Origin: Bifidobacterium moukalabense DSM 27321
GTDB taxonomy: Bacteria; Actinomycetota; Actinomycetes; Actinomycetales; Bifidobacteriaceae
Assembly (NCBI RefSeq): GCF_000522505.1
Contig: NZ_AZMV01000007.1
Span: 248,001 to 312,000, forward strand
Direction of reading: 5' to 3'
Length of the DNA: 64,000 nt
The notes under the pieces are model-generated. The model saw nothing but the letters and a program-made list of their open reading frames with translations. It did not search any database and had not been told where the DNA came from. The position numbers and the translations under genes are program-made. Position 1 is the first letter of the stretch, and each line of letters opens with the position of its first letter. Below, in pieces: positions 1-64,000 of this stretch.

Positions 1-636
1 AACCTGTACAACGCGGCGGCCGCGCTCGCCGCCGTACGCGCCGTTGCGGCCGATGCGAACGCCATGTTCCTGCCGTTCCTCGGCTCGGGCGCCGGGGATG
101 ACGCCGGGACCCTGCGCAGGCTCGGCATCTCGCCGCGCATCGTGGGCTTCGCGCAGTCCACCACGCAGTCCATGATCGATGCGGCAGCGCAGGTCACGCC
201 GGCATTCGGCCGCGGCGAGGTCATCGATGTGAACGGCTCGCCCGTGGAACTGCTGCTCGTCAAGAATCCGATGGGATTCCGCCTGTCGCTCGCCTCCTTC
301 AGGCCGGAAGGCTGCGACACCATGATCTGCATCAACGACGAATACGCCGATGGCCGCGACATGAGCTGGCTATGGGACGTGGACTTCACCTCCCTGCGCG
401 CAACCGGCGTGGAAATGGTCTCCGGCGTGCGCGCGTGGGACATGGCCCTGCGTCTCGAATACGACCAGGTACCCCTCAAGGCCGTCAGCACCGAACTCGA
501 GGAGTCCGTCACGAAGTTCGTGAATGCGAATCCCGGCACGCGCAAGCACATCTACTGCACATACACCGCCATGCTCAAGGTGCGCGCCACCCTGGGCAGG
601 ATCGCCGACGTCTCCGACGCGGGCGTGGGCAGGTAA
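1..636 (+). CDS. murT: Lipid II isoglutaminyl synthase, MurT subunit (3' part)
   Basis: This is the C-terminal part of a Mur-ligase-like protein; the frame is open at the left edge, so the start is missing. The visible 211 residues match the DUF1727-type C-terminal domain of MurT, with the stretch CINDEYADGRDMSWLWDVDF that carries the conserved DGxDxSWxWD motif. MurT is the ATP-using partner of GatD; together they amidate the D-glutamate of lipid II to D-isoglutamine on the cytoplasmic membrane face. The gatD gene follows after 18 bases, which supports an operon. Family assignment is firm; nothing can be said about the absent N-terminal ligase part. Confidence 0.9.
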   Translation, partial: NLYNAAAALAAVRAVAADANAMFLPFLGSGAGDDAGTLRRLGISPRIVGFAQSTTQSMIDAAAQVTPAFGRGEVIDVNGSPVELLLVKNPMGFRLSLASFRPEGCDTMICINDEYADGRDMSWLWDVDFTSLRATGVEMVSGVRAWDMALRLEYDQVPLKAVSTELEESVTKFVNANPGTRKHIYCTYTAMLKVRATLGRIADVSDAGVGR

Positions 637-654
637 ACAGGGAGGGCGAGGAAT

Positions 655-1413
655 ATGAGTCAGGCAATCGACATCGTGTCGCTGTACCCGAAGGACATGA
701 ACATCTACGGCGACTCCGGCAACGTGCTCACCATCCGGCGCCGCCTCGCACTGTACGGCTACGAGCCGCACGTGCACGCCTACAACCAGGGTGACGAGTG
801 GCCGGAACACGTCGACATGATTCTCGGCGGCGGCGGTCAGGACACCGGCCAGAAGAAGATCATCGACGATTTCTTCATGCGCGCCGATCTGCTACGTTCG
901 CTTGCGGCGGGCGGCATGCCGATGCTGATGATCTGCGGCCTGTACCAGCTGTTCGGCGAGTATTTCGAAACGGTCGACGGCTCCCGGCTTGACGGCATCG
1001 GCGTAATCGGCGCGTACACGGTCGGCCAGGAAGTGCGCATGATCGGCAATCTGACCGAGACGTCCGACGACTTCGGCAGGATCATCGGCTATGAAAACCA
1101 TTCCGGTCAGACGTTCCTGCGTGAGGGGGTGCGGCCGCTCGGTCATGTCGAGGCGGACGGCACCGGCAACAACGGCGAGGACCATACCGAGGGCGCACGG
1201 GTGAACAATGTGATCGGCACATACATGCACGGCTCGCTGCTGCCGAAGAATCCGGCCATTGCGGACTTTCTGATCCGCACCGCGGTCGAACGCCGCTATG
1301 GCACGTTCGATCCGGTCACAGCCGGACAGACCGCCGTGCAGAAGGCCGAACTGAACCGCATCAACGAAATCGCGGAACGTGCGCGCCGCGTGGCCATGTC
1401 CCGCCCGCGGTGA
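655..1413 (+). CDS. gatD: Lipid II isoglutaminyl synthase, glutamine amidotransferase subunit GatD
   Basis: A 252-residue class I glutamine amidotransferase of the CobB/CobQ-like type. The N-terminal half shows GGGGQDTGQKK and the nucleophile region MLMICGLYQLFGEYF, with Cys in MICGLYQ; the C-terminal half shows VIGTYMHGSLLPKNP, holding the catalytic His. GatD releases ammonia from glutamine and passes it to MurT. The length is normal. The start ATG has a GGGAGGGCGAGGA ribosome-binding region just upstream. It lies directly after murT in the usual order, so the two are almost certainly co-transcribed. Confidence 0.93.
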   Translation: MSQAIDIVSLYPKDMNIYGDSGNVLTIRRRLALYGYEPHVHAYNQGDEWPEHVDMILGGGGQDTGQKKIIDDFFMRADLLRSLAAGGMPMLMICGLYQLFGEYFETVDGSRLDGIGVIGAYTVGQEVRMIGNLTETSDDFGRIIGYENHSGQTFLREGVRPLGHVEADGTGNNGEDHTEGARVNNVIGTYMHGSLLPKNPAIADFLIRTAVERRYGTFDPVTAGQTAVQKAELNRINEIAERARRVAMSRPR

Positions 1414-1517
1414 TTGCGGGGAACGGGCCATATATGCCGGAATCGGCGGGTTTTGTTCAATGCATGGGTGAAGAAAGTGCGATAGAGTGGTACCACCATC
1501 ACCCAAGGGAGGTAATC

Positions 1518-1754
1518 ATGGCTGATTTTGATTTTGGTGACGGCCTGCGCAAGGTGTTTCTCGCCGGCGTCGGCGCTCTGGCGACCACCGTTGAGAAGAG
1601 CCAGGAGATCGTCGACGATCTCGTCAAGAAGGGCGAGCTGACCGTGGAGCAGGGCAAGGCCCTCAACGCCGAGCTCAAGCATAAGGTCCAGGAAGTCAAG
1701 GAGGCTTCGGAGGAGACCAAGCCCGAGTCCGAGGCGGCTCCTGAAGCCGAGTAG
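1518..1754 (+). CDS. Small phasin-like coiled-coil protein
   Basis: A 78-residue protein beginning MADFDFGDGLRKVFLAGVGA, followed by an acidic/basic helical stretch and an E/P/A-rich tail. The start was chosen because AAGGGAGG lies five bases upstream; longer in-frame starts have no such site. The N-terminal segment looks like an amphipathic helix and the middle like a coiled coil, the pattern of phasin-family or PhaF-like proteins. Bifidobacteria are not known to store polyhydroxyalkanoate, so a granule role is unlikely. It stands immediately before an ABC1/UbiB-family gene, separated by a terminator-like hairpin, so a membrane-lipid partner role is possible but unproven. Confidence 0.75.
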   Translation: MADFDFGDGLRKVFLAGVGALATTVEKSQEIVDDLVKKGELTVEQGKALNAELKHKVQEVKEASEETKPESEAAPEAE

Positions 1755-1765
1755 CATTCGTCCGA

Positions 1766-1803
1766 TTCGCCGTCTGCCGCGCAATGGGCGCCCGGACGGC
1801 GAA
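1766..1803 (+). terminator. Hairpin after phasin-like gene
   Basis: The arms TTCGCCGTC (1766-1774) and GACGGCGAA (1795-1803) are perfectly complementary around a 20-base G/C-rich loop. There is no T-run, so it is either a weak terminator or an RNA-stabilising end. Confidence 0.5.
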
Positions 1804-1811
1804 GTCGTGTT

Positions 1812-3656
1812 ATGAGTGGTGATATGCCTTTGAATACCCAGTCAGATAGGCCGGATGGCGCGCGCCCGGAAAGCGTGGAGCCGGTCACGTTGTCCGACCG
1901 AGTCAACGCGGTGATCAATCCCGCCGCCGACCCGTCGCCGGATGCGGCCGCGACGGCCGCCGCGAGGTCGGGAATTCCGCAATCCCCCCAATCGCAGGCG
2001 CCCATCGAAACGATCGGACTGTTCGGCTCGCGCAAGGACACGTTCTCCACGCGCTACCATCTCACGCGGCGCGGCAAGCTGAAGCGCCTGAAGCAGATTG
2101 CGCAGATCGCCAACCATTTTGATGTCCTGCGTGGCCTGACGCCGGTCAAAATGCGGCTTATGCTGGAGGCGCTCGGACCGACGTTCGTGAAGGTCGGCCA
2201 GATCCTGTCGATGCGTTCCGAGATTCTGCCGCAACCGTTCTGCGATGAGCTCGCCAAACTGCGCGCCGACGCCGATCCGATGCCGTACAGCACGGTGTTG
2301 CAGGTGCTTGAGGACGAGTACGGCCGGCCGGCCGACGAGATCTTCGGCCATATCGATGCCACGCCGCTTGGTTCGGCGAGCCTTGCGCAGGTGCATCGTG
2401 CGAAGCTGATTTCCGGTGAGGACGTGGCCATCAAAGTGCAGCGTCCGGGCGTGCGCGAGACCATGGCGCAGGATGTGTCCATCATGCGTTCCATCGCCAA
2501 GGTGGCTACGAGGACCATGCACAGCGCGCAGGTGGTGGACCTGTCCGGCGTGGTCGAAGAGCTGTGGGATACGTTCGAATCCGAAACCGACTTCCTGGTG
2601 GAAGCGAGGAATCTGAGCGAATTCAACCGTTTCTGCAAACGGTACAGGTACATGGATTGTCCCAAGCCGTACATCGACCTGTGCACCGAACATGTGGTCG
2701 TGATGGATTACGTGGAAGGCATCTCCGTCTCGCATCCCGACCAGCTGGTCGAAGCCGGCTACGACCTGAAGGAGATCGGCACCAAACTGGTCGACAACTA
2801 CGCCACGCAGGTGCTTGACGAAGGCTTCTTCCACGCGGACCCGCATCCCGGCAACATCATGGTGAGCGGCGGGCAGATCGTGCTGCTCGACCTTGGCATG
2901 ACCGGCCGGCTCAACGCGAAGACCCGCTCCGTGCTGAGGGACATGATCTTCGCCGTGGCCGAGCAGGATTCGCCGGCGCTCGCCGATGGTTTGCTGCGGT
3001 TCGCCGGCGCGGAGGCCGATCCGGAGGATTATCCGGCGCTGCTTGCCGATTTGGATGTGATCGTCAAGGAGTTCGGCACCGTCGATTTGGCGGAGCTTGA
3101 CATCGCCGCGATGCTGACCGCGCTGACGCAGATGGCGCAGCGTCACGGCATCGAGGTGCCGAGCACGGTCACCACGGTCGGCCGTGCATTGGTCACGTTG
3201 GAAGGGCTGCTGGATGAGTTCATTCCCGACGTGAACATGATCCAGATCATTTCCGACCATATCGCGTCGAGCACGTCGAAGAAGGATTTCATCAAGGAGG
3301 AGACGAAATCGCTGGCGATCGAGGGGCATCAGGCATTGCACAGCCTGCTCGCCGCCGCCAACGAGCTCAAGGTCGCCTCGCGCATGCTTACGCGCGGCCA
3401 GTTGCGCGTGAATATGGAGATGGTCGGTTCGCAGGAGCCGATCCATCTGCTCGCCAATATGGTGAACCGGCTGACGATGGCCCTGATCGTGGTCGGCCTG
3501 TTCATCGGTTCGTCGATTGTGTATTACGCAGGCATCAAGCCGGTGATCTTCGGCATTCCGATCGTGGGCTTCCTCGGATACGTGATCGCCTTCATCCTTT
3601 CCGCCTGGATCGTGTTCGACATCTACTTCAAGGGCCGCAACTCCAGGAGACGGTAA
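1812..3656 (+). CDS. ABC1/UbiB-family atypical protein kinase-like protein
   Basis: A 614-residue member of the ABC1/AarF/UbiB family. Visible motifs are the family-specific KxGQ (FVKVGQILSMRSEILP), the alanine-rich-loop equivalent GSASLAQVHRAKL, the Lys in VAIKVQRPG, the catalytic-loop counterpart FFHADPHPGNIMV, and the metal-binding LLDLGMTG. Two hydrophobic segments near the C-terminus (NMVNRLTMALIVVGLFIGSS and VIFGIPIVGFLGYVIAFILS) anchor it in the membrane. In other bacteria the family supports quinone biosynthesis or lipid handling through ATPase activity. Bifidobacteria lack a quinone-based respiratory chain, so the role here is unclear. An ATG 12 bases downstream is an alternative start; neither has a strong ribosome-binding site. 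Confidence 0.88.
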   Translation: MSGDMPLNTQSDRPDGARPESVEPVTLSDRVNAVINPAADPSPDAAATAAARSGIPQSPQSQAPIETIGLFGSRKDTFSTRYHLTRRGKLKRLKQIAQIANHFDVLRGLTPVKMRLMLEALGPTFVKVGQILSMRSEILPQPFCDELAKLRADADPMPYSTVLQVLEDEYGRPADEIFGHIDATPLGSASLAQVHRAKLISGEDVAIKVQRPGVRETMAQDVSIMRSIAKVATRTMHSAQVVDLSGVVEELWDTFESETDFLVEARNLSEFNRFCKRYRYMDCPKPYIDLCTEHVVVMDYVEGISVSHPDQLVEAGYDLKEIGTKLVDNYATQVLDEGFFHADPHPGNIMVSGGQIVLLDLGMTGRLNAKTRSVLRDMIFAVAEQDSPALADGLLRFAGAEADPEDYPALLADLDVIVKEFGTVDLAELDIAAMLTALTQMAQRHGIEVPSTVTTVGRALVTLEGLLDEFIPDVNMIQIISDHIASSTSKKDFIKEETKSLAIEGHQALHSLLAAANELKVASRMLTRGQLRVNMEMVGSQEPIHLLANMVNRLTMALIVVGLFIGSSIVYYAGIKPVIFGIPIVGFLGYVIAFILSAWIVFDIYFKGRNSRRR

Positions 3657-3823
3657 GTGGCGCCTCACGCCTTGCCGCTCCTACCCCAAGCGGAATGACG
3701 CGAACGGTGCGGACACCATGGAAATCGATTTTTCCGCCGGTGAGCTTGGCTACGATCGCCGACCTCCCGTTTCGTGCACAAGCCGGATTTGAGTCGGCCC
3801 CTAGGTTGGGCATTCCAGATTGG

Positions 3824-4200
3824 TCAGGCGTTCCAGGGGTTGATGAGGGATACGCCCATTCCTTCGAAATCCTTGATATTTCGGGTCGCCACAATGCATG
3901 CGTTGGTCTTTGCCGTCGCCGCTATCTGTGCGTCGGCGAAACCGGTCGGTCTGCCAGACCGCTCGCGCATCGCCAGCATTGCGGCGCAATGCAGGCTTGC
4001 CGGTAGATCGAATGGCAGAATCCGACTGCCAAACGCGTCGAGCGCCTTCCCGAAAGACGTTTCCAACTGCCTTATGATGTCACTTACCGGCGTCTCTCGA
4101 TCTGCTGAATTTCGAGTGAAAATTGGGCGGAACGCGCGAATCTGGGATACTCTCGTAGAGGATGCCCATGCGCGGGGCCGGACGAGCTCACGCACGGGAA
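3824..4200 (-). pseudogene. Decayed VapC-like PIN-domain toxin
   Basis: The C-terminal half translates cleanly in one minus-strand frame: a run ending RILPFDLPAS, then GFADAQIAATAKTNACIVATRN, then KDFEGMGVSLINPW. The DAQIAATA and ATRNxKDFxGxGVxLINPW motifs are typical of VapC endoribonucleases. Upstream the coding signal moves between frames: DNIPVRELVRP looks like a damaged copy of the usual DTN...SELVRP N-terminus, and a neighbouring frame reads RSAQFSLEIQQIERRR, as expected for the segment after it. Several small indels have therefore broken the gene. No antitoxin gene remains: the position where vapB should be is occupied by the start of the next gene on the other strand. Confidence 0.65.
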
Positions 4201-4232
4201 TGTTGTCGGGCCAATCGTGAAGGAGCATGCCC

Positions 4233-5297
4233 ATGTCCAGTTCGTTCTTCAAGAAGGCGTTGATCGGCGGCGCAGTGGCCGCAGGCGCGGCGGTGTGGGC
4301 CATCGCACCGCGCACCTTCTCCGACAAGCGCCGCAACTACGTGCCGGCCATTCCGGACGTATGGTACGCCCATCGCGGTCTGCACGACGCCGGTTCCGGC
4401 CTGACCGCGCAATATGCCTCCGAAAGCGGCGAGTATGTGGCGCTCGCCCGCCGCATGGCCATGAAGGCCGGCTACGGCAATCCGAATGTGCTTGGCGCCA
4501 TCGCCCCGGAGAATTCCCTGGCCGCCTTCGCGGCCGCCTGCGAGGCCGGTTATGGCATCGAACTCGACCTGCAGCTGGCCGCCGACGGCGCGGTAGTGGT
4601 GGTGCACGATGACGACTTGATGCGCGTTGCCGGCGATCCGCGCCGCATCGAAGACCTCACCTATGACGAGCTGACGCGCATTCCGCTGTTCCCGACCGAC
4701 GCCCCGGGCGCATCCAAGGCCGCGCCGCTGCCGGGGTCGCTCGAGAAGCCGCCGCTGGTCACCACGCCGGACCATGCGCCGGAAGGTTACTACCAGCATG
4801 TGCCGTTGTTCGCCGATGTGCTCAAGGTGGTTGCCGGCCGCGTGCCGCTGATCGTGGAATACAAGTTCGATGACAATTCCAAGTGGGATCCGCGTGACGT
4901 GGAGCTCATGGAAAAGGGCGATGCGCTGCTGCAGGCCTACTCCGGCGAGTATGTGGTCGAATCGTTCAACCCCGCTGCCGTGAACTGGTACAAGGAGAAC
5001 CGTCCGGAAGTATGCCGCGGCCAGCTGTCCTGGTGGCCGGAAGGCGGGGACGCGTCGGCTGACCCGGTGGCATTGGCCAAGGAATATGCGGCCGGAGCGC
5101 TGGTCTTCGACTGGATATCCCGCCCTGACTTCATCGCCTACGATTGGAAGGGTGGCAACAGCCCGCAGATGCGTCTGGCGCGTTTCATGGGCGCGGTGCC
5201 GGTCTCGTGGACCGTGCGCAGCCGCGACGAGCTCGCGCAGTGCGATGACTGGTTCGACCACCACATCTTCGAGGCGTTCGTTCCCGACGAGCGTTGA
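4233..5297 (+). CDS. Glycerophosphodiester phosphodiesterase family protein
   Basis: A GDPD-family TIM-barrel enzyme of 354 residues expected to hydrolyse glycerophosphodiesters to glycerol-3-phosphate and an alcohol. Visible active-site motifs are YAHRGLHD, APENSLAAF, IELDLQLAADGAVVVVHDD and, later, VPLIVEYK. The N-terminus SSSFFKKALIGGAVAAGAAVWAI is a basic start followed by a hydrophobic helix, suggesting membrane anchoring or export. The start at 4233 is preferred over ATG 4227 because AAGGAG ends seven bases before it, whereas it would nearly touch the earlier ATG. It stands alone between the toxin remnant and the convergent upp gene. Confidence 0.88.
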   Translation: MSSSFFKKALIGGAVAAGAAVWAIAPRTFSDKRRNYVPAIPDVWYAHRGLHDAGSGLTAQYASESGEYVALARRMAMKAGYGNPNVLGAIAPENSLAAFAAACEAGYGIELDLQLAADGAVVVVHDDDLMRVAGDPRRIEDLTYDELTRIPLFPTDAPGASKAAPLPGSLEKPPLVTTPDHAPEGYYQHVPLFADVLKVVAGRVPLIVEYKFDDNSKWDPRDVELMEKGDALLQAYSGEYVVESFNPAAVNWYKENRPEVCRGQLSWWPEGGDASADPVALAKEYAAGALVFDWISRPDFIAYDWKGGNSPQMRLARFMGAVPVSWTVRSRDELAQCDDWFDHHIFEAFVPDER

Positions 5298-5352
5298 TAT
5301 AGGGTCCGATCCGGCCGGATCGGTCGATTCGGCCGGATCGACCGGCTGACGA

Positions 5353-5994
5353 TCAGTCGATCACGCCGTAGAGGCGATCGCCGGCGTCGCCCAGGCCCGG
5401 CACGATATAGCACTTGTCGTTGAGCTTCTCGTCAACGGCGCACAGCACCAGCTTGAACTTGATGGACGGATCGAGGTTCTCTTCGACGAACTTCAGGCCT
5501 TCCGGAGCGCCCAGGATGCACACGGCGGTGATGTCTTTGGCGCCGCGTTCGGCCAGATAGTGCGTGGCTGCGACCAGCGTACCGCCGGTGGCGAGCATCG
5601 GATCGATCAGGAAGCACTGACGGCCGGTCAGATCCTCCGGCAGGCGGTTCGCATAGGTGATCTGCTGGGTCGGATTCTCTTCGTCGCGCTTCATGCCGAG
5701 GAAGCCGACTTCGGCGGACGGAATCATCTTGGTCATGCCGTCGAGCATGCCCAGGCCCGCGCGCAGCACGGGCACGATGATCGGAGCCGGGGAAGCGATA
5801 TGCTTGCCGATCATCGGGGCGACCGGGGTCTCAATCGGCTTGTCGACGACTTCGACGTCGCGGGTGGCCTCATAGGCCTCGAGCATCACGAGTTCGGAAA
5901 CGAGTTCGCGGAAAGTGGAGGAGGCGGTGTTCTTGTCACGAAGAACGGTGAGTTTGTGGTCCACCAGAGGGTGGTTCAAAACATGAATATCCAT
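5353..5994 (-). CDS. upp: Uracil phosphoribosyltransferase
   Basis: A 213-residue enzyme that converts uracil and PRPP to UMP in pyrimidine salvage. It shows MDIHVLNHPLVDHKLTVLRD at the start, VPVLRAGLGMLDGM, the PRPP-binding loop IDPMLATGGTL, and the C-terminal YIVPGLGDAGDRLYG that holds uracil. The length is that of the family. The start at 5994 was chosen because the conserved MDIHV begins there; the open frame extends upstream without homology. It is convergent with the GDPD gene and appears to be transcribed alone. Confidence 0.96.
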   Translation of the reverse strand: MDIHVLNHPLVDHKLTVLRDKNTASSTFRELVSELVMLEAYEATRDVEVVDKPIETPVAPMIGKHIASPAPIIVPVLRAGLGMLDGMTKMIPSAEVGFLGMKRDEENPTQQITYANRLPEDLTGRQCFLIDPMLATGGTLVAATHYLAERGAKDITAVCILGAPEGLKFVEENLDPSIKFKLVLCAVDEKLNDKCYIVPGLGDAGDRLYGVID

Positions 5995-6234
5995 GGTTTC
6001 CAAGATTAGTGCATAACACAGAAGAAATGCGCCGAACCACGAAAGCGCCTGTCGGCGCAAAGGCCGCTCGCAGCGGCAAAAAATGGAGCCCGGGGCTATG
6101 CATGGCCCGGCGCGAATCCCATTGTACAGGCGTATGGGGTGAGGCGAAAACACGTGTCGTGGCATCCACGGGTGCCGGATTCCGCAGTTTCGATCCGCGA
6201 TTTCCACTTGGCATGACGGCGGGAAACGGGGACC

Positions 6235-6963
6235 CTAATCCAGCCGTCCGCGCTTCCAAAGGCTTGCGCCGTGGCGGAAATCCTTGGCCGTGGCAAACAG
6301 GTTGCCGGCGGTGTGCAGCAACCGTGAGGCCTTTGCACGGGCGGTCTTTTCGGCATCGCCGGAGGATTGCGCTCCGCGCGAAGTCAGCTTCTTCGCCTCG
6401 ATCCGCAATCCCAACGCAACCACGTCGGTAAAGGCGGCGGCACGTTCCAACGCCACGGCGAAATCACCCGTGAAGGCACCTGCCAGAATGGAATCCGCGG
6501 TACGCGCGATATCCTCTTCCGTGGGGGCCTGATCGACTCCGGCAATCGCGGAAGCGGCCGTCGCAACCGGCTCGCCCACGCGCCACAGCCGTGCGATCGA
6601 ATCCCGGTTCTTCCTCATCCACGTACGCAGCAGGTAGAGACGCCACAGAATGCCTGGCAATGAGTCCGGCTCGGCATGGCTCCACAGTTCCGCAATCACG
6701 TCAACGCCCTCACGGTCGACCAACGTGAGCACGCGTTCCACCAGCGCCGCATCCTGCGTGTGGTGCACACGGTCAAGCAGCGCCGCCGCCGAAGCGTGGC
6801 TCATCTCGTTGATCTGCGCCGGATCCGCGCCGCCCGCGATGTTGTCGGCCATCATCTGGTCGAGCTGGCCCGGGCGCGCGGGGCGTGGCGAACCGGTATT
6901 CGTGAAACCGGCGGTACGGCTGGGAATCACGGAACCGGAACCGTAATGCATGTTAGTAGACAA
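6235..6963 (-). CDS. Conserved hypothetical protein downstream of Nudix/phosphatase gene
   Basis: A 242-residue protein that I cannot assign to a characterised family. It has a low-complexity N-terminus ([20 protein letters not shown]) and a largely alpha-helical remainder rich in Ala, Arg and acidic residues, with no signal peptide or membrane helix. The start overlaps the end of the upstream Nudix/histidine-phosphatase gene by 11 bases on the same strand, so the two are probably translationally coupled and, with ppk, may form one phosphate/nucleotide-related transcription unit. No catalytic motif is evident. Confidence 0.75.
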
Positions 6964-8050
6964 GTGGCGTGACCTTTTGAATATCGATGATGCTGGGACC
7001 TTGCGGTGTATCGATTATAAACATCGCAACGGCCGTACCGGTAGGCATATAGGGCGATTTGGCGATGAGCTGCTTGGCGAGCTGCTTGCGCGCGCACATG
7101 CCGCGCAGATGGTCGAACATGCCGCCGATCACCGGCCGATGCATGCAGATCGCCGTGGTCTGGCGTGTGCTCAGCGCCCGTCTGATCTGTTCCAGGAACG
7201 CAAGCCAGGCCATGGTCGGATGGTCGGCGAACGCGTCTTCCGTCAACGCGTCGATATGCTCCATCGGCCGGTCGGTCTGCCAGCTCAGGACCTGCAGCGT
7301 CTCCTGGCAGCGCATCCACGGCGACGTGGCCAGCCGGGTCGGATTGAAGCAGGCGAGCTCGCGATTGAGCGCGAACGCGGCGGCCGCGCCTTTCGGCGTG
7401 ATCGGACGGTTCGCGTCCGTGCCCTTCCAGGATTTGCGCGGTTCGGCCTTCGCATGGCGTACGATCAGCAGATTCTGCGCGGTCGCGGCCCCCTCCTGCA
7501 CACGGTCGACGAAGGCCGCGAGAATGTCCTTATCGGTGGAATGCGTCAGGATCTTGCGCGCCTCACGTATCGACACCCACACGATATCGTTGATCTCACC
7601 GACATCCGCGCGGTGCACCGGGCCGAACGCGTCGATGAGATGCTCGGCCTCCTCGCCGCTGATGGGCCGTGCCATCCAGTACAGCGTGTGTTTGGTGTCG
7701 ACGGTGCGGTCGTGCGAATGGCGGGTCTTCTTGCCCTCTTCGGACAGCGGATATTCGACCTCGCCCAAATACGGGCCAAGCGCGATGCTTACGCCCGTCT
7801 CCTCGCCGATTTCGCGGACCGCCGCATGACGGTGCGATTCGCCCTGCTCCAGTTTGCCTTTCGGCCAGCTCCAGTCATCATATTTCGGCCGGTGCACGAT
7901 GCAGACTTCGATGTCGTCGAGTAGCTCCTTGGCCGATTTCTGTGTTGCGATCTGAGGATTATCGGCGATTTGCCCGCCGATCTTCCAGCGGTAGACGATA
8001 CCCCCGGCGGCTTCCACGATACGTCTCATCTTCTCGCTCATGCCTTTCAT
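6953..8050 (-). CDS. Nudix hydrolase fused to histidine phosphatase (MutT1-like)
   Basis: A 365-residue two-domain protein. The N-terminal Nudix domain carries the box [22 protein letters not shown] (split: GKLEQGE then REIGEETG). The C-terminal domain begins [17 protein letters not shown] with the RHG-type phosphatase histidine (RHA) and continues with [12 protein letters not shown]. This architecture matches actinobacterial MutT1, which hydrolyses 8-oxo-(d)GTP or diadenosine polyphosphates in its Nudix domain and removes a further phosphate in the other. The gene lies just downstream of ppk, as in mycobacteria, which supports the assignment. The precise substrate here is inference. Confidence 0.88.
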
Positions 8051-8130
8051 TGTAAGCGCGACGAAAGTGGCCGACCCTGCGGTATGCAGAATCGGCCATC
8101 TTCGGAAATGCGGCGCGCGATTGTCTTGAC

Positions 8131-8148
8131 GGTTCCCTCAACGGAACC
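8131..8148 (-). terminator. Short hairpin after ppk
   Basis: The arms GGTTCC and GGAACC surround a six-base loop just downstream of the ppk stop codon. There is no T-run; read-through into the Nudix gene is likely. Confidence 0.3.
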
Positions 8149-8156
8149 CGCGCGGC

Positions 8157-10391
8157 TCAGTGCGTTGCCGGACGGCGCGTATGGCGCTTGATCAGGTACT
8201 CCTGGCAGTCGACCAGCGGGCGTCCCTCGGCGTCCTTCGAATGACGGACATACGTGCCATCGGCCTCCATGTGCCAGGAGGCGGTGGAATCGGCCATCTG
8301 CAGGTCGACGTACTTGATCAGCTCGTCGATCTGCTCCGGGGCGGTGATGCGGACCAGCGCCTCGACTCGACGGTCGAGATTGCGGTGCATCAGATCGGCG
8401 GAACCGATCCACACCTCCGGTCCGGCCGCCGGCCCCTCGCCGATCTGCGGGCCGTCGGAGTTGGCGAACGCGTAGATGCGGCTGTGCTCGAGGAAGCGGC
8501 CAAGGATGGAACGTACGCGGATGTTTTCGGAAAGGCCCGGTACGCCTGGCTTCAGCGCGCAGATGCCACGCTCGACGATGTCGATCTTCACACCGGCCTG
8601 ACTTGCACGGTACAGCGCATCGATGGTCTTCTCGTCGACGATGGAGTTGACCTTGATCTTGATCCACGCCTCCTTGCCGGCGCGTGCGGCCTCCTCCTCG
8701 CGACGGATGCGCTGGATCAGGCCGGAACGTACGGTGCGCGGGGCCACCAGCAGGCGGTGGAAGCTCGACTTCGGAGCGTAGCCGGACAGCTGGTTGAACA
8801 GGCGGGTCATATCCTGGCCGACCACCGGATCGCAGGTCAGCAGGCCCAGATCGGTGTAGATTCGCGCGGTCTTCGGGTTGTAGTTGCCGGTGCCCACATG
8901 GCAGTAGCGGCGCAGTCCGTCGGCCTCCTGGCGCACCACAAGGCTCAGCTTGCAGTGGGTCTTCAGGCCCACGATGCCGTACACCACGTGCACGCCTGCG
9001 CGTTCGAGCTTGCGGGCCCACGCGATGTTGGCGTCCTCGTCGAAGCGGGCCTTGATCTCGACCAGCGCCAGCACCTGCTTGCCGGCATGCGCGGCGTCGA
9101 TCAGGGCGTCGATGATCGGCGAATTGCTGGACGTACGGTACAGCGTCTGCTTGATGGCAAGCACCTTCGGGTCGGCGGCCGCCTGCGCTAGGAACGCCTG
9201 AACGGAGGTAGAGAACGAATCATACGGGTGATGCAGGAGGATATCGCGTTCGCGAATCGCTGCAAAGATGTCTTGCGCGCGGGACGACTCCACCTCGGCG
9301 ATCTGACGGTTCGTGGTCGGCACGAAGGAACGGTACTTCAGATCCGGGCGGTCGATGCCGCCGAGCTCGAACAGTACGGTCGCGTCGAGCGGCGCCGGCA
9401 GGCGGTACACCTCGTCGGCGCTTACGCGCAACTGGTCGGCAAGCAGCTGGGAGAGGAACGGGCTGGTCTCGTCGGAGATCTCCAGACGGATAGGCGGTCC
9501 GAAACGACGGCGCAGCAGCTCCTTCTCCATGGCGTTGAGCAGGTTCTCGGCATCGTCCTCTTCCACGTCGATATCCTCGTTACGGGTCACGCGGAAGGAA
9601 CGGGCCTCCTTGATGATCATGCCCGGGAACAGGGATTCCAGATGGGCGATGATCAGGTTCTCCATGGTGATGAAGCCGTAGCGAACATCGGTGGCCTCGT
9701 CGTCGGTCAGATCGTCGACCGGTACGAGACGGTTCAGATTTCCGGGGATCTTCACGCGTGCGAAGTGGGACTTGCCGGAGGCGGGGTTCTCCACAAGCAC
9801 GGCGAGGTTGATGGAACCGCCGGAAATGTACGGGAACGGGTGGGCCGGATCCACGGCGAGCGGCGTCAGCACGGGGAAGACCTGCTGGCGGTAGTAGCGC
9901 GAAAGTCGCTCCTGCTCGGCGGCGGTGAGCTTGTCCCAGCCCAGCAGCACGATCTTCTCCTTGGCCAGGTCGGGCAGGATGTGATCGATCATGTAGTGCG
10001 CATGCTCATCCTGCAGGCGGTGGGCCTGCTCGCTGATGGCGCGCAGCTGCTGTCGGGGGCTCAGGCCGGAGGCGGCCGTGACGGCGATGCCGGTATCGAT
10101 GCGGCGCTTCAGGCCTGCGACGCGAACCATGAAGAACTCGTCGAGGTTGTTCGCGAAGATCGCGGCGAAGCTGGCGCGCTCGATGATCGGCAGATCCTCG
10201 TCCTGAGCAAGCTCGAGGACTCGCTTGTTGAACTTCAGCCAGCTCAACTCGCGGTCGAAGAAGCGGTCGTTCGGCAACGGCTCCTCGCCGGCCTGCAGCT
10301 CCCGCCTGTCGTTCTTATCGGTCTCGGCGATGTGTTCAGCAATCTGGCTGCGCAGAATCGCCTTTGAGGGTGCGTCAAAAATCTGTGCCAT
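8157..10391 (-). CDS. ppk: Polyphosphate kinase 1
   Basis: A 744-residue PPK1 that reversibly polymerises the gamma-phosphate of ATP into polyphosphate. The N-terminal domain starts at [20 protein letters not shown] and continues [17 protein letters not shown]. The C-terminal phospholipase-D-like domains contain [32 protein letters not shown] and [19 protein letters not shown], where the His before GTGNYN is the residue phosphorylated during catalysis in E. coli PPK1. Length and motifs are complete. It is upstream of the MutT1-like gene on the same strand, and about 630 bases separate it from the divergent tetR gene. Confidence 0.95.
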
Positions 10392-10860
10392 AGCACACTA
10401 CTTTAAGCGGTATTCGCCGGGACATTCCACAAAACGGCGCATAATTTAGCCGAAGTTTACATTAGTTTGATGAATTTGCGAAGAGTGCATCGATGGATGT
10501 TCGGTTCTCGGCGGGGAAGGGGGTTGTCGAAGCATGTTGCGTGGATTCCGGCTCCGCTCGCCTGATGGTTGGCGTTCCGGCATCTCGGCATCGCATATGG
10601 TGGGGATGCGTACGACACGCCGGAGTGAGGGATGAATCGCACGTAATCGCACAAACCTCAGGGAAGAAACGCACAGGATGATGCAAATCCACGATTATGG
10701 CGATCGGAAGGGAACAGTTTGGCAAATAACGCAACATAGGCCCGTTTCGGTTTGCATAGCCGCCGATGCTGAGCATAATTACGAAGTACAAGAACAACTT
10801 AACAGAGCAGAGCCCACAAAAAGTGTATGACCAAGATAGGTTGTTACGTTGAACGGGCAT
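10392..10860. other. Intergenic region upstream of ppk
   Basis: No convincing gene is present. Short open frames on both strands lack ribosome-binding sites and family motifs. The AT-richer stretch at about 10690-10860 probably carries promoters for both directions, but I cannot place a clean one for ppk. Confidence 0.5.
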
Positions 10861-10871
10861 TGGATAGACTT

Positions 10872-10955
10872 ACCGTTACAACGAGGAAGTTGTGCAGCGA
10901 TTCTGCTCTGAAGCTTCTTGTAGAGAAGGCCCGCCCCGGCGGGTCTTCTTTTTTT
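10872..10955 (+). ncRNA. Candidate small RNA or attenuated leader before tetR
   Basis: A short plus-strand unit with its own strong terminator lies where no gene reads into it, because ppk runs the other way. A possible promoter is TTGTTA (10841-10846), 18 bases, TAGACT (10865-10870). The transcript would be about 80 nt, with a small CTTCT/AGAAG stem before the terminator hairpin. It could be a free small RNA or a leader that attenuates the downstream tetR gene. I do not recognise a known RNA family. Confidence 0.35.
10926..10955 (+). terminator. Strong intrinsic terminator
   Basis: The arms AAGGCCCGCC and GGCGGGTCTT pair with one G-U, are tightly spaced, and are followed closely by seven T residues (10949-10955). 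This is the best canonical terminator in the window. Confidence 0.8.
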
Positions 10956-11022
10956 GTTGCCCCTTCGATATGATTGCTATGCCGAAATCGATGGATGCGA
11001 ATTACGGAAAGTGACGAGGGCT

Positions 11023-11688
11023 ATGGTGGCTGCGAAGAGCGAGAAGGAGCCGGAAGGGTCTCAGACCCATTCCCGATTGGGGCCTGCGGAACGACGCGAA
11101 CAAATCATCGATGCCGCCTCGCAGCTCATCTCCCGCAATGGGTTCTGGGGTTTTTCGGTGCGTCAGGTGGCCGCGCAATGCGACCTGACCGAGCCTGCGG
11201 TCATCTACCATTTCAAGAATAAGGTGGGGCTGCTGATCGCGGTGCTGGAGCGCCGGGACCGCGAAGATATGGCACAATATTCGCACTCCCTCGGGGTGGA
11301 GCCTGAAGAGATCTGGAATGGCGATGTGCGGTTCGGCATTCGGAGCATCTGCGATGTGCTGATGGCGCGCAATGCCAAGCAGCCGGAGATCGTGAGGCTG
11401 TACACCATTTTGCAGGGGGAGTCCCTCAGCGATCATCATCCGGCGTATGAGTACTACCAAAAACGCGAGCGCCGTGTGATTTCGATGTTGACGCGTGCTG
11501 CCGAATACGACGGTCTGGAACGGCCGCGGCAAGAGGCGCGCATGGCGCTCTCCGTGATGGACGGCATCCAGTTGCGGTGGCTTCGTGATCCCGAGGGTGT
11601 GGACCTGATGTCGCTGTGGCATGCGTATGCCGATGCTCGCTGGCGTGACGCATCCTCGGCGTGTCGCGTTGAGGATGGCGATCGGTGA
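11023..11688 (+). CDS. TetR-family transcriptional regulator of GH3/MFS locus
   Basis: A 221-residue regulator with an N-terminal TetR helix-turn-helix: REQIIDAASQLISRNGFWGFSVRQVAAQCDLTEPAVIYHFKNKVGLL. The remaining helical domain should bind a ligand. The ATG at 11023 was chosen because GACGAGGG lies just upstream; a TTG 69 bases earlier sits inside a terminator T-run and is not credible. It is followed by two palindromes of the TTAAC...GTTAA type and then by a GH3 glycosidase and MFS transporter, so it most likely represses those genes until a glucoside or its product binds. The inducer is unknown. Confidence 0.88.
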   Translation: MVAAKSEKEPEGSQTHSRLGPAERREQIIDAASQLISRNGFWGFSVRQVAAQCDLTEPAVIYHFKNKVGLLIAVLERRDREDMAQYSHSLGVEPEEIWNGDVRFGIRSICDVLMARNAKQPEIVRLYTILQGESLSDHHPAYEYYQKRERRVISMLTRAAEYDGLERPRQEARMALSVMDGIQLRWLRDPEGVDLMSLWHAYADARWRDASSACRVEDGDR

Positions 11689-11726
11689 CGCTTTTCCGCT
11701 CGTCCGTTAGGGGCATGATGCGGGTG

Positions 11727-11752
11727 GATAATTAACTGCCTGGTTAATTATC
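11727..11752. promoter_or_regulatory. TetR operator 1 (palindrome)
   Basis: A 26-bp inverted repeat with perfect 10-base arms GATAATTAAC and GTTAATTATC around TGCCTG. It overlaps the likely -35 region of the GH3 promoter and shares its TTAAC/GTTAA halves with operator 2. Confidence 0.75.
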
Positions 11753-11761
11753 TGCTATAGT
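11732..11761 (+). promoter_or_regulatory. Probable promoter of GH3/MFS operon
   Basis: TTAACT (11732-11737), 18-base spacer, and the extended -10 element TGC-TATAGT (hexamer 11756-11761). It lies between and partly within the two palindromes, so a bound repressor would block it. Confidence 0.5.
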
Positions 11762-11771
11762 AATGTCTACA

Positions 11772-11793
11772 TAATTAACTACGTAGTTAATTA
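11772..11793. promoter_or_regulatory. TetR operator 2 (perfect palindrome)
   Basis: A perfect 22-bp palindrome with arms TAATTAACTA and TAGTTAATTA around CG, just downstream of the probable -10 box. Confidence 0.78.
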
Positions 11794-11832
11794 ATGGCAA
11801 CCTTGGCTCGAAGATGAGAAAGGGAAAAACCG

Positions 11833-13995
11833 ATGACGATGTTTGACCAGGCGGTCGAGGCCATCCGGCAGGGATCCGATGACGAAGCTCTTGCCACGCA
11901 ACTCTATGACGAACTCACCGATGACGAGCGTCTGAATCTGCTGGATGGCGATATCTATTACTGGCAAGGACGGTTGGACATTGTGCGGCATGGCTACAAT
12001 GTCACGCCATACGTTATGGGTGCCGTGAATCGTCTTGGCATTCCGGGCATACGATTCGTGGACGGTCCTCGCGGGTGCGTCAGCGGGCACGGCACGGCAT
12101 TCCCGGTATCCATGGCACGCGGCGCGACATGGAACGAGACTCTGGAGGAACGCGTAGGCGAAGCCATCGGAGAGGAGGTGCGCGAGCAGGGAGGCAACCT
12201 TTTCGGCGGCGTGTGCATCAACCTGCCACGCCATCCCGCTTGGGGCCGCATTCAGGAGACCTACTCCGACCAGCCGATGCTGTTGGGCTCGTTGGGCGCG
12301 GCGCTGACACGGGGCGTACGCCGGCATGCCATGGCCTGTGTCAAGCACTTTGCCTGCAACTCGATGGAAAACGCACGCTTCAAGGTCGATGTGAATGTTG
12401 ATGAAGCCACTTTCCATGAAGTGTACGGGCCGCATTTCAAAACGGTGATCGATGCCGGCGCGGACGCGGTCATGACCGCATACAACGCCGTGAACGGCGA
12501 ATATTGCGGTCAGAACGCATGGCTCATTCAGCAGACCCTACGAAAGGACTGGGGCTTCTCCGGTATCGTCGCGTCCGATTTCGTGTGGGGGCTGCGTGAC
12601 GTGGCGAAATCCGTGAAGGCGGGGCTCAACATCGAGGAGCCGTTCCATCAACAGCGGTACACCAAGCTGCGCGCGGCCCTCGATCGCGGCGATGTGACCT
12701 GGGAGGACATTCGTGAGCTTGGCGAACGCATCCTCGGCACGCAACTGAGATTCTACGCACAACGGGATGCGCGGAAACCCGCCGGAACCATGGCCGATGC
12801 GAAGCATGTGGCGCTCGCCCGCGAAGTGGCGGAACAATCCATGGTGTTGCTGAAGAACGACGCGCGAACACTGCCTCTCGACCCCGCCGCCATCTCGCAT
12901 ATCGTCGTGACCGGCAGACTGGCGAACATGGCGAACACCGGCGACCAAGGCTCCTCGAATGTAAGGGCGCCATACACGGTAACGCCACTGGAGGGGTTAC
13001 GTGCGGCGTATGGCGACGATGCGGTGGATTACGTGGAAGGACGCGACCGGGAGGAGGCCGCGCGGCATGCCCGCCATGCCGATGCGGCGATCGTGGTCGT
13101 CGGCTATACGGCAAACGACGAGGGTGAGTATCTCAAGAGCGTGGTCTCCCCGGATATGCTGCCGCTGCTACCGGAACCGGCGACTCAGGAACAACGTGCA
13201 GCGAAACAGGCCTGCCAGGCCTATATGAAGGAAGGCGTAAGCACGTTCGGTGGCGATGCGGAAGGAGGCGATCGCGCGAGCCTGCATCTGAGTTCGGAAG
13301 ATGTGGATCTCATCCATGCCGTAGCCCAAGCCAACCCACGCACGGTCGTCGTCGTAGTCGCCGCCGGTGCCGTGCTGATGGGCGAATGGGCGGACGAGCC
13401 CGCCGCCGTGGTGATGGGCTGGTATTCCGGTATGGAAGGCGGGCACGCGCTCGCCGACATCATCGCCGGCAAGGTCGACCCGTCCGGGCGATTGCCGTAC
13501 GCGATCGCACGGTCGGAAAGCGACCTGCCCCCATTCGATCGCGATGCGACCAGTGTGCGGTACACGCGTTGGTACGGCCAACGATTGATCCAACATCGCG
13601 GATCCCAGGCATTGTTCCCCTTGGGGTATGGCCTGTCATACCAGTCATACGCGATCGGGGAACCCGCGATCGCGGATCTCGACGTGGGGCGTCGGACGGC
13701 GATCCTGCACGTTCCGGTCACCAACGAAGGCGATCACGCCGGCCGCCATGTCGTTCAGATATACGGCAGCCTGCAGGAAGGCGAACGTGCGGGCGAACGT
13801 GAGCTACTCGGTTTCGCATCGGCGTCCATTCCCGCACAGGAGACCGTGGACGTTGCGATATCGCTGGATTTCTCGGCATTGGGCCGTTGGAATGCACAGG
13901 AGCGCAAGGTTGCGCTCGAAACAGGAAAAATACGCATTGAGGCGTCTTCGTTCTGGGGCGACCCCGATGCTTCGACAATGGAGGTCGAACTATGA
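11833..13995 (+). CDS. GH3 beta-glucosidase-like enzyme, cytoplasmic
   Basis: A 720-residue GH3 enzyme in the normal domain order: the TIM barrel first, then the alpha/beta sandwich and an FnIII-like domain. The nucleophile is Asp249 in FSGIVASDFVWGLRD; other family signatures are RFVDGPRG, CVKHFACNSMENAR, VLLKNDARTLPL and PLGYGLSYQSY. It has no signal peptide or membrane segment, so it should act on imported glycosides. The usual substrate class is beta-D-glucosides, but GH3 also includes xylosidases, so the sugar is not certain. It overlaps the downstream MFS transporter by four bases (ATGA), indicating coupled translation, and sits under two operators of the upstream TetR regulator. Confidence 0.88.
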   Translation: MTMFDQAVEAIRQGSDDEALATQLYDELTDDERLNLLDGDIYYWQGRLDIVRHGYNVTPYVMGAVNRLGIPGIRFVDGPRGCVSGHGTAFPVSMARGATWNETLEERVGEAIGEEVREQGGNLFGGVCINLPRHPAWGRIQETYSDQPMLLGSLGAALTRGVRRHAMACVKHFACNSMENARFKVDVNVDEATFHEVYGPHFKTVIDAGADAVMTAYNAVNGEYCGQNAWLIQQTLRKDWGFSGIVASDFVWGLRDVAKSVKAGLNIEEPFHQQRYTKLRAALDRGDVTWEDIRELGERILGTQLRFYAQRDARKPAGTMADAKHVALAREVAEQSMVLLKNDARTLPLDPAAISHIVVTGRLANMANTGDQGSSNVRAPYTVTPLEGLRAAYGDDAVDYVEGRDREEAARHARHADAAIVVVGYTANDEGEYLKSVVSPDMLPLLPEPATQEQRAAKQACQAYMKEGVSTFGGDAEGGDRASLHLSSEDVDLIHAVAQANPRTVVVVVAAGAVLMGEWADEPAAVVMGWYSGMEGGHALADIIAGKVDPSGRLPYAIARSESDLPPFDRDATSVRYTRWYGQRLIQHRGSQALFPLGYGLSYQSYAIGEPAIADLDVGRRTAILHVPVTNEGDHAGRHVVQIYGSLQEGERAGERELLGFASASIPAQETVDVAISLDFSALGRWNAQERKVALETGKIRIEASSFWGDPDASTMEVEL

Positions 13996-15254
13996 GTACA
14001 GCGGAACCGGCAGTGTGGACGGGGACGGTAAGCGACGAACAACAGGCAAAGGTGCCATGGGTCGTCGGTGTGGCGCTCGTCTTGGGCGTGTTCCTGTGGA
14101 TGGGGCCGTACATGGGCGTAAACGTGGTGCTGCTTCCCGCAAAGACGGCATTATTGGCGGGAGACGCCAAGGCGAGTGTCGTCGCGGTGCTGTCCACCAG
14201 CGCCATGATCGTCGCGGCCATCGCCAATATCATTTTCGGAGCGCTTTCCGATCTGACCCGCTCCCGTTTCGGACGCCGATCCCCTTGGATCGTCGGTGGC
14301 TCGATTCTTGCCGCGGCGGCCATGATGTTTGTGAGCTGGGCGCCGACCGTACCGTTGCTCATTGTGGGATGGTGCGTGTATCAGTGCTTCCTGAACGCCA
14401 TCGTCGCGCCGCTGATTGCCGTGATCACCGATCGGACCGCGCCGAAGTTCCGCGGTACCATCAGCGCCATGTACGCGCTCGGCTACTCGGTCGGCATCTA
14501 TGGCGGCCAGATGATCGGCGCCCGATTCCTGACGGACCAATCCGTGGGCTTTACCGTACTCGCCGTGCTCACGCTGATCGGCGGCCCTCTCGCCGCCCTG
14601 ATCATGCGTGAAGGCTCCAGCCTGGCCATGCCGAAGAAAAGCTTTACCGCACGGATGTTCTGGGAGCATTTCTCCTTCCCGACCAGGCACTGCCGTGACT
14701 ACTACCTCGCATTGTTCGGCAAGTTCCTGATCGTCGCGGCCAAGTTCTCCATCTCCGGTTTCCAGCTGTACATCCTCACGGATTACATGATGCAAAGCGC
14801 CGATGGGGCCAAGCACTACGTTTCGGTGATCTCCATGTGCATGATGGTGACGGCCATCGCCATGACGGTGATCGCAGGCCCGATCTCCGACAGGATCGGC
14901 AGCCGCAAGATTCCGGTGATCGCATGCTCCCTGCTGGTCGCCGTCGGCTCCATCGTTCCGTTCTTCTCCAATGATCCGAAGATGATGATCGTATACGCGC
15001 TGGTTGCGGGTACGGGCATGGGTGCCTATAACGCGGTGGACCAAGCCCTGAACGTGGAGGTATTGCCATCCAAGGACACCGCCGCGAAGGATCTGGGCAT
15101 TCTGAACCTTGCCAACACCGGTGGCCAGGTGCTTGGCCCGGTGCTTGCCGCCACGCTGATCAACATGTTCGGCTATCACGCGCTCTTCCCGTTGGCCGCG
15201 GTCTGCTCGCTGCTCGGCGCGCTGCTGATCGTCTTCATCAAATCGGTGAAATAA
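13992..15254 (+). CDS. MFS sugar/glycoside transporter
   Basis: A 420-residue protein with about twelve hydrophobic segments in the major facilitator pattern, including the loop FGALSDLTRSRFGRRSPWIVGG between helices 2 and 3, which is typical of the SLC45/GPH-like branch. The start ATG overlaps the stop of the GH3 gene. It probably imports the glycoside that the GH3 enzyme hydrolyses. A long hairpin follows the stop codon. The exact substrate cannot be read from the sequence. Confidence 0.85.
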   Translation: MSTAEPAVWTGTVSDEQQAKVPWVVGVALVLGVFLWMGPYMGVNVVLLPAKTALLAGDAKASVVAVLSTSAMIVAAIANIIFGALSDLTRSRFGRRSPWIVGGSILAAAAMMFVSWAPTVPLLIVGWCVYQCFLNAIVAPLIAVITDRTAPKFRGTISAMYALGYSVGIYGGQMIGARFLTDQSVGFTVLAVLTLIGGPLAALIMREGSSLAMPKKSFTARMFWEHFSFPTRHCRDYYLALFGKFLIVAAKFSISGFQLYILTDYMMQSADGAKHYVSVISMCMMVTAIAMTVIAGPISDRIGSRKIPVIACSLLVAVGSIVPFFSNDPKMMIVYALVAGTGMGAYNAVDQALNVEVLPSKDTAAKDLGILNLANTGGQVLGPVLAATLINMFGYHALFPLAAVCSLLGALLIVFIKSVK

Positions 15255-15304
15255 GCCAGCCTGAGCCAGCCATACAGGCATCTTGACCAATTCCTCGATT
15301 GCTT

Positions 15305-15367
15305 AGGGTGCGGGCGGTGAGAATGGCCTTCCGGATACCGTGGGCCATTTCCCACCGCCCGCACCCT
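15305..15367 (+). terminator. Long hairpin after MFS gene
   Basis: The arm starting AGGGTGCGGGCGGTGAGAAT (15305-15328) pairs almost fully with the arm ending CCCACCGCCCGCACCCT (15343-15367). No T-run follows. It ends the GH3/MFS unit. Confidence 0.6.
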
Positions 15368-15402
15368 GATTCGTTACGTGGGCGGAGCGGCGGGAGACGG
15401 CC

Positions 15403-15462
15403 TGTGGACGGCGGTGGATGACACGCCGGGGGTGTGGATAATCCGGCATCCTCCGACCACAA
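15403..15462. repeat. 60-bp repeat copy A with DnaA box
   Basis: Fifty-two of 60 positions match copy B at 18837-18896 without gaps. The shared core runs GTGGATGACACGCCG then GGGTGTGGATAA and ends CATCCTCCGACCACAA. TGTGGATAA is the exact complement of the DnaA box TTATCCACA. Confidence 0.8.
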
Positions 15463-15512
15463 GGGCCGATTCGACTTGCGGGCCCGTTTCCGCATGGTTT
15501 TCAATCGGCGTT

Positions 15513-16478
15513 ATGAACACCGCAATACCTGTTCCCACCGAAGTGCCGTTACCGCCACAGGCGTCACCGTTGCGGCGGCCCGTATCGCCGCAATGCTTCT
15601 ACACTCCGCCCGGAGCGGTCGGTGACGGATGCGATGGCACCATCCCGATACGTTTTGAGGCCGATCCGAGCCCGCAAGGGTCCGCTTGCGGCACTGCGGC
15701 ACGCTCGAATGCGACACGTCCGATGACGGCGAACGCCGATATGGGCAGCGTGGTGATGCTGAGTTCCGCCGTCGCGGGCGTGGGCGTCAGTACGCTGGCC
15801 GCCATGCTCGCACGCACGCTGGCGCAGCGTGGCGTCAAGTGCGTGCTGGTGGATGCCGACCTGCAAGGCGGAGGATTGGATGTGCTGCTCGGCATCGAGA
15901 ATGAGGACGGTTCCCGATTCGGCGACATCAACGCACCGCTGGGCAAAGTCGACGGGAAGGCACTGTTGCGCGAGCTGCCGGTCTGGGATGGAGTGCCGGT
16001 GCTCTCCTGCGATCCGTGGAAGGTCGAGAATCCGCAATGGTGGGAGATCCAGGCGTGCATTCGCTCGCTCGCACAGACACGCAGGATGGTGATCGTCGAC
16101 GCGGCAAGCCACATCGGTCTTGACGGTCTGGGGGATTACATCGGGGCCCGGCACATCGTCGTGGTGGAGATGACGGTGCTCGGTCTGGCCCGCGCCAAGG
16201 CCTTGCTGAAGTCATCCGGAACGTTCGACGGGGATGACGGCCCCTCGCCGATTCTGGTCGGCATCGGTCCTCGCGGCACCATACGAAATCGTGGGACCAC
16301 TGACGTTGCCGAGGCGGAAGAGTATCTGGGACGGGAAATCGACATCGTCATACGACCGGATGGCAGATTGTGCAGTGCGCTTCTGGAGGGACTGGGATTG
16401 CGCAAGCCGAACACGGCTACACGCAAAGCCTTGGAACGATTGGCTGATTGTGTGCGGGGAAAGGTCCGGAAAGCGTGA
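15513..16478 (+). CDS. TadZ/Ssd-like atypical ParA ATPase
   Basis: A MinD/ParA-fold protein of about 321 residues at the head of a tad-like cluster. The nucleotide loop reads SSAVAGVGVSTLAAMLAR: the GxGxST frame is present, but the lysines of a normal deviant Walker A motif are missing. Later motifs are CVLVDADLQGGGLDVLLG and MVIVDAASHIG. In mycobacteria the equivalent position (Rv3660c) holds Ssd, and in other bacteria TadZ/CpaE, which place the pilus machine at a pole or septum. The open frame extends upstream through repeat copy A; I chose ATG 15513 as the first plausible start, but 15723 is also possible and neither has a clear ribosome-binding site. Confidence 0.75.
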   Translation: MNTAIPVPTEVPLPPQASPLRRPVSPQCFYTPPGAVGDGCDGTIPIRFEADPSPQGSACGTAARSNATRPMTANADMGSVVMLSSAVAGVGVSTLAAMLARTLAQRGVKCVLVDADLQGGGLDVLLGIENEDGSRFGDINAPLGKVDGKALLRELPVWDGVPVLSCDPWKVENPQWWEIQACIRSLAQTRRMVIVDAASHIGLDGLGDYIGARHIVVVEMTVLGLARAKALLKSSGTFDGDDGPSPILVGIGPRGTIRNRGTTDVAEAEEYLGREIDIVIRPDGRLCSALLEGLGLRKPNTATRKALERLADCVRGKVRKA

Positions 16479-17473
16479 TGGTCATGGAGCTTGGTCCCCT
16501 TAGCGAAGTGGCCCGCGAGCCGGGAGCCACCGATATCGCCGTGACCTGTGACGGTTCCGTATGGGTGGATAGCGGCAAAGGCATGCAGCTGCGCCGATTG
16601 CGTGTGCCGTTCGACTCGGCGCAGGCCATTCGGAATTTTGCGGTACGGTTGTGCTCCCAGCTCGGCCGTCGCCTCGATGATGCCTGCCCGATCGCCGATG
16701 CCTCCACCGTCGACGGCGTGCGCGTGCATGCCGTCATCGCACCGTTGGTTCCGCAAGGCGCGGCCATCAGCATCCGTCTGCCCGATGCCGGCGCACCTCG
16801 GCTGGAATCCTTGGCGCATCATGGCATGTTTCCGCCGGACTGGCTGCCGCTATTGCACGGACTGGTACGCCACAAGGCGACGATTCTGATCACGGGCGGC
16901 ACGGGAGCCGGCAAAACCACCCTGCTGAAGGCGTTGCTTACGCAGTGCCAGGCGTCGGAGCGCATCGTCACCGTCGAGGAGGTGCGCGAACTGGGCATGT
17001 TCCGGCATGCCAATCATGTGTCATTGGTCACCAGGGAAGCCAATGTGGAAGGTGCCGGAGCCATAGATCTGCCGCAATTGATTGCGGCGACCCTGCGTAT
17101 GCGGCCGGACCGCGTGGTGGTGGGCGAATGTCGGGGCGCGGAAATCGCCGACCTATTGCGGGCGCTCAATTCCGGGCATCGTGGCGGCATGACCACCCTG
17201 CATGCGAACGATGTGGAGGCCGTGCCTTCACGGTTGATAGCGCTCGGCCTGCTCGCCGGTTTGGACCCGCGCGCCACCGCCATGCTTTCGGAAGACGCCT
17301 TTGACGTGGTGCTGCATGTGGAACGGGCGCAAGGACATCGCAGAATCTCACAAATAGGCCGGCTTGTCGTACGGAACGGAAGGCTGCAAGGCCAGCCACT
17401 GGCGTTTTGGAACGGCACGCGGGTGCGGGTGGGCGAACAATGGGCGGATTTCACACGGCGATGGAACATGTGA
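16478..17473 (+). CDS. tadA: TadA-like type II/IV secretion ATPase
   Basis: A 331-residue hexameric secretion ATPase that should power assembly of a Flp-type pilus at the inner membrane face. It has Walker A GGTGAGKTTLL, the Asp-box VTVEEVRELG, Walker B VVVGECRGAE and the His-box GGMTTLHANDVEA. It is shorter than CpaF/TadA proteins that carry long N-terminal extensions, as is usual in the actinobacterial Rv3659c-like set. The start overlaps the stop of the upstream ATPase (TGATG) and is preceded by an AAAG-containing site. The next tad genes follow on the same strand. Confidence 0.9.
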   Translation: MVMELGPLSEVAREPGATDIAVTCDGSVWVDSGKGMQLRRLRVPFDSAQAIRNFAVRLCSQLGRRLDDACPIADASTVDGVRVHAVIAPLVPQGAAISIRLPDAGAPRLESLAHHGMFPPDWLPLLHGLVRHKATILITGGTGAGKTTLLKALLTQCQASERIVTVEEVRELGMFRHANHVSLVTREANVEGAGAIDLPQLIAATLRMRPDRVVVGECRGAEIADLLRALNSGHRGGMTTLHANDVEAVPSRLIALGLLAGLDPRATAMLSEDAFDVVLHVERAQGHRRISQIGRLVVRNGRLQGQPLAFWNGTRVRVGEQWADFTRRWNM

Positions 17474-17534
17474 GCATGCGCCGGCATGACAGCGGCTCGC
17501 CACGGCGGAATTCGGAAAACGCAAGGAGCCTGTG

Positions 17535-18269
17535 ATGGAATGGCTGACGTGGTGCACGGCGATGGCCACGGCGATCGCCGTGTGGCTGTGGTTGCATCGC
17601 AATGATCCGTTTGGGCGATCCCGACTGGTCGGCATGTGCGGATGCGAGGGCGACGATGCGATGCCGGAGGGCCAGGCGTCACAAGCCGATGATCGGTCCG
17701 ATGCCGCTTCTTGTGAATCCGTCGAAAACGAGACGGCGGGCGAGGGGCCGCCCCGTATAGGAAGCGTGGCATGCGTGGCGGCCCTGCAGGCCTCCGTGCG
17801 CAGTGGCGCCACACTGGTGCAGGCTTTTGAAGAACTGGGAGGCCATGCGTTCGCCACCCCCGATCTCACTCGCCTGCGCATCGAAATGGCGTTGCGATGC
17901 CGCTGCCCGCCGGGAGAGCAGGGTGAGCCGACGCGCCGATTGAGCGCGGAGCTTTACGCGGCCTGCCAACTCAGCACGGTGCTGGGCTGTGAAACGTCAC
18001 GTTGCCTGGCTGCCGTCTCGGCCTCCTTGAAAAGGCGGCGACTTCTGGATGACCTGCGCAGAAACGCCTTCGCCATGCCTCGGGCCACGGTCAGACTGCT
18101 GATGGCATTGCCGTTCCTTACGGTGTTGCTGGGCGAAGGCATGGGTGCCCGCCCCCTGGCCTTTCTGTGCGGTGACGCCAAAGGACTGCTGTGCCTGGGA
18201 TTCGCTTCGGGATGCTATGCGATCGGCTTGTTGTGGATCCGCATATTGCTGCGGAAGGACCGTCCGTGA
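17535..18269 (+). CDS. tadB: TadB-like pilus assembly membrane protein
   Basis: A 244-residue protein with an N-terminal hydrophobic segment, a soluble T2SSF-like region (VAALQASVRSGATLVQAFEEL ... ELYAACQLSTVLGCETSRCL) and two C-terminal membrane helices. This is the reduced TadB seen in actinobacterial clusters (Rv3658c position). The ATG at 17535 is preferred over the GTG three bases earlier because AAGGAG is better spaced from it. It should form the membrane platform with TadC for the TadA ATPase. Confidence 0.8.
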   Translation: MEWLTWCTAMATAIAVWLWLHRNDPFGRSRLVGMCGCEGDDAMPEGQASQADDRSDAASCESVENETAGEGPPRIGSVACVAALQASVRSGATLVQAFEELGGHAFATPDLTRLRIEMALRCRCPPGEQGEPTRRLSAELYAACQLSTVLGCETSRCLAAVSASLKRRRLLDDLRRNAFAMPRATVRLLMALPFLTVLLGEGMGARPLAFLCGDAKGLLCLGFASGCYAIGLLWIRILLRKDRP

Positions 18270-18319
18270 CGGAGCGCGGGAATCCCCGATGAGCCATGGT
18301 CGGAAGGAAAGGAACGCCC

Positions 18320-18835
18320 ATGCTGGAATTTTGGATGATCGCCGCCGCATGTTGTACGGCCGGTGCCGTCTGGCTGTGGCGCTGGAACCCCGCGAGGCTG
18401 TCTTCGGATGACGAGGCCGTTTCCGATCCTCCAATACCGCTGATATTGGAAATGTTGGCCGTCGCCATTCGACAGGGAGCCTCGATTCCACATGCCCTGA
18501 CCGCCGTGGGACGGATTGTCGGCGGTGATTTCGGCGCAGGCCTCGCATCCGCCGGGAATGCGCTGAATCAGGGTGCTGATTGGAGCCAGGCATGGCCGGC
18601 GGGCGATGATCTCGCATTGGTGCGTGACGCATTCGCTTCGTCATGGTCAAGTGGGGCCTCGCCGTTGAACCGGTTGGATGCCGCCGTCGAACAGTTGGAT
18701 TGGGATGAGCGTTCGCGGATTGAGCAAAGCGCCGCAGCGTTGTCGATTCGACTGCTGCTGCCGACGGGGTTGTGTTTTCTGCCGGCGTTCGTTGCCGTCG
18801 GCGTCATTCCGGCAATCGCCTCCTTCCTGGGATGA
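18320..18835 (+). CDS. tadC: TadC-like pilus assembly membrane protein
   Basis: A 171-residue protein with hydrophobic segments at both ends (MLEFWMIAAACCTAGAVWLW and LLLPTGLCFLPAFVAVGVIP) and a T2SSF-like core LEMLAVAIRQGASIPHALTAVGRIVG. It matches the TadC position. Start 18320 was chosen for the GGAAAGGAA site upstream. The stop codon is immediately followed by repeat copy B. Confidence 0.8.
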   Translation: MLEFWMIAAACCTAGAVWLWRWNPARLSSDDEAVSDPPIPLILEMLAVAIRQGASIPHALTAVGRIVGGDFGAGLASAGNALNQGADWSQAWPAGDDLALVRDAFASSWSSGASPLNRLDAAVEQLDWDERSRIEQSAAALSIRLLLPTGLCFLPAFVAVGVIPAIASFLG

Positions 18836-18836
18836 T

Positions 18837-18896
18837 TGTGGATGGGTGTGGATGACACGCCGAGGGTGTGGATAACCACCCATCCTCCGACCACAA
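18837..18896. repeat. 60-bp repeat copy B with DnaA box
   Basis: This is the second copy of the repeat at 15403-15462. It also has a perfect TGTGGATAA and, unlike copy A, outer arms GGATGGGTG and CACCCATCC that could form a hairpin. It sits directly after the tadC stop. Confidence 0.8.
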
Positions 18897-18986
18897 CCCC
18901 CGGATTTCGCGACACGGGCATCCCGGTTCCATGACACTGAAACCACCTGGTCATGAGACCGGGGTGGTTCAAATGAAAGGAACGCG

Positions 18987-19274
18987 ATGAACGCCGAAAT
19001 GTCAATCAATGTCGATGGCGGCCCTGACATGCTGGGACGGGCGGGATGCAGACTGCTTGCACTACGGGAGAAAGCCAACCGCATGGTATGCCTGCTTGAC
19101 GCCCGTGTCCGTACGCTGACGGCCGAGCCCGAAGAGGGTGCGGCGACCGCCGAATACGCGGTGGTACTGGTGGCCGCGACTGGGTTTGCCGCGGTACTGG
19201 TCGGCATCATGAAATCCGATGCCATCAAGACGATGCTGACCAACATCGTCAAGAAAGCGCTCAACATAGGGTGA
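18987..19274 (+). CDS. DUF4244-type Flp-like pilin
   Basis: A 95-residue protein whose C-terminal half is EEGAATAEYAVVLVAATGFA followed by a short Lys-rich tail. This is the G/T-A-E-Y-A hydrophobic helix of Flp-type pilins and of DUF4244 proteins at the Rv3656c position. It is the likely major pilin. AAAGGAACGCG lies just upstream of the start. No prepilin peptidase gene is in the window, so processing depends on a gene elsewhere. Confidence 0.85.
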   Translation: MNAEMSINVDGGPDMLGRAGCRLLALREKANRMVCLLDARVRTLTAEPEEGAATAEYAVVLVAATGFAAVLVGIMKSDAIKTMLTNIVKKALNIG

Positions 19275-19280
19275 CGATCC

Positions 19281-19640
19281 ATGACGGCCTCATGGTGGAG
19301 ACGCCATGCGGATGAGGGATCCGCCACCGCGGAATTCGCGGTGGTGCTTCCCTCCGTTGCCGCAGTGGCGATATTGGTGTTGTGCCTCGGGCGGGCCGTG
19401 GTGGTGTCCATGGATTGCCAGGATGCGGCCGCCGTTGCGGCGCATGCGATGACGATCACCGGTCATGATGGTGAATCCCGTGCAAGGGCTGCGGCCTCGG
19501 CGGCTGCCGGTAATGATGCGCGGGTGTCGTTTTCCCGTACCGCCGACAGCGTCACGGTTACCGTGCAGTGCCCGGTGATTCCGGATCCGACCGGTGTTCT
19601 GCCGACGCGCGTGACCGGCAAGGCGACCAGATATTTCTAG
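19281..19640 (+). CDS. TadE-like pseudopilin
   Basis: A 119-residue protein beginning with a short basic leader, then DEGSATAEFAVVLPSVAAVA, the TadE-type signature, and a beta-rich remainder. It starts six bases after the pilin gene and corresponds to the Rv3655c position. It is probably a minor pilin exported through the same machine. Confidence 0.85.
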   Translation: MTASWWRRHADEGSATAEFAVVLPSVAAVAILVLCLGRAVVVSMDCQDAAAVAAHAMTITGHDGESRARAAASAAAGNDARVSFSRTADSVTVTVQCPVIPDPTGVLPTRVTGKATRYF

Positions 19641-19684
19641 GATTCCCGTGACGTGAGTATTGCGCGTGCAAGGAGATGGACACT

Positions 19685-20101
19685 GTGAAACAATTTGTGA
19701 AACGGTTTGTGAAACGATGGTTGCCGGCTGCGTGCGGCCGTCTTGTACGGCTGTTCGCGAAGTCGGACGAAGGTTCCGGCACCGTATCCGGCATAGCCTT
19801 GATTACGGTGGCGGCCGTGATGCTTGGCGTCGTCGCGGCCGCCGGCAATCTGCTGATCTGTCTGCATCGGGCGCAGTATGTCGCCGATCTGGCTGCGGTG
19901 GCGGCGGCGACGGCATTGCGCGAAGGCTCCGCAACGCCATGCGAAGCGGCTTCGCGAACGACGCACGGCAATGACGGTGAGTTGCAATCCTGTGCAATCC
20001 TCGGCGAGGATGTGCAGGTCACGGTCGGGGTGGGCACGAAGGTGCCGTTTGCGTCTCAGGTGAGTAAATCCTCCCGCGCCGGACCGGTCGCATGCGAGTA
20101 A
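19685..20101 (+). CDS. Second TadE-like protein (Rv3654c type)
   Basis: A 138-residue protein with a basic N-terminus, then DEGSGTVSGIALITVAAVML and ICLHRAQYVADLAAVAAATAL, as in the helicase/secretion-neighbourhood TadE-like family. I prefer GTG 19685 because AAGGAG lies nine bases upstream; the ATG at 19676 directly abuts that site. The N-terminal codons contain three near-identical repeats of TTGTGAAACG(A/G), giving KxFVKRFVKRW. It closes the tad cluster. Confidence 0.75.
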   Translation: MKQFVKRFVKRWLPAACGRLVRLFAKSDEGSGTVSGIALITVAAVMLGVVAAAGNLLICLHRAQYVADLAAVAAATALREGSATPCEAASRTTHGNDGELQSCAILGEDVQVTVGVGTKVPFASQVSKSSRAGPVACE

Positions 20102-20124
20102 GGGCGCATCGGCCCCGTGCGCCT
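20101..20124 (+). terminator. Hairpin ending tad cluster
   Basis: The arms AGGGCGCA and TGCGCCT start at the last base of the stop codon. No T-run is visible. Confidence 0.45.
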
Positions 20125-20217
20125 CCCGGGGTGCAGAGGCATGATGGAATCATGATGATTGCGCCGAATGGATATCGCTGATAGCGTGTGGTGGCCAAAC
20201 GCGGTTATCGTAACGGT

Positions 20218-21441
20218 ATGAGTGAATCGTCACGTTCGAATATGACCGTTGCCGTGGTGGGGAACCCGACATCGAACAAAGGCCGCGGAGCGAAGACCAG
20301 CGATCAGGTGATCAGCCTGCTGCAATCCGCCGGAGACAGGCATGGCTTCGAAGTCATCGATGTGACGGGCACGAGCTTCGAGGACTCCTTGGACAAGGCG
20401 AAGAGCCGTCGGGCCGAATATGACTATCTGGTGGTGGTCGGCGGCGACGGCATGATCGCACTTGGCACGAATGCGGTCGGCTGCAGCGGCAAGCCGCTCG
20501 GCATTGTGGCCACCGGTTCCGGCAACGATTTCGCACGTGGGCTTGAACTGCCGGTCAATCGTGTGGAAACCGCCGTCGACGGCATCGTCGGCGCCATAAT
20601 GCGGGGCTCGCATATCGACGTGGACATGGGTCTGGTCACATCGTTGCCGGGCGGCTATGCGGTCGACTCCAGCACCGGAGGCGAACTGCCCAGGGCGCAG
20701 AAGGCATCCGTTACCGCACACACCGTGAAGGGTCTGCTGGCCGTCGATTCGTTGCAGTCGAACATGGGATTGGATTTCACCGACGAGTATCTGGGTGAAC
20801 CGAACAGCCTCGATATCGACCGTTACTATGCGGGCATGCTGTCATGCGGTCTGGATGCCAGCATCAACGACCGTGCCAACCATTCGCACCTGCCGAACGG
20901 CACCCTGCGGTATTTTGCGGCCGTGCTGGTGGAGCTGAGCCACATGAAGCGATACGGCTACCATGTCAAGGCAACGCTCGCCGACGGTTCGGTAGAGGAA
21001 CGTGACATCATCTCCCCGCTGCTCACCGTCGCCAATTCGCGGCATATCGGCGGAGGCATCGAAGTATCGCCATATTCGCGATTCTCGGACGGACTGCTCG
21101 ATTTGGTGTGGATGGATCACGTGCCGAACTTCGCCGAATGCGTGAAGGCCGTCTCGCATGCGTACGATGGCAGGCTTCTTGCCAGCAAGGTGTTCGGTTG
21201 GCAACGCATCCGCGAAATCGAGATCAGTCGTGCCGCTGACGGTGACGAACCTCCGGTGTTCATGGCCGACGGTGAATATGTCGGCCATCTGCCGGTCAAA
21301 GTCACCGCGCAGAGCCGGGCATTGCGCGTGCTCGTGCCGCCGGCGGTCGCCGAGGCACAGGCCCATGACGGCGAGGAGCAGGCGCTCGAGGCCATCGCGC
21401 GTGACCGCCGTGACCCCCTCACCGGTGGCTTCTTCGACTAG
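20218..21441 (+). CDS. Diacylglycerol kinase family lipid kinase
   Basis: A DagK/sphingosine-kinase-fold enzyme of 407 residues with AVVGNPTSNKGRGAK, the nucleotide motif VVVGGDGMIALG and GIVATGSGNDFARGLELP. The C-terminal domain ends with FMADGEYVGHLPV, the typical substrate-side motif. It probably phosphorylates diacylglycerol or a related lipid for phospholipid recycling. GTG codons at 20188/20191 are possible longer starts; ATG 20218 is preferred because the conserved part begins soon after. It has no evident functional link to the tad genes. Confidence 0.88.
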   Translation: MSESSRSNMTVAVVGNPTSNKGRGAKTSDQVISLLQSAGDRHGFEVIDVTGTSFEDSLDKAKSRRAEYDYLVVVGGDGMIALGTNAVGCSGKPLGIVATGSGNDFARGLELPVNRVETAVDGIVGAIMRGSHIDVDMGLVTSLPGGYAVDSSTGGELPRAQKASVTAHTVKGLLAVDSLQSNMGLDFTDEYLGEPNSLDIDRYYAGMLSCGLDASINDRANHSHLPNGTLRYFAAVLVELSHMKRYGYHVKATLADGSVEERDIISPLLTVANSRHIGGGIEVSPYSRFSDGLLDLVWMDHVPNFAECVKAVSHAYDGRLLASKVFGWQRIREIEISRAADGDEPPVFMADGEYVGHLPVKVTAQSRALRVLVPPAVAEAQAHDGEEQALEAIARDRRDPLTGGFFD

Positions 21442-21636
21442 GCGTATTCGACGTGGTGCCGCATCCGCCGGAACGGGCCTGATGGCGTCGCCGATGCGTG
21501 CGAGACGGCGGCTGCCGTGCAATCTGTTACGCAAAACGTACAGTTTATCCGTTTTGGCTTGAACGACCGGTTCCATTCGCAGATGCTGAAGGTATTCGTC
21601 TCATCGAGGAGACGAAGCAGTCAGAAGAAGGACATG

Positions 21637-24600
21637 ATGGACCAATCGAAGAAGAGGGCCCTGACCGTACGTATCGTGAAAACGGTGATCGCCGTGGTGT
21701 TGGCCGCGGTGATCGTGGTCGCGATGGTGCTGGTCAACCCGCAGCTGAGCACCAATAAAATCATCTCCAACCTCATGGGGTACAACCATCAAAGCGTCGA
21801 CAACGGCGGCGGGGACGCCGGCGGTGCCGACACGAACTACTACACGGCCGACTACACCAAGGAGAACATCCGTAAGGCCGAAGACAAACTGTACGACCAG
21901 ATCGCCTCCGAAGGCACCGTGCTGCTCAAGAACGACGACAACGAACTGCCGGCCCAAAAGGGCACCACGTTCAGCTTCTTCAGCGCCAACAGCGTGGATG
22001 GCAGCTCATTGACCCAAGGCTATCTAGGCACCCCGGAGACCGTGACCCTCAAAAGCGCGTTCACCGCGGCCGGCTTCAAGGTCAACGAGACCCTGTGGAA
22101 CTACTACGAATCCGGCGCAAGCAAGGATTACGGCCTGGCCACCGGCTCCGTGAACTACGGCGACGGCGAGGACTTCCGCATCAACGAGGCCCCGCTTTCC
22201 GCGCTGCGGAAGGAATCGGGCCTGCTGGATTCGGTGAAGGGCACCACGCCGGTCTACGTACTCAACCGTGTGGTCGGCGAAGGCCGTGACATGCCACGTT
22301 CCATGTACAACCATGCCGATAAGCAGGAAGACAAGGAGAAGAGCTATATCGAACTCGACTCCACCGAAACCGAACTCATCAAATACCTCAACGACAGCTA
22401 CAAGGACGTGGTTCTGCTCGTCAAGTCCAGCGCGGCCATGGAACTTGACTGGCTTAAGGAATATCCGAACATCAAGGCCGTCGTCTATTCGCAGAACGTC
22501 ACCAACGCACTCGCCAAGGTGTTCTCCGGCGAGGTGAACCCCTCCGGCAAGACGGTCGATACGTTCGCCGCCGACGCGCTCGCGTCCCCGGCCGCACAGA
22601 ACTTCGGCAGCTACCAGTATTACGACGAGAGCGGCAATGCCACCAAGTACAACTACGTGGACTATGCCGAAGGCATCTACGTCGGCTACAAATATTACGA
22701 AACCCGTTACGAAGACAAGGTGCTCGGCCAAGGCAGTGCCGGCGATTACGATTACACCAAGGAAGTCGTGTACCCATTCGGCTACGGTCTGAGCTACACC
22801 GATTTCGAGTGGTCCGATTTCTCCGTGACCGCGGACGGCGACGATTTCGTCGCGACCGTGACCGTGAGGAACACGGGCGATACGGCCGGCAAGGACGTCG
22901 TGGAACTGTACGCGCAGACGCCGTATACCGACTACGACAGGCGGAACGCCGTGGAAAAGGCCGCCGTGAACCTGGTCGGCTACGGCAAGACCGCCGAACT
23001 CGAACCGGGCGCCTCCGAAACCGTGAAGATCACCTTCGGCAGGGATCAGCTCAAATCGTACGATTACAAGGGCGCAAGGACCTACATTCTCGATGCCGGC
23101 CAATATCGTTTCACCGCGGCGACCGACGCCAATCAGGCCATCAACAACATTCTTGCCGACAAGGGCAAAGGCGTAGCCGACGGCATGACCGCCGAAGGCG
23201 ACAAGGCGATGGTATCCAGCTGGACTCCGGAAAACACCGACGTGGACACCACCACGTTCGCAACCGATGCCGCCACCGGCAAGGCGATCGCCAATCTGTT
23301 CGATGCCGCCTCCGATCCGGAAGTGACCTATCTGACCCGCTCCGACTGGACCGGCACCTTCCCGAAGCATTACGGCGAATCCTCCAGCGAAATCAACACC
23401 TGGGGCAATGAAATCAACTGCAAGGACTCCGACGGCAACAACGCATCCTGCACATGGATGAAAACCGCTTCGGACGAGCTCATCAAGCAGCTTGACGGCA
23501 ACGATTCCGGCTCCACCGTGGATAGGTCCACCATCACCGACACCCCCACATTCGGCAGAAACAACGGTTTGAAGGTCTCCGACATGCGCGGATTGGATTA
23601 CGACGACGAGCAGTGGAACAAGATCCTCGACCAGCTCACCGAGGACGACTACAACCAGCTCGTATACTTCTCCGGCTATGGCGTGGACTACATCAAATCC
23701 GTGGAGAAGCCGTTCCAAACCGATGCCGACGCGGCGACCGGCTGGTTCTACGGCGGTACCGGCAAGGCATTCCCAAGCATCATGATGCTCACGCAGACCT
23801 GGAACGCCTCGCTGGCCGAGGACCTCGGCGTGATGATGGGCAATGAGGCGCTGCTCGGCGGCGCGAACGGCTGGTATGCGCCGGCCATGAACATCCACCG
23901 CACCCCGTTCTCCGGCCGTAACGGCGAATACTATTCCGAAGACGGTTTCATGTCCGGCTCCATGGCCTCGCTGGAAGTCAAAGGCGCCGCCACCAAGGGT
24001 GTGTACAGCTATATCAAGCATTTCGCGCTCAACGATCAGGAGAACCACCGCGGCGACCGCCCCGGCAACTTCTCCGTGGCGACCTGGTCCAACGAGCAGG
24101 CCATCCGTGAAACCTATCTGAAACCGTTCGACATGTGCATGCATCTGGGCGACATGGACATGAAAGCGGTGACGAAGAAGTCCGACGGAACCTACGAGAA
24201 CACAACCGTCAAGACGCCGATCGCCAAAGGCGTGATGACCTCCTTCAACCGTCTCGGCGCCACATGGACCGGCGGCAATTATGCGCTGATCCAGCAGTTG
24301 CTGCGCGACGAATGGGGCTTCAACGGCCTGATCATCACCGACAACGCCAACACCGGCAAGTTCATGAGCCCATATCAGATGCTGGAGGCGGGAGCGGACA
24401 TCAAGCTGCTGAACGTCAGCGAGGACCCGACCGGCGAACAGCTCGATTTCAATGACGCGGCGACCTACCACTACGCAAGACAGGCCATGCACCGCCTGCT
24501 GTATACGGTCGCGAACTCGAACTGCATGAACGGCGCGCTGCCGGGTGCGGGCTTCAGGTTCTATAATCAGATGAAAATCCTGCAGCTCGCGTTCAACGTG

Positions 24601-24735
24601 ACATGCGGCGTGATTCTGGCGCTGCTCGCCTTCTTCTCCGTGTGGCGCTGGCTGCCGGGCACGATCAGGCGCGTGACGGCTCGTAAGGAAGCACGTGCGG
24701 CCAAAAAGGCCGCCCGAAAGGCGGCGAAGGGCTGA
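21637..24735 (+). CDS. Membrane-anchored GH3 enzyme with swapped domains, copy 1
   Basis: A 1032-residue enzyme with a basic N-terminus and membrane helix (VKTVIAVVLAAVIVVAMVLV), then the part usually C-terminal in GH3 (EGTVLLKNDDNELP and VVYPFGYGLSYTDF with an FnIII-like domain), and only then the catalytic TIM barrel. The nucleophile is predicted as Asp902 in NGLIITDNANTG. A second membrane helix (NVTCGVILALLAFFSVW) and a Lys/Arg/Ala-rich tail end the protein. With both ends inside, the catalytic part would face outwards. Swapped GH3 enzymes are known, for example from Ruminococcus. Substrate is probably a beta-glucoside. Unlike copies 2 and 3 it has no small membrane-protein gene after it; a hairpin and a two-component pair follow. 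Confidence 0.87.
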   Translation: MDQSKKRALTVRIVKTVIAVVLAAVIVVAMVLVNPQLSTNKIISNLMGYNHQSVDNGGGDAGGADTNYYTADYTKENIRKAEDKLYDQIASEGTVLLKNDDNELPAQKGTTFSFFSANSVDGSSLTQGYLGTPETVTLKSAFTAAGFKVNETLWNYYESGASKDYGLATGSVNYGDGEDFRINEAPLSALRKESGLLDSVKGTTPVYVLNRVVGEGRDMPRSMYNHADKQEDKEKSYIELDSTETELIKYLNDSYKDVVLLVKSSAAMELDWLKEYPNIKAVVYSQNVTNALAKVFSGEVNPSGKTVDTFAADALASPAAQNFGSYQYYDESGNATKYNYVDYAEGIYVGYKYYETRYEDKVLGQGSAGDYDYTKEVVYPFGYGLSYTDFEWSDFSVTADGDDFVATVTVRNTGDTAGKDVVELYAQTPYTDYDRRNAVEKAAVNLVGYGKTAELEPGASETVKITFGRDQLKSYDYKGARTYILDAGQYRFTAATDANQAINNILADKGKGVADGMTAEGDKAMVSSWTPENTDVDTTTFATDAATGKAIANLFDAASDPEVTYLTRSDWTGTFPKHYGESSSEINTWGNEINCKDSDGNNASCTWMKTASDELIKQLDGNDSGSTVDRSTITDTPTFGRNNGLKVSDMRGLDYDDEQWNKILDQLTEDDYNQLVYFSGYGVDYIKSVEKPFQTDADAATGWFYGGTGKAFPSIMMLTQTWNASLAEDLGVMMGNEALLGGANGWYAPAMNIHRTPFSGRNGEYYSEDGFMSGSMASLEVKGAATKGVYSYIKHFALNDQENHRGDRPGNFSVATWSNEQAIRETYLKPFDMCMHLGDMDMKAVTKKSDGTYENTTVKTPIAKGVMTSFNRLGATWTGGNYALIQQLLRDEWGFNGLIITDNANTGKFMSPYQMLEAGADIKLLNVSEDPTGEQLDFNDAATYHYARQAMHRLLYTVANSNCMNGALPGAGFRFYNQMKILQLAFNVTCGVILALLAFFSVWRWLPGTIRRVTARKEARAAKKAARKAAKG

Positions 24736-24771
24736 CGTCAGGTCGGCCTTAAGCCTCCTCCTTGATAAAAG

Positions 24772-24811
24772 CAACGGTGGACGACCCTGCCCCTATGGTC
24801 GCCCACCGTTG
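24772..24811 (+). terminator. Hairpin after GH3 copy 1
   Basis: The arms CAACGGTGGACGACC (24772-24786) and GGTCGCCCACCGTTG (24797-24811) pair over 15 bases with one G-U. No T-run. Confidence 0.65.
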
Positions 24812-24926
24812 TTCATCTCCCATGTCTGCCGCACGGGGCAGGGGGTGAAGGGCGGCTCGCGGCCATATTCGGATGCGGTATTGTATTCCGGAAAGGAACG
24901 ACGGGCGAACAAGGGAGTGTGCGTTG

Positions 24927-25643
24927 ATGTTCACGGTGGCGGTCGTTGAGGACGAGCCGGAGGCCGCGCGGAGGCTCGGGGCATGTCTTGGCGAGTTCTC
25001 GCGCAGGAACCCGGGCGTGCGGTTCGATGTGACGGTGTTTTCGGATCCGACGCGTCTGCTTGAAGGGTATCGTCCGATGTGGGACATCGTGTTCATGGAC
25101 ATCGAGATGCCGAACATGGACGGCATGAGCGCGGCCCGCCGTCTGCGTGCGCTTGATGGACGGGTGCTGCTGGTGTTCGTGACGAACATGGCGCAGTTCG
25201 CGGCCAAGGGGTATGAGGTGGATGCGTTGGATTACATCATCAAGCCGTTCTCCTACAACGACTTCGAACGCAAGATCCGCCGTGCCGTGGCCATCCGCGG
25301 CGAGGAATCGGCATCCGTCATGATCGTGCAGCGGGCCGGAACGCAACGTGTGCTCCTGCGTGATATCGAATACATCGAAGTCAGGGAGCACAACCTGCTC
25401 TACCATACCGAACGCGGCATCCTGACCGGCACCGGCACCTTGCAGGATGTGGAGGGCAGGCTCGGCGACCGCGGCTTCCTGCGCTGCAGCAAGGCATTCG
25501 TGGTCAACAGCCGCCATGTCGCCGCCGTCAAGGGCAACGAGCTGACGCTTTCCAGCGGCGAGAGCGTGACCATCGGCCGCACATACAGGAAGTCCTTCAT
25601 GATGGCGCTCGCCGCAAGCATGGGCGACGGCAATGTGATGTAG
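24927..25643 (+). CDS. LytTR-family response regulator, copy 1
   Basis: A 238-residue AgrA-like regulator. The receiver domain has acidic residues VVEDEPE, the phosphorylation site Asp58 in WDIVFMDIEMPNMDGM and Lys in YIIKPFSY. The LytTR DNA-binding domain follows from about residue 135 (RVLLRDIEYIEVREHNLLYHT ... GFLRCSKAFVVNSRHV). ATG 24927 has AAGGGAG nine bases upstream. It is 38 bases upstream of its sensor kinase. Its likely targets are the neighbouring glycosidase genes. It is a close paralogue of the regulator at 34622-35353. Confidence 0.92.
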   Translation: MFTVAVVEDEPEAARRLGACLGEFSRRNPGVRFDVTVFSDPTRLLEGYRPMWDIVFMDIEMPNMDGMSAARRLRALDGRVLLVFVTNMAQFAAKGYEVDALDYIIKPFSYNDFERKIRRAVAIRGEESASVMIVQRAGTQRVLLRDIEYIEVREHNLLYHTERGILTGTGTLQDVEGRLGDRGFLRCSKAFVVNSRHVAAVKGNELTLSSGESVTIGRTYRKSFMMALAASMGDGNVM

Positions 25644-25681
25644 CGCCGCGATATGGCACGGACCGACGGAACGGATGGACG

Positions 25682-26980
25682 ATGGCGCAGACGATTGACG
25701 CGATATTGGCTTTCTTCACCGACAACGGCATGGTCGTGGAACTGCTGGTCTCCACATTGCTGTTCACCTGGTGGCTGGAACGCCGTGGCATGTTCTGGTG
25801 GCGTGCGCTGGCCGGTGCCGCCGTGATGCTCGTCGAATCGACGCTGTGGCATGGCTGCGTGCCGGAGAACTTCTGGACCGTCACCGCGCAGAACATCATC
25901 GTATTCGCATTGCTGATCGCATGGATCGGCGGATGCTGGAAGGTCAGCATCCGCCAGGCGCTGTTCTACTTCGTCATGTCCGGCGCCATGCAGCACCTCG
26001 TCTACCGTGGCGCACGCCTGCTGTCGGTGGGCCTGCACCATTTCTGGCCGGATGGCGCATGGATCGACACCTATGCGTACTCGTTCGTGCAGGTTCCGCT
26101 CTACTGCCTTGCCTATGCCGTATTCGCCCGGCCTATGGCAAAAAAGGACATTTCGATGGTGGGCGGCCGATCGGTGTTCGCCATGATGGTCGGCATGATG
26201 CTGTGCGTCAGCGTATTCACCAACATGTTCAACTTCCTCGCCTCGCCCACGTCCGGCGCGGCGGCGTTCACCGTGTTCGGCCTGTTCGATTTCGTCACCT
26301 GCGTGTTCATGCTCGAACTCGCCATCGAACTCGTCTCCAAACAGCGTGCCCATGCGGAAGGGGAGGTGCTGCGGCAACTGCTGCGCCAACAGAAGCAGCA
26401 GATGGAAAGCACGAAGGAAACCATCGATCTGATCAATGTGAAGACGCATGATCTGAAAAAACAGATCGTGCAGCTCGGTCCCGCCATCTCACAGGAGCAG
26501 GCGGGCGAATTGCAGCAGCTTGTCGAGATCTACGATTCCTCCGTGCGCACCGGCAATGAGACGTTGGATGTGCTGCTGGCGAGCAAGTCGCTGCTCTGCG
26601 AACAGCGTGGCATATCGTTCGACCGCATGGTCGACGGCAAACTGCTCGACTTCATGAAGCCCGCCGACATCTACTCGCTGGTCGGCAATGCGCTCGACAA
26701 TGCGATGGAGGCGGTATCGGCATTGCCGGACGATGCGGAGAAATACATTGCCGTGCGGATATGCGAGAGCAAGGGGATGGCGATGATTCGCGTCGAGAAC
26801 CCGTTTGCCGGGGAACTCGCGTTTTCCGACGGTCTGCCGGTCACCACCAAAGGCGACGTGCAATATCACGGCTTCGGCACACGCTCGATCCGCATGATCG
26901 CCCGGCAATACCATGGATACATGTCGATTTCCGCACGCGACGGCATCTTCAGGCTGACGGTGATACTGCCGCTGCGATAA
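25682..26980 (+). CDS. GHKL sensor histidine kinase (AgrC-like), copy 1
   Basis: A 432-residue kinase with about six membrane helices in the first 215 residues, a helical linker, the phospho-acceptor His256 in INVKTHDLKKQ, and a GHKL ATPase domain with N-box VGNALDNAMEAV and G-box HGFGTRSIRMIARQY. This is the AgrC/HPK10 layout, whose members sense peptides or small molecules through the membrane domain. No agrB or agrD gene is nearby, so the signal is unlikely to be a locally made cyclic peptide. The conserved stretch DSSVRTGNETLDVLLASKS is nearly repeated in copy 2. Confidence 0.9.
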   Translation: MAQTIDAILAFFTDNGMVVELLVSTLLFTWWLERRGMFWWRALAGAAVMLVESTLWHGCVPENFWTVTAQNIIVFALLIAWIGGCWKVSIRQALFYFVMSGAMQHLVYRGARLLSVGLHHFWPDGAWIDTYAYSFVQVPLYCLAYAVFARPMAKKDISMVGGRSVFAMMVGMMLCVSVFTNMFNFLASPTSGAAAFTVFGLFDFVTCVFMLELAIELVSKQRAHAEGEVLRQLLRQQKQQMESTKETIDLINVKTHDLKKQIVQLGPAISQEQAGELQQLVEIYDSSVRTGNETLDVLLASKSLLCEQRGISFDRMVDGKLLDFMKPADIYSLVGNALDNAMEAVSALPDDAEKYIAVRICESKGMAMIRVENPFAGELAFSDGLPVTTKGDVQYHGFGTRSIRMIARQYHGYMSISARDGIFRLTVILPLR

Positions 26981-27013
26981 CGGCCGTATGCGGGCCATGC
27001 ACAGCCGACGATG

Positions 27014-27040
27014 CCGTTCGCCGCATTTCGATGACCGTTC
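27014..27040. promoter_or_regulatory. Candidate LytTR site upstream of GH3 copy 2
   Basis: CCGTTCGC (27014-27021) and CCGTTCAC (27035-27042) are direct repeats exactly 21 bp apart, two helical turns, the geometry of AgrA/LytTR operators. The half-sites also resemble the GTT core of the LytTR consensus. The repeat is short, so this is suggestive only. Confidence 0.4.
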
Positions 27041-27145
27041 ACGAAGCGACGCTTATGCATTGCCGAATCTCCGACCACACTGGAAGCGTGGAGTCTTCAC
27101 CGCCGAGGATTCCTGCGGAGATGTTTGAGATTCAAGGAGCATGAG

Positions 27146-30100
27146 ATGCATAAGCGTACAGGCCTGTGGCGCGGTATCACCGCCGTGGGCGCACTGCTTC
27201 TCGCCGTCGCCATCATGGCGGGAACGATCATGGAGACGTACCGTACGTCCCTTGACGCGTTCGTCGGCACCAGAAGCCAGAGAACCGTGACGGACCAGTC
27301 CGCCGACAGCGGCGATAGCTGGACGTACAAATCCGAATACAAAACCGCTAAGGAGGCATACGAAGGCTTCAGGAAGACGGCCATGGACGAGGCGCAGGAG
27401 ACCTATGCGCTGCTGAAGAACAGCGACAACGCCCTGCCGATCTCCAAAAGCGCGAAAATCACCATGTTCGGTGTGCGCAGCTACGCCCCGGTGTACGGCA
27501 GCTCCGGCGGCTCCGTGACCGACGGCAATTCCACCGTCGAAATCACCAAGGCGTTCGAGGAGGAAGGCTTCCAGATCAATCCTTCCATGCTCAAGGCCTA
27601 TCAGAACTATTTCAAAGACAAGAAGTGGACCACCCCGCAGTTCGGAGGCGGCATCCTTCCCGAATATGAGGACATCACCAAATACAACGATCCATGCGAG
27701 CTGAGCCTTGACGAACTGGCCAGGCTCAACCCCGAATACCGGTCGCAATACGGCGAATACCAGGACGCCGCAATCGTGGTCGTCGGCCGTCCCGGCGGCG
27801 AGAACGGCGACGGCTACTATCCGGGCAAGGATGGCCTGGCCGACGGCGTGAACACCGTGACCGGCAACATCCTCTCCCTGAGTGATGAGGAGATGGCCCT
27901 GGTCAACGAGGCCAAGGCCAATTTCAGCAAGGTGATCGTACTCGTCAATTCCACCAATCCGATGGAAATAGCCAACCTGCAGGACGATCCGGACATCGAC
28001 GCCATTCTGTGGATAGGCTATCCGGGTGCCTACGGCTTCCATGGCGTGGCCGATGTGCTCAACGGCACCGTTTCCCCCTCGGCCCATCTGGGCGACGTGA
28101 TGGCCAGGAACAGCGCCGTCGCACCGGCCATGAGCAATTACGGCAATGTGGCTTGGAAGAACGCCTCCGACTTCTCCGAAGATGCGGCCGTCAACTCCTA
28201 TCTGATCGAGGCCGAAGGCATCTACACCGGTTACCGTTACTACGAAACCCGTTACGCCGACATCGTCATGGGCAATGGCGGGGATACGGCTTCGGCCGGA
28301 ACCTACGCCGCTTCCGACGGCATGGTCGCGACCGCGGATGGCACGTGGGATTACGCCAACGAAGTGGTGTATCCGTTCGGCTACGGCCTGAGCTACACCA
28401 CGTTCGAGCAGAAGCTCGACGGCGTTGAGATCAAGGGCGACAAGAAAACCGCCGTCGTCACGGTCACCGTGAAGAACACCGGTTCCGTGGAAGGCAAGTC
28501 CGTGGTCCAGCTGTACGCTTCCGCGCCATACACCGACTACGACAGGAAGAACGGTGTGGAGAAGTCCGCGATTCAGCTCATGGACTTCGAGAAGACCGAC
28601 TCCCTCAAGCCGGGCGACTCGCAGACCATCACCATGACGGTGGACCTGTCGAATCTAGCCAGCTATGACTCGAACAAGGCCAAGACCTATATCGTCGACC
28701 CCGGCGACTACTACTTCTCCATCGGCGACGACGTGCATGACGCGCTGAACAACGTACTTGCCGCACAGGGGCACTCCGTCTCCGACGGCATGACCGCCGC
28801 CGGAGACGAGGCCAAGACCTACAAGTGGTCTTGGAGCGGCGACGTCGACGCCGACACCTTCGCCACCTCCGGTACCGGAACGAAGATCACCAACCAGCTC
28901 TCCGACGGCCGGTACGCCACCGACTACAACGCCTTTGACGAAGGCACGGTCACGTACCTGACCCGCTCCGACTGGAACGGCACCTTCCCGAAGACCTACT
29001 CCGGCATCAGCGCCAACAGGGAGGTCTCCAAGCTGCTGAACAACGATTTCATCGATCTGAAGTCGGACGGTGACACCTCCGACGTCAAGGTCGGCGACAC
29101 CTCCAGCGATCTGACCCTCAACGACATGAAGGGCGCCTCCTATGATGACGAGCGTTGGGACGAGCTGACCGGCAAGGTCTCCGTCAAGGAGTTCATGCAT
29201 TTTGCGGAGACCGCGTTCCATGCCATCGGCGCAATCGACTCCGTCGGCCTGCAGGAAATGACCACGGACGACGGTCCCGGCGGATCCGACTCCCATTACC
29301 TCAACGAAGGCCAGTATCAGGGCAAGGCTTATGCGGATGCCGACGATTACGCCGACAAGAGCTCCCGGGTGGCTCCCTCGCCCACCAACCTAGCCTACAG
29401 CTGGAACAAGGAGCTCGCCTACCGCAACGGCGAAGTGATCCTTGGCGAGAGCAGCCTTGTATTCAACCTGCCGATCATGATCGCGCCGGCCATGAACCTG
29501 CATCGTCATGCCTACAACTCCCGCGGCGTCGAATACTATTCGGAAGATCCGATCCTTTCCGGGTACATCGGCTCCGCAGTGGTGCAGGGCGCGCAGTCCA
29601 AGGGCGTGCTGGTGAACGTGAAGCATCTTGCGTTCAACGATCAGGAAATCAACCGTTCCGGCGTGGCCACGTTCATGAACGAGCAAAAGGCCCGCGAAAT
29701 GGAGCTGCGCAACTTCCAGCAGGCCTTCGAGGCCAACGGCAAGCCGGCCTCCTTCGAATCCGACGATTCCAAGAAGAACACCTACACCCAGGGCGCGCTC
29801 GGCGTAATGACCTCCTATAACCGTATCGGCGCGGTCGCCTCCAGCGCCAACGCCGCGGTCATGGTCAACATCCTGCGCGACGAGTGGGGCTTCACCGGCT
29901 ATAACGTCACCGACTTCACCTCGGTCTCGCCGCACGCGGCACCGAAGGAATCCGTGCTGGCAGGCACTTCCGCCTTCTGCGGCTTCGGCAACCAGGGCGT
30001 GAAATATTGGGATGCCGACACGCTGGGCAAGGACCGCGACATGCTTCTGGCCATCAAACGGAACATGCATTACTCGCTGTGGGCCATCGCCAACTCCAAC

Positions 30101-30283
30101 GCGATGAACGGCGTGAACTCCGGCACCCATACCGAGAACGTCATGACGTGGTGGCGGGCGGTCTACCTCGGCGTGATCGCAGCATCCGGCGCGGTCGCCT
30201 TGGCTGGCCTGGCCGGCTATACGACGACCCGTGTCCGTTCCGCCCGCAGTGCGGCCAATGGCCCGGCGGCGGCCTCGAAGTGA
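27146..30283 (+). CDS. Membrane-anchored GH3 enzyme with swapped domains, copy 2
   Basis: A 1045-residue enzyme built like copy 1: N-terminal helix (LWRGITAVGALLLAVAIMAG), alpha/beta sandwich (YALLKNSDNALPIS, IDAILWIGYPGAYGFHGVAD), FnIII-like part after VVYPFGYGLSYTTF, then the TIM barrel with predicted nucleophile Asp923 in TGYNVTDFTS, and a C-terminal helix (AVYLGVIAASGAVALAGLAG) with a short basic tail. The start has AAGGAG six bases upstream. It is followed after 11 bases by a four-helix membrane-protein gene, the same arrangement as copy 3. Its substrate is probably an extracellular beta-glucoside. Confidence 0.87.
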   Translation: MHKRTGLWRGITAVGALLLAVAIMAGTIMETYRTSLDAFVGTRSQRTVTDQSADSGDSWTYKSEYKTAKEAYEGFRKTAMDEAQETYALLKNSDNALPISKSAKITMFGVRSYAPVYGSSGGSVTDGNSTVEITKAFEEEGFQINPSMLKAYQNYFKDKKWTTPQFGGGILPEYEDITKYNDPCELSLDELARLNPEYRSQYGEYQDAAIVVVGRPGGENGDGYYPGKDGLADGVNTVTGNILSLSDEEMALVNEAKANFSKVIVLVNSTNPMEIANLQDDPDIDAILWIGYPGAYGFHGVADVLNGTVSPSAHLGDVMARNSAVAPAMSNYGNVAWKNASDFSEDAAVNSYLIEAEGIYTGYRYYETRYADIVMGNGGDTASAGTYAASDGMVATADGTWDYANEVVYPFGYGLSYTTFEQKLDGVEIKGDKKTAVVTVTVKNTGSVEGKSVVQLYASAPYTDYDRKNGVEKSAIQLMDFEKTDSLKPGDSQTITMTVDLSNLASYDSNKAKTYIVDPGDYYFSIGDDVHDALNNVLAAQGHSVSDGMTAAGDEAKTYKWSWSGDVDADTFATSGTGTKITNQLSDGRYATDYNAFDEGTVTYLTRSDWNGTFPKTYSGISANREVSKLLNNDFIDLKSDGDTSDVKVGDTSSDLTLNDMKGASYDDERWDELTGKVSVKEFMHFAETAFHAIGAIDSVGLQEMTTDDGPGGSDSHYLNEGQYQGKAYADADDYADKSSRVAPSPTNLAYSWNKELAYRNGEVILGESSLVFNLPIMIAPAMNLHRHAYNSRGVEYYSEDPILSGYIGSAVVQGAQSKGVLVNVKHLAFNDQEINRSGVATFMNEQKAREMELRNFQQAFEANGKPASFESDDSKKNTYTQGALGVMTSYNRIGAVASSANAAVMVNILRDEWGFTGYNVTDFTSVSPHAAPKESVLAGTSAFCGFGNQGVKYWDADTLGKDRDMLLAIKRNMHYSLWAIANSNAMNGVNSGTHTENVMTWWRAVYLGVIAASGAVALAGLAGYTTTRVRSARSAANGPAAASK

Positions 30284-30294
30284 AAGGAAGGATC

Positions 30295-30753
30295 ATGGCA
30301 ACGACAATCAAAACCCATGTTTCCGAGCTTGCGGCCGTAGCCGCAACGCTCATCGGACTGGTGGTCTACCTCGTCAATTCGACGACCGGCTACATGGCCG
30401 GGCAGGGAATGAGCGTGCCGGTCATCGTGTCGAGCGTGGCGGCGATCGTGACGCTTGCCGCCCGTACGTTCGTCGGCGATCGTCTGCCGGCGGTGCTGGA
30501 CGATGCGCTGCTGGTCGGATCCGAAGTGCTGTTGCTGGTGGGCTTCACGCAGTTCGTGCTTGAACGCGTGCGCCTCGCCGCCGACATCTACTTCATCCCG
30601 GTCAACTATCCGGCCTCGGAGCAGATCTCGCTCAACGTCGCGCTGATCGGCGTGGTGTGCTACTTCGCGGCCATCATACTGCTCGTCGTCAAGGCGTTCA
30701 CCGCCAAGGACGCGCAACATACGGCAATCATGCCGGAACCGGCGGTCGGATAA
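30295..30753 (+). CDS. Small four-helix membrane protein paired with GH3, copy 1
   Basis: A 152-residue hydrophobic protein with four predicted membrane helices (around LAAVAATLIGLVVYLV, PVIVSSVAAIVTLAA, ALLVGSEVLLLVGFTQFVL and LNVALIGVVCYFAAIILLVV). It has no enzyme motif and I do not recognise the family. AAAGGAAGG precedes the start, and it lies 11 bases after the GH3 gene. A protein of matching size and helix layout follows GH3 copy 3, so the two probably work together, for example as an anchor, chaperone or signalling partner; that is inference. Confidence 0.75.
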   Translation: MATTIKTHVSELAAVAATLIGLVVYLVNSTTGYMAGQGMSVPVIVSSVAAIVTLAARTFVGDRLPAVLDDALLVGSEVLLLVGFTQFVLERVRLAADIYFIPVNYPASEQISLNVALIGVVCYFAAIILLVVKAFTAKDAQHTAIMPEPAVG

Positions 30754-30788
30754 CGGCCGCATGCCGTTCACATGAACGGCACCGCCAT

Positions 30789-30830
30789 CCGGCGGCGAGG
30801 CGTCGATTGCGATGTGCGCCTCGCCGCCGG
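30789..30830 (+). terminator. Perfect-stem hairpin after GH3/membrane-protein pair
   Basis: The arms CCGGCGGCGAGGCG (30789-30802) and CGCCTCGCCGCCGG (30817-30830) are perfectly complementary. A smaller perfect hairpin, GCCGTTCA/TGAACGGC (30763-30780), lies just before it. Confidence 0.7.
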
Positions 30831-30874
30831 CGGCCATATCATACGATGTAATTTCAGGGGAGTTTCAGGGATCA

Positions 30875-33340
30875 ATGCAAGCAACGGATTTCAACACAGG
30901 CTGGGCTTATCGCCATCTTGACACGGATGAGGAATGGACCGCCGTCACGATTCCACACGATGCGATGCTGGGCGAACCCCGCCACGCACTCGCGGCGAGT
31001 GGATTGAATTCAGGCTGGTTCGAAGGCCGCGACTACGAATACGTCAAGCGTTTCACGCCGGACCGGCGGATGGCGGGCAGACGGATGCTGCTTGAATTCG
31101 AAGGCGTCTACCACAACGCCGAAGTGTGGGTGAACGGTGAACGGGCGGCGTTCCGCCCGTACGGATACACCAATTTCCACGTTGATCTGACCGACCGTGT
31201 GACGCTCGGCGAAGAGAACGAGATTCGTGTGATCGCGCGCAATGCCGACCAGCCGAACTCCCGCTGGTATTCCGGTGCCGGCATCTACCGTCCCGTCACG
31301 CTATGGACGGCCCCTGCCGAGCATATCGCCGTCGACGGCCTCTACGTGCGTACCGTCGCGGCGGATCCGGCGAGCGACACCGCACGCATCTGCGTCGAAA
31401 TCGAAACGACTGCGACGGGCAGCGTGAACATCGAAATCGCCGACATGACAGGCGGGATCGCAGCCAGCGCCACGCAACCATGCGAGGCCGGCGTAAACAG
31501 GTATGAGATCGGCATCGCCGACGCGAAACCGTGGTCCGTGGACCATCCGGAACTGTATGTGTGCACAGCGCGTTACACCGCGCAACACGGGGATTCCGAC
31601 GAGGCGACGACCACGTTCGGCATCCGCACGCTCGAATGGGGAAGCGAGGGACTGCTCATCAACGGCGAGCGCGTGATCATCCAGGGTGCGTGCATCCACC
31701 ATGACAACGGCGTGCTCGGCGCATGCGCATACGCCGATGCCGAGGAGCGTAAGATCCGCCTGATGAAGGCCAACGGCTACAATGCCATCCGTTCCGCGCA
31801 CAATCCGTGTTCGAAGGCGCTGCTGGAGGCGTGCGACCGGCTTGGCGTGCTGGTGATGGATGAGTACATCGACCATTGGTACATCCACAAGACGCAGCAT
31901 GATTACGTCGACCATTTCGGCGAATGGTGGCGTCGGGACCTCGCCGACATGGTGATGAAGGACCGCAACCATCCGAGCGTGGTCCTGTATTCCACCGGCA
32001 ATGAGGTGTCGGAAACGGCACAGAAGCGCGGCATTGCGCTCACCCGTGCGATGACGGAGCATCTGCATGCGCTGGATGGCTCCCGCCCCGTCACCTGCGG
32101 CGTGAACATCTTCTTCAATTTTCTCTCGTCGATCGGTTTCGGCCAGTATTCCGACAAGAAGGCCGCGAAGGAGGCCGAAGCCGCCGAAAGACGCCGCGCC
32201 GCCGGGCAGTCCGCCGACAGGCATAAGGCCGTCGGCAGCGAGTTCTTCAACAACATGGCCGGCGTACTGGGCGCCGATTTCATGAAAACGGGGGCCGCGC
32301 TGCCATTCTGCGATTGGGTGACGCGCGACGCGTTCGCCGCGATGGACGTGGCCGGCTACAACTATGGCATCAAACGATATGTCCACGATCTGAAGAAGTA
32401 TCCGAAGCGGCTGATTCTCGGATCCGAAACCTTCTGCAACGATGCGTATCGCTTCCGCGAACTCGCCAAACGGGAGCCGCGGCTGATCGGCGACTTCGTA
32501 TGGGCCGGCATGGACTACATCGGTGAAACCGGCGTGGGCGCCTGGGAGTATGAGGACTACGCGACCCTGAACATCGAATACGGCTGGCTGACTGCCGGTT
32601 CGGGACGGGTGGACCTGACCGGCCGCGCATGGGGAGAGGCATGCTACACGCGCGTGGCGTTGGAGGAGTCCCCCGGCCCGTTCCTGGCCGTCTGCCCGGT
32701 GAACCATACGGGAGACAAGCATTCGCCAAGCGCATGGAAGATGAGCAACGCCATCGACTCATGGAGCTGGAACGGCTGCGAAGGACGCAAAGCGAACGTT
32801 GAGGTCTATGCGCGCGCCGCCTCCGTGGCGCTGGTGCTCAACGGCCGCGAGGTCGGCCGCAGGGCAATGCACGACGATTGCATCGCCCGCTTTTCGTGCA
32901 TATACGAGCCGGGAACGCTGGAAGCCGTGGCATACGACGAGACCGGCCGCGAAATCGGCCGCAACCGGTTGGTCAGTGCTTGCGATGAGACGCGACTGAC
33001 CGCATCCGTGGAATACCTGGGCCGCGAACTCGCGTATGTGCGCGTGCGGTACACCGATGGCGGCGGCGTGACCAAACCGCTCGAACGCGGCACGTTGCGT
33101 GCGGCGCTGACCGATCCCGACGGCAAGGGCGGTGAGACCGCCGACGGGGCGAAGCTGATCGGCTTCGGCTGCGCCGCGCCCTGCAACAAGGGAAGCTTCG
33201 TCACCGGCGAAACCGACACCTACTATGGCGAGGCGCTCGCCGTGGTGAGGATGCCGCGATCGCGTGAAGGCGTCGCCGTGCTGCAGGTCAGCGACGGCAG
33301 GTTGTCGACGCAGGTGGGCATCGTCCGCGACCGTCACTGA
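30875..33340 (+). CDS. GH2 glycosidase, cytoplasmic
   Basis: An 821-residue GH2 enzyme with an N-terminal sugar-binding jelly roll (FEGVYHNAEVWVNG), an immunoglobulin-like domain, and the TIM barrel. The predicted acid/base is Glu377 in YSTGNEVSE and the nucleophile Glu518 in LILGSETFCN; IRSAHNPCSKALLEACDRLG is the usual GH2 signature. C-terminal beta domains resemble DUF4982. No signal peptide is present. GH2 includes beta-galactosidases, beta-glucuronidases and others, and the sequence alone does not decide. Start 30875 has AGGG upstream. It ends overlapping the convergent kinase gene by seven bases. Confidence 0.87.
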   Translation: MQATDFNTGWAYRHLDTDEEWTAVTIPHDAMLGEPRHALAASGLNSGWFEGRDYEYVKRFTPDRRMAGRRMLLEFEGVYHNAEVWVNGERAAFRPYGYTNFHVDLTDRVTLGEENEIRVIARNADQPNSRWYSGAGIYRPVTLWTAPAEHIAVDGLYVRTVAADPASDTARICVEIETTATGSVNIEIADMTGGIAASATQPCEAGVNRYEIGIADAKPWSVDHPELYVCTARYTAQHGDSDEATTTFGIRTLEWGSEGLLINGERVIIQGACIHHDNGVLGACAYADAEERKIRLMKANGYNAIRSAHNPCSKALLEACDRLGVLVMDEYIDHWYIHKTQHDYVDHFGEWWRRDLADMVMKDRNHPSVVLYSTGNEVSETAQKRGIALTRAMTEHLHALDGSRPVTCGVNIFFNFLSSIGFGQYSDKKAAKEAEAAERRRAAGQSADRHKAVGSEFFNNMAGVLGADFMKTGAALPFCDWVTRDAFAAMDVAGYNYGIKRYVHDLKKYPKRLILGSETFCNDAYRFRELAKREPRLIGDFVWAGMDYIGETGVGAWEYEDYATLNIEYGWLTAGSGRVDLTGRAWGEACYTRVALEESPGPFLAVCPVNHTGDKHSPSAWKMSNAIDSWSWNGCEGRKANVEVYARAASVALVLNGREVGRRAMHDDCIARFSCIYEPGTLEAVAYDETGREIGRNRLVSACDETRLTASVEYLGRELAYVRVRYTDGGGVTKPLERGTLRAALTDPDGKGGETADGAKLIGFGCAAPCNKGSFVTGETDTYYGEALAVVRMPRSREGVAVLQVSDGRLSTQVGIVRDRH

Positions 33341-34632
33341 CGTGGCAGCGGGATTACGACGTTCAGCATGAAATCCTGACCGTCCGTGTGCACGTTCACG
33401 GTGCCGCCGTACTGTTCGGCGATCATGCGGATGGACCGCATGCCGAAGCCGTGGTATCGCCGGTCGGCCTTCGTGGTCTGCGGCAGCCCGTCATGGAAGC
33501 GCAGCTCGCCCATGAACGGGTTGCTCACGTGCACGACCAGCATGCCGTGACCGGTTCTCACCTTCATGCGGATGAACCGCTGGGAAGGCTCGTCGATGTT
33601 CAGGACCGCCTCGATGGCATTGTCGATGGCGTTGCCGAAAAGCGCGTAGATGTCGGTGGGCTTCATGAAGGACAGCTGCGATCCGTCGATCATCCGATCG
33701 AACCGGATGCCTTTCTGCTCGCAGAGCGGCGATTTGTTGGCGAGCAGTATGTCAAGCGTCTCGTTGCCGGTTCTCACGGAGGAGTCGTAGATGTCCACGA
33801 GCCGTTTGAGATCGTCGATCTCCTCCTGCGGGATCCGCCCTCCCAGCATGGTCAGCTGCTTTTTGAGATCGTGCGTCTTCACATTGATCAGGTTGATGGT
33901 CTCCTTGTCGCTGGACAGCTGCGACTTCTGCTGGTGGAGCAGTTGCTGCAGGATCTCGCCGTTGCGCTCCGCCGTTTCCCGGTCGACGATTTCGCGCAAC
34001 ATGAGCAGCAGGAATACGCATACGACGATGCGCATCATCATGAACAGGGCGTATGCGGCGTCGGGAAAGGTCACGTCCGCCATATACCAGTCGAACAGGC
34101 ATGAGAAGACGTTGACGCAGAGCAGGATTCCCACGGTGAGGAACAGGAAACGCGATCCCGCCACGTAGGGCGTGCGTTCCTTCAGAGGCCTTGCGAACAG
34201 CAGGTAGGCCAGCAGTCCGACCGGCACCAACGCCGCGGGATATGCGATATCGAGCACGTCGGGATGGAACGACCCGTCCCATTTGGCGAACTGCATGGCG
34301 ATCATGCGTGCCGTGCAATACACGGTGTGCTGCAATGCGATGCCCGCCACCGCGTAGAACAGTGACTGCCCCCAATCGAGGTTCAGGCAAAGGTGAAGCC
34401 CCCATAGGCAGAGCAGGTAGAACGCCAGACAGCGCAGGATGAGCGACCAGACGATGTACGGAACAAGCATTTGCCAGGCCAGGGAGAACGCGATGATGAC
34501 GCCCATGAAGCAGGCAAGGCGTACGGCGAAACCATCCCGTCGTTTGACCCACCACGTGAACATCGCCATGGCCGCGGTCAATTCGAGGGAGAAGCCCGCG
34601 GCGTTGAAGAACCAGACGATGTCAGAATACAC
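33334..34632 (-). CDS. GHKL sensor histidine kinase (AgrC-like), copy 2
   Basis: A 432-residue kinase with the same length and layout as copy 1: about six N-terminal membrane helices, then His254 in INVKTHDLKKQ, N-box FGNAIDNAIEAV and G-box HGFGMRSIRMIAEQY. The kinase half is close to copy 1 over long stretches (SSVRTGNETLDILLANKS, CEQKGIRFDRMIDGS), while the membrane sensor half differs more, as expected if the two sense different signals. It overlaps the upstream regulator gene by 11 bases and converges with the GH2 gene. Confidence 0.9.
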   Translation of the reverse strand: MYSDIVWFFNAAGFSLELTAAMAMFTWWVKRRDGFAVRLACFMGVIIAFSLAWQMLVPYIVWSLILRCLAFYLLCLWGLHLCLNLDWGQSLFYAVAGIALQHTVYCTARMIAMQFAKWDGSFHPDVLDIAYPAALVPVGLLAYLLFARPLKERTPYVAGSRFLFLTVGILLCVNVFSCLFDWYMADVTFPDAAYALFMMMRIVVCVFLLLMLREIVDRETAERNGEILQQLLHQQKSQLSSDKETINLINVKTHDLKKQLTMLGGRIPQEEIDDLKRLVDIYDSSVRTGNETLDILLANKSPLCEQKGIRFDRMIDGSQLSFMKPTDIYALFGNAIDNAIEAVLNIDEPSQRFIRMKVRTGHGMLVVHVSNPFMGELRFHDGLPQTTKADRRYHGFGMRSIRMIAEQYGGTVNVHTDGQDFMLNVVIPLPRQ

Positions 34633-35353
34633 AATCGTCTCCCAGACTGTATGCCAGACCCTGCATGAAGGATTTGCGGAACGCCCTGCCTATGGGCAGT
34701 TCCGTGCCGTCCGACAGGATGGCCGATTGCCCGCGGATTCCCGACAGATGCCGGGGATTGACGAGATACGGTTTGCCGCAGCGAAGAAAGCCGTGCCGGC
34801 CCAGCGCGCTTTCCACGTCCTGCAGGCTTCCCGTGCCGCGGACGCTGCCGCGCTCGGTATGGAATTCAAGATTGTGGCCGCGTACCTCGATATAGCTGAT
34901 CTCCCGCAACAGCAGACGTTGGGAATTGCCCCGCTGCTGGATGATGATGGATTCCGCCTCCGCCGAGCACAGTTTGACCGCGCGCGCGACCTTGCGCTCG
35001 AAATCGGCATAGAGGAATGGCTTGATGATGTAGTCGAGCGCGTCCACCTCATACCCTTTCGAGGCGAACTGCGCCATGTTCGTCACGAAAATCAGGACGA
35101 CCTGTTCGTCAAGGGCGCGAAGTCTGCGTGCGGCGGCCATGCCGTCCATGTTCGGCATCTCGATGTCCATGAACACGATGTCCCACTGTGGCTTGTATCC
35201 CTCAAGAAAAGCCGTCGGTTCGGCGAACGACGTCACGTCGAAGCGCGCTTCCGGATGGTCTGCGGTGAAGCGGGCCAAACAGGACCGCAGCCTATCCGCG
35301 GCTGGTTGTTCGTCTTCGAGTATTGCGACTGTGAACAATTCCTGCTCCCTCAT
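34622..35353 (-). CDS. LytTR-family response regulator, copy 2
   Basis: An AgrA-like regulator of 243 residues from ATG 35353, or 238 from TTG 35338. The TTG start aligns exactly with copy 1 (FTVAxxEDE) and has AGGGAG six bases upstream, so it may be the real one. The receiver Asp lies in WDIVFMDIEMPNMDGM, Lys in YIIKPFLY, and the LytTR domain in RLLLREISYIEVRGHNLEFHT. It is transcribed away from the GH78 operon, with a 21-bp-spaced direct repeat between them. Its likely target is that divergent promoter. Confidence 0.9.
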   Translation of the reverse strand: MREQELFTVAILEDEQPAADRLRSCLARFTADHPEARFDVTSFAEPTAFLEGYKPQWDIVFMDIEMPNMDGMAAARRLRALDEQVVLIFVTNMAQFASKGYEVDALDYIIKPFLYADFERKVARAVKLCSAEAESIIIQQRGNSQRLLLREISYIEVRGHNLEFHTERGSVRGTGSLQDVESALGRHGFLRCGKPYLVNPRHLSGIRGQSAILSDGTELPIGRAFRKSFMQGLAYSLGDDCVF

Positions 35354-35428
35354 GATTCGGCTTCTTCGCGTACAACAACCATACACAGTTCGCCCGGCGG
35401 GGAGCGAAGGGAAACTCGGTGTCGGAAT

Positions 35429-35460
35429 GCATTTCGTGAGCCCTGAAACGCATTTTATGA
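35429..35460. promoter_or_regulatory. Candidate LytTR site between regulator and GH78 operon
   Basis: GCATTTCGTGA (35429-35439) and GCATTTTATGA (35450-35460) are direct repeats 21 bp apart, matching at 9 of 11 bases; with three more flanking bases the match is 11 of 14. The reverse complement TCACGAA also occurs at 27039-27045, beside the candidate site of GH3 copy 2. Confidence 0.5.
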
Positions 35461-35594
35461 AAGCGGGTTTGTTCGGGTTCCGTCCGCAGGGCAGACTCGA
35501 TACCAGAAGGTTCTCAACAACGAGAACGAGAGAGACACGCGGACTTGGAGACAACGGGGCTCCGAACGGACGCGTCCTGAAAGGAAGGGCTTTC

Positions 35595-38198
35595 ATGATC
35601 ACGATCATCGGGCTGGGCGTCGAGCATTCGGAGCGCGGCTGCGTCACCGATAACCCGCATCCTCGTTTCTCGTATGCGGTGCGTTCCGACAGATCCGACG
35701 TCGTGGTGGACGGTGCGCGGCTAGCCGTCGGTGACTGGACCTGCGAAGCGGGCGATCAGACCGCCGTCGCGTATGACGGAAAGCCGTTGGAGCCATTCAC
35801 CGAATATCATGTGACGCTTGACGTGAGTACGGCCGACGGGGAGCACGCGCATGCCGAGACGACGTTCGAGACGGGCCGTTTGGGTCAGGGCTGGCAAGGT
35901 CGTTGGATTTCCGATGCCGGCTACGATTTCGTCGAGAAGAAGGTTTCGCCGGTCCCGATGATGTTCCGCAAGCCGTTCACCTGCGATCCGACGAAAAGCG
36001 TACGCAAGGCGCGTCTGTATGCCACCGCGATGGGAGTGTACGACTTCGCCTGCGACGGCAAGAGGATCGGCGATAGGTATTTCGCTCCCGGTTTCACGTC
36101 ATACAAGACCAATCTGCAATACCAGACCTATGATGTGACCGACATGGTGGGCGCCGGTGCCGTCCACACGTTGCTGGCCACCGTTGCCGGCGGCTGGGCC
36201 GTGGGATCCTTCGTGTTCACCCGCAAGAACCGTGTGAGCGCCGACCGTCAGGCGTTGCTCGCCGAACTGCGCATCGAATACACGGACGGCAGCGTCGAGG
36301 TGATTGGCACGGATGCCAGCTGGGAGGTCAGCGAATCCGGCCCGGTGCGTATGGCCGACCTGTACGATGGCGAGACGTACGACGCCATGATGGATCCCGG
36401 CGCCGACGGTTCGCGCTGCAAGGATTGGCGGCATGCCTCACTGGAGAATCCCCGTTCCCGGCCGAGGCATATCGAGGCGGACTACGGTGCCGGGGTCGTG
36501 GCCCACGAGACCCTCTCCCCGGTGAGCGTGGCCCGCCGTGCCGGAGGCGAACTCGTCTATGATTTCGGCCAGAACCTCGCCGGCGTGGTCCGGATGCGCA
36601 TCGCCAACGGACGGGCCGGGCAGACCGTGGTGGTCCGCCATGCGGAGATACTCAATCCCGACGGGAGCCTGAATACCGCGTTCCTGCGCACGGCGAAGGC
36701 GACGGCCACCTACCGATGCGCCGATGCCGATGGTTTCCCGGAAGGCGTGCAGGAGTACGGTCCGCGGTTCACCTACATGGGATTCCGCTATGTGAGCGTG
36801 CGGGGAGTGGCCGAGGACGATCTGCGGATCGAAGCGGTCGTGCTGCATTCCGATCTGCGCCCCATCGGGGATTTCGCATGCTCGGACGAACGCCTCAACC
36901 AACTGCAGCACAATATCGTGTGGGGAGCCAAGTCGAATCTCATGGACATTCCGACGGACTGCCCCCAAAGGGACGAGCGCATGGGCTGGACCGGCGACAT
37001 CGCGGTCTTCGCCCCGACGGCCTGCCTGAATTTCGACATGAGCCGTTTCTTGGAAAAGTGGCTCAGGGACGTCAAGGCCGAACAGCTCAAGACCGGCGGC
37101 ATTCCCAACACCGTTCCGGTGCAGGGGTACGGTTTCCCCGCCACCATGCCGGAAATGGCCATCGACTGGTGGGGCGACGCCTGTGTGCTCGTGCCCTGGG
37201 CGGTGTACCGTTCCAGCGGCGACGCCACCGTGCTGCATGACATGTACGACACGATGAAGCGTTACGTGAAGGCCTGCCGGTTCTGGGCCGGACTCATCGG
37301 ATTCGGCAAGAGCCGCTACATCTGGAACACCCCTTCGATGCTGCATTTCGGAGACTGGGTCGCACCCGACGTGCCGAAGATGAGCCAATGGCAGAAGCGT
37401 GCGAAGTGGACGGCCACGGCAAGCCTGAACAACACCAGCCGCACCTTGGCCCGCGTGGCCGAGGTCCTGGGGTACGACGAGGATGCGCGGGCCTACGACG
37501 AACTTGCCGACAAGGTGGCCGACGCCTACTGCAGCGTGCTCACCGACGGCAATGGCAGACTCGACAACGAGTTCCAGACGGGCTACGTGCTGCCGCTGTA
37601 CCTGAACATGTTCCCGGAAACCGTTCGCGGCAATGCCGTGGATCATCTGGTGAAGCTTATCGAAGACAATGACTATTGCATCGGCACGGGCTTTCCCGGA
37701 ACCCCATACATTCTCTTCGCGCTCGCGGATAACGGGCGTGAGGATGTGGCATACCGCATGCTGCTCAACACCGCATGCCCGAGCTGGCTGTACGAGGTCG
37801 GCATGGGCGCCACCACCATCTGGGAACGTTGGGACGGCCTCGACGAGAACGGTGAGTGCCCCATCGGCGACGACGGCACCGATCTGATGATCTCCTACAA
37901 CCACTACGCTTCGGGCGCGGTGGGGGCGTTCCTGTACCAGCGGGTGGCCGGCATCGAAGCCATCGGGGCCGCATACCGGAGCTTCCGGGTCAGGCCCGTG
38001 CTTGGCGGGGGGCTGACGTGGGCGAAGGCGCATGTCGATACCCCATATGGCCGTGTCGGATCGGCCTGGTCCCTTGACGGTGGCCGCTTCTCGATCACCG
38101 TGGAGGTGCCCGTCGGCACGACATGCGAACTGGCGCTGCCGGACGGTACGACCATGCAACTGTCCAACGGCGTGCATACGGCCACCTGTGAGATGTGA
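35595..38198 (+). CDS. GH78 alpha-L-rhamnosidase, cytoplasmic
   Basis: An 867-residue GH78 enzyme that should release terminal alpha-L-rhamnose from glycosides. Visible are the N-terminal beta domains (DNPHPRFSYAVRS, TEYHVTLDV), LVYDFGQNLAGVVRMRI, and the catalytic (alpha/alpha)6 barrel with MDIPTDCPQRDERMGWTGD and, later, GATTIWERWDG, the two motifs that hold the catalytic glutamates. The C-terminal beta domain has GVHTATCEM at its end. It has no signal peptide. Start 35595 has AAGGAAGG upstream. It is the first gene of an operon with the GPH symporter, GH3 copy 3 and a four-helix membrane protein. Confidence 0.93.
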   Translation: MITIIGLGVEHSERGCVTDNPHPRFSYAVRSDRSDVVVDGARLAVGDWTCEAGDQTAVAYDGKPLEPFTEYHVTLDVSTADGEHAHAETTFETGRLGQGWQGRWISDAGYDFVEKKVSPVPMMFRKPFTCDPTKSVRKARLYATAMGVYDFACDGKRIGDRYFAPGFTSYKTNLQYQTYDVTDMVGAGAVHTLLATVAGGWAVGSFVFTRKNRVSADRQALLAELRIEYTDGSVEVIGTDASWEVSESGPVRMADLYDGETYDAMMDPGADGSRCKDWRHASLENPRSRPRHIEADYGAGVVAHETLSPVSVARRAGGELVYDFGQNLAGVVRMRIANGRAGQTVVVRHAEILNPDGSLNTAFLRTAKATATYRCADADGFPEGVQEYGPRFTYMGFRYVSVRGVAEDDLRIEAVVLHSDLRPIGDFACSDERLNQLQHNIVWGAKSNLMDIPTDCPQRDERMGWTGDIAVFAPTACLNFDMSRFLEKWLRDVKAEQLKTGGIPNTVPVQGYGFPATMPEMAIDWWGDACVLVPWAVYRSSGDATVLHDMYDTMKRYVKACRFWAGLIGFGKSRYIWNTPSMLHFGDWVAPDVPKMSQWQKRAKWTATASLNNTSRTLARVAEVLGYDEDARAYDELADKVADAYCSVLTDGNGRLDNEFQTGYVLPLYLNMFPETVRGNAVDHLVKLIEDNDYCIGTGFPGTPYILFALADNGREDVAYRMLLNTACPSWLYEVGMGATTIWERWDGLDENGECPIGDDGTDLMISYNHYASGAVGAFLYQRVAGIEAIGAAYRSFRVRPVLGGGLTWAKAHVDTPYGRVGSAWSLDGGRFSITVEVPVGTTCELALPDGTTMQLSNGVHTATCEM

Positions 38199-38250
38199 CG
38201 GCGCAGCCACAATCGTGAAAAATCGCAAACCATAAGGGAGGAAGGCGAAG

Positions 38251-39978
38251 ATGACCACTTCGACCGCATCGAACGCCAGCGGGTTCTTCAACAATCCGCT
38301 GGTGCGCACACGCATCACCTCGGCCAACGTGAAGCCGCCGGAGATGCTTCTTGGATATTTTGTCGGACCGTTCTGCGCATTCATCTCCAATGCGATCTTC
38401 GGCTCATACCTCAATCGCTACTATTCCGATGTGCTGGGATGGACGAACACCGCCAGATTCGGCATGTTCTCCACCATCCTGCCGATGGCGTCGGTGATTC
38501 TTGTGGTCCTGGGCAACCTTGTCATCGGGCGTTTCATAGACAACACCCGCACCTCGCAGGGCAAGGCCCGTCCGTACATGCTGATGTCCGTGCCGTTCGT
38601 GGTGGTGGCCATCGCGCTGCTGTTCATGACCCCGACCGGAGTCGGGTCCGGTCTGCAGATGCTGTGGATCGCGATCTCATACAACCTGTACTACGCCATC
38701 GCGTACCCGTTGTTCTATACCGCGCACAGTTCCATGGTCGGCCTGTCCACCCGAAACAGCAATCAGCGCGGTCTGCTCGCCACCCTTTCGAACGCTTCCG
38801 GCGTGGCCGCGATCGGCATCGGAGCCAGCATTCTCGTGCCGATTCTGCTGCAGAGCTACCTGTTCGTCAACAATGACGGCACCATCGACACCGCGGCGAG
38901 CTACGCGCACTGGCGCGTGGTGATGATCGTGCTGTGCGTGCTGACGGCCGCGGGCATTCTGTGCGAATACTACTTCACCCGCGAACGCATCACCGAAGAG
39001 AACATCAAGCTCAACATCGTCGAGGAAAAGCTGCCCATGGCGCAGCAGGTCAAGGCATGCATGGGCAACGGATACTGGTGGATCATCATCCTGTACTTCC
39101 TGCTGTTCCAGCTTTCCGGCATGATCAAGAACGGCTCCATGAGCTATTACACGCGTTGGATGTTCGACGGCATCTCCACCGAGGCCTCAGCGGGTGCGGC
39201 CATGTCGACGCTCGGCCTGATCGGCGGCATCCCCACCGCCGTCGGTATGCTGCTGGCCTGGCCGATCGCCAACAGATTCGGCAAGCGCAATGCCGTCATG
39301 GTCGGCATGGTCTTCGCGGTCCTCGGCGGCGCGGTGAGCCTTATCGACGTGCACAGCCTTGTCATGGTGTGCATCGGCGTGGTGCTCAAGGGCATTGGTT
39401 CGATTCCGGCGATGTACGTCACGCTGGCGCTGCTTTCCGACGTGCTTGACCATCTCGAGGCGAAGAACGGCTTCCGTTCCGACGGCTTCACCATGTCGGT
39501 GTACGGCGCGATCATGGTCGGCATGACCGGTCTGGGCAACGGCCTGATCAACGCCCTGCTCACCTCCGCCGGTTACGATCCTTCGGCCACGGCGCAAAAC
39601 GGCGCCGTCCAGACGGTGCTGGTGCTGTGCTACATCGGTGCGGAACTGATCTGCTATGCCGTCATCGCCGTGCTCATGGTCTTCCTCAATGTGGAGAAGC
39701 ACGTCAAAGACGATCAGGCGACCATTCTCGAACATCAGAAGGCCGCCGTGCTGGCGGCCGGAGGCGAATGGATCGAACCGGCGGAACGTCTGCGCCGGGA
39801 ACAGGAGCAGGCCGACCTTGTCGCCGAACAGGCCCGCAAGGATGAACTGAAGGCCCGTTGCGTCAAGAAAGGCCTTGATTACGAGGCGGAGGAAGCGAAA
39901 TACCAGTCCAGGCTTGCGCAAAAGGCGCGCAGGGCCGAGGCGAGGAAGGTCCGCAGAAGCGGCGGCCGACCGCAGTGA
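38251..39978 (+). CDS. GPH-family glycoside:cation symporter
   Basis: A 575-residue transporter of the glycoside-pentoside-hexuronide family with about twelve membrane helices. Early features are the GYFVGPFCAFISNAIFGSYL segment and NTRTSQGKARPYMLMSVP, the family loop. After the last helix comes a charged helical tail of roughly 90 residues (EWIEPAERLRREQEQADLV ... ARRAEARKVRRSGGRP) that is longer than in many members. It lies 52 bases after the rhamnosidase gene with GGGAGGAAGG before its start, and probably imports the rhamnoside that GH78 cleaves. Confidence 0.9.
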   Translation: MTTSTASNASGFFNNPLVRTRITSANVKPPEMLLGYFVGPFCAFISNAIFGSYLNRYYSDVLGWTNTARFGMFSTILPMASVILVVLGNLVIGRFIDNTRTSQGKARPYMLMSVPFVVVAIALLFMTPTGVGSGLQMLWIAISYNLYYAIAYPLFYTAHSSMVGLSTRNSNQRGLLATLSNASGVAAIGIGASILVPILLQSYLFVNNDGTIDTAASYAHWRVVMIVLCVLTAAGILCEYYFTRERITEENIKLNIVEEKLPMAQQVKACMGNGYWWIIILYFLLFQLSGMIKNGSMSYYTRWMFDGISTEASAGAAMSTLGLIGGIPTAVGMLLAWPIANRFGKRNAVMVGMVFAVLGGAVSLIDVHSLVMVCIGVVLKGIGSIPAMYVTLALLSDVLDHLEAKNGFRSDGFTMSVYGAIMVGMTGLGNGLINALLTSAGYDPSATAQNGAVQTVLVLCYIGAELICYAVIAVLMVFLNVEKHVKDDQATILEHQKAAVLAAGGEWIEPAERLRREQEQADLVAEQARKDELKARCVKKGLDYEAEEAKYQSRLAQKARRAEARKVRRSGGRPQ

Positions 39979-40047
39979 ATTGTGCGTTTGCCGGTCCCAC
40001 CGCTGCCACGGCGGGACCGGAAGACCCTAACAACCAGGAGGAATCCA

Positions 40048-43000
40048 ATGAAAAGAAATCCGAGTTCTCGGGTATGGCGAGGTGTGACGACCACATTCGC
40101 CGCGCTGTTGGCACTGTCGCTGACGGCAACGAGCGCCGTGCAGGGTTTCCGCACCGACATCAACAAGTTCCTAGGTACCACCAGCACCAGGTTCGTGTCG
40201 GATGAAGGCGTGGACGCCGGCGAGACGTACACCTACAAGTCCGATTATTCCAACACCACGGAACTGGTGCAGTCGATCCGCGATTTGGGCGAGCGGGTCA
40301 GCGAGGAGGGCTCCGTGCTGTTGAAGAACGACGGCGCCCTTCCACTGGGCGGGGATGAGACCAAGAGGGTCAGCCTGCTCGGCTTCTCCAGCTACTACCC
40401 GGTGCAGGGAGGCGACATGGGTTCCGTCGTCAGCCAGAACGAGGGAACCGACGCCGATACCGTGGATATGGTCACCGCGTTCAAGGAGAAGGGCTTCTCC
40501 ATCAACGAGACCCTGCAGAGCCTGTATGAGTCGATGAAGGACGATTTCTCCACGGAAATCAACAACTTCGGCCAAAAGACCACGGTCAACCGCATCACCG
40601 CCCCGATGATCGGCGAGAAGTTCTCCGGAAAAGAGCCGTCCCAGGATCAGATGAACAAGGCGAGCTCGGATTGGAAGAGCAGCCTGAACGACAACAACGT
40701 GATGATCGTGACCATCGCCCGCGCATCCGGCGAGAACCGCGCCTATATGCCGGGCCAGGACGGGGTCGACGGCCAGGACGGGCAAAGCGATCCGCTGGGC
40801 CTTACCGATAACGAGCGCGCTCTGATCGATGCCGCGGTGCAGGCCAAGAAGTCCAACGGAGGCAAGGTGATCGTGCTGATCAACAGCGCCAACACCATGC
40901 AGATCCAGGAAGTCGCCGACAATGCCGGCGTCGACGCCATCATGCAGATCGGCCTGCCTGGAGCATACGGTTTCTACGGTGTGGCGGACCTGCTTTCCGG
41001 AGACGCCAATCCGTCCGGCCATCTGTCCGACACCTGGGTGTCGAACAACGCCAGCTCTCCGGCCGTCAACAACTACGGCGACTATGAGTGGACCAATGCG
41101 GACACCGCGCATACGATAAACTCTGAGATCGTTCAGGCGGAAGGCATCTACACCGGCTACAAGTATTACGAGACCCGATACTTCGATGAGCGGCTCGGCC
41201 AGGGCAACGCCTCCTCCACCGTGGGAAGCACCGATGGCGGCTCGTGGAACTACGGCAATGAGGTGACCTATCCGTTCGGCTACGGTCTGAGCTACACCAC
41301 GTTCAGCCAGAAACTCGATTCGGTGGATGTCGACCTGGCCGCCAAGACCGTCACGGCGAAGGTGACGGTCACCAATACGGGCGACGTCTCGGGCAAGAGC
41401 GTCGTGCAGCTGTACGACAACGTGCCGTACACCGATTACGACAAGAGCCACGATGTGGAGAAGCCCGCGGTGCAGCTGCTTGACTATGCCAAGACCAAGG
41501 AACTCAAGCCCGGCGAATCGCAGACCCTGACCATCACCGCGGACGCGCAGTACATGGCGAGCTGGGACTCCACCGCCGAGAACTCCAAGGGCACCAAAGG
41601 CACCTACATTCTCGATGCCGGCGAGTATGTCTTCACCATCGCCGACAACGCGCATGATGCCGCGAACAACGTGCTTGCCAGGCAGGGCGCATCCACGGAC
41701 GGCAATGCCGACAACACGGCCTCCTGGACCCTGGACGGGCTTGACTCCACCACATTCGCCGTCACCAAGAACGGCACCAAGGTGGAGAACCAGCTTCAGG
41801 ACGCCGATTTGAACACGTGGATGCCGGACACCGTGACCTATCTGAGCCGTTCCGACTGGCAGGGGACCTGGCCGAAGACCTATAAGGATCTGACCGCCAC
41901 CGACGAGATGCTCAAGGGCGGGCTCACCAACGACACCTATGAGATCACGTCCAACGGCGACACCTCCTCCGTTACGTGGGGAGCCGACGGCGATCTGAAC
42001 CTCGCCACGCTGAAGGGCGTCGATATCGACGACTCGCGCTGGGACGACCTCATCAACCAGATGGATCTTTCGGAGGCCCTGATCCGCACCGCGTTCGGCG
42101 GCACGTCCACCAAGGCCATCGAATCGATCACCTCTCCCGAAGTCATCCAGAACGATGGCCCCAACGGATTCGCCTCCTACACGCTCGGCCAGTACGCCAA
42201 CACCGACAAGTCCTCCGGCGACCCGTATGCCGTTGATGCCGACGACAAGAACCTGAGCTACTCGATGGGTGTGATGGCCAGCGAGACCGTGCTCGGGCAG
42301 ACCTTCAGCAAGGATCTTGCCGAAGAGTGGGGCAAGGCCATCGGAAACTATTCGATTTGGGCGAACACCACGATTCTGTGGGGCGTGGGCACCAACCTGC
42401 ACCGCACCGCGTACAACGCCCGTAACCACGAATACTATTCCGAGGACCCGGTCCTCACCGGTTTCCAGGCGGCCGCCTCGATTTCGGGCGCCAAGGCGTA
42501 CGGCTGCATTCTGGCTCCGAAGCACTACGCCTTCAACGATACGGAAATCAACCGGACCGGCGTGGCCACATTCATGACCGAGCAGAAGGCCCGTGAGGGA
42601 GAGCTCCGCGCCCACCAGAGCCCGGTCGAGGACGCCGGAACCCTGGGCATGATGAGCGGCTACAACCGCATCGGCGTGACCAGCACCAACGCGTCCACCG
42701 GTCTCATGCTCGGCATCCTGCGCAACGAATGGGGCTTCAAGGGCATCCTGTCCGAAGACTTCATCATGGACAACGAATACCAGAACCTGCGTGCGGCGGC
42801 CTATAACGGCGTCACCATGCTCACCTCCACCGGAGACGACAGCATGGATGCGGTGGCCAAGCTGTGGCCCTACTGGACCGTCGACAACGTTCGGCAGGAC
42901 ACCAAGCTGATGAAGGCCCTGCATCAGAACATGAAGTGGCAGAACTACGCGTACGCCAATTCCAATGCCGTGGACGGCCTGAACTCCACCACACGCATCG

Positions 43001-43122
43001 AACATGTGCGCACGTGGTATGACAACGCGCTGACCGGGGTCAGCGTGGTGACAGGATTGCTGACCCTCCTGGGCGCCGTCATGTACGTGGTATCGCGTCG
43101 CGGGCGTTCCGAACGTCAGTGA
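40048..43122 (+). CDS. Membrane-anchored GH3 enzyme with swapped domains, copy 3
   Basis: A 1024-residue enzyme with an N-terminal helix after MKRNPSSRVWRGVTT, the alpha/beta sandwich (EEGSVLLKNDGALPL, VDAIMQIGLPGAYGFYGVAD), the FnIII-like part after VTYPFGYGLSYTTF, then the TIM barrel with predicted nucleophile Asp904 in KGILSEDFIMDN, and a C-terminal helix (VVTGLLTLLGAVMYVVS) with a basic end. It shares the N-terminal (V/L)WRG(I/V)T motif with copy 2. AGGAGGAA precedes the start. It lies 69 bases after the GPH gene and 27 before a small membrane-protein gene, so it is in the rhamnosidase operon. Confidence 0.88.
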   Translation: MKRNPSSRVWRGVTTTFAALLALSLTATSAVQGFRTDINKFLGTTSTRFVSDEGVDAGETYTYKSDYSNTTELVQSIRDLGERVSEEGSVLLKNDGALPLGGDETKRVSLLGFSSYYPVQGGDMGSVVSQNEGTDADTVDMVTAFKEKGFSINETLQSLYESMKDDFSTEINNFGQKTTVNRITAPMIGEKFSGKEPSQDQMNKASSDWKSSLNDNNVMIVTIARASGENRAYMPGQDGVDGQDGQSDPLGLTDNERALIDAAVQAKKSNGGKVIVLINSANTMQIQEVADNAGVDAIMQIGLPGAYGFYGVADLLSGDANPSGHLSDTWVSNNASSPAVNNYGDYEWTNADTAHTINSEIVQAEGIYTGYKYYETRYFDERLGQGNASSTVGSTDGGSWNYGNEVTYPFGYGLSYTTFSQKLDSVDVDLAAKTVTAKVTVTNTGDVSGKSVVQLYDNVPYTDYDKSHDVEKPAVQLLDYAKTKELKPGESQTLTITADAQYMASWDSTAENSKGTKGTYILDAGEYVFTIADNAHDAANNVLARQGASTDGNADNTASWTLDGLDSTTFAVTKNGTKVENQLQDADLNTWMPDTVTYLSRSDWQGTWPKTYKDLTATDEMLKGGLTNDTYEITSNGDTSSVTWGADGDLNLATLKGVDIDDSRWDDLINQMDLSEALIRTAFGGTSTKAIESITSPEVIQNDGPNGFASYTLGQYANTDKSSGDPYAVDADDKNLSYSMGVMASETVLGQTFSKDLAEEWGKAIGNYSIWANTTILWGVGTNLHRTAYNARNHEYYSEDPVLTGFQAAASISGAKAYGCILAPKHYAFNDTEINRTGVATFMTEQKAREGELRAHQSPVEDAGTLGMMSGYNRIGVTSTNASTGLMLGILRNEWGFKGILSEDFIMDNEYQNLRAAAYNGVTMLTSTGDDSMDAVAKLWPYWTVDNVRQDTKLMKALHQNMKWQNYAYANSNAVDGLNSTTRIEHVRTWYDNALTGVSVVTGLLTLLGAVMYVVSRRGRSERQ

Positions 43123-43149
43123 GATCGAAGCTAGCTAAGGAGAACCGCA

Positions 43150-43602
43150 ATGAGCTTCATGAAAAGACAAGCGTTTGGCTTCTACGTCACAATACTGGCC
43201 GCCGTCGCGGCGATCGTCGGGCTGGTCTTCTACTTCATCAACAGCCATACCGCGACTTTCGGCAATATCGCGCTGAACCGGCTCACCATCGCCGGCTCGG
43301 TCGTGGCGATCGCGCTGATGGTCGTACGTGTGGCGTTGGAACAGCCCAAGTTGACCAATCCGGTGTCGTCGACCGTTGCCGACATCTGCTGCGTGATCAC
43401 GTCAGTGCTGCTGATGTGCTCCACCGCGGTGTTCATCTGCGATCGGGTGAACACGGTGGCCAGTGTGATCAGTTTTGCGCAGAACGCGCAGTCGACGGCT
43501 GATCTGCAAAGCGTCATCGTTGGCGTGGCCGCCATGGCCACCGCAACGGTGCTGAGCATCATCGCCTCGTATTTCGGCATGTGCCGGAAGCGGAAGGCCT
43601 GA
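43150..43602 (+). CDS. Small four-helix membrane protein paired with GH3, copy 2
   Basis: A 150-residue protein with four hydrophobic helices (around FYVTILAAVAAIVGLVFYFI, TIAGSVVAIALMVV, CCVITSVLLMCSTAVFIC and VGVAAMATATVLSIIASYFG), similar in size and layout to the protein at 30295-30753. Both begin with a helix ending near YLVNS or YFINS and follow a swapped GH3 gene directly. AAGGAGAA lies just upstream of the start. The function is unknown. Confidence 0.75.
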   Translation: MSFMKRQAFGFYVTILAAVAAIVGLVFYFINSHTATFGNIALNRLTIAGSVVAIALMVVRVALEQPKLTNPVSSTVADICCVITSVLLMCSTAVFICDRVNTVASVISFAQNAQSTADLQSVIVGVAAMATATVLSIIASYFGMCRKRKA

Positions 43603-43650
43603 TCGGGCGGGCGCGGGGATGCCCCTTCCCGCTCCCGCGAAATGCCGTCG

Positions 43651-43677
43651 GCCATGCCTGACCTCCTTAGGCATGGC
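43651..43677 (+). terminator. Hairpin after the rhamnosidase operon
   Basis: The arms GCCATGCCT and AGGCATGGC are perfectly complementary around a nine-base loop, between the small membrane protein and the next transporter gene. No T-run. Confidence 0.5.
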
Positions 43678-43704
43678 GACGTTTGCTGTGAGAGGAGAGG
43701 TGTG

Positions 43705-45033
43705 ATGGCTGATATGCGTACACGACGGGCATTGGGGAATCTGGGACTGTGCGGCGGTCTGGGATCGTTCCTCGGCTCATCCGCGATCGTTGGATTGTCC
43801 ACCACCATCACGATGTGGCAGGTGGGCTTCGGCCTGTCCAACACGCAAGTTGGTGCGTTGAGCGCGGTGCTGAACTTTGCGATTGCAATCGGCTCCGTCG
43901 CCACCGGTGCGATGTGCGGCAGGTTCGGCATGACGAGGGTGTTCAATCGGATCGGCGCGGCCACGGCCTGCGGATTCTTGCTGTGCGCGTTCGCCTTCGA
44001 TTTTTGGATGCTGCTCGTTGGCGTGCTGTTGGCGGGATTCGGTACCGGTGTGGATCTGCCGGTGTCGTTGTCGGTGATGTCGCGTGACGCTCAGGATCGC
44101 GAATCAGGGTCGAAATTGGTGACGGTCACGCAGCTTGGCTGGCAGCTGGGCATGCTTGGGTCGGCGCTGATCGCGTTCGCGGTCTCCGGCTTCGAGGGCG
44201 CTTTCGGCGGTCGTGTGCTGTTCCTCATACTTGCGCTGGTTGCGTTTGGCCTGCTGCTGTGGCGCATGAATTCCAAGGAATTCGCCTGCCTGCATGCCGT
44301 TTCGGAATCGTTGGGAGATGCCGAAGGCGCGGATGCCGGACAGGCCCGAGACGATCGTGCCGACGGCGGGCTGCCGGGCATCATGCAGGACAGGTTCCTG
44401 AGGCATCCGTTCGCCGTATTGCTGGTGTTCTACGTATTCTGGAACCTCGTGGCCAACACCTGGGGGCAGTTCCAGACGTTCATGCTGGTCAATGCGAATG
44501 CCTCGCAGAGTCTGGCCACCGGTCTGGGAATCGTGCTTTATGTGGTGATGTTCCTGGCTAATCTGCTGGTATCCGCAACGATCAACACGAAATGGCGCAG
44601 TCCGTTGTTCGTGATCGGAGGGGCGGTCGCCATCGCGGCCATGATGTTGATGGCCGCCGGCGGTGGCTCGCTGTGGGTTATCGTCGTGGCGACGGCCATC
44701 ATGTATGTGGGTCTTCCGCTGGCTGGCGAGGCCATGTGCAAGGTGTGGGTGCAGGAGACCTTTCCGGAGCGGTCCCGTGCCTCGGCGCAGGGTTGCATTC
44801 TGGGATTCTCGCGATTCCTGTGCGGCCTGTTCGCCTTCGTGGCGCCCGCATTGATGGTGCCCGGGGTCATTGGCGTGACCCTGTGGTGCTTTGTTGGCGT
44901 GACCGTTGTGTTCGTCGCTGCGGGATGTCTGTTCCTCCGGCTTCGCTCCAAAGGGGAGTCTTGCGCGGTGCGCCCGCTGCGTGACGGCATGGCTGCATGG
45001 CGGCGCGGCCGCATGGACGGTCTGGAGGGCTGA
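43705..45033 (+). CDS. MFS transporter
   Basis: A 442-residue major facilitator protein with about twelve helices; the helix 2-3 loop reads GAMCGRFGMTRVFNRIG. A long hydrophilic loop (SLGDAEGADAGQARDDRADG) divides the two halves. The start has GAGGAGAGG upstream. It is separated from the rhamnosidase operon by a hairpin, so it may be expressed on its own; a role in exporting or importing products of that operon is possible. The closest relatives are probably sugar or polyol transporters, but the substrate is unknown. Confidence 0.82.
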   Translation: MADMRTRRALGNLGLCGGLGSFLGSSAIVGLSTTITMWQVGFGLSNTQVGALSAVLNFAIAIGSVATGAMCGRFGMTRVFNRIGAATACGFLLCAFAFDFWMLLVGVLLAGFGTGVDLPVSLSVMSRDAQDRESGSKLVTVTQLGWQLGMLGSALIAFAVSGFEGAFGGRVLFLILALVAFGLLLWRMNSKEFACLHAVSESLGDAEGADAGQARDDRADGGLPGIMQDRFLRHPFAVLLVFYVFWNLVANTWGQFQTFMLVNANASQSLATGLGIVLYVVMFLANLLVSATINTKWRSPLFVIGGAVAIAAMMLMAAGGGSLWVIVVATAIMYVGLPLAGEAMCKVWVQETFPERSRASAQGCILGFSRFLCGLFAFVAPALMVPGVIGVTLWCFVGVTVVFVAAGCLFLRLRSKGESCAVRPLRDGMAAWRRGRMDGLEG

Positions 45034-45048
45034 CATATCGTGAGGGCC

Positions 45049-45072
45049 GGTACGCGATGTTCGCCGCGTACC
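45049..45072. terminator. Bidirectional hairpin between convergent genes
   Basis: The arms GGTACGCG and CGCGTACC are perfectly complementary between the convergent MFS and DUF5692-like genes. Confidence 0.5.
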
Positions 45073-45128
45073 GACCCCCGTCAATCATCGGGAATGGAAT
45101 CGTGCAGATGCGATGGGACCGCGTGCGC

Positions 45129-46130
45129 CTAGGCCGCCAGATCCTCACGCGTCAGATCCTCGCGACGGGCCATGGCCTGCTCGAAGTCCTTGGTGCCCGT
45201 GAACACCTCCTGCAGCCACGGGTTCACATGCTGCTTCTTCGCGCGGTACATGATGTAGCCGAAGGCGAGCACGTTCGCCGCAAGCGCGATGACCGACACG
45301 GTCAGGTTCACGTTCGGGTTGTTCACCGACTGCACGGCGAACCTGGACTCATCCTGGAAGGCGGGGAACACCTGCGCGAACATGCACCAGATGGCCAGCG
45401 TATTGGCGCGGTTCTGAATCCAGCCGCCCTTGTTCCAGAAGAAGTTCGCCACGGTCGGGGCGAGCAGCAGCGCCAGGCCGCAGTACCATGCGTGGGTGGG
45501 CAGGCAGTTGTAGGTGTAGCAGAAGTTCCACAGGTCGTAGGCCACGATGAACACCCACGTCATGTCGGGCCAGAGCATGTCCTGCCTCTTCTTCGACACG
45601 TAGATGCCGAACCAGCCGGTCATGCAGGCGATGTTGATCAGACCCGCCACGCCGTTGAACACGTTGTGCCAGCCGCCCATGAGCGTCACGCCTTCGGTGG
45701 AGACCCAGGTGGTGCCCCATGCGCGAATCGCGGATTCGAAGTCGGAAACCACGGCGATCAGGATGTTGATGGCCACGATTACGAACGGGAAGCACTTGAA
45801 CCATTCGGACTTGCCGATTGCGCCCCACTTGTACTTGAGGGCCATGAAGCCGATGCATCCCGCGGTCGCCGCATACAGTTTCGCATAATGGAACCAGCTG
45901 GTCATATGCACGTAGGTCGGGTTGGTCAGCGCCCATTCGGCACCGGCCGCCGCGGCCACGTAGATGGTGATGAAATAGACGGTCAGGATCGCGGGAACGA
46001 CCAGGAATGCCACAATGCCGCCGGTTTTGGTGCGGCGGGCCAGTTCATTGGCTCCGATCAGGCAGCAGAAGACAAGGATCCAGCCGATCCACTGATATAC
46101 GGCGGTGTCGCCATAGACTTGGAACAACAT
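45129..46130 (-). CDS. DUF5692-like multi-spanning membrane protein
   Basis: A 333-residue protein with about nine hydrophobic helices, starting MLFQVYGDTAVYQWIGWILV and ending in a hydrophilic tail. It has many aromatic residues in short loops (WDMTWVF-like VAYDLWNFCYTYNCLPTHAWY). It resembles DUF5692 proteins; the biochemical role of that family is not known to me. AAAGGAAGAGCG precedes the start. It lies 38 bases downstream of a TetR gene whose promoter has two clear operators, so the pair is probably one autoregulated unit. A transporter or resistance role is plausible but not shown. Confidence 0.75.
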   Translation of the reverse strand: MLFQVYGDTAVYQWIGWILVFCCLIGANELARRTKTGGIVAFLVVPAILTVYFITIYVAAAAGAEWALTNPTYVHMTSWFHYAKLYAATAGCIGFMALKYKWGAIGKSEWFKCFPFVIVAINILIAVVSDFESAIRAWGTTWVSTEGVTLMGGWHNVFNGVAGLINIACMTGWFGIYVSKKRQDMLWPDMTWVFIVAYDLWNFCYTYNCLPTHAWYCGLALLLAPTVANFFWNKGGWIQNRANTLAIWCMFAQVFPAFQDESRFAVQSVNNPNVNLTVSVIALAANVLAFGYIMYRAKKQHVNPWLQEVFTGTKDFEQAMARREDLTREDLAA

Positions 46131-46168
46131 CGCTCTTCCTTTCACTCGGGTACATGCGTGAGCCCCGC

Positions 46169-46768
46169 TCACTCAATGTACGGGTCCAGGTGCAGCGTCT
46201 GCGCCGCAACCTGTCTGACTACGGTGTCATCGGTGTCGGGATGCAGCCTGATCAGTGAGATCAGGCCGACGATCAGCGTGTAGAAGGTCTCATGCTCATT
46301 GCGGATCGGCATGCCGTGCAGCCGTTCGAAATCACGGACGGTTGAGGCGCAGATGTATTCGGCGATGCGGTCGGCGGCGCGGTCGATGAACTTGATGTAC
46401 AGTTCCGCGTTGCCGTCCGCGATCATGCGCTGGCTGAACGGTCCCTCATCGTTGATGAGGCCACGCGTCAGGCGCACCACGTCGTCGAGTGCTTTCGAGA
46501 TGTTGCCTACTTCGCGGTTGCGATTCCACTCTTCCAAAATGGTGATGACCTCGTCGATGACGTCGTCCAGTACGGCGTCGGCGACTTGGTCCTTGTCTTG
46601 GAAATAGTGATAGAAGAGCGATCTGGTCATGCCGACGCGACCGGCGATGTCGCTGACGGTGATCTTCGAGAAGCCTTTCTCCAGGCAGATTTCGCGTGCC
46701 GCATGCACGATCTGCGCGCGGCGTGCGTCTCCTGTCGTTGCAACGGAAGCCGGATTCTGTCCGTTCAT
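46169..46768 (-). CDS. TetR-family regulator of DUF5692-like gene
   Basis: A 199-residue regulator with the TetR helix-turn-helix RAQIVHAAREICLEKGFSKITVSDIAGRVGMTRSLFYHYFQDKDQV and a helical ligand domain. Start 46768 was chosen for the GAGGAGAG site. Two TTGACAnnnTGTCAA palindromes lie upstream and the DUF5692-like gene follows on the same strand, so it most likely represses itself and that gene. Confidence 0.87.
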   Translation of the reverse strand: MNGQNPASVATTGDARRAQIVHAAREICLEKGFSKITVSDIAGRVGMTRSLFYHYFQDKDQVADAVLDDVIDEVITILEEWNRNREVGNISKALDDVVRLTRGLINDEGPFSQRMIADGNAELYIKFIDRAADRIAEYICASTVRDFERLHGMPIRNEHETFYTLIVGLISLIRLHPDTDDTVVRQVAAQTLHLDPYIE

Positions 46769-46812
46769 TGCGCTCTCCTCACGTTGAGTGGCGGTCTCGC
46801 CGATGCGACACG

Positions 46813-46827
46813 TTGACACTCTGTCAA
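46813..46827. promoter_or_regulatory. TetR operator, proximal
   Basis: TTGACACTCTGTCAA, with perfect six-base arms, 45 bases upstream of the tetR start. Confidence 0.72.
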
Positions 46828-46859
46828 TTTTTTTGACGGGACCAAGTCTAATCCCGATG

Positions 46860-46874
46860 TTGACACAGTGTCAA
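46860..46874. promoter_or_regulatory. TetR operator, distal
   Basis: TTGACACAGTGTCAA, with perfect seven-base arms. It shares the TTGACAnnnTGTCAA form with the proximal site; the centres are 47 bases apart. Confidence 0.72.
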
Positions 46875-46939
46875 ACCGAGGTGGGTCGGTGCCGATCATA
46901 TGGCGGTTATCGATAGACAACAGGTTACGCAACCGTCGG

Positions 46940-47848
46940 TTACCAAGGCCTTGCGGCATCCATCGGCGTGTCTTGCCCGCTTCTGAAACGGGCCGGCGAA
47001 ACCGACCTCACCATCTTGAACTTGCGTGAGAAGACCTCGAGACTGGAAAAGCCGCAGGCGCGCGCCACCTGCGCCACCTCCATATCGGTCATGCCCAGCA
47101 GGTCGCAGGCCCTGGCGATGCGGATGTCGTCGAGGTAGTCCTTCAACGTCAGGCCGGTCGCCGCCTTGAAACGGCGGGACAGATGGCTGCGGTCGGTGTG
47201 CAGTGCCTCGGCCACGCGGCCTACGTTGATGGGCTCGGCATAATGCTCGGTGATGTATCGCGCGGCCGCGCCGGCAAGCGCATCGCCGGCACCAGTGCCA
47301 TCGAATCGTGCGTGGGCCGCGGCGCCATCCGCCGCCGCGACGGCGAGCGCCAGACGATGCAGGAAGTCCAGGGCGATGGCGTTGAGCTTGATGCCGTCGG
47401 CGAAGCTGCCGGACGTGTAGGCGAAGCAGGATCGGATCAGCGCAAGGAACGCCGAGACGTCGCCTATGTGGAACGCGTTGCGGTCGTAGGGCAGGCCGAT
47501 TCCCGCCAGGCACCGCTGCACGTCGGTGCCGCCCAGCCCCAGCCACAGGTAGGTCCAGGGATCGGTCGCGCACGCCTGATAGGTGACCGGCGAATCCGGT
47601 CGGATGATGAACCCGTCGTTGGCTTTCAGGCGGAACACCGCGCCTTGGCTGTGCAGTTCGCCGCCGCCGGACACCACCAGATGGATGATGGTGCGGTTGC
47701 GCATCGCCGGGCCCACGTCGTGGCCCGGCTCCGTCTGCGAGATGCCGCAGAACGCGAACGATACGCCGTTCGCCGGCGTGGGAGGTTCCGTACGGCCCGA
47801 GGCGAACGGGGAGACGGATGGCAGCGTGTAGACCCGTGCGTGCTCCAT
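46940..47848 (-). CDS. AraC-family regulator of alpha-galactosidase
   Basis: A 302-residue regulator with an N-terminal cupin-type sugar-sensing domain (IIHLVVSGGGELHSQGAVFRL, GFIIRPDSPVTYQA) and a C-terminal double helix-turn-helix (RVAEALHTDRSHLSRRFKAATGLTLKDYL, QVARACGFSSLEVFSRKFK). Start 47848 was chosen for GGGAGG four bases upstream. It lies downstream of the GH36 gene on the same strand, so it probably activates that gene in response to raffinose-family sugars or melibiose, as in other RafR/MsmR-type regulators. Confidence 0.87.
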   Translation of the reverse strand: MEHARVYTLPSVSPFASGRTEPPTPANGVSFAFCGISQTEPGHDVGPAMRNRTIIHLVVSGGGELHSQGAVFRLKANDGFIIRPDSPVTYQACATDPWTYLWLGLGGTDVQRCLAGIGLPYDRNAFHIGDVSAFLALIRSCFAYTSGSFADGIKLNAIALDFLHRLALAVAAADGAAAHARFDGTGAGDALAGAAARYITEHYAEPINVGRVAEALHTDRSHLSRRFKAATGLTLKDYLDDIRIARACDLLGMTDMEVAQVARACGFSSLEVFSRKFKMVRSVSPARFRSGQDTPMDAARPW

Positions 47849-47945
47849 GTCGCCTCCCCGCGTCTCGATTCGCCGTCCGCCGGATTCCCGGCTGTTTGAA
47901 GACAGTATAGGCGTGTATGGGGCCGGGCGTATGGGACCGTACGGC

Positions 47946-47965
47946 CGTCCGCCGGCCGGCGGACG
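47946..47965 (-). terminator. Perfect 20-bp palindrome after GH36
   Basis: The arms CGTCCGCCGG and CCGGCGGACG sit just after the GH36 stop. It may attenuate transcription into the araC gene. Confidence 0.45.
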
Positions 47966-47974
47966 ACGCAATGT

Positions 47975-50239
47975 TCAATCGGCGGTCAGCACGAACAGCC
48001 GTGACGAAAAATCGGTGGTGACGCCCAGCGGGTTCACGTCGTCCATCTGCCCGCAGGAGGCATCGGAATCGACCATGCCGATGCGCATGAGCTCGGCGCC
48101 GGTGAACGACCTGCCGGCGATGCCGGAGGCGCCGGTGCAATCCACCCTGTACGTCAGTGCCGCGTCCAGTCCGCGCAACGCAAGCCTTGTGAACGCACCG
48201 TTCGGCGTGATCAGCAGACGGTAATCGCCGACGATTGCGGTATGGCGGTCGCGGGAAACCACCATCCAGGCGGCCCTCTCGTTGCCGTATGGCGCGACCA
48301 ATCGGTAGAAATCGCCGGTATGCAAGAGGTCGCGGTACCGCTTGAACCATGCGACCTGCCTGCGCACCTCATACAGTTCGGCGGCCGACAGCCGCCCCAG
48401 ATCAAGCTCATAACCGAACGTGCCGAATGCGGCGACGTTCGCGCGCGTGGCAAGCGGCGCCGAACGCAGCGTCTGATGGTTCGGCGTGATCGACACATGC
48501 GCGCCCATCGTGCCCAGCGGGTAGAACATGCTCGTACCGTACTGGATCTTCAGCCGTTCGATGGCGTCCGAATCGTCCGAGCACCAGATTTGCGGCGTAT
48601 AGAACAGCATGCCCATGTCGAACCGTCCGCCACCCGACGCGCAGCCTTCGATGATGAGCTCCGGGAAGGCGGCGAGCAGCCGCTCCAGCAGGTCGTAGAC
48701 GCCCAGAATGTAGCGATGACACGCCTCGCCCTGATGCTCCGCGCCGCGGGACAGGTCGTAGCCCTCCGATACGAAACGGTTCATATCCCACTTGATGTAT
48801 GAGATGTTCGCGGAATGCAGCAATGCGCTCATCTGCTCGAAGATATTGTCGACCACCGCACGATCCGCAAAATTCAGCAGATACTCGTTACGGCCATGGC
48901 TGGGCGTGCGGCCGGGGGTGCGAATCGCCCAATCCGGGTGCGCACGGTACAGGTCGGAATCCGCGTTCACCGCCTCCGGCTCGAACCACAGACCGAAGCG
49001 CATGCCCAGATCGTTGACGCGGCGGGCCAGCGAGGCCAGTCCGTTCGGCAGACGCCGCGGGTTCGGCCGCCAATCGCCAAGCCCTGCGGTGTCGTCGTTG
49101 CGTGCGCCGAACCAGCCGTCATCCAACACGAACAGTTCGATGCCGGCATCCCGTGCGGTCCGTGCGATGCCGACCAGCCTGTCCTCGTCGAAATCGAAAT
49201 ACGTCGCCTCCCAATTGTTGATGAGTATCGGCCGCTCGCGTCGCTTCCAGGGCCCGCGCACGATATGCTCCGACACCATGCGGTGAAAGGCGTGGCTCAG
49301 GCCGGTCAGGCCTTCCGATGAGAACGCGAGCAGCGCCTCCGGCGACTGGAACGTCTCACCCGGCGCAAGCCGCCAGGCGAAGCCGAAATCGTTGATGCCC
49401 ACCTGCACACGCGTCACATCGAACGTATCCACCTCGGCGTGCAGGTCGAAATTTCCCGAATATTCGAAGGCCACGCCGATCGCCTCGCCCTGCGCCTCCG
49501 TGGTGGCCGGGCGCGCGAACACCGCGCACGGGTTGAGAAAATGCCCGCTCGCATTACGCAATGATTCGATCTGCTGCACGCCGTAGTGCAACGGCTGCGT
49601 GTGCGGATGGCGCTCGCGGGCCCACGCGCCGGCGAATTCGGTCATCGTGTAGTCGCGGTCGGGCAGGTCGAGGTTGAGGCTCATCACGCGTTCGAGACTG
49701 ACCGGCTCGCTTCCGCCGTTCGTCACACGCACGCTGCGTGCGATGACCGGCTGATTGCGGAAGACCGCGTACTGCAGGGTCACCGTAAGGCCCGTCGGTC
49801 GGTCGATGAGGTCGATTTCCAGCGTGGCCGCCTCGTCGTTATGCTCCACGTACGTCGCCGGCAGTCCCGTAAGACGCGGTTTGCCGGCGATGATGCGATA
49901 GCCGCCCCCGTACGTCAGGTCGGTGAGGGTCGATCCGTTGCCCTGCCGGACCTCCAGCGCCGGCCGCCGATAGTCGCCGCCGCCGTATTCGGGGAATTCC
50001 TGACGCATCCTTTCCAGCGTGTAGGTGAGGTTCCCGGGAATGCGGCATGTGGTGGTGGGCGAATGCGTCACCTCCGTCAGATAGCTGAAATCCTCGCGAT
50101 CCGGTACGGCCGCGCCGAAATGCAGGTTGATGAGTTTGCCCTGCCCGTCGGCGTGGAAGATGTAGCTGATCCGCCCGTTGGTCAGGTGGAACTGCCGGCT
50201 GCTCTCGTGCACGATGATGGCGGCGGTGTCGTCGGTCAT
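47975..50239 (-). CDS. GH36 alpha-galactosidase
   Basis: A 754-residue GH36 enzyme expected to remove alpha-1,6-galactose from melibiose, raffinose and stachyose in the cytoplasm. The nucleophile is Asp485 in ISYIKWDMNRFVSEGYD; other signatures are LFVLDDGWFGARNDDTAGLGDW, LEPxxxN-type GLWFEPEAVNADSDLY, IIEGCASGGGRFDMGML and IWCSDDSDAIERL. No signal peptide. Start 50239 is preferred over the longer frame because homology begins just after it. It is divergent from dnaX and followed by its probable AraC regulator. Confidence 0.93.
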   Translation of the reverse strand: MTDDTAAIIVHESSRQFHLTNGRISYIFHADGQGKLINLHFGAAVPDREDFSYLTEVTHSPTTTCRIPGNLTYTLERMRQEFPEYGGGDYRRPALEVRQGNGSTLTDLTYGGGYRIIAGKPRLTGLPATYVEHNDEAATLEIDLIDRPTGLTVTLQYAVFRNQPVIARSVRVTNGGSEPVSLERVMSLNLDLPDRDYTMTEFAGAWARERHPHTQPLHYGVQQIESLRNASGHFLNPCAVFARPATTEAQGEAIGVAFEYSGNFDLHAEVDTFDVTRVQVGINDFGFAWRLAPGETFQSPEALLAFSSEGLTGLSHAFHRMVSEHIVRGPWKRRERPILINNWEATYFDFDEDRLVGIARTARDAGIELFVLDDGWFGARNDDTAGLGDWRPNPRRLPNGLASLARRVNDLGMRFGLWFEPEAVNADSDLYRAHPDWAIRTPGRTPSHGRNEYLLNFADRAVVDNIFEQMSALLHSANISYIKWDMNRFVSEGYDLSRGAEHQGEACHRYILGVYDLLERLLAAFPELIIEGCASGGGRFDMGMLFYTPQIWCSDDSDAIERLKIQYGTSMFYPLGTMGAHVSITPNHQTLRSAPLATRANVAAFGTFGYELDLGRLSAAELYEVRRQVAWFKRYRDLLHTGDFYRLVAPYGNERAAWMVVSRDRHTAIVGDYRLLITPNGAFTRLALRGLDAALTYRVDCTGASGIAGRSFTGAELMRIGMVDSDASCGQMDDVNPLGVTTDFSSRLFVLTAD

Positions 50240-50484
50240 GATGGCCTCGCTGGTCTGGTTGCTGATGGTCGGTCGGAGGCCAAGTGTAGGCGGTTCGCGC
50301 ATGCGATGCCGTGCCGAAAACCGGCGGTTTGTGCGCTGTCCATGACGATTTGTGGCGGGGTGCGTCACGTTGGTGCCGGGCGTCCCGCGAGTCGAGCGTG
50401 ACGGTTGGAAAACGGACTGTGCCCGGGGCGTATCGTGTCGTAAGAAATCGGTAGCCTAGTGGCATTACGCGGAAGGATGTTGCT

Positions 50485-53043
50485 ATGGCATTGGCACTGT
50501 ACAGAAGATATCGCCCCGATACGTTCGACGGGGTGATCGGGCAGGATCAGGTCACCGTTCCGCTTATGCGCGCGCTTGACGAAGGCAAGCTGACGCACGC
50601 CTACCTTTTCTCCGGACCGCGCGGCTGCGGCAAGACCTCATCCGCGCGTATCCTGGCCCGCTGCGTGAACTGCGCCAAGGGACCGACCTCGCATCCGTGC
50701 GGCGAATGCGAGAGCTGCCGCGATCTGGCCACCGGCGGCCCCGGTTCCATCGACGTGGTCGAAATCGACGCGGCCTCGCACAACGGCGTGGACGACGCCC
50801 GCGAACTGCGCGAGCGCGCCGGCTTCGCCCCGGCCCGCGACCGATACAAGATCTTCATCCTCGACGAGGCCCACATGGTCACGCCGCAAGGCTTCAACGC
50901 GCTGCTCAAAATCGTGGAGGAGCCGCCGGAGCACGTCATGTTCATCTTCGCCACCACCGAGCCCGATAAGGTGATCGGCACCATCCGCTCGCGCACCCAC
51001 CACTATCCGTTCCGCCTGGTGCCGCAGGAGGTCATGGGTCCCTATCTGGAGCGAATCTGCGGCGACGAGCATATCGAGGCCGAACCGGGCGTGCTGCGAT
51101 TGGCCATGCGTGCCGGCGGCGGCTCCGTACGCGATACGCTGTCCGTGCTCGACCAGCTCATGGTCGGCTCCGTGGATGGTGTGATTCCCTACGATTCCGC
51201 CGTGGCGCTGCTCGGCTTCACGCCGGAGGCGCTGATCGGCGAGGCGGTTGACGCCGTGATCGACAGGAACGGCGAAGCATTGTATGGCGTGGTGCAGAAG
51301 GTCGTGGTCGGAGGATTCGATCCCCGTCGTTTCGTTGAGGATCTACTCGCCCGTGTACGTGACCTGCTGGTGCTCACGTTGGGCGGGGAGCGTGCGGAAA
51401 GCGTGCTCTCCGACGACTCCGCAGCCGAAGACATGGGCGATCTGCGCCGTCAGGCCTCCGCGTTGGGCCTGGCCGCGCTGACGACGATGGCCGACACCAT
51501 CAACGCCACATTGGGCGGCATGACCGGGGCCATTTCGCCGCGTATGCGTCTGGAACTGTTGGCCGCGCGTCTGCTGGCCGGGCGTGAACGCAACGGTATG
51601 GCCGGTCCGGGCGATGATTCCGCAGCCAATGCGGGCATGCCGATCGCCGAATCCTCCGACACGGCGCAGCCGTCCGGCGGCTCCGCACGGCGCGGTATGG
51701 CCGGATCGCGCCATCGTCCGGCACCATCCTCACAACCATCCCAGCCTGCGCAAAGTGCGCCCCAGCAAGCCGTGCAGGCTTCCACGGCACCGAAGAGCCC
51801 TGCGGATGCCGTGACTTCCGACATGGCGTCCACCATGGCCGCCTTCGAGCAGGCCATGAACGCGCCGCTGGCAGACGGGGGATCGCAGGAAGGCGTGGCG
51901 CAATCGCAAACGGCTGCGCCCCGACAGGCAGCCGACGATCGCACGCCCGATCAGAAGTGGGACGCCCTGGTGGCAGGCCTGCCGGATGATGTGCGGCGGT
52001 ACATCAATCGTGAGAAGGTGCCGCGCATCATGCTCGAAGAGCAGGCCCAAGGCGGCCCCAAACTGTGGATCAAATTCGACAGGTCCCTGAGCAAGTACGC
52101 CTTCGCCAAGGCCGTCGCCTCCGAATCGGTGGACGGCACCAACAACGTGGTGGGCATCGTGCGCGCCGAAGTGCGCAAGGTGTTCGGACCCAACGTCACG
52201 CTTGCGCCGGCCAAGAAGCTGGCCGACGGGGAAGTGGCCGTGCCGTGGAGCAGGCTCAGCCCCGAAGAGCAGCGCAAGATCAATGCGCAGCTCGTGCAGG
52301 AACAGCTCAAGACCGCGACCCTGCTGACGCAGAATCTGGGATCCGATCCCGCCTCCGGCAAGGAGCCGGAAGGCGGCGAAAAGACCGAACCCGCCGCGGA
52401 TCCCGCGGACGGAGAGACTCACCGAGGCGATTCCGCCGGCGCTTCGGCGGACGCCGATCCATGGGGCATTCCGGCGCAGTCCGACACAGCGGCCGACGCC
52501 GATCCGTGGGGTACGCCCGCGCAGCCTGCGGCAGCGGCGAACGTCAACGATGTGAAGGCTCCGGAACAGCACCGGAAGCATGTCGCCGTGCCGGATATCA
52601 GCGACGACGTGGATCCATGGGCCTCGCCGGCACCTGCGCCGCAGTCACGGGATGACGATGATCCGTGGAACCAGCCGTTGCCGCAGCCGGCGCAGGAGGA
52701 TCCGTGGGGTGCGGCCGAATCGTCGCAGCAATCTCAATCCCAGCCATCCCGACCGCAGCCGGCGCGACAGCATCGCGATCCACGCCATGAAGCGGCCGCG
52801 CAAGCCGCACCGTCCGCCGACGATCCGTGGAATCAGCGGTTCGCCACTCCGGAACCGGTGAAGCCGCAGGTCGCCGCGGAAGATGACGAATATTCGATGA
52901 ACGACGAGTCATTGGGCACTGCGACCGCACTGAGCGTGGACGAGCTGAGCCGTATCTTCGAAGTCAAGAAGATCGAGGACTTCACGGCGGACGATCCGAA
53001 GAACCCACGTAACATGCAGACGAAGAAAAGCCTTGACGACTAG
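50485..53043 (+). CDS. dnaX: DNA polymerase III subunit gamma/tau
   Basis: An 852-residue clamp-loader ATPase subunit. It has Walker A FSGPRGCGKTSSARIL, the zinc-binding cysteines in CVNCAKGPTSHPCGECESC, Walker B FILDEAHM, and the sensor region FATTEPDKVIGTIRSRTHHY. After the third domain comes a long Ala/Pro/Gln-rich linker and a tau-like domain (KWDALVAGLPDDVRRYINRE). The C-terminal 200 residues are disordered and contain six DPW motifs, which is unusual. GGAAGGA precedes the start. The recR gene follows after 30 bases, the common dnaX-recR arrangement. Confidence 0.95.
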   Translation: MALALYRRYRPDTFDGVIGQDQVTVPLMRALDEGKLTHAYLFSGPRGCGKTSSARILARCVNCAKGPTSHPCGECESCRDLATGGPGSIDVVEIDAASHNGVDDARELRERAGFAPARDRYKIFILDEAHMVTPQGFNALLKIVEEPPEHVMFIFATTEPDKVIGTIRSRTHHYPFRLVPQEVMGPYLERICGDEHIEAEPGVLRLAMRAGGGSVRDTLSVLDQLMVGSVDGVIPYDSAVALLGFTPEALIGEAVDAVIDRNGEALYGVVQKVVVGGFDPRRFVEDLLARVRDLLVLTLGGERAESVLSDDSAAEDMGDLRRQASALGLAALTTMADTINATLGGMTGAISPRMRLELLAARLLAGRERNGMAGPGDDSAANAGMPIAESSDTAQPSGGSARRGMAGSRHRPAPSSQPSQPAQSAPQQAVQASTAPKSPADAVTSDMASTMAAFEQAMNAPLADGGSQEGVAQSQTAAPRQAADDRTPDQKWDALVAGLPDDVRRYINREKVPRIMLEEQAQGGPKLWIKFDRSLSKYAFAKAVASESVDGTNNVVGIVRAEVRKVFGPNVTLAPAKKLADGEVAVPWSRLSPEEQRKINAQLVQEQLKTATLLTQNLGSDPASGKEPEGGEKTEPAADPADGETHRGDSAGASADADPWGIPAQSDTAADADPWGTPAQPAAAANVNDVKAPEQHRKHVAVPDISDDVDPWASPAPAPQSRDDDDPWNQPLPQPAQEDPWGAAESSQQSQSQPSRPQPARQHRDPRHEAAAQAAPSADDPWNQRFATPEPVKPQVAAEDDEYSMNDESLGTATALSVDELSRIFEVKKIEDFTADDPKNPRNMQTKKSLDD

Positions 53044-53073
53044 TCACACAACCACTGAAAGGTAACGATTTTC

Positions 53074-53676
53074 ATGGCATTGGCCTATGACGGCGCCATC
53101 CAGCGCCTCATCGACGCGTTCGCGCATCTGCCCGGCATCGGGCCGAAAGGCGCGCAGCGCATCGCCTTCTACATGCTCAACGCCTCCGACGAGGAATCGC
53201 AGGGTCTGATCGACGCCATCACCGAAGTCAAGGAGAAGGTGCGGTTCTGCGAGATCTGCGGCAACGTGTGCGAAACCAGCCCCTGCCCGGTGTGTGTGGA
53301 TCCTCGTCGCGACCACGGTGTGATCTGTGTGGTGGAGGAGCCGAAGGACGTGATGAGCGTCGAACGCACGCGCGAATACCGCGGACTGTACCATGTGCTC
53401 GGCGGGGCGATCAATCCGATGGCGAACGTGCAGCCGGGCGACCTGAACATCGCCAAGCTCATCGAACGGTTGAAGGACAGCGAAGTCAAGGAGGTGATCC
53501 TCGCGCTCAATCCGAATGTGGAGGGCGAGGCCACCACCAGCTTCCTTGCGCAGCTGCTTTCGCAGACCGACATCAAGGTGACGCGTCTGGCCAGCGGCCT
53601 GCCGGTGGGCGGCGATCTCGAGTACGCCGACGAAATCACCCTGGGGCGCGCCCTTGCGGGCCGCCGTAACGTCTGA
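53074..53676 (+). CDS. recR: Recombination protein RecR
   Basis: A 200-residue RecR of the RecFOR recombination repair pathway. It shows the helix-hairpin-helix [18 protein letters not shown], four zinc-binding cysteines in [17 protein letters not shown], and the Toprim domain ([17 protein letters not shown] ... [15 protein letters not shown]). The C-terminus [19 protein letters not shown] is the conserved Walker-B-like segment. Length is normal and it follows dnaX. Confidence 0.97.
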
Positions 53677-53769
53677 TACCGCGCGTCACCCTTGGTGAAG
53701 GCGAAATACGGACCGGAAGGGGACCGTTCAGGGAGCCCCCGGAATTCCGCATGCTGGGCGTGGAGGGGC

Positions 53770-53795
53770 TTGACAAATCGGAATTCTCATATAAT
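53770..53795 (+). promoter_or_regulatory. Possible lysC promoter
   Basis: TTGACA (53770-53775) and TATAAT (53790-53795) are both perfect consensus hexamers but only 14 bp apart, shorter than the usual 16-18. TATAAT is probably the real -10 element, and the -35 contact may lie slightly upstream. Confidence 0.5.
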
Positions 53796-53850
53796 CGTGC
53801 CACTTGCCTAGAATCACAAGCAGGCAACACACTGAGAAGATTGGATAGTT

Positions 53851-54612
53851 GTGGCTCTTATCGTGCAGAAGTATGGCGGTTCCTCCGTGGCCGACCCGGA
53901 ATCGATCAAGCGCGTAGCCCGACGCATCATCGAAACGAAGAACGCCGGTAACGATGTGGCCGTCGTGGTCTCCGCCATGGGCGACACCACCGACGACCTG
54001 ATCGACCAGGCGCTCAGCATCGACTCCAACCCGCCGGCGCGCGAGATGGATATGCTGATGACCGCAGGCGAGCGTATTTCGATGAGTTTGCTCGCGATGG
54101 CGATTCATGCGGCCGGCTCACATGCATATTCCTTCACCGGTTCCCAGGCCGGTTTCATGACCGATGCCCAATTCGGCACCGCACACATCAAGGCCGTGAA
54201 ACCCGATCGTGTGCGCCGTGCGCTCGGCCTCGGCTCCGTGGCCATCGTGGCCGGCTTCCAGGGCGTGAACGAGGGCGGCGACGCCACCACGCTCGGCCGT
54301 GGCGGTTCCGATACGTCCGCGGTGGCGCTGGCGGTGGCGCTGGAGGCCGACGTGTGCGAGATCTACACCGATGTCGACGGCGTCTTCACCGCCGACCCGC
54401 GCATCGTTCCGACCGCCCGCCGCATTCCGGTCATCGACTACGAGTCGATGCTGGAGATGTCGTCCTGCGGTTCCAAGGTGCTTGCCCTGCGCTGCGTGGA
54501 ATACGCACAGCGCTTCAACATGCCGTTGCACGTGCGCAGCTCCTTCTCGCACCGTCGTGGCACGCTGATCGTGCCGGAAGGCGTCGATCCGCGCAACCTG
54601 CCGAACATCTGA
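53851..54612 (+). CDS. lysC: Aspartate kinase, catalytic subunit
   Basis: A 253-residue protein holding only the kinase domain: [55 protein letters not shown] and [18 protein letters not shown]. It phosphorylates aspartate as the first step to lysine/diaminopimelate, threonine and methionine. Typical aspartokinases are over 400 residues because two ACT domains follow in the same chain; here a stop codon ends the protein and the ACT domains are a separate gene 33 bases on. The GTG start has only a weak ribosome-binding site. Confidence 0.93.
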
Positions 54613-54645
54613 ACATCGAAATCATCTGAGTCAAAGGTAAGAACA

Positions 54646-55209
54646 ATGAGCGAAAACAACAAGTCCTTGGGCGACCTGTTCCCCGACCTGGGGCCGGAAG
54701 TGCCGATCATCTCCGGTGTCGCGCATGACAGCACCGAGTCGCTGGCCACCGTGCGTCGCGTGCCGAACGAGCCGGGCATGGCCGCCAAGGTGTTCACCAT
54801 GCTGGCCGAGGCCGGTGTGAACGTCGACATGATCGTGCAGGCCTCCGCCTCCACCGGCACCGCCGATATCTCCTTCACCGTGCCGGGCACCGCTGCGGCC
54901 AAGGTACAGGAGGTGCTGCAGGAGAAGCAGGACGAGTTGGGCTACCAGTCCTTCGACATCGACGCCAATGTGGGCAAGGTCGCCGTGGTGGGCGTGGGCA
55001 TGAAGACCCATTCCGGCCTGGCCGCCAAGTTCTTCAATGCACTGAGCGACAAGGGCGTGAACGTGCTGATGATCTCCACATCCGAAATCCGCATCGCGGC
55101 GCTCGTGCCGCTCGAGCAGCTCAATGACGCCGTCAAGGCACTGCATACCGCCTACGGTCTGGATTCCGATCAGGTGGAGGCCGTGGTCTACGGCGGCACC
55201 GGCCGCTGA
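54646..55209 (+). CDS. Aspartate kinase regulatory subunit (two ACT domains)
   Basis: A 187-residue protein with two ACT domains, the first around VRRVPNEPGMAAKVFTMLAE and the second around VAVVGVGMKTHSGLAAKFFN with the ISTSEIRI strand. These bind lysine and/or threonine in aspartokinases. It has its own ribosome-binding site (AAAGGTAAG) and start, and follows the kinase gene in the same direction. The two products together match a complete 440-residue aspartokinase, so a heteromeric enzyme is expected. In Corynebacterium a beta subunit arises from an internal start, but there the full-length protein also exists. Confidence 0.9.
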   Translation: MSENNKSLGDLFPDLGPEVPIISGVAHDSTESLATVRRVPNEPGMAAKVFTMLAEAGVNVDMIVQASASTGTADISFTVPGTAAAKVQEVLQEKQDELGYQSFDIDANVGKVAVVGVGMKTHSGLAAKFFNALSDKGVNVLMISTSEIRIAALVPLEQLNDAVKALHTAYGLDSDQVEAVVYGGTGR

Positions 55210-55270
55210 GCCGGGTGGATCCCGCGACCTTTGCGGGTACGGCGGCTTCCTTGGTCTTCCAAGCCTCGTG

Positions 55271-55313
55271 ATAAGGCGGGTTTTCGTGCACGATGTACGA
55301 AAACCCGCCTTAT
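55271..55313 (+). terminator. Strong hairpin after aspartokinase genes
   Basis: The 17-base arms ATAAGGCGGGTTTTCGT and ACGAAAACCCGCCTTAT are perfectly complementary; the T4 inside each arm makes it usable in either direction. Confidence 0.75.
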
Positions 55314-55344
55314 TTGCGAATCGTGTTTTGGAGTTCCGCCACAA

Positions 55345-55404
55345 ATACCCCCTTGACCCTTCCGGATGGCCATCCTGGAGGGGCATTGCAATTTTAGGGG
55401 GTAT
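55345..55404. repeat. Nested 60-bp inverted-repeat element
   Basis: The outer arms ATACCCCCT and AGGGGGTAT enclose CCCTTCC/GGAGGG and a central perfect palindrome GGATGGCCATCC (55364-55375). It has no T-run and does not look like a normal terminator; it may be a small dispersed element. The remaining bases of the roughly 400-bp gap before asd hold no gene. Confidence 0.5.
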
Positions 55405-55519
55405 GAAGATTGGGCGAATCGGTCTCGGACCATCATGCCGATCACACACGATTCTCCAGAAAAACTCATCTCGCGAATCATGTATCGCACGCATACGCCA
55501 AGGCATCGTCCGAACATGC

Positions 55520-55564
55520 GACTGGGGGGTTCCTACCGGATGCGTCCGATAGGAACCCCCAGTC
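55520..55564 (-). terminator. Hairpin after asd
   Basis: GACTGGGGGGTTCCTA (55520-55535) and TAGGAACCCCCAGTC (55550-55564) pair with one bulged G, 45 bases beyond the asd stop codon. Confidence 0.65.
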
Positions 55565-55608
55565 GTCATTGCCGCCGGCCACTCATCGGCAGGGGCGAGG
55601 CCGTGGAA

Positions 55609-56703
55609 TCACTTCTTGGTGATGTAGCCGAGCGCCTTGAGCATCTCGGCGCTTTCCAACGCGCCTCCGGCTGCGCCGCGCAAGGTGTTGTGCGCCAGTC
55701 CCACGAACTTCCAATCGAAGATGGAATCCTCGCGCAGACGACCAATGGAGATACCCATGCCACCTTCGTAGTCCACATCCTTCCTGACCTGCGGGCGATC
55801 GTCCTCGGTCAGGTACTGGATGAACTGCTTCGGGGCATGCGGCAGGCCAAGCTCGGCGGCCTTGCTGGTGTAGTTCACCAAGCGGTCGATAAGCTCTTCC
55901 TTGGTCGGATTCTTGCCGAAGTTGATGAACACGGTGGCGGTGTGGCCGTTGAGCACAGGCACGCGGATGCACTGCGAGGTGATGCGCAGCGGACCGTCGA
56001 ACGGCACGATCTCGCCCTTTTCATCGTCCACATGACCGAAGACCTTGAGCGGCTCCTTCTCGGATTTCGCCTCTTCTCCGGAGATGAACGGAATGATGTT
56101 GCCCAGCATTTCCGGCCAGTCATTAAACGTCTTGCCCGCGCCGGAGATGGCCTGATAGGTGCTCACGATGACCTCGTGCGGCTCGAACTCCTGCCACGCG
56201 GCGAGCGCCGGCGTGTAGGCCTGGATGGAGCAGTTCGGCTTGACCGCGATGAAGCCATGCTTGGTGCCCAGACGCCTGCGCTGGTGTTCGATCACCTCGT
56301 AATGCTCCGGATTGATTTCCGGCACGACCATCGGCACGTCAGGGGTCCAGCGGTGGGCGCTGTTGTTGGACACGACCGGAGTCTCGGTCTTCGCGTACTC
56401 CTCTTCGATCGCGCGGATCTCGTCCTTCGGCATGTTCACCGCGGAGAACACGAAATCGACGTCCTTGACCACATTCTCGACGTCGGCCACGTTCCTGACG
56501 ACCATGTTCCTGACGAACTCGGGCATCGGGGTTTCCATCTTCCAGCGACCGCCGATGGCCTCCTCGTAGGTCTTGCCGGCGCTGTGCGCAGATGCGGCAA
56601 GGGTGACCAATTCGAACCACGGATGGTTCTCGAGCAGCGTAACGAAGCGCTGTCCGACCATGCCCGTAGCGCCGAGAATGCCGACCTTAATCTTTTCGGA
56701 CAT
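55609..56703 (-). CDS. asd: Aspartate-semialdehyde dehydrogenase
   Basis: A 364-residue NADPH-dependent enzyme that reduces aspartyl phosphate to the semialdehyde, the step after aspartokinase. It begins KIKVGILGATGMVGQRFVTLLENHP and has the catalytic Cys in VKPNCSIQAYTPALAAW, with SQCIRVPVLNGHTATVFI further on. The NCS form and length are those of the archaeal/fungal-type branch, unlike the E. coli enzyme. Start 56703 has GAGAGG upstream. It is convergent with the aspartokinase genes across a set of hairpins. Confidence 0.95.
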   Translation of the reverse strand: MSEKIKVGILGATGMVGQRFVTLLENHPWFELVTLAASAHSAGKTYEEAIGGRWKMETPMPEFVRNMVVRNVADVENVVKDVDFVFSAVNMPKDEIRAIEEEYAKTETPVVSNNSAHRWTPDVPMVVPEINPEHYEVIEHQRRRLGTKHGFIAVKPNCSIQAYTPALAAWQEFEPHEVIVSTYQAISGAGKTFNDWPEMLGNIIPFISGEEAKSEKEPLKVFGHVDDEKGEIVPFDGPLRITSQCIRVPVLNGHTATVFINFGKNPTKEELIDRLVNYTSKAAELGLPHAPKQFIQYLTEDDRPQVRKDVDYEGGMGISIGRLREDSIFDWKFVGLAHNTLRGAAGGALESAEMLKALGYITKK

Positions 56704-56900
56704 AACAACCTCTCGCTTATTGCTGGATGGTTTTTCGTATTGATGTACGCCCGGGCCGGCCATTCGGCCCAATCGACCCCGTGGGCGGCCACACGCGTTG
56801 TTCAATCTTACGAAATCACCGGAACAACACCCTTTTGCCTTCCGCATGCTGGTCCGGCGTTCGGTTTGCCCGCTCGCGTGCCCTGCGTACACTGGAAAGC

Positions 56901-57521
56901 ATGTCGAAAGCATCAGAAGAAGCGCAGAAGCAGCTGGATCGAATCGTGGCATTGGGCTACCCGGACGTGGCCGACATGTCCGCGGGCGCGTTCCGTGCGC
57001 TGGCGCGCCCGCTCATCCGTGCGCTGGAGGATTCCGATCTGGGCGCCGACATTCTGCTGATTCCTACGCGCGAGCTGGTTTCACCCGAATCGTTGATCGC
57101 CCGTACATCGATCAACCGTATGGCCGGTTTCACCACCATGCCTCCGCGAGACATCGCCAGCTTCCTGCCCCAGGACGGTTTCGAGCCGCCGGAGGGGCCG
57201 TTCTATCTGGTGCTTGAGCCGCATACCGGCACCTGCTATATCAATCGTGAGCCGGACGTGGCGCGCAAGCTCATCGATTCCGATGAACGCCTGCCCCTCA
57301 CGTTGGAGGAAGGCCTTGCAATCGCCACCCAGCACCCGGAATGGCTGTTGGAGAAGAACGGCTTCAATCTGCTCGGCTCGCGTAGCGCCGACGGCCGCGT
57401 ACCCAGCATCTGGATGAGCCAGAACGCCCCGCGATTGGGCGCGGTCTGGCCGAACTCCCGCCATACCTGGCTAGGCAACGCCTACTGCGTGGCCCGTCGA
57501 GGCGTGAGTCTGTTCCGCTGA
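56901..57521 (+). CDS. DUF5701-family protein
   Basis: A 206-residue soluble protein of the DUF5701 type, with conserved stretches RMAGFTTMPPRDIASFLPQ, GPFYLVLEPHTGTCY and WLLEKNGFNLLGSRSADGRVPS. It has no recognisable catalytic motif and the family's function is unknown to me. ATG 56901 follows CTGGAAAGC, a usable ribosome-binding region. It is divergent from asd and convergent with the phosphoesterase gene. Confidence 0.8.
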   Translation: MSKASEEAQKQLDRIVALGYPDVADMSAGAFRALARPLIRALEDSDLGADILLIPTRELVSPESLIARTSINRMAGFTTMPPRDIASFLPQDGFEPPEGPFYLVLEPHTGTCYINREPDVARKLIDSDERLPLTLEEGLAIATQHPEWLLEKNGFNLLGSRSADGRVPSIWMSQNAPRLGAVWPNSRHTWLGNAYCVARRGVSLFR

Positions 57522-57623
57522 TGGCTCCAAGCCGTTCAACAGGAGCGAGGGCATCCTCATGAACGTTCACACCGCGGCCAGATAGCATGCCAGGGTCATT
57601 GCGCATGGGGGATGAACGGTCCG

Positions 57624-59138
57624 CTACCGCCGAAACAGCTTGAACGCGGCATGGGCCAGCGCGGCGAGGCCCATCGAGCCCACGCCGATCAGGGTGGCCA
57701 GCACCTGCGGGCGGCGTAGCTCGTTGCGGATGCCGATGAGATCGGTTACGCAGTGGTCCTCGAAGAACACGCGTACCTCGTTGCTAGAGTAGCGGCCGAC
57801 CAGATCGCCCCATGTGAGCATACGTGTCACATAGCCCTGGGGATTGCGTTCATTGAATTCGAACAGGCGGATGCCGCGCAGCCTTGACTTCGGGCCGTAG
57901 GACTCGAATCCGCAGGTCGGCGCATAGCCCAGGTCGATGTCGTGCACATGCCCGACGAATGCGTTCTTGTGATCATGCCCGCAGAACAGCGCGAAATAGC
58001 CGCCGGCCTCGCGCAAGGCCTGCACTTCGCCCACGTTCTCATCCGCACAGCCGATCGCCTCGCCGAGACGTGAACCTGGTCGGCATACGTCATGATTCAG
58101 TACATAGCAGTGCCCCGCAAACTCGCGCGCGCCCTCCACGGCGTTCGGCGTGTATGCCGGCACCTCTTTCAGGCAGTCGTAGAACTCCTGCGGCGGAATG
58201 TGCTGGAATGCGATAGCCGGCACTGCGCGACCGTCGCCGTTGCGGACCCCGAGCTCGTGCTGCACGGTTCGCAGCCATTCGATCGCCTCCGGCGATGGCG
58301 TGCCGTAGCCGTCGGAATCGGCCAGATCCCAGCCCCGGGAGTTTGAGGCGTATCTCGCGTATGAGGCGATTGATTCGTGGCCGATGCTTTCGGCGTCGGA
58401 GGGGTGCTCCGCGTAATCCCCGGAATTGACCATCATCACGCTCATCGCGATGCGTCCCGATCCGTCGGAGGCTTCGATGGGCAGCGCGAACGTGCCCGGC
58501 TCCAATGCCAGTGGGGAGGATCCGGCCAAAGGATTCAAGCATCCGGAAAATTCGCGATAGATGTCATCCTGATCGTCGGCGAGTACGCCGCATTGGAAAT
58601 CATGATTGCCGTAGGTCGCCGCGAACGGGATTCGCTCTTCCAATGCGGGTCCCAGGAAGGCGGCGAAGGTGTCACGTACTTTCTGCCGGGCCTCTTCGAA
58701 CAGTGTGCCCATGGTGGCGCTGTTGATGGATTGCGCCCACGATTCCAGTTTTGATTTCGTGCCGTTGCCGCTGCGTCTCACGAGCTTCGGCGAGTCCGTG
58801 CCGATGCCGTCGATGGTCCAGTTGTCGTCGACCGGTTGCGTGTTCAGCAGTGCCTTTGACAGCGGATGTCGTTTGACGCCTCGCAGCTTCGCCTCGAGTT
58901 CGGTCACCGCACGTACGTGCGTTCCCGGCTGTTCGCCGCGACGACGCAGGAACGTGTCGATATATGCCGGATCATATCCGCGGATCTGGTCGCCGGTGAG
59001 CACGATCAGGTCGGGATGCGCTTCGCGAATGGCGGCTTCGATGAGTCGAATCGTGTCTTTGTGCACGCTCGGACCATCCTGGATATCGGCCAGCTGCAGC
59101 ACACGGAAGCTGCCGTCGCTGTTGAAACGCAGTGTCAT
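57624..59138 (-). CDS. Calcineurin-like metallophosphoesterase
   Basis: A 504-residue enzyme with the two-metal phosphoesterase motifs VLQLADIQDG (where the usual DxH is DIQ), DLIVLTGDQIRG, ATYGNHDFQCG, AFQHIPP and ALFCGHDHKNAFVGH. A C-terminal hydrophobic segment (ATLIGVGSMGLAALAHAAF) with a basic end may anchor it to the membrane. The likely substrates are phosphomonoesters or diesters; there is no export signal. Start 59138 was chosen where homology begins (MTLRFNSDGSFRVLQLAD). It is divergent from leuA. Confidence 0.85.
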   Translation of the reverse strand: MTLRFNSDGSFRVLQLADIQDGPSVHKDTIRLIEAAIREAHPDLIVLTGDQIRGYDPAYIDTFLRRRGEQPGTHVRAVTELEAKLRGVKRHPLSKALLNTQPVDDNWTIDGIGTDSPKLVRRSGNGTKSKLESWAQSINSATMGTLFEEARQKVRDTFAAFLGPALEERIPFAATYGNHDFQCGVLADDQDDIYREFSGCLNPLAGSSPLALEPGTFALPIEASDGSGRIAMSVMMVNSGDYAEHPSDAESIGHESIASYARYASNSRGWDLADSDGYGTPSPEAIEWLRTVQHELGVRNGDGRAVPAIAFQHIPPQEFYDCLKEVPAYTPNAVEGAREFAGHCYVLNHDVCRPGSRLGEAIGCADENVGEVQALREAGGYFALFCGHDHKNAFVGHVHDIDLGYAPTCGFESYGPKSRLRGIRLFEFNERNPQGYVTRMLTWGDLVGRYSSNEVRVFFEDHCVTDLIGIRNELRRPQVLATLIGVGSMGLAALAHAAFKLFRR

Positions 59139-59285
59139 GATGTTTACTGTAATGCGGCAAATCTGGATATGGGGTGAAAGTGGTTTCAAAATCGCTGTCA
59201 TATCCCGAAATATCGATGATTTATGGGGTCCATTGCCGCTAGGATTAACCGCAGTGCGAAAAAGTTACACGCACGTAACAATCGA

Positions 59286-59302
59286 GCCGGCAAGGGGCCG
59301 GC
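59286..59302 (+). promoter_or_regulatory. Small leader hairpin before leuA
   Basis: GCCGGC-AAGGG-GCCGGC lies just upstream of the leuA ribosome-binding site. Its role is unclear; no T-box or leader peptide was recognised. Confidence 0.3.
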
Positions 59303-59325
59303 GACATCAAAGATAAGGAGGAGTG

Positions 59326-61236
59326 ATGGGTCAGGGTCAATCTTCAGTATTTGATCTCGCGGCAATCGCCGCGGCGTCCAACGGAGGGAACAATGACCCG
59401 CTGCTGCCTCCGGCGCGTTTCATTGGAGCTCCGCAAAAGCCCAGCAGGATGCCGTACAACAAGTACGTCGCATACGATAAGCAGGTGCCGTTTGATTTCC
59501 CGGAGCGTACGTGGCCGGGCAAGCGACTGCAGCGTGCACCGCGTTGGTGCTCCGTCGATCTTCGTGACGGCAACCAGGCCCTCGTCAACCCGATGGATTC
59601 CGAACGTAAGCTGCGTTTCTGGAATCTGCTCGTGTCGATGGGCTTCAAAGAGATCGAGGTCGGCTTCCCGTCGGCTTCCGAAACCGATTATGACTTCATC
59701 CGCATGCTCATCGAGCGTGAGCTCATTCCGGACGATGTGACCATCGTCGTGCTCACCCAGGCCCGCGAACATCTGATTCGCAAGACTTACGAATGCCTCA
59801 AGGGCGCCAAGCGCGCCGTCGTGCACTTCTACAATTCCGTATCCGTGCTGCAGCGCGAGGTCGTGTTCCGCAAGGACAAGGCCGGCATCAAGAAGCTCGC
59901 CACTGATGCGGCGGCCCTGTGCAAGGAGCTTGAAGGCGAGGCCGAGGGCATCGACCTGTACTACGAGTATTCCCCGGAATCCTTCACCGGCACCGAGCCG
60001 GAGTACGCCGTCGAGGTGTGCAATGCGGTGATCGACGTGATCAAGCCGACGCCGGAGCATCCGATGATCATCAACCTGCCGGCAACGGTGGAGATGACCA
60101 CGCCGAACGTATTCGCCGACGAGGTGGAGTACGTATCCAACAATCTCGTGCCGCGCGACGCAGTGGTGCTTTCCCTGCATCCGCATAACGACGGGGGCAT
60201 GGGCGTGGCCGCCACCGAGCTGGCCGTGCTGGCCGGCGCTGATCGCGTGGAGGGCTGCCTGCTCGGCAACGGCGAGCGTACCGGCAACGTCGATCTGGTC
60301 ACTTTGGGCCTGAACTTCCTGACCCAGGGCATCGATCCGCAGATCGACTACTCCAACGTGCCGGAAATCCGCAAGACGGTCGAATACTGCAACCAGCTCA
60401 AGGTCTCCGAGCGTCACCCGTACGCCGGCAACTTCGTGTTCACCGCGTTCTCCGGCTCGCATCAGGACGCCATCAAGAAGGGTCTTGAGGCCCGTCAGGT
60501 GGCCGCCGACCGTGCCGGCGCCGATCTGGACAGCTTCGTGTGGCTCGTGCCGTACCTGCCGATCGATCCGAAGGACATCGGCCGCACCTACGAGGCCATC
60601 ATCCGAGTGAACTCCCAGTCCGGCAAGGGCGGCATGGCCTACCTGCTCAAGGCCAATCACAACCTTGATCTGCCGAAGCGTCTGCAGGTCGAGTTCGACA
60701 GGGTCGTGCAGGCCTATGCCGATGAGACCAAGAAGGAAGTCAAGGACGAGGATATCTGGCGTCTGTTCAAGGACGAGTACCTGCCGGTTGAGGAGTCCGG
60801 CGCCACCGCCGCGGGTGTTGTGGTCGGTGACAGCAAGGACGAGTCCCTCGAGCAGTGGGGCCGCCTGAAGCTGCTCAAGGTGTCCGTCTCTTCCGGTGAG
60901 GATGGCTCCGACACCGTGCTCAAGGCCAGGATTCTCGACCGTGGCGTGAACGTCGGCGTAGACGAGCCGATCGAGCGTGAGGTCTCCGGCATGGGCAACG
61001 GCCCGATCGCCGCGTTCCTCAACGCCATCAGCAACTTTGGCATCACCGCCTCCATCATGGATTACGTGGAGCACACCATGTCCGTCGGCACCGACGCCAT
61101 GGCCGCCTCCTACGTGGAATGCCAGATCGGCGAGGAGGATGACACGCAGATCGTGTGGGGTGTCGGCATCGACACCTCCATCGTGACCAGCTCGCTGAAG
61201 GCCATCATCTCGGCCATCAACCGTTCCGAGCGCTGA
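59326..61236 (+). CDS. leuA: 2-isopropylmalate synthase
   Basis: A 636-residue enzyme that condenses acetyl-CoA with 2-oxoisovalerate, the first committed step of leucine synthesis. The TIM barrel has WCSVDLRDGNQALVNPM, EIEVGFPSASETDYDFI, LSLHPHNDGGMGVAATEL with the metal-binding HxH, and EGCLLGNGERTGNVDL. The C-terminal regulatory domain (DEPIEREVSGMGNGPIAAFL) binds leucine. Start ATG 59326 has AAGGAGG upstream; the GTG three bases earlier is too close. A strong hairpin follows. Confidence 0.96.
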   Translation: MGQGQSSVFDLAAIAAASNGGNNDPLLPPARFIGAPQKPSRMPYNKYVAYDKQVPFDFPERTWPGKRLQRAPRWCSVDLRDGNQALVNPMDSERKLRFWNLLVSMGFKEIEVGFPSASETDYDFIRMLIERELIPDDVTIVVLTQAREHLIRKTYECLKGAKRAVVHFYNSVSVLQREVVFRKDKAGIKKLATDAAALCKELEGEAEGIDLYYEYSPESFTGTEPEYAVEVCNAVIDVIKPTPEHPMIINLPATVEMTTPNVFADEVEYVSNNLVPRDAVVLSLHPHNDGGMGVAATELAVLAGADRVEGCLLGNGERTGNVDLVTLGLNFLTQGIDPQIDYSNVPEIRKTVEYCNQLKVSERHPYAGNFVFTAFSGSHQDAIKKGLEARQVAADRAGADLDSFVWLVPYLPIDPKDIGRTYEAIIRVNSQSGKGGMAYLLKANHNLDLPKRLQVEFDRVVQAYADETKKEVKDEDIWRLFKDEYLPVEESGATAAGVVVGDSKDESLEQWGRLKLLKVSVSSGEDGSDTVLKARILDRGVNVGVDEPIEREVSGMGNGPIAAFLNAISNFGITASIMDYVEHTMSVGTDAMAASYVECQIGEEDDTQIVWGVGIDTSIVTSSLKAIISAINRSER

Positions 61237-61283
61237 ACTCTGGTGGGTATAAGGCCAGGCGGGGCTTAAAGCTCGTAATGTAG

Positions 61284-61322
61284 GCGGGGCTTCCGGAAAC
61301 GCTCCGGAAGCCCCGCTGTTGT
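61284..61322 (+). terminator. Terminator after leuA
   Basis: The arms GCGGGGCTTCCGGA and TCCGGAAGCCCCGC are perfectly complementary, followed by TGTTGTT. Confidence 0.75.
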
Positions 61323-61359
61323 TGGCTGGCTTTGATTGTGGCCGGTTTGGTTCAGGGGA

Positions 61360-62913
61360 TCAGACCTGTGAGCCCCATACGCATGTGTTGCCGCCGATTG
61401 CGGTGAACGTCATGACCGATTTGAGGTCGGTTTCGCGAGGTAGCTGGGCGAAGTTACCTTGGTATTCGGTGCCGTCGACGGTGATGATCATCTGGTTGGA
61501 GTCCTTGCTGAAGCTCCAGGTGCCGGTTTTGTCGCCGCTCACCTTGCCGCCGCTTTCCAGCTTGATGGTGATGGGCTCGTCGACGCCTTTGTACGGATAC
61601 TTACTGTCTTTCGCGGTGCCGTTGACGCCTTGGAAGAATGTGGTCGGATCGTGTACCACGAATTCGTATTCACCGGTTAGCTGGCTTTCCTGATAGCCCT
61701 TGGCGTCGGCTTTCACTCCGGTGTATTCATATGGTGCGGCCACGAGCCAGCCGTCAGCGGTGGTAAGCAGTTCGCGTACGCGTACCTCATGCTCCTCATT
61801 GCGGTTGGAGAAGCGGGTGTGGTACACCACGTACGCGGTACCGTCTTCGTCCACGAACGCAGAGTTGTGCCCCTGTGCCACTTCGATGTTGGCGTTGTCG
61901 GTGCCGCTCCATTCCACTGAACCCATGAGCCTGATTCCGGTCTTGAGGGTCCAGTTGCTGCCGATGGTTTCGGTGGAGACCGCATTGTTGCCGTCTTCGT
62001 CCACGTATGGGCCGGTGATGTTTTTTGAGCGGAATTCGCGGATCTGATATCCGCCCTGCTGTTGTAGTGCGCCGTAGGAGACGAACAGGTACCAGTAGTC
62101 GCCCCGCTTTATGATGTAGGAACCTTCGCCGGAATTGCCGTGCCCGCCTGCGATTTTGATGCCGTAGTATTGATCGGTTTCGTCTTTGACGGTTTCGTAG
62201 GTGGTGGTGTAGTCGCGAAGGCCGGTCGATACGTCGAGTTTCAGCGCCCACAGTCCGCCGAACCAGGAGCCGAAAGTCATCCAGAGACTGCCGTCGTCGT
62301 CATATTTGACACTTGGGTCGATGGCGTTGATCTCCGTATCCCCGGGGGAGAGGTAGCGTGTCGGCACTTCGCTACTGCCGAGCACCTTCGGTACATCGGT
62401 TTTGGTTACGGTGTCGTCTCGAAAACCGGAATAGACCACTGGTCCGACGAGTGTCCAATCCCCCTCAATCGTGTCGGCGGTGAGCAGCACGATCGCGGAT
62501 TTGTAATTGATGCCGTTGACCGACATGTACATGCACCATTTCTTCATGGCTTTGTTGTAGATGACGTCCGGTGCCCACATGTTACCGGTCAGGTCGGAGT
62601 TAGCCGGTTGCTTGGGCCATTCCTCCCAGAAATCTCCGAGGATCTTCTTGTAATCGCTGCTCAGATTGTTGGTGAACGATTCCCAGTTTACTAGATCACT
62701 GCTTTTCAACCAGGCACGATGTGAGCCGAAGATGTAATATTTGCCGTCCGCTTCGACGATGGATGGGTCATGCGACGAGCCGCGTTTGATATCGGATACC
62801 TTATTCACGATTGGCTTCTCTCCAGAGTTGGTTCCTGAGCAGCCCGCTGCGGTGCCCAACAGCATTGCTGAAGCAATGATCGCCGCTGCGATTCTGCGGA
62901 TTCTGAGGATCAT
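61360..62913 (-). CDS. GH43 endo-arabinanase-like lipoprotein
   Basis: A 517-residue exported enzyme. Residues 1-25 form a lipoprotein signal ending LLGTAAGC with the lipidated Cys25. The five-bladed propeller follows: SSHDPSIVEADGKYYIFGSH holds the catalytic base Asp, INAIDPSVKYDDDGSLWMTFG the second Asp, and GHGNSGEGSYIIKRGDYWYLF the acid Glu. The last 120 residues are a beta-rich lipocalin-like domain (LTGEYEFVVHD ... GTWSFSKDSNQMIITVDG), as in surface endo-alpha-1,5-L-arabinanases. It probably cuts arabinan outside the cell. Its promoter carries two LacI-type palindromes. Confidence 0.9.
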   Translation of the reverse strand: MILRIRRIAAAIIASAMLLGTAAGCSGTNSGEKPIVNKVSDIKRGSSHDPSIVEADGKYYIFGSHRAWLKSSDLVNWESFTNNLSSDYKKILGDFWEEWPKQPANSDLTGNMWAPDVIYNKAMKKWCMYMSVNGINYKSAIVLLTADTIEGDWTLVGPVVYSGFRDDTVTKTDVPKVLGSSEVPTRYLSPGDTEINAIDPSVKYDDDGSLWMTFGSWFGGLWALKLDVSTGLRDYTTTYETVKDETDQYYGIKIAGGHGNSGEGSYIIKRGDYWYLFVSYGALQQQGGYQIREFRSKNITGPYVDEDGNNAVSTETIGSNWTLKTGIRLMGSVEWSGTDNANIEVAQGHNSAFVDEDGTAYVVYHTRFSNRNEEHEVRVRELLTTADGWLVAAPYEYTGVKADAKGYQESQLTGEYEFVVHDPTTFFQGVNGTAKDSKYPYKGVDEPITIKLESGGKVSGDKTGTWSFSKDSNQMIITVDGTEYQGNFAQLPRETDLKSVMTFTAIGGNTCVWGSQV

Positions 62914-62952
62914 TTTGGACTTTTCCCTTCCCGGCTTGACAATGATGTCGAT

Positions 62953-62992
62953 TTGTACAACGTTGTAACATGCGTTATAGTACATCGTTGTA
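62953..62992. promoter_or_regulatory. Two LacI-type operators in divergent promoter
   Basis: TACAACGTTGTA (62956-62967) is a perfect palindrome and TACATCGTTGTA (62981-62992) differs by one base; the centres are 25 bp apart. Between them lies a good plus-strand promoter, TTGTAC (62953-62958), 17 bases, TATAGT (62976-62981), for the gene starting at 63021. No lacI-type gene is in the window. Confidence 0.65.
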
Positions 62993-63020
62993 AATGAATT
63001 GTCTACTGAAGGGGCATCCC

Positions 63021-63818
63021 ATGTCGGCCAACTATTCCCTGCTGTGCTACACGCGTGAAGCTACCGGTCGTGAAGAGGCGAATAACGAAGATATCGCCTA
63101 CAGCATGCACCTTGCGCTGCGGTCCCACATCACCGGCCAGTGGGAGCCGCTGAACGAGAATTATGGCATTTTCTTCGCCGCAGGCATGCCGGTTTCCTGT
63201 GCGACGGCAAAATCCCGTCGTGCTTGCAGCGCGGCTTCGAACTTCGGCGTGGACCTGTTTGACGAATCATGTTCCGCCTCTGATGCTGTGGCCCATGGTG
63301 CGGTGATGCCGGGTCTTGATATCACGTTGAAGTCACTGCGCAATCCATTCCTGTTCCGTTTGAAAGATGGGAGTTTTGCGATTGCCGCAACTCGCATCGC
63401 CCGCGGAGGAGGGCCGGACGGGTCGGAAAGGTCGGCATTTCTATTGGCCGTCAGCCGCGACCTGACCTCTTTCATTCAGTTGGGGCTGGTGACATTGCAT
63501 ACGAGGAAGGGCGTCAATCGCCCGTCCGTCACGTTCGACGCGGTTACCGCGCGCTATGTAATCTCTTTTACGGGCGATGATGGCCGTTCGTATTCCGCGG
63601 TGACGGAGGATATCATCGCGGCCGTGCGTTCCGGTGAGCCGTTGGACATTATGGAGGACGTGCAAGTGACAGAGAGTCGCTCTCCCTACGATTGCGGCAT
63701 TCCGAATGCCGTTCCGGGCAATGTCATCTCGATCACTGAGACTGAAGCCAAGCGCCTGATTGCGCGCTTTGGCCGTGTATATAATGTTGCAGCCACTGTG
63801 GCGCCGCAAAAAAATTAA
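63021..63818 (+). CDS. GH43-like enzyme, N-terminal fragment before frameshift
   Basis: A 265-residue open frame starting MSANYSLLCYTREATGREEA with AAGGGG well placed upstream. It has GH43-type propeller features (LRNPFLFRLKDGSFAIAATR, RSAFLLAVSRDLTSFIQLG, VNRPSVTFDAVTARYVISFTG), as in large bifidobacterial arabinofuranosidases or xylosidases. The frame stops soon after a run of seven A residues (63808-63814). Deleting one A would join it to the open frame that runs off the window. It is therefore a disrupted gene, a phase-variable gene, or a sequencing error. It has no signal peptide. Confidence 0.75.
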   Translation: MSANYSLLCYTREATGREEANNEDIAYSMHLALRSHITGQWEPLNENYGIFFAAGMPVSCATAKSRRACSAASNFGVDLFDESCSASDAVAHGAVMPGLDITLKSLRNPFLFRLKDGSFAIAATRIARGGGPDGSERSAFLLAVSRDLTSFIQLGLVTLHTRKGVNRPSVTFDAVTARYVISFTGDDGRSYSAVTEDIIAAVRSGEPLDIMEDVQVTESRSPYDCGIPNAVPGNVISITETEAKRLIARFGRVYNVAATVAPQKN

Positions 63819-64000
63819 TGCCCGAACACGTGGCGAAGACGCCAGAAGCGCTGTCATGGCATTGACTCGTACTCGTGCCGAGCTTGCCTACAGTGACGGT
63901 TCCACCGCTACTCGCGTTGTGGACTGGAACCAAGAACAGTTTGAGTCCATTGCGGAGGAAGCCTCGAAAGGCAGACTGCACGCCGGCGAATCCCGCACGG
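63814..64000 (+). pseudogene. Continuation of GH43-like enzyme in shifted frame (partial)
   Basis: This frame is open to the window edge and reads ALTRTRAELAYSDGSTATRV then VDWNQEQFESIAEEASKG, a bacterial Ig-like linker typical after the first propeller of large multidomain GH43 enzymes. It has no good start or ribosome-binding site of its own, so it is the rest of the preceding gene displaced by the A-run. Confidence 0.6.

Follow-up and report, generated by a model that had tools for sequence, protein, structure and literature searches.

What do three GH3 genes, two kinase/regulator pairs, a GH78 gene, a GPH symporter gene and a GH2 gene, gathered in one part of the Bifidobacterium moukalabense DSM 27321 genome, do together? 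An initial annotation of the window (a 64,000-nucleotide stretch of contig NZ_AZMV01000007.1) had listed these parts, all of which proved real by Pfam or, for one regulator, by its translation, and had read them as a single 22-kb system for the use of rhamnosides. Instead, gene content and Pfam domains divide positions 21637-45033 into two modules and one additional GH3 gene. Module 1 (24927-33340) encodes a LytTR regulator, a GHKL kinase, a permuted GH3 protein, a small 4-helix membrane protein and a GH2 enzyme, while module 2 (33334-45033) has a kinase and regulator divergent from genes for GH78, a GPH symporter, GH3, a 4-helix protein and a second MFS transporter. The recurring core is kinase, regulator and GH3, and rhamnose chemistry is not part of it. 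We consider that the two modules probably share one design and serve the inducible use of glycosides, a sensor switching on a surface GH3 enzyme in each, with an extra GH3 gene alongside.

The GH3 proteins are GH3a (21637..24735, the extra copy), GH3b (27146..30283, module 1) and GH3c (40048..43122, module 2), all encoded on the + strand. Each places the sandwich before the barrel, as had been noticed earlier, with the Pfam order GH3_C, Fn3-like, GH3_N TIM barrel in all three. This permuted topology is described as occurring mainly in Firmicutes, but also in Actinobacteria and Archaea, and as being tied to animal guts (PMC5104943). GlyA1 (PDB 5k6l), from the same paper, shares the order of sandwich, Fn3 and TIM barrel, although it carries an additional C-terminal domain; in the accessible text neither a kinase nor a regulator is mentioned, and the word 'transmembrane' does not appear in the main text (PMC5104943). 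Modelled by AF2 (mean pLDDT 85.6, pTM 0.90), GH3b aligns almost from end to end, over 976-1000 alignment columns, with 5wug/5wvp and 5k6l/m/n/o, of which 5k6l is GlyA1, whereas the remaining GH3 structures among the 50 matches listed align over about 450-610 columns. The residues we take to be the acid/base Glu in the sandwich, the nucleophile Asp in the barrel and the -1 subsite Asp, labelled by alignment to 2x40 and partly by presumption, are invariant in 25/25 sequences, and the first two are invariant in 35/35.

A membrane helix had been claimed for each end of each GH3 protein. This holds for GH3a and GH3b. GH3c exceeds the hydropathy threshold at its C-terminal helix alone, and the weaker hydrophobic stretch at its N-terminus may be a signal peptide that is cleaved off. 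By the same measure, which applies a simple hydropathy cut-off to stop-to-stop frames in place of a trained predictor, hydrophobic helices are found at both ends of 104/124 permuted GH3 frames but of 0/30 ordinary GH3 frames from the same loci, and the arrangement is therefore not due to chance.

Directly behind two of the GH3 genes, on the + strand, lie genes for small 4-helix membrane proteins: S1 (30295..30753), 11 bp after the GH3b stop codon, and S2 (43150..43602), 27 bp after that of GH3c. The initial annotation overlooked S1, the sister of the S2 that it included, and ended before the second MFS gene (43642..45033). The AF2 model of S2 (pLDDT 87.0) has four helices. Pfam and NCBIfam gave no significant match to the 4-helix protein (best E 0.011), and a PDB fold search with its model gave no match at E 0.001 or better. 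A 4-helix protein follows 18 of the 124 GH3 frames, whereas for other long frames the count is 14 of 580 (p 5e-7). Apart from the start, no alignment column of the 18 is nearly invariant, so they share an architecture but may not all share one descent.

The two modules come apart in other genomes. At the equivalent chromosomal place in a relative, G023, module 1 stands alone, GH3a and module 2 being absent, and the stretch around GH3a (21426-24899) has no counterpart in locus L031 of that genome. A GH78 relative is found at 4/80 named GH3 loci and the kinase/regulator pair at 43/80, a difference somewhat overstated because the pair was sought by profiles, and GH2, GH78 and GPH by single sequences. 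A single continuous rhamnoside system was rejected, as modules 1 and 2 separate from each other in relatives. A search of PLSDB plasmids with GH3a returned one short Rhizobium match and nothing else. The same distribution bears on whether the GH3 proteins act on diet at all, since membrane anchoring and the wide spread of permuted GH3 proteins among bacteria would also suit enzymes that target surface glycans or glycolipids of the cell itself. Presence is patchy, however: at E 1e-120, a search with GH3c is passed by 16 of 112 genomes of the genus, and the G023 site has neither GH3a nor module 2. The partner genes, moreover, encode diet-type enzymes, which makes action on own glycans most improbable.

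The core is completed by the sensors. In module 1, RR1 (24927..25643, + strand, in an ORF that opens at 24873) is a response regulator with a LytTR DNA-binding domain, and HK1 (25682..26980, + strand; Pfam HATPase_c_5) is a membrane GHKL histidine kinase with three helices over the hydropathy threshold. Their counterparts in module 2 are HK2 (33334..34632, - strand), also a membrane GHKL histidine kinase by Pfam, and RR2 (34622..35353, - strand), a LytTR regulator assigned by translation that is 63% identical to RR1.

The claim that the GH3 enzymes are tied to these pairs is borne out by linkage. The matches listed in 39 genomes, the own one and those of relatives, include 36 GHKL kinases, and 24 of these have a permuted GH3 no more than 10 kb away, where 0.98 would be expected and the largest of 1e6 simulations gave 8; the 36 are what remained of 57 GHKL matches after removal of 21 at 39.5 bits or less. 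Counted from the enzyme side, also among the matches listed, a kinase is found within 10 kb at 29 of 34 hand-merged GH3 places and is absent at five, a count that keeps G014, three of whose four places are broken frames, and excludes a GH3 pseudogene of G023. In named genomes the pair is present at 21 of 30 GH3 loci (1.98 expected, P 3e-20) and missing at nine, these 30 having been taken from the 80, mainly for length, after pairs had already been seen. Compared with the 31 loci that reach 20 kb, 21 of which hold the pair, this sample omits two that have it (L041 and L120) and two that lack it (L048 and L078), and adds three shorter loci, L045 and L061 with the pair and L062 without. Many of the 37/80 loci that lack the pair are shortened stretches. 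In Cellulomonas hominis, Demequina iriomotensis and Cellulosimicrobium cellulans, the sole GHKL match of the genome sits in the GH3 locus. Gene order also recurs: of the 43 pairs no more than 3 kb apart, 35 have the kinase 5' of the GH3, and in 34 the gap, measured between stop-to-stop frames, is below 500 bp. The pairing of kinase and regulator with permuted GH3 thus recurs across unrelated bacteria of several phyla.

The GHKL/LytTR domain pair is shared by AgrC/AgrA and ComD/ComE, and the Pfam domains found here agree with the earlier description of the pairs as AgrC/AgrA-type. It might be supposed, then, that they are peptide quorum sensors which adjoin carbohydrate genes by accident. This is very unlikely, as the pair is linked far above chance to a single type of enzyme across several phyla, and AgrB was found in none of 11 genomes, although this is a weak negative because none of 14 control genomes passed the cut-off either. 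Agr quorum sensing was rejected on these AgrB searches, and only the domain content of the earlier description stands. AgrC/AgrA and SilB/SilA, which sense peptides, likewise join a kinase to a LytTR regulator (PMC2766830), but the pairs described here adjoin glycosidases.

Sequence comparison indicates that each kinase goes with its module. HK1 shows 94% and 64% identity to module 1 kinases as against 43-45% to those of module 2, and HK2 shows 51-53% to module 2 kinases as against 45-47% to those of module 1; RR2 is equally similar (63%) to the regulators of both. Kinase and GH3 distances correlate at r 0.13 over all 43 pairs (p 0.05), at 0.21 for the sensor part of the kinase, and at 0.63 in the 12 pairs on the Bifidobacterium side, whose species history is shared. 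Outside Bifidobacterium (31 pairs) r is 0.06 (p 0.29), and in four own-genome pairs it is -0.13. Strict co-evolution of kinase and GH3 was rejected on these values, and the absence of correlation suggests that partners have been exchanged.

If the regulators control the GH3 genes, their sites should be visible upstream. In reported LytTR sites, repeats of 9 bp are separated by 12 bp (10 and 11 bp, respectively, for SilA), which gives 21 bp from start to start (PMC2766830). A candidate doublet with this spacing lies upstream of GH3b (27012..27042, + strand; half-sites 27012-27021 and 27033-27042). In an alignment of seven genomes, 11 of the 16 invariant columns fall at 27012-27043 and the interval between the half-sites is free of gaps in 7/7, while the second half-site is looser in G092, G101 and G114. 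The doublet pattern, derived from this same site, matches once in the window (0.01 expected); its five matches in the genome carry little weight, as it was written after two had been seen before GH3 genes, and the doublet's own 12-mer repeat score is not significant (p 0.433 by shuffling). Between RR2 and GH78, a direct repeat with 21-bp spacing (35426..35460, + strand; copies 35426-35439 and 35447-35460) lies inside a conserved stretch of a four-genome alignment and has a shuffle p of 0.028. The repeat scores upstream of GH78 in three module 2 relatives are not significant (p 0.756-0.955), with 0/3 at 21 bp in a separate repeat count. Upstream of GH3a the best 21-bp repeat is not significant (shuffle p 0.159), and a single, weak, possible half-site (21540..21548, + strand) matches what we take to be the LytTR consensus.

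Across the wider family, 105 upstream regions were retained from the 124 GH3 frames after those with no detectable first helix, those below 150 bp and near-duplicates were dropped. Direct repeats at 21 bp occur in 18 of them, about one in six, against a mean of 2.0 for other spacings and 30 of 552 regions upstream of other genes (Fisher p 1e-4), a control with a 3-base periodicity from crude start codons (30 at 21, 34 at 24 and 30 at 15). A spacing of 21 also leads among 25 GH3 genes of further loci (3/25, versus 1/108 for other genes), a set in which related genomes were not thinned. The repeat is almost as frequent in regions without a matched pair within 3 kb (11 of 71) as in those with one (8 of 40). 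These repeats are consistent with LytTR control of GH3 genes.

Beyond the core, the modules differ in their partners. The GH2 gene of module 1 (30812..33340, + strand; coding model start 30965) encodes a beta-galactosidase-like enzyme by Pfam, with GalB/GalA as its top NCBIfam match, below cut-off. The pair, an S1-type protein and GH2 are near GH3b in eight of the nine fetched relatives that hold a close GH3b. In module 2, the GH78 alpha-L-rhamnosidase (35595..38198, + strand; start from the coding model, ORF from 35076) has four Bac_rhamnosid domains and a Rha78A-like Ig domain in Pfam, and falls below every NCBIfam equivalog cut-off. GH2 and GH78 have no hydrophobic N-terminal helix and are thus plausibly cytoplasmic. 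The GPH/MelB-type sugar:cation symporter (38251..39978, + strand) scores 228 bits against Pfam MFS_2 (cut-off 27) and 157.5 against its best NCBIfam model, TIGR00792 (cut-off 231); no match to it was found at 74 of the 80 named GH3 loci. The second MFS transporter, on the + strand and recognised by Pfam, has a counterpart behind S2, at 67-69% identity, in two of the three relatives that carry module 2.

Regulator, kinase, GH78, GPH symporter, GH3c and S2 occur together in all four genomes, this one among them, whose GH3c reaches 67% identity or more. Since GH78 and the symporter accompany GH3c in this way, rhamnosylated plant glycosides, proposed earlier as substrates of the whole region, are plausible for module 2 only. 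Bifidobacterium GH78 enzymes C118 and BD890, for which ginsenoside Re is a substrate, share family and genus with the module 2 GH78 and act on plant glycosides, its proposed substrates, but are described in the accessible text as isolated enzymes (PMC11673932).

With a GH3 fixed at the membrane and a GHKL/LytTR pair at hand, the modules might instead serve defence, sensing membrane-active plant glycosides such as saponins and disarming them by sugar removal at the membrane, with nutrition secondary. Saponin-detoxifying GH3 enzymes exist in fungi, and the own-genome GH3-pair loci L021, L022 and L025 contain, in the fetched stretch, no relatives of the region's symporter, GH2 or GH78, the only types sought. 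Defence is nonetheless unlikely to be the main role, because a sugar symporter and GH78 attend GH3c in 4/4 genomes and GH2 attends GH3b in 8/9 relatives, which points to feeding.

In gene content the region resembles a Gram-positive PUL, and it may be one if its glycosidase, transporter and regulator genes are co-regulated. In the accessible account, Roseburia and E. rectale PULs similarly cluster glycosidases with a transporter and a regulator, and the arabinoxylan cluster Ros-7 includes a kinase, RR[LytTR] and a GPH transporter; Ros-7 has GH25, GH43 and GH51 instead of GH3, however, and that account shows no doubly anchored GH3 core (PMC5320581). No description of a module of kinase, regulator and permuted GH3 was found in the accessible text of the open-licence PMC literature, including PMC7889515, PMC5320581 and PMC12188725. 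The permuted fold itself is already known from GlyA1.

In the proposed scheme, the membrane kinase of each module would detect a signal tied to the substrate and activate its LytTR regulator, which would bind the doublet of half-sites 21 bp apart and turn on the operon. The product would be a permuted GH3 exo-glycosidase with its end helices in the membrane and its catalytic part outside, presumably trimming beta-linked sugars off glycosides at the membrane face, and the 4-helix protein encoded behind it probably packs against the GH3 anchors. Intracellular partners vary by module and would set the diet, GH2 in module 1 and the symporter with GH78 in module 2, the latter two appearing suited to rhamnosylated plant glycosides if transport is inward. 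What was computed is the gene content, the GH3b fold, the hydrophobic anchors, the recurring order, the kinase-GH3 linkage and the enrichment of 21-bp repeats. A bolder version, which we regard as a long shot, is that the doubly anchored GH3 and the 4-helix protein form a catalytic co-sensor in the membrane, whose turnover or freed aglycone the kinase reads through helix contacts. Each module would then be a self-contained sense-and-cut unit that could pass from one genome to another and acquire different intracellular enzymes, its targets being chiefly amphipathic plant glycosides, saponins among them.

A large, gut-associated family of permuted GH3 enzymes, represented in the literature searched by an isolated enzyme, can now be linked to a cognate sensor, to a probable DNA site and to a gene order that is portable. 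The link between GH3 and sensor offers a direct way to learn what plant glycosides are sensed and cut by a given module. It also suggests that, in gut bacteria, glycosides rather than peptides may be what certain unassigned GHKL/LytTR pairs sense.

The recurring core of the two modules is a sensor pair, made up of a GHKL kinase and a LytTR regulator, together with a membrane-anchored GH3 enzyme. The window's genome (2.5 Mb, 12 contigs) encodes eight GHKL kinases, and for seven of them a long permuted GH3 gene is found no more than 10 kb away. Across 39 genomes (this one, 24 others of the genus and 14 of the order, with kinases counted at at least 46 bits), 24 of 36 kinases are so placed against 0.98 expected, and 29 of the 34 GH3 places have a kinase. 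The best 80 matches among named loci come from Lachnospiraceae, Oscillospiraceae, Coriobacteriia, Cellulomonas and its relatives, Streptococcus suis and others; both kinase and regulator are present in 43 of these 80, and relatives of the window's GH2, GH78 and symporter genes in 12, 4 and 6, respectively. Measured against genome-wide kinase counts, a pair is found in 21 of 30 loci versus 1.98 expected (P = 3e-20) and is absent from the other nine. Pairs within 3 kb of a GH3 gene lie 5' of it in 35 of 43 cases, with a median gap of 135 bp between the frames.

Streptococcus suis strain HCJ31 (L056) carries a permuted GH3 gene with a kinase/regulator pair, and the window's own genome has a further cluster (L023, G000:C8:1-20000) in which two such pairs accompany an ordinary GH3 gene and two anchored ones. 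A contig assigned to a Clostridiales MAG (L097:441-12466; GC 0.54-0.63) encodes a GH3 69% identical to GH3b, alongside a 4-helix protein, GH2-, GH3- and GPH-like genes and a regulator-kinase pair; this gene set reflects either transfer or wrong binning.

Pfam searches confirmed all of the enzymes named in the initial annotation, and place the sandwich first and the barrel last in GH3a (21637-24735), GH3b and GH3c (3/3). It had also been proposed that each GH3 protein has a membrane helix at either end. Hydropathy clearly supports this for GH3a and GH3b; in GH3c the C-terminal helix is clear and the N-terminal stretch weaker. The small protein S1 (30295-30753), sister of that at 43150-43602 (S2), had been overlooked. 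The GH2 enzyme of module 1 is nearest to the GalB/GalA beta-galactosidases in NCBIfam, with scores far under their cut-offs. Pfam also identifies ParA-like and type II/IV secretion ATPase genes at 15378-17473, which we take probably to be a tad-type pilus cluster.

The binding sites of LytTR regulators are described as 9-bp repeats with 12 bp between them (PMC2766830), which amounts to 21 bp from start to start. Near-exact 10-mer repeats at this spacing occur in 18 of 105 regions upstream of GH3 genes, where the mean at other spacings is 2.0; for other genes in the same loci the figure is 30 of 552 (Fisher p = 1e-4 for the difference from GH3 genes), with no excess over other multiples of 3. 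GH3 genes with no pair matched in the surrounding 3 kb show the repeat almost as often (11/71) as those with one (8/40), so regulators encoded farther away may also act, or the link may be less tight than proposed here. Among newly fetched loci, near relatives being kept, three of 25 GH3 genes have the repeat at 21 bp and at most one at every other spacing, while it precedes 1 of 108 other genes and none of three GH78 genes.

A candidate LytTR doublet lies before GH3b at 27012-27042. Its own repeat score is not significant (p = 0.433). A seven-genome alignment has 16 invariant columns, of which 11 fall at 27012-27043, and the interval between half-sites is free of gaps; the second half-site is loose in the near twins G092 and G101, and in G114. 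A pattern written from this site matches once in the window (0.01 expected) and in 2 of 138 loci (L022 and L129), each time before a GH3 gene. A looser pattern gives five matches in the genome, of which two precede GH3 genes, and its reversed control one. As the pattern was written with the window and L022 sites already in view, the L129 match alone adds anything new. A second repeat, between RR2 and GH78 (35426-35460; shuffle p = 0.028), lies in a stretch kept in three relatives, whose half-sites resemble each other less. Upstream of GH3a there is one possible half-site only.

The window's genome is likely that of a Bifidobacterium: among the named genomes compared, its DnaX is best matched by those of Bifidobacterium asteroides (76% identity over the first 430 residues) and Alloscardovia omnicolens (50% over 846 residues). 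A phosphoketolase is encoded too, but it is not decisive, since five of the six other genomes searched also have one, three of them from outside the bifidobacteria. Comparison with relatives resolves the region into two modules plus one extra gene. The window is colinear with the relative G023 (locus L031) over 18001-21425 (85% identity), 24900-33323 (89%) and 45150-49002 (91%), while nothing colinear with 21426-24899 (GH3a) or 33324-45149 (module 2) is found there in G023. Module 1 (RR1-HK1-GH3b-S1-GH2) is therefore the common part, and GH3a and module 2 were either gained in the window's genome or lost from G023. Nine of the relatives fetched have a close GH3b (L031, L036, L037, L122 and L126-L130); in eight the fetched stretch also contains GH2, an S1-type protein and a kinase, a regulator or both, and the L128 stretch has none of these; in L037 the kinase and GH2 frames are broken. 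Anchored GH3 genes with stops or split frames occur at L132:9201-12158, at G023:C1:1947458-1949363 and in L037, a sign of gain and loss.

A relative of GH3c with at least 67% identity is present in four of the 112 genus genomes searched: the window's own, G071, G122 and G141. In the latter three the order is RR-HK-GH78-GPH-GH3c-S2, unlike the window, where the regulator pair is inverted and divergent from GH78. A second MFS gene (67-69% identity) follows module 2 in G071 and G122, as in the window, whereas a GH2 gene takes its place in G141; in G122 modules 2 and 1 adjoin in the opposite order. Only these four, among 10 genomes searched, have a GH78 with 67% identity or more, at the module 2 locus; the remaining matches (37-39%) are at other places.

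A protein of S1/S2 size with at least three helices begins within 250 bp after 18 of 124 GH3 frames, compared with 14 of 580 other long frames (p = 5e-7). The 18 proteins are 13-37% identical to S2, so that common descent is not established for all of them. The 4-helix protein has no significant match in Pfam, and the confident predicted structure of S2 (pLDDT 87) has none in the PDB at E 0.001 or better. Its gene lies immediately downstream of one for an enzyme bearing membrane helices, a position which suggests that the protein may be a packing or stability partner of the anchored GH3. Another recurrent companion, of 185-222 aa with 3-4 membrane helices, directly follows the ordinary GH3 genes (774-870 aa) that adjoin anchored GH3 genes in L023, L030, L036, L039 and L040.

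HK1 and HK2 are nearest to kinases of their own module type, and RR1 likewise to regulators of its own type; RR2 is equally like the regulators of both modules. Kinase and GH3 distances correlate in 12 pairs from relatives' loci (r = 0.63, shared species history included), versus r = 0.06 in 31 other pairs and -0.13 in four own-genome pairs. The type of partnership recurs, with individual partners swapped.

Permuted GH3 enzymes are known, as are LytTR pairs and Gram-positive PULs; searches of open-licence PMC papers found no description of their combination as a recurring module across several phyla. For module 2, GH78 points to a rhamnose-containing substrate. Ginsenoside Re is given as a substrate of Bifidobacterium GH78 enzymes (PMC11673932), and the families typical of Bifidobacterium from fruit-eating and omnivorous hosts include GH3 and GH78 (PMC8074910). 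Most likely, a signal linked to the glycoside would act through the kinase and the LytTR regulator on the doublet to control the operon, and GH3 would trim the glycoside at the surface, followed by uptake and finishing inside the cell.
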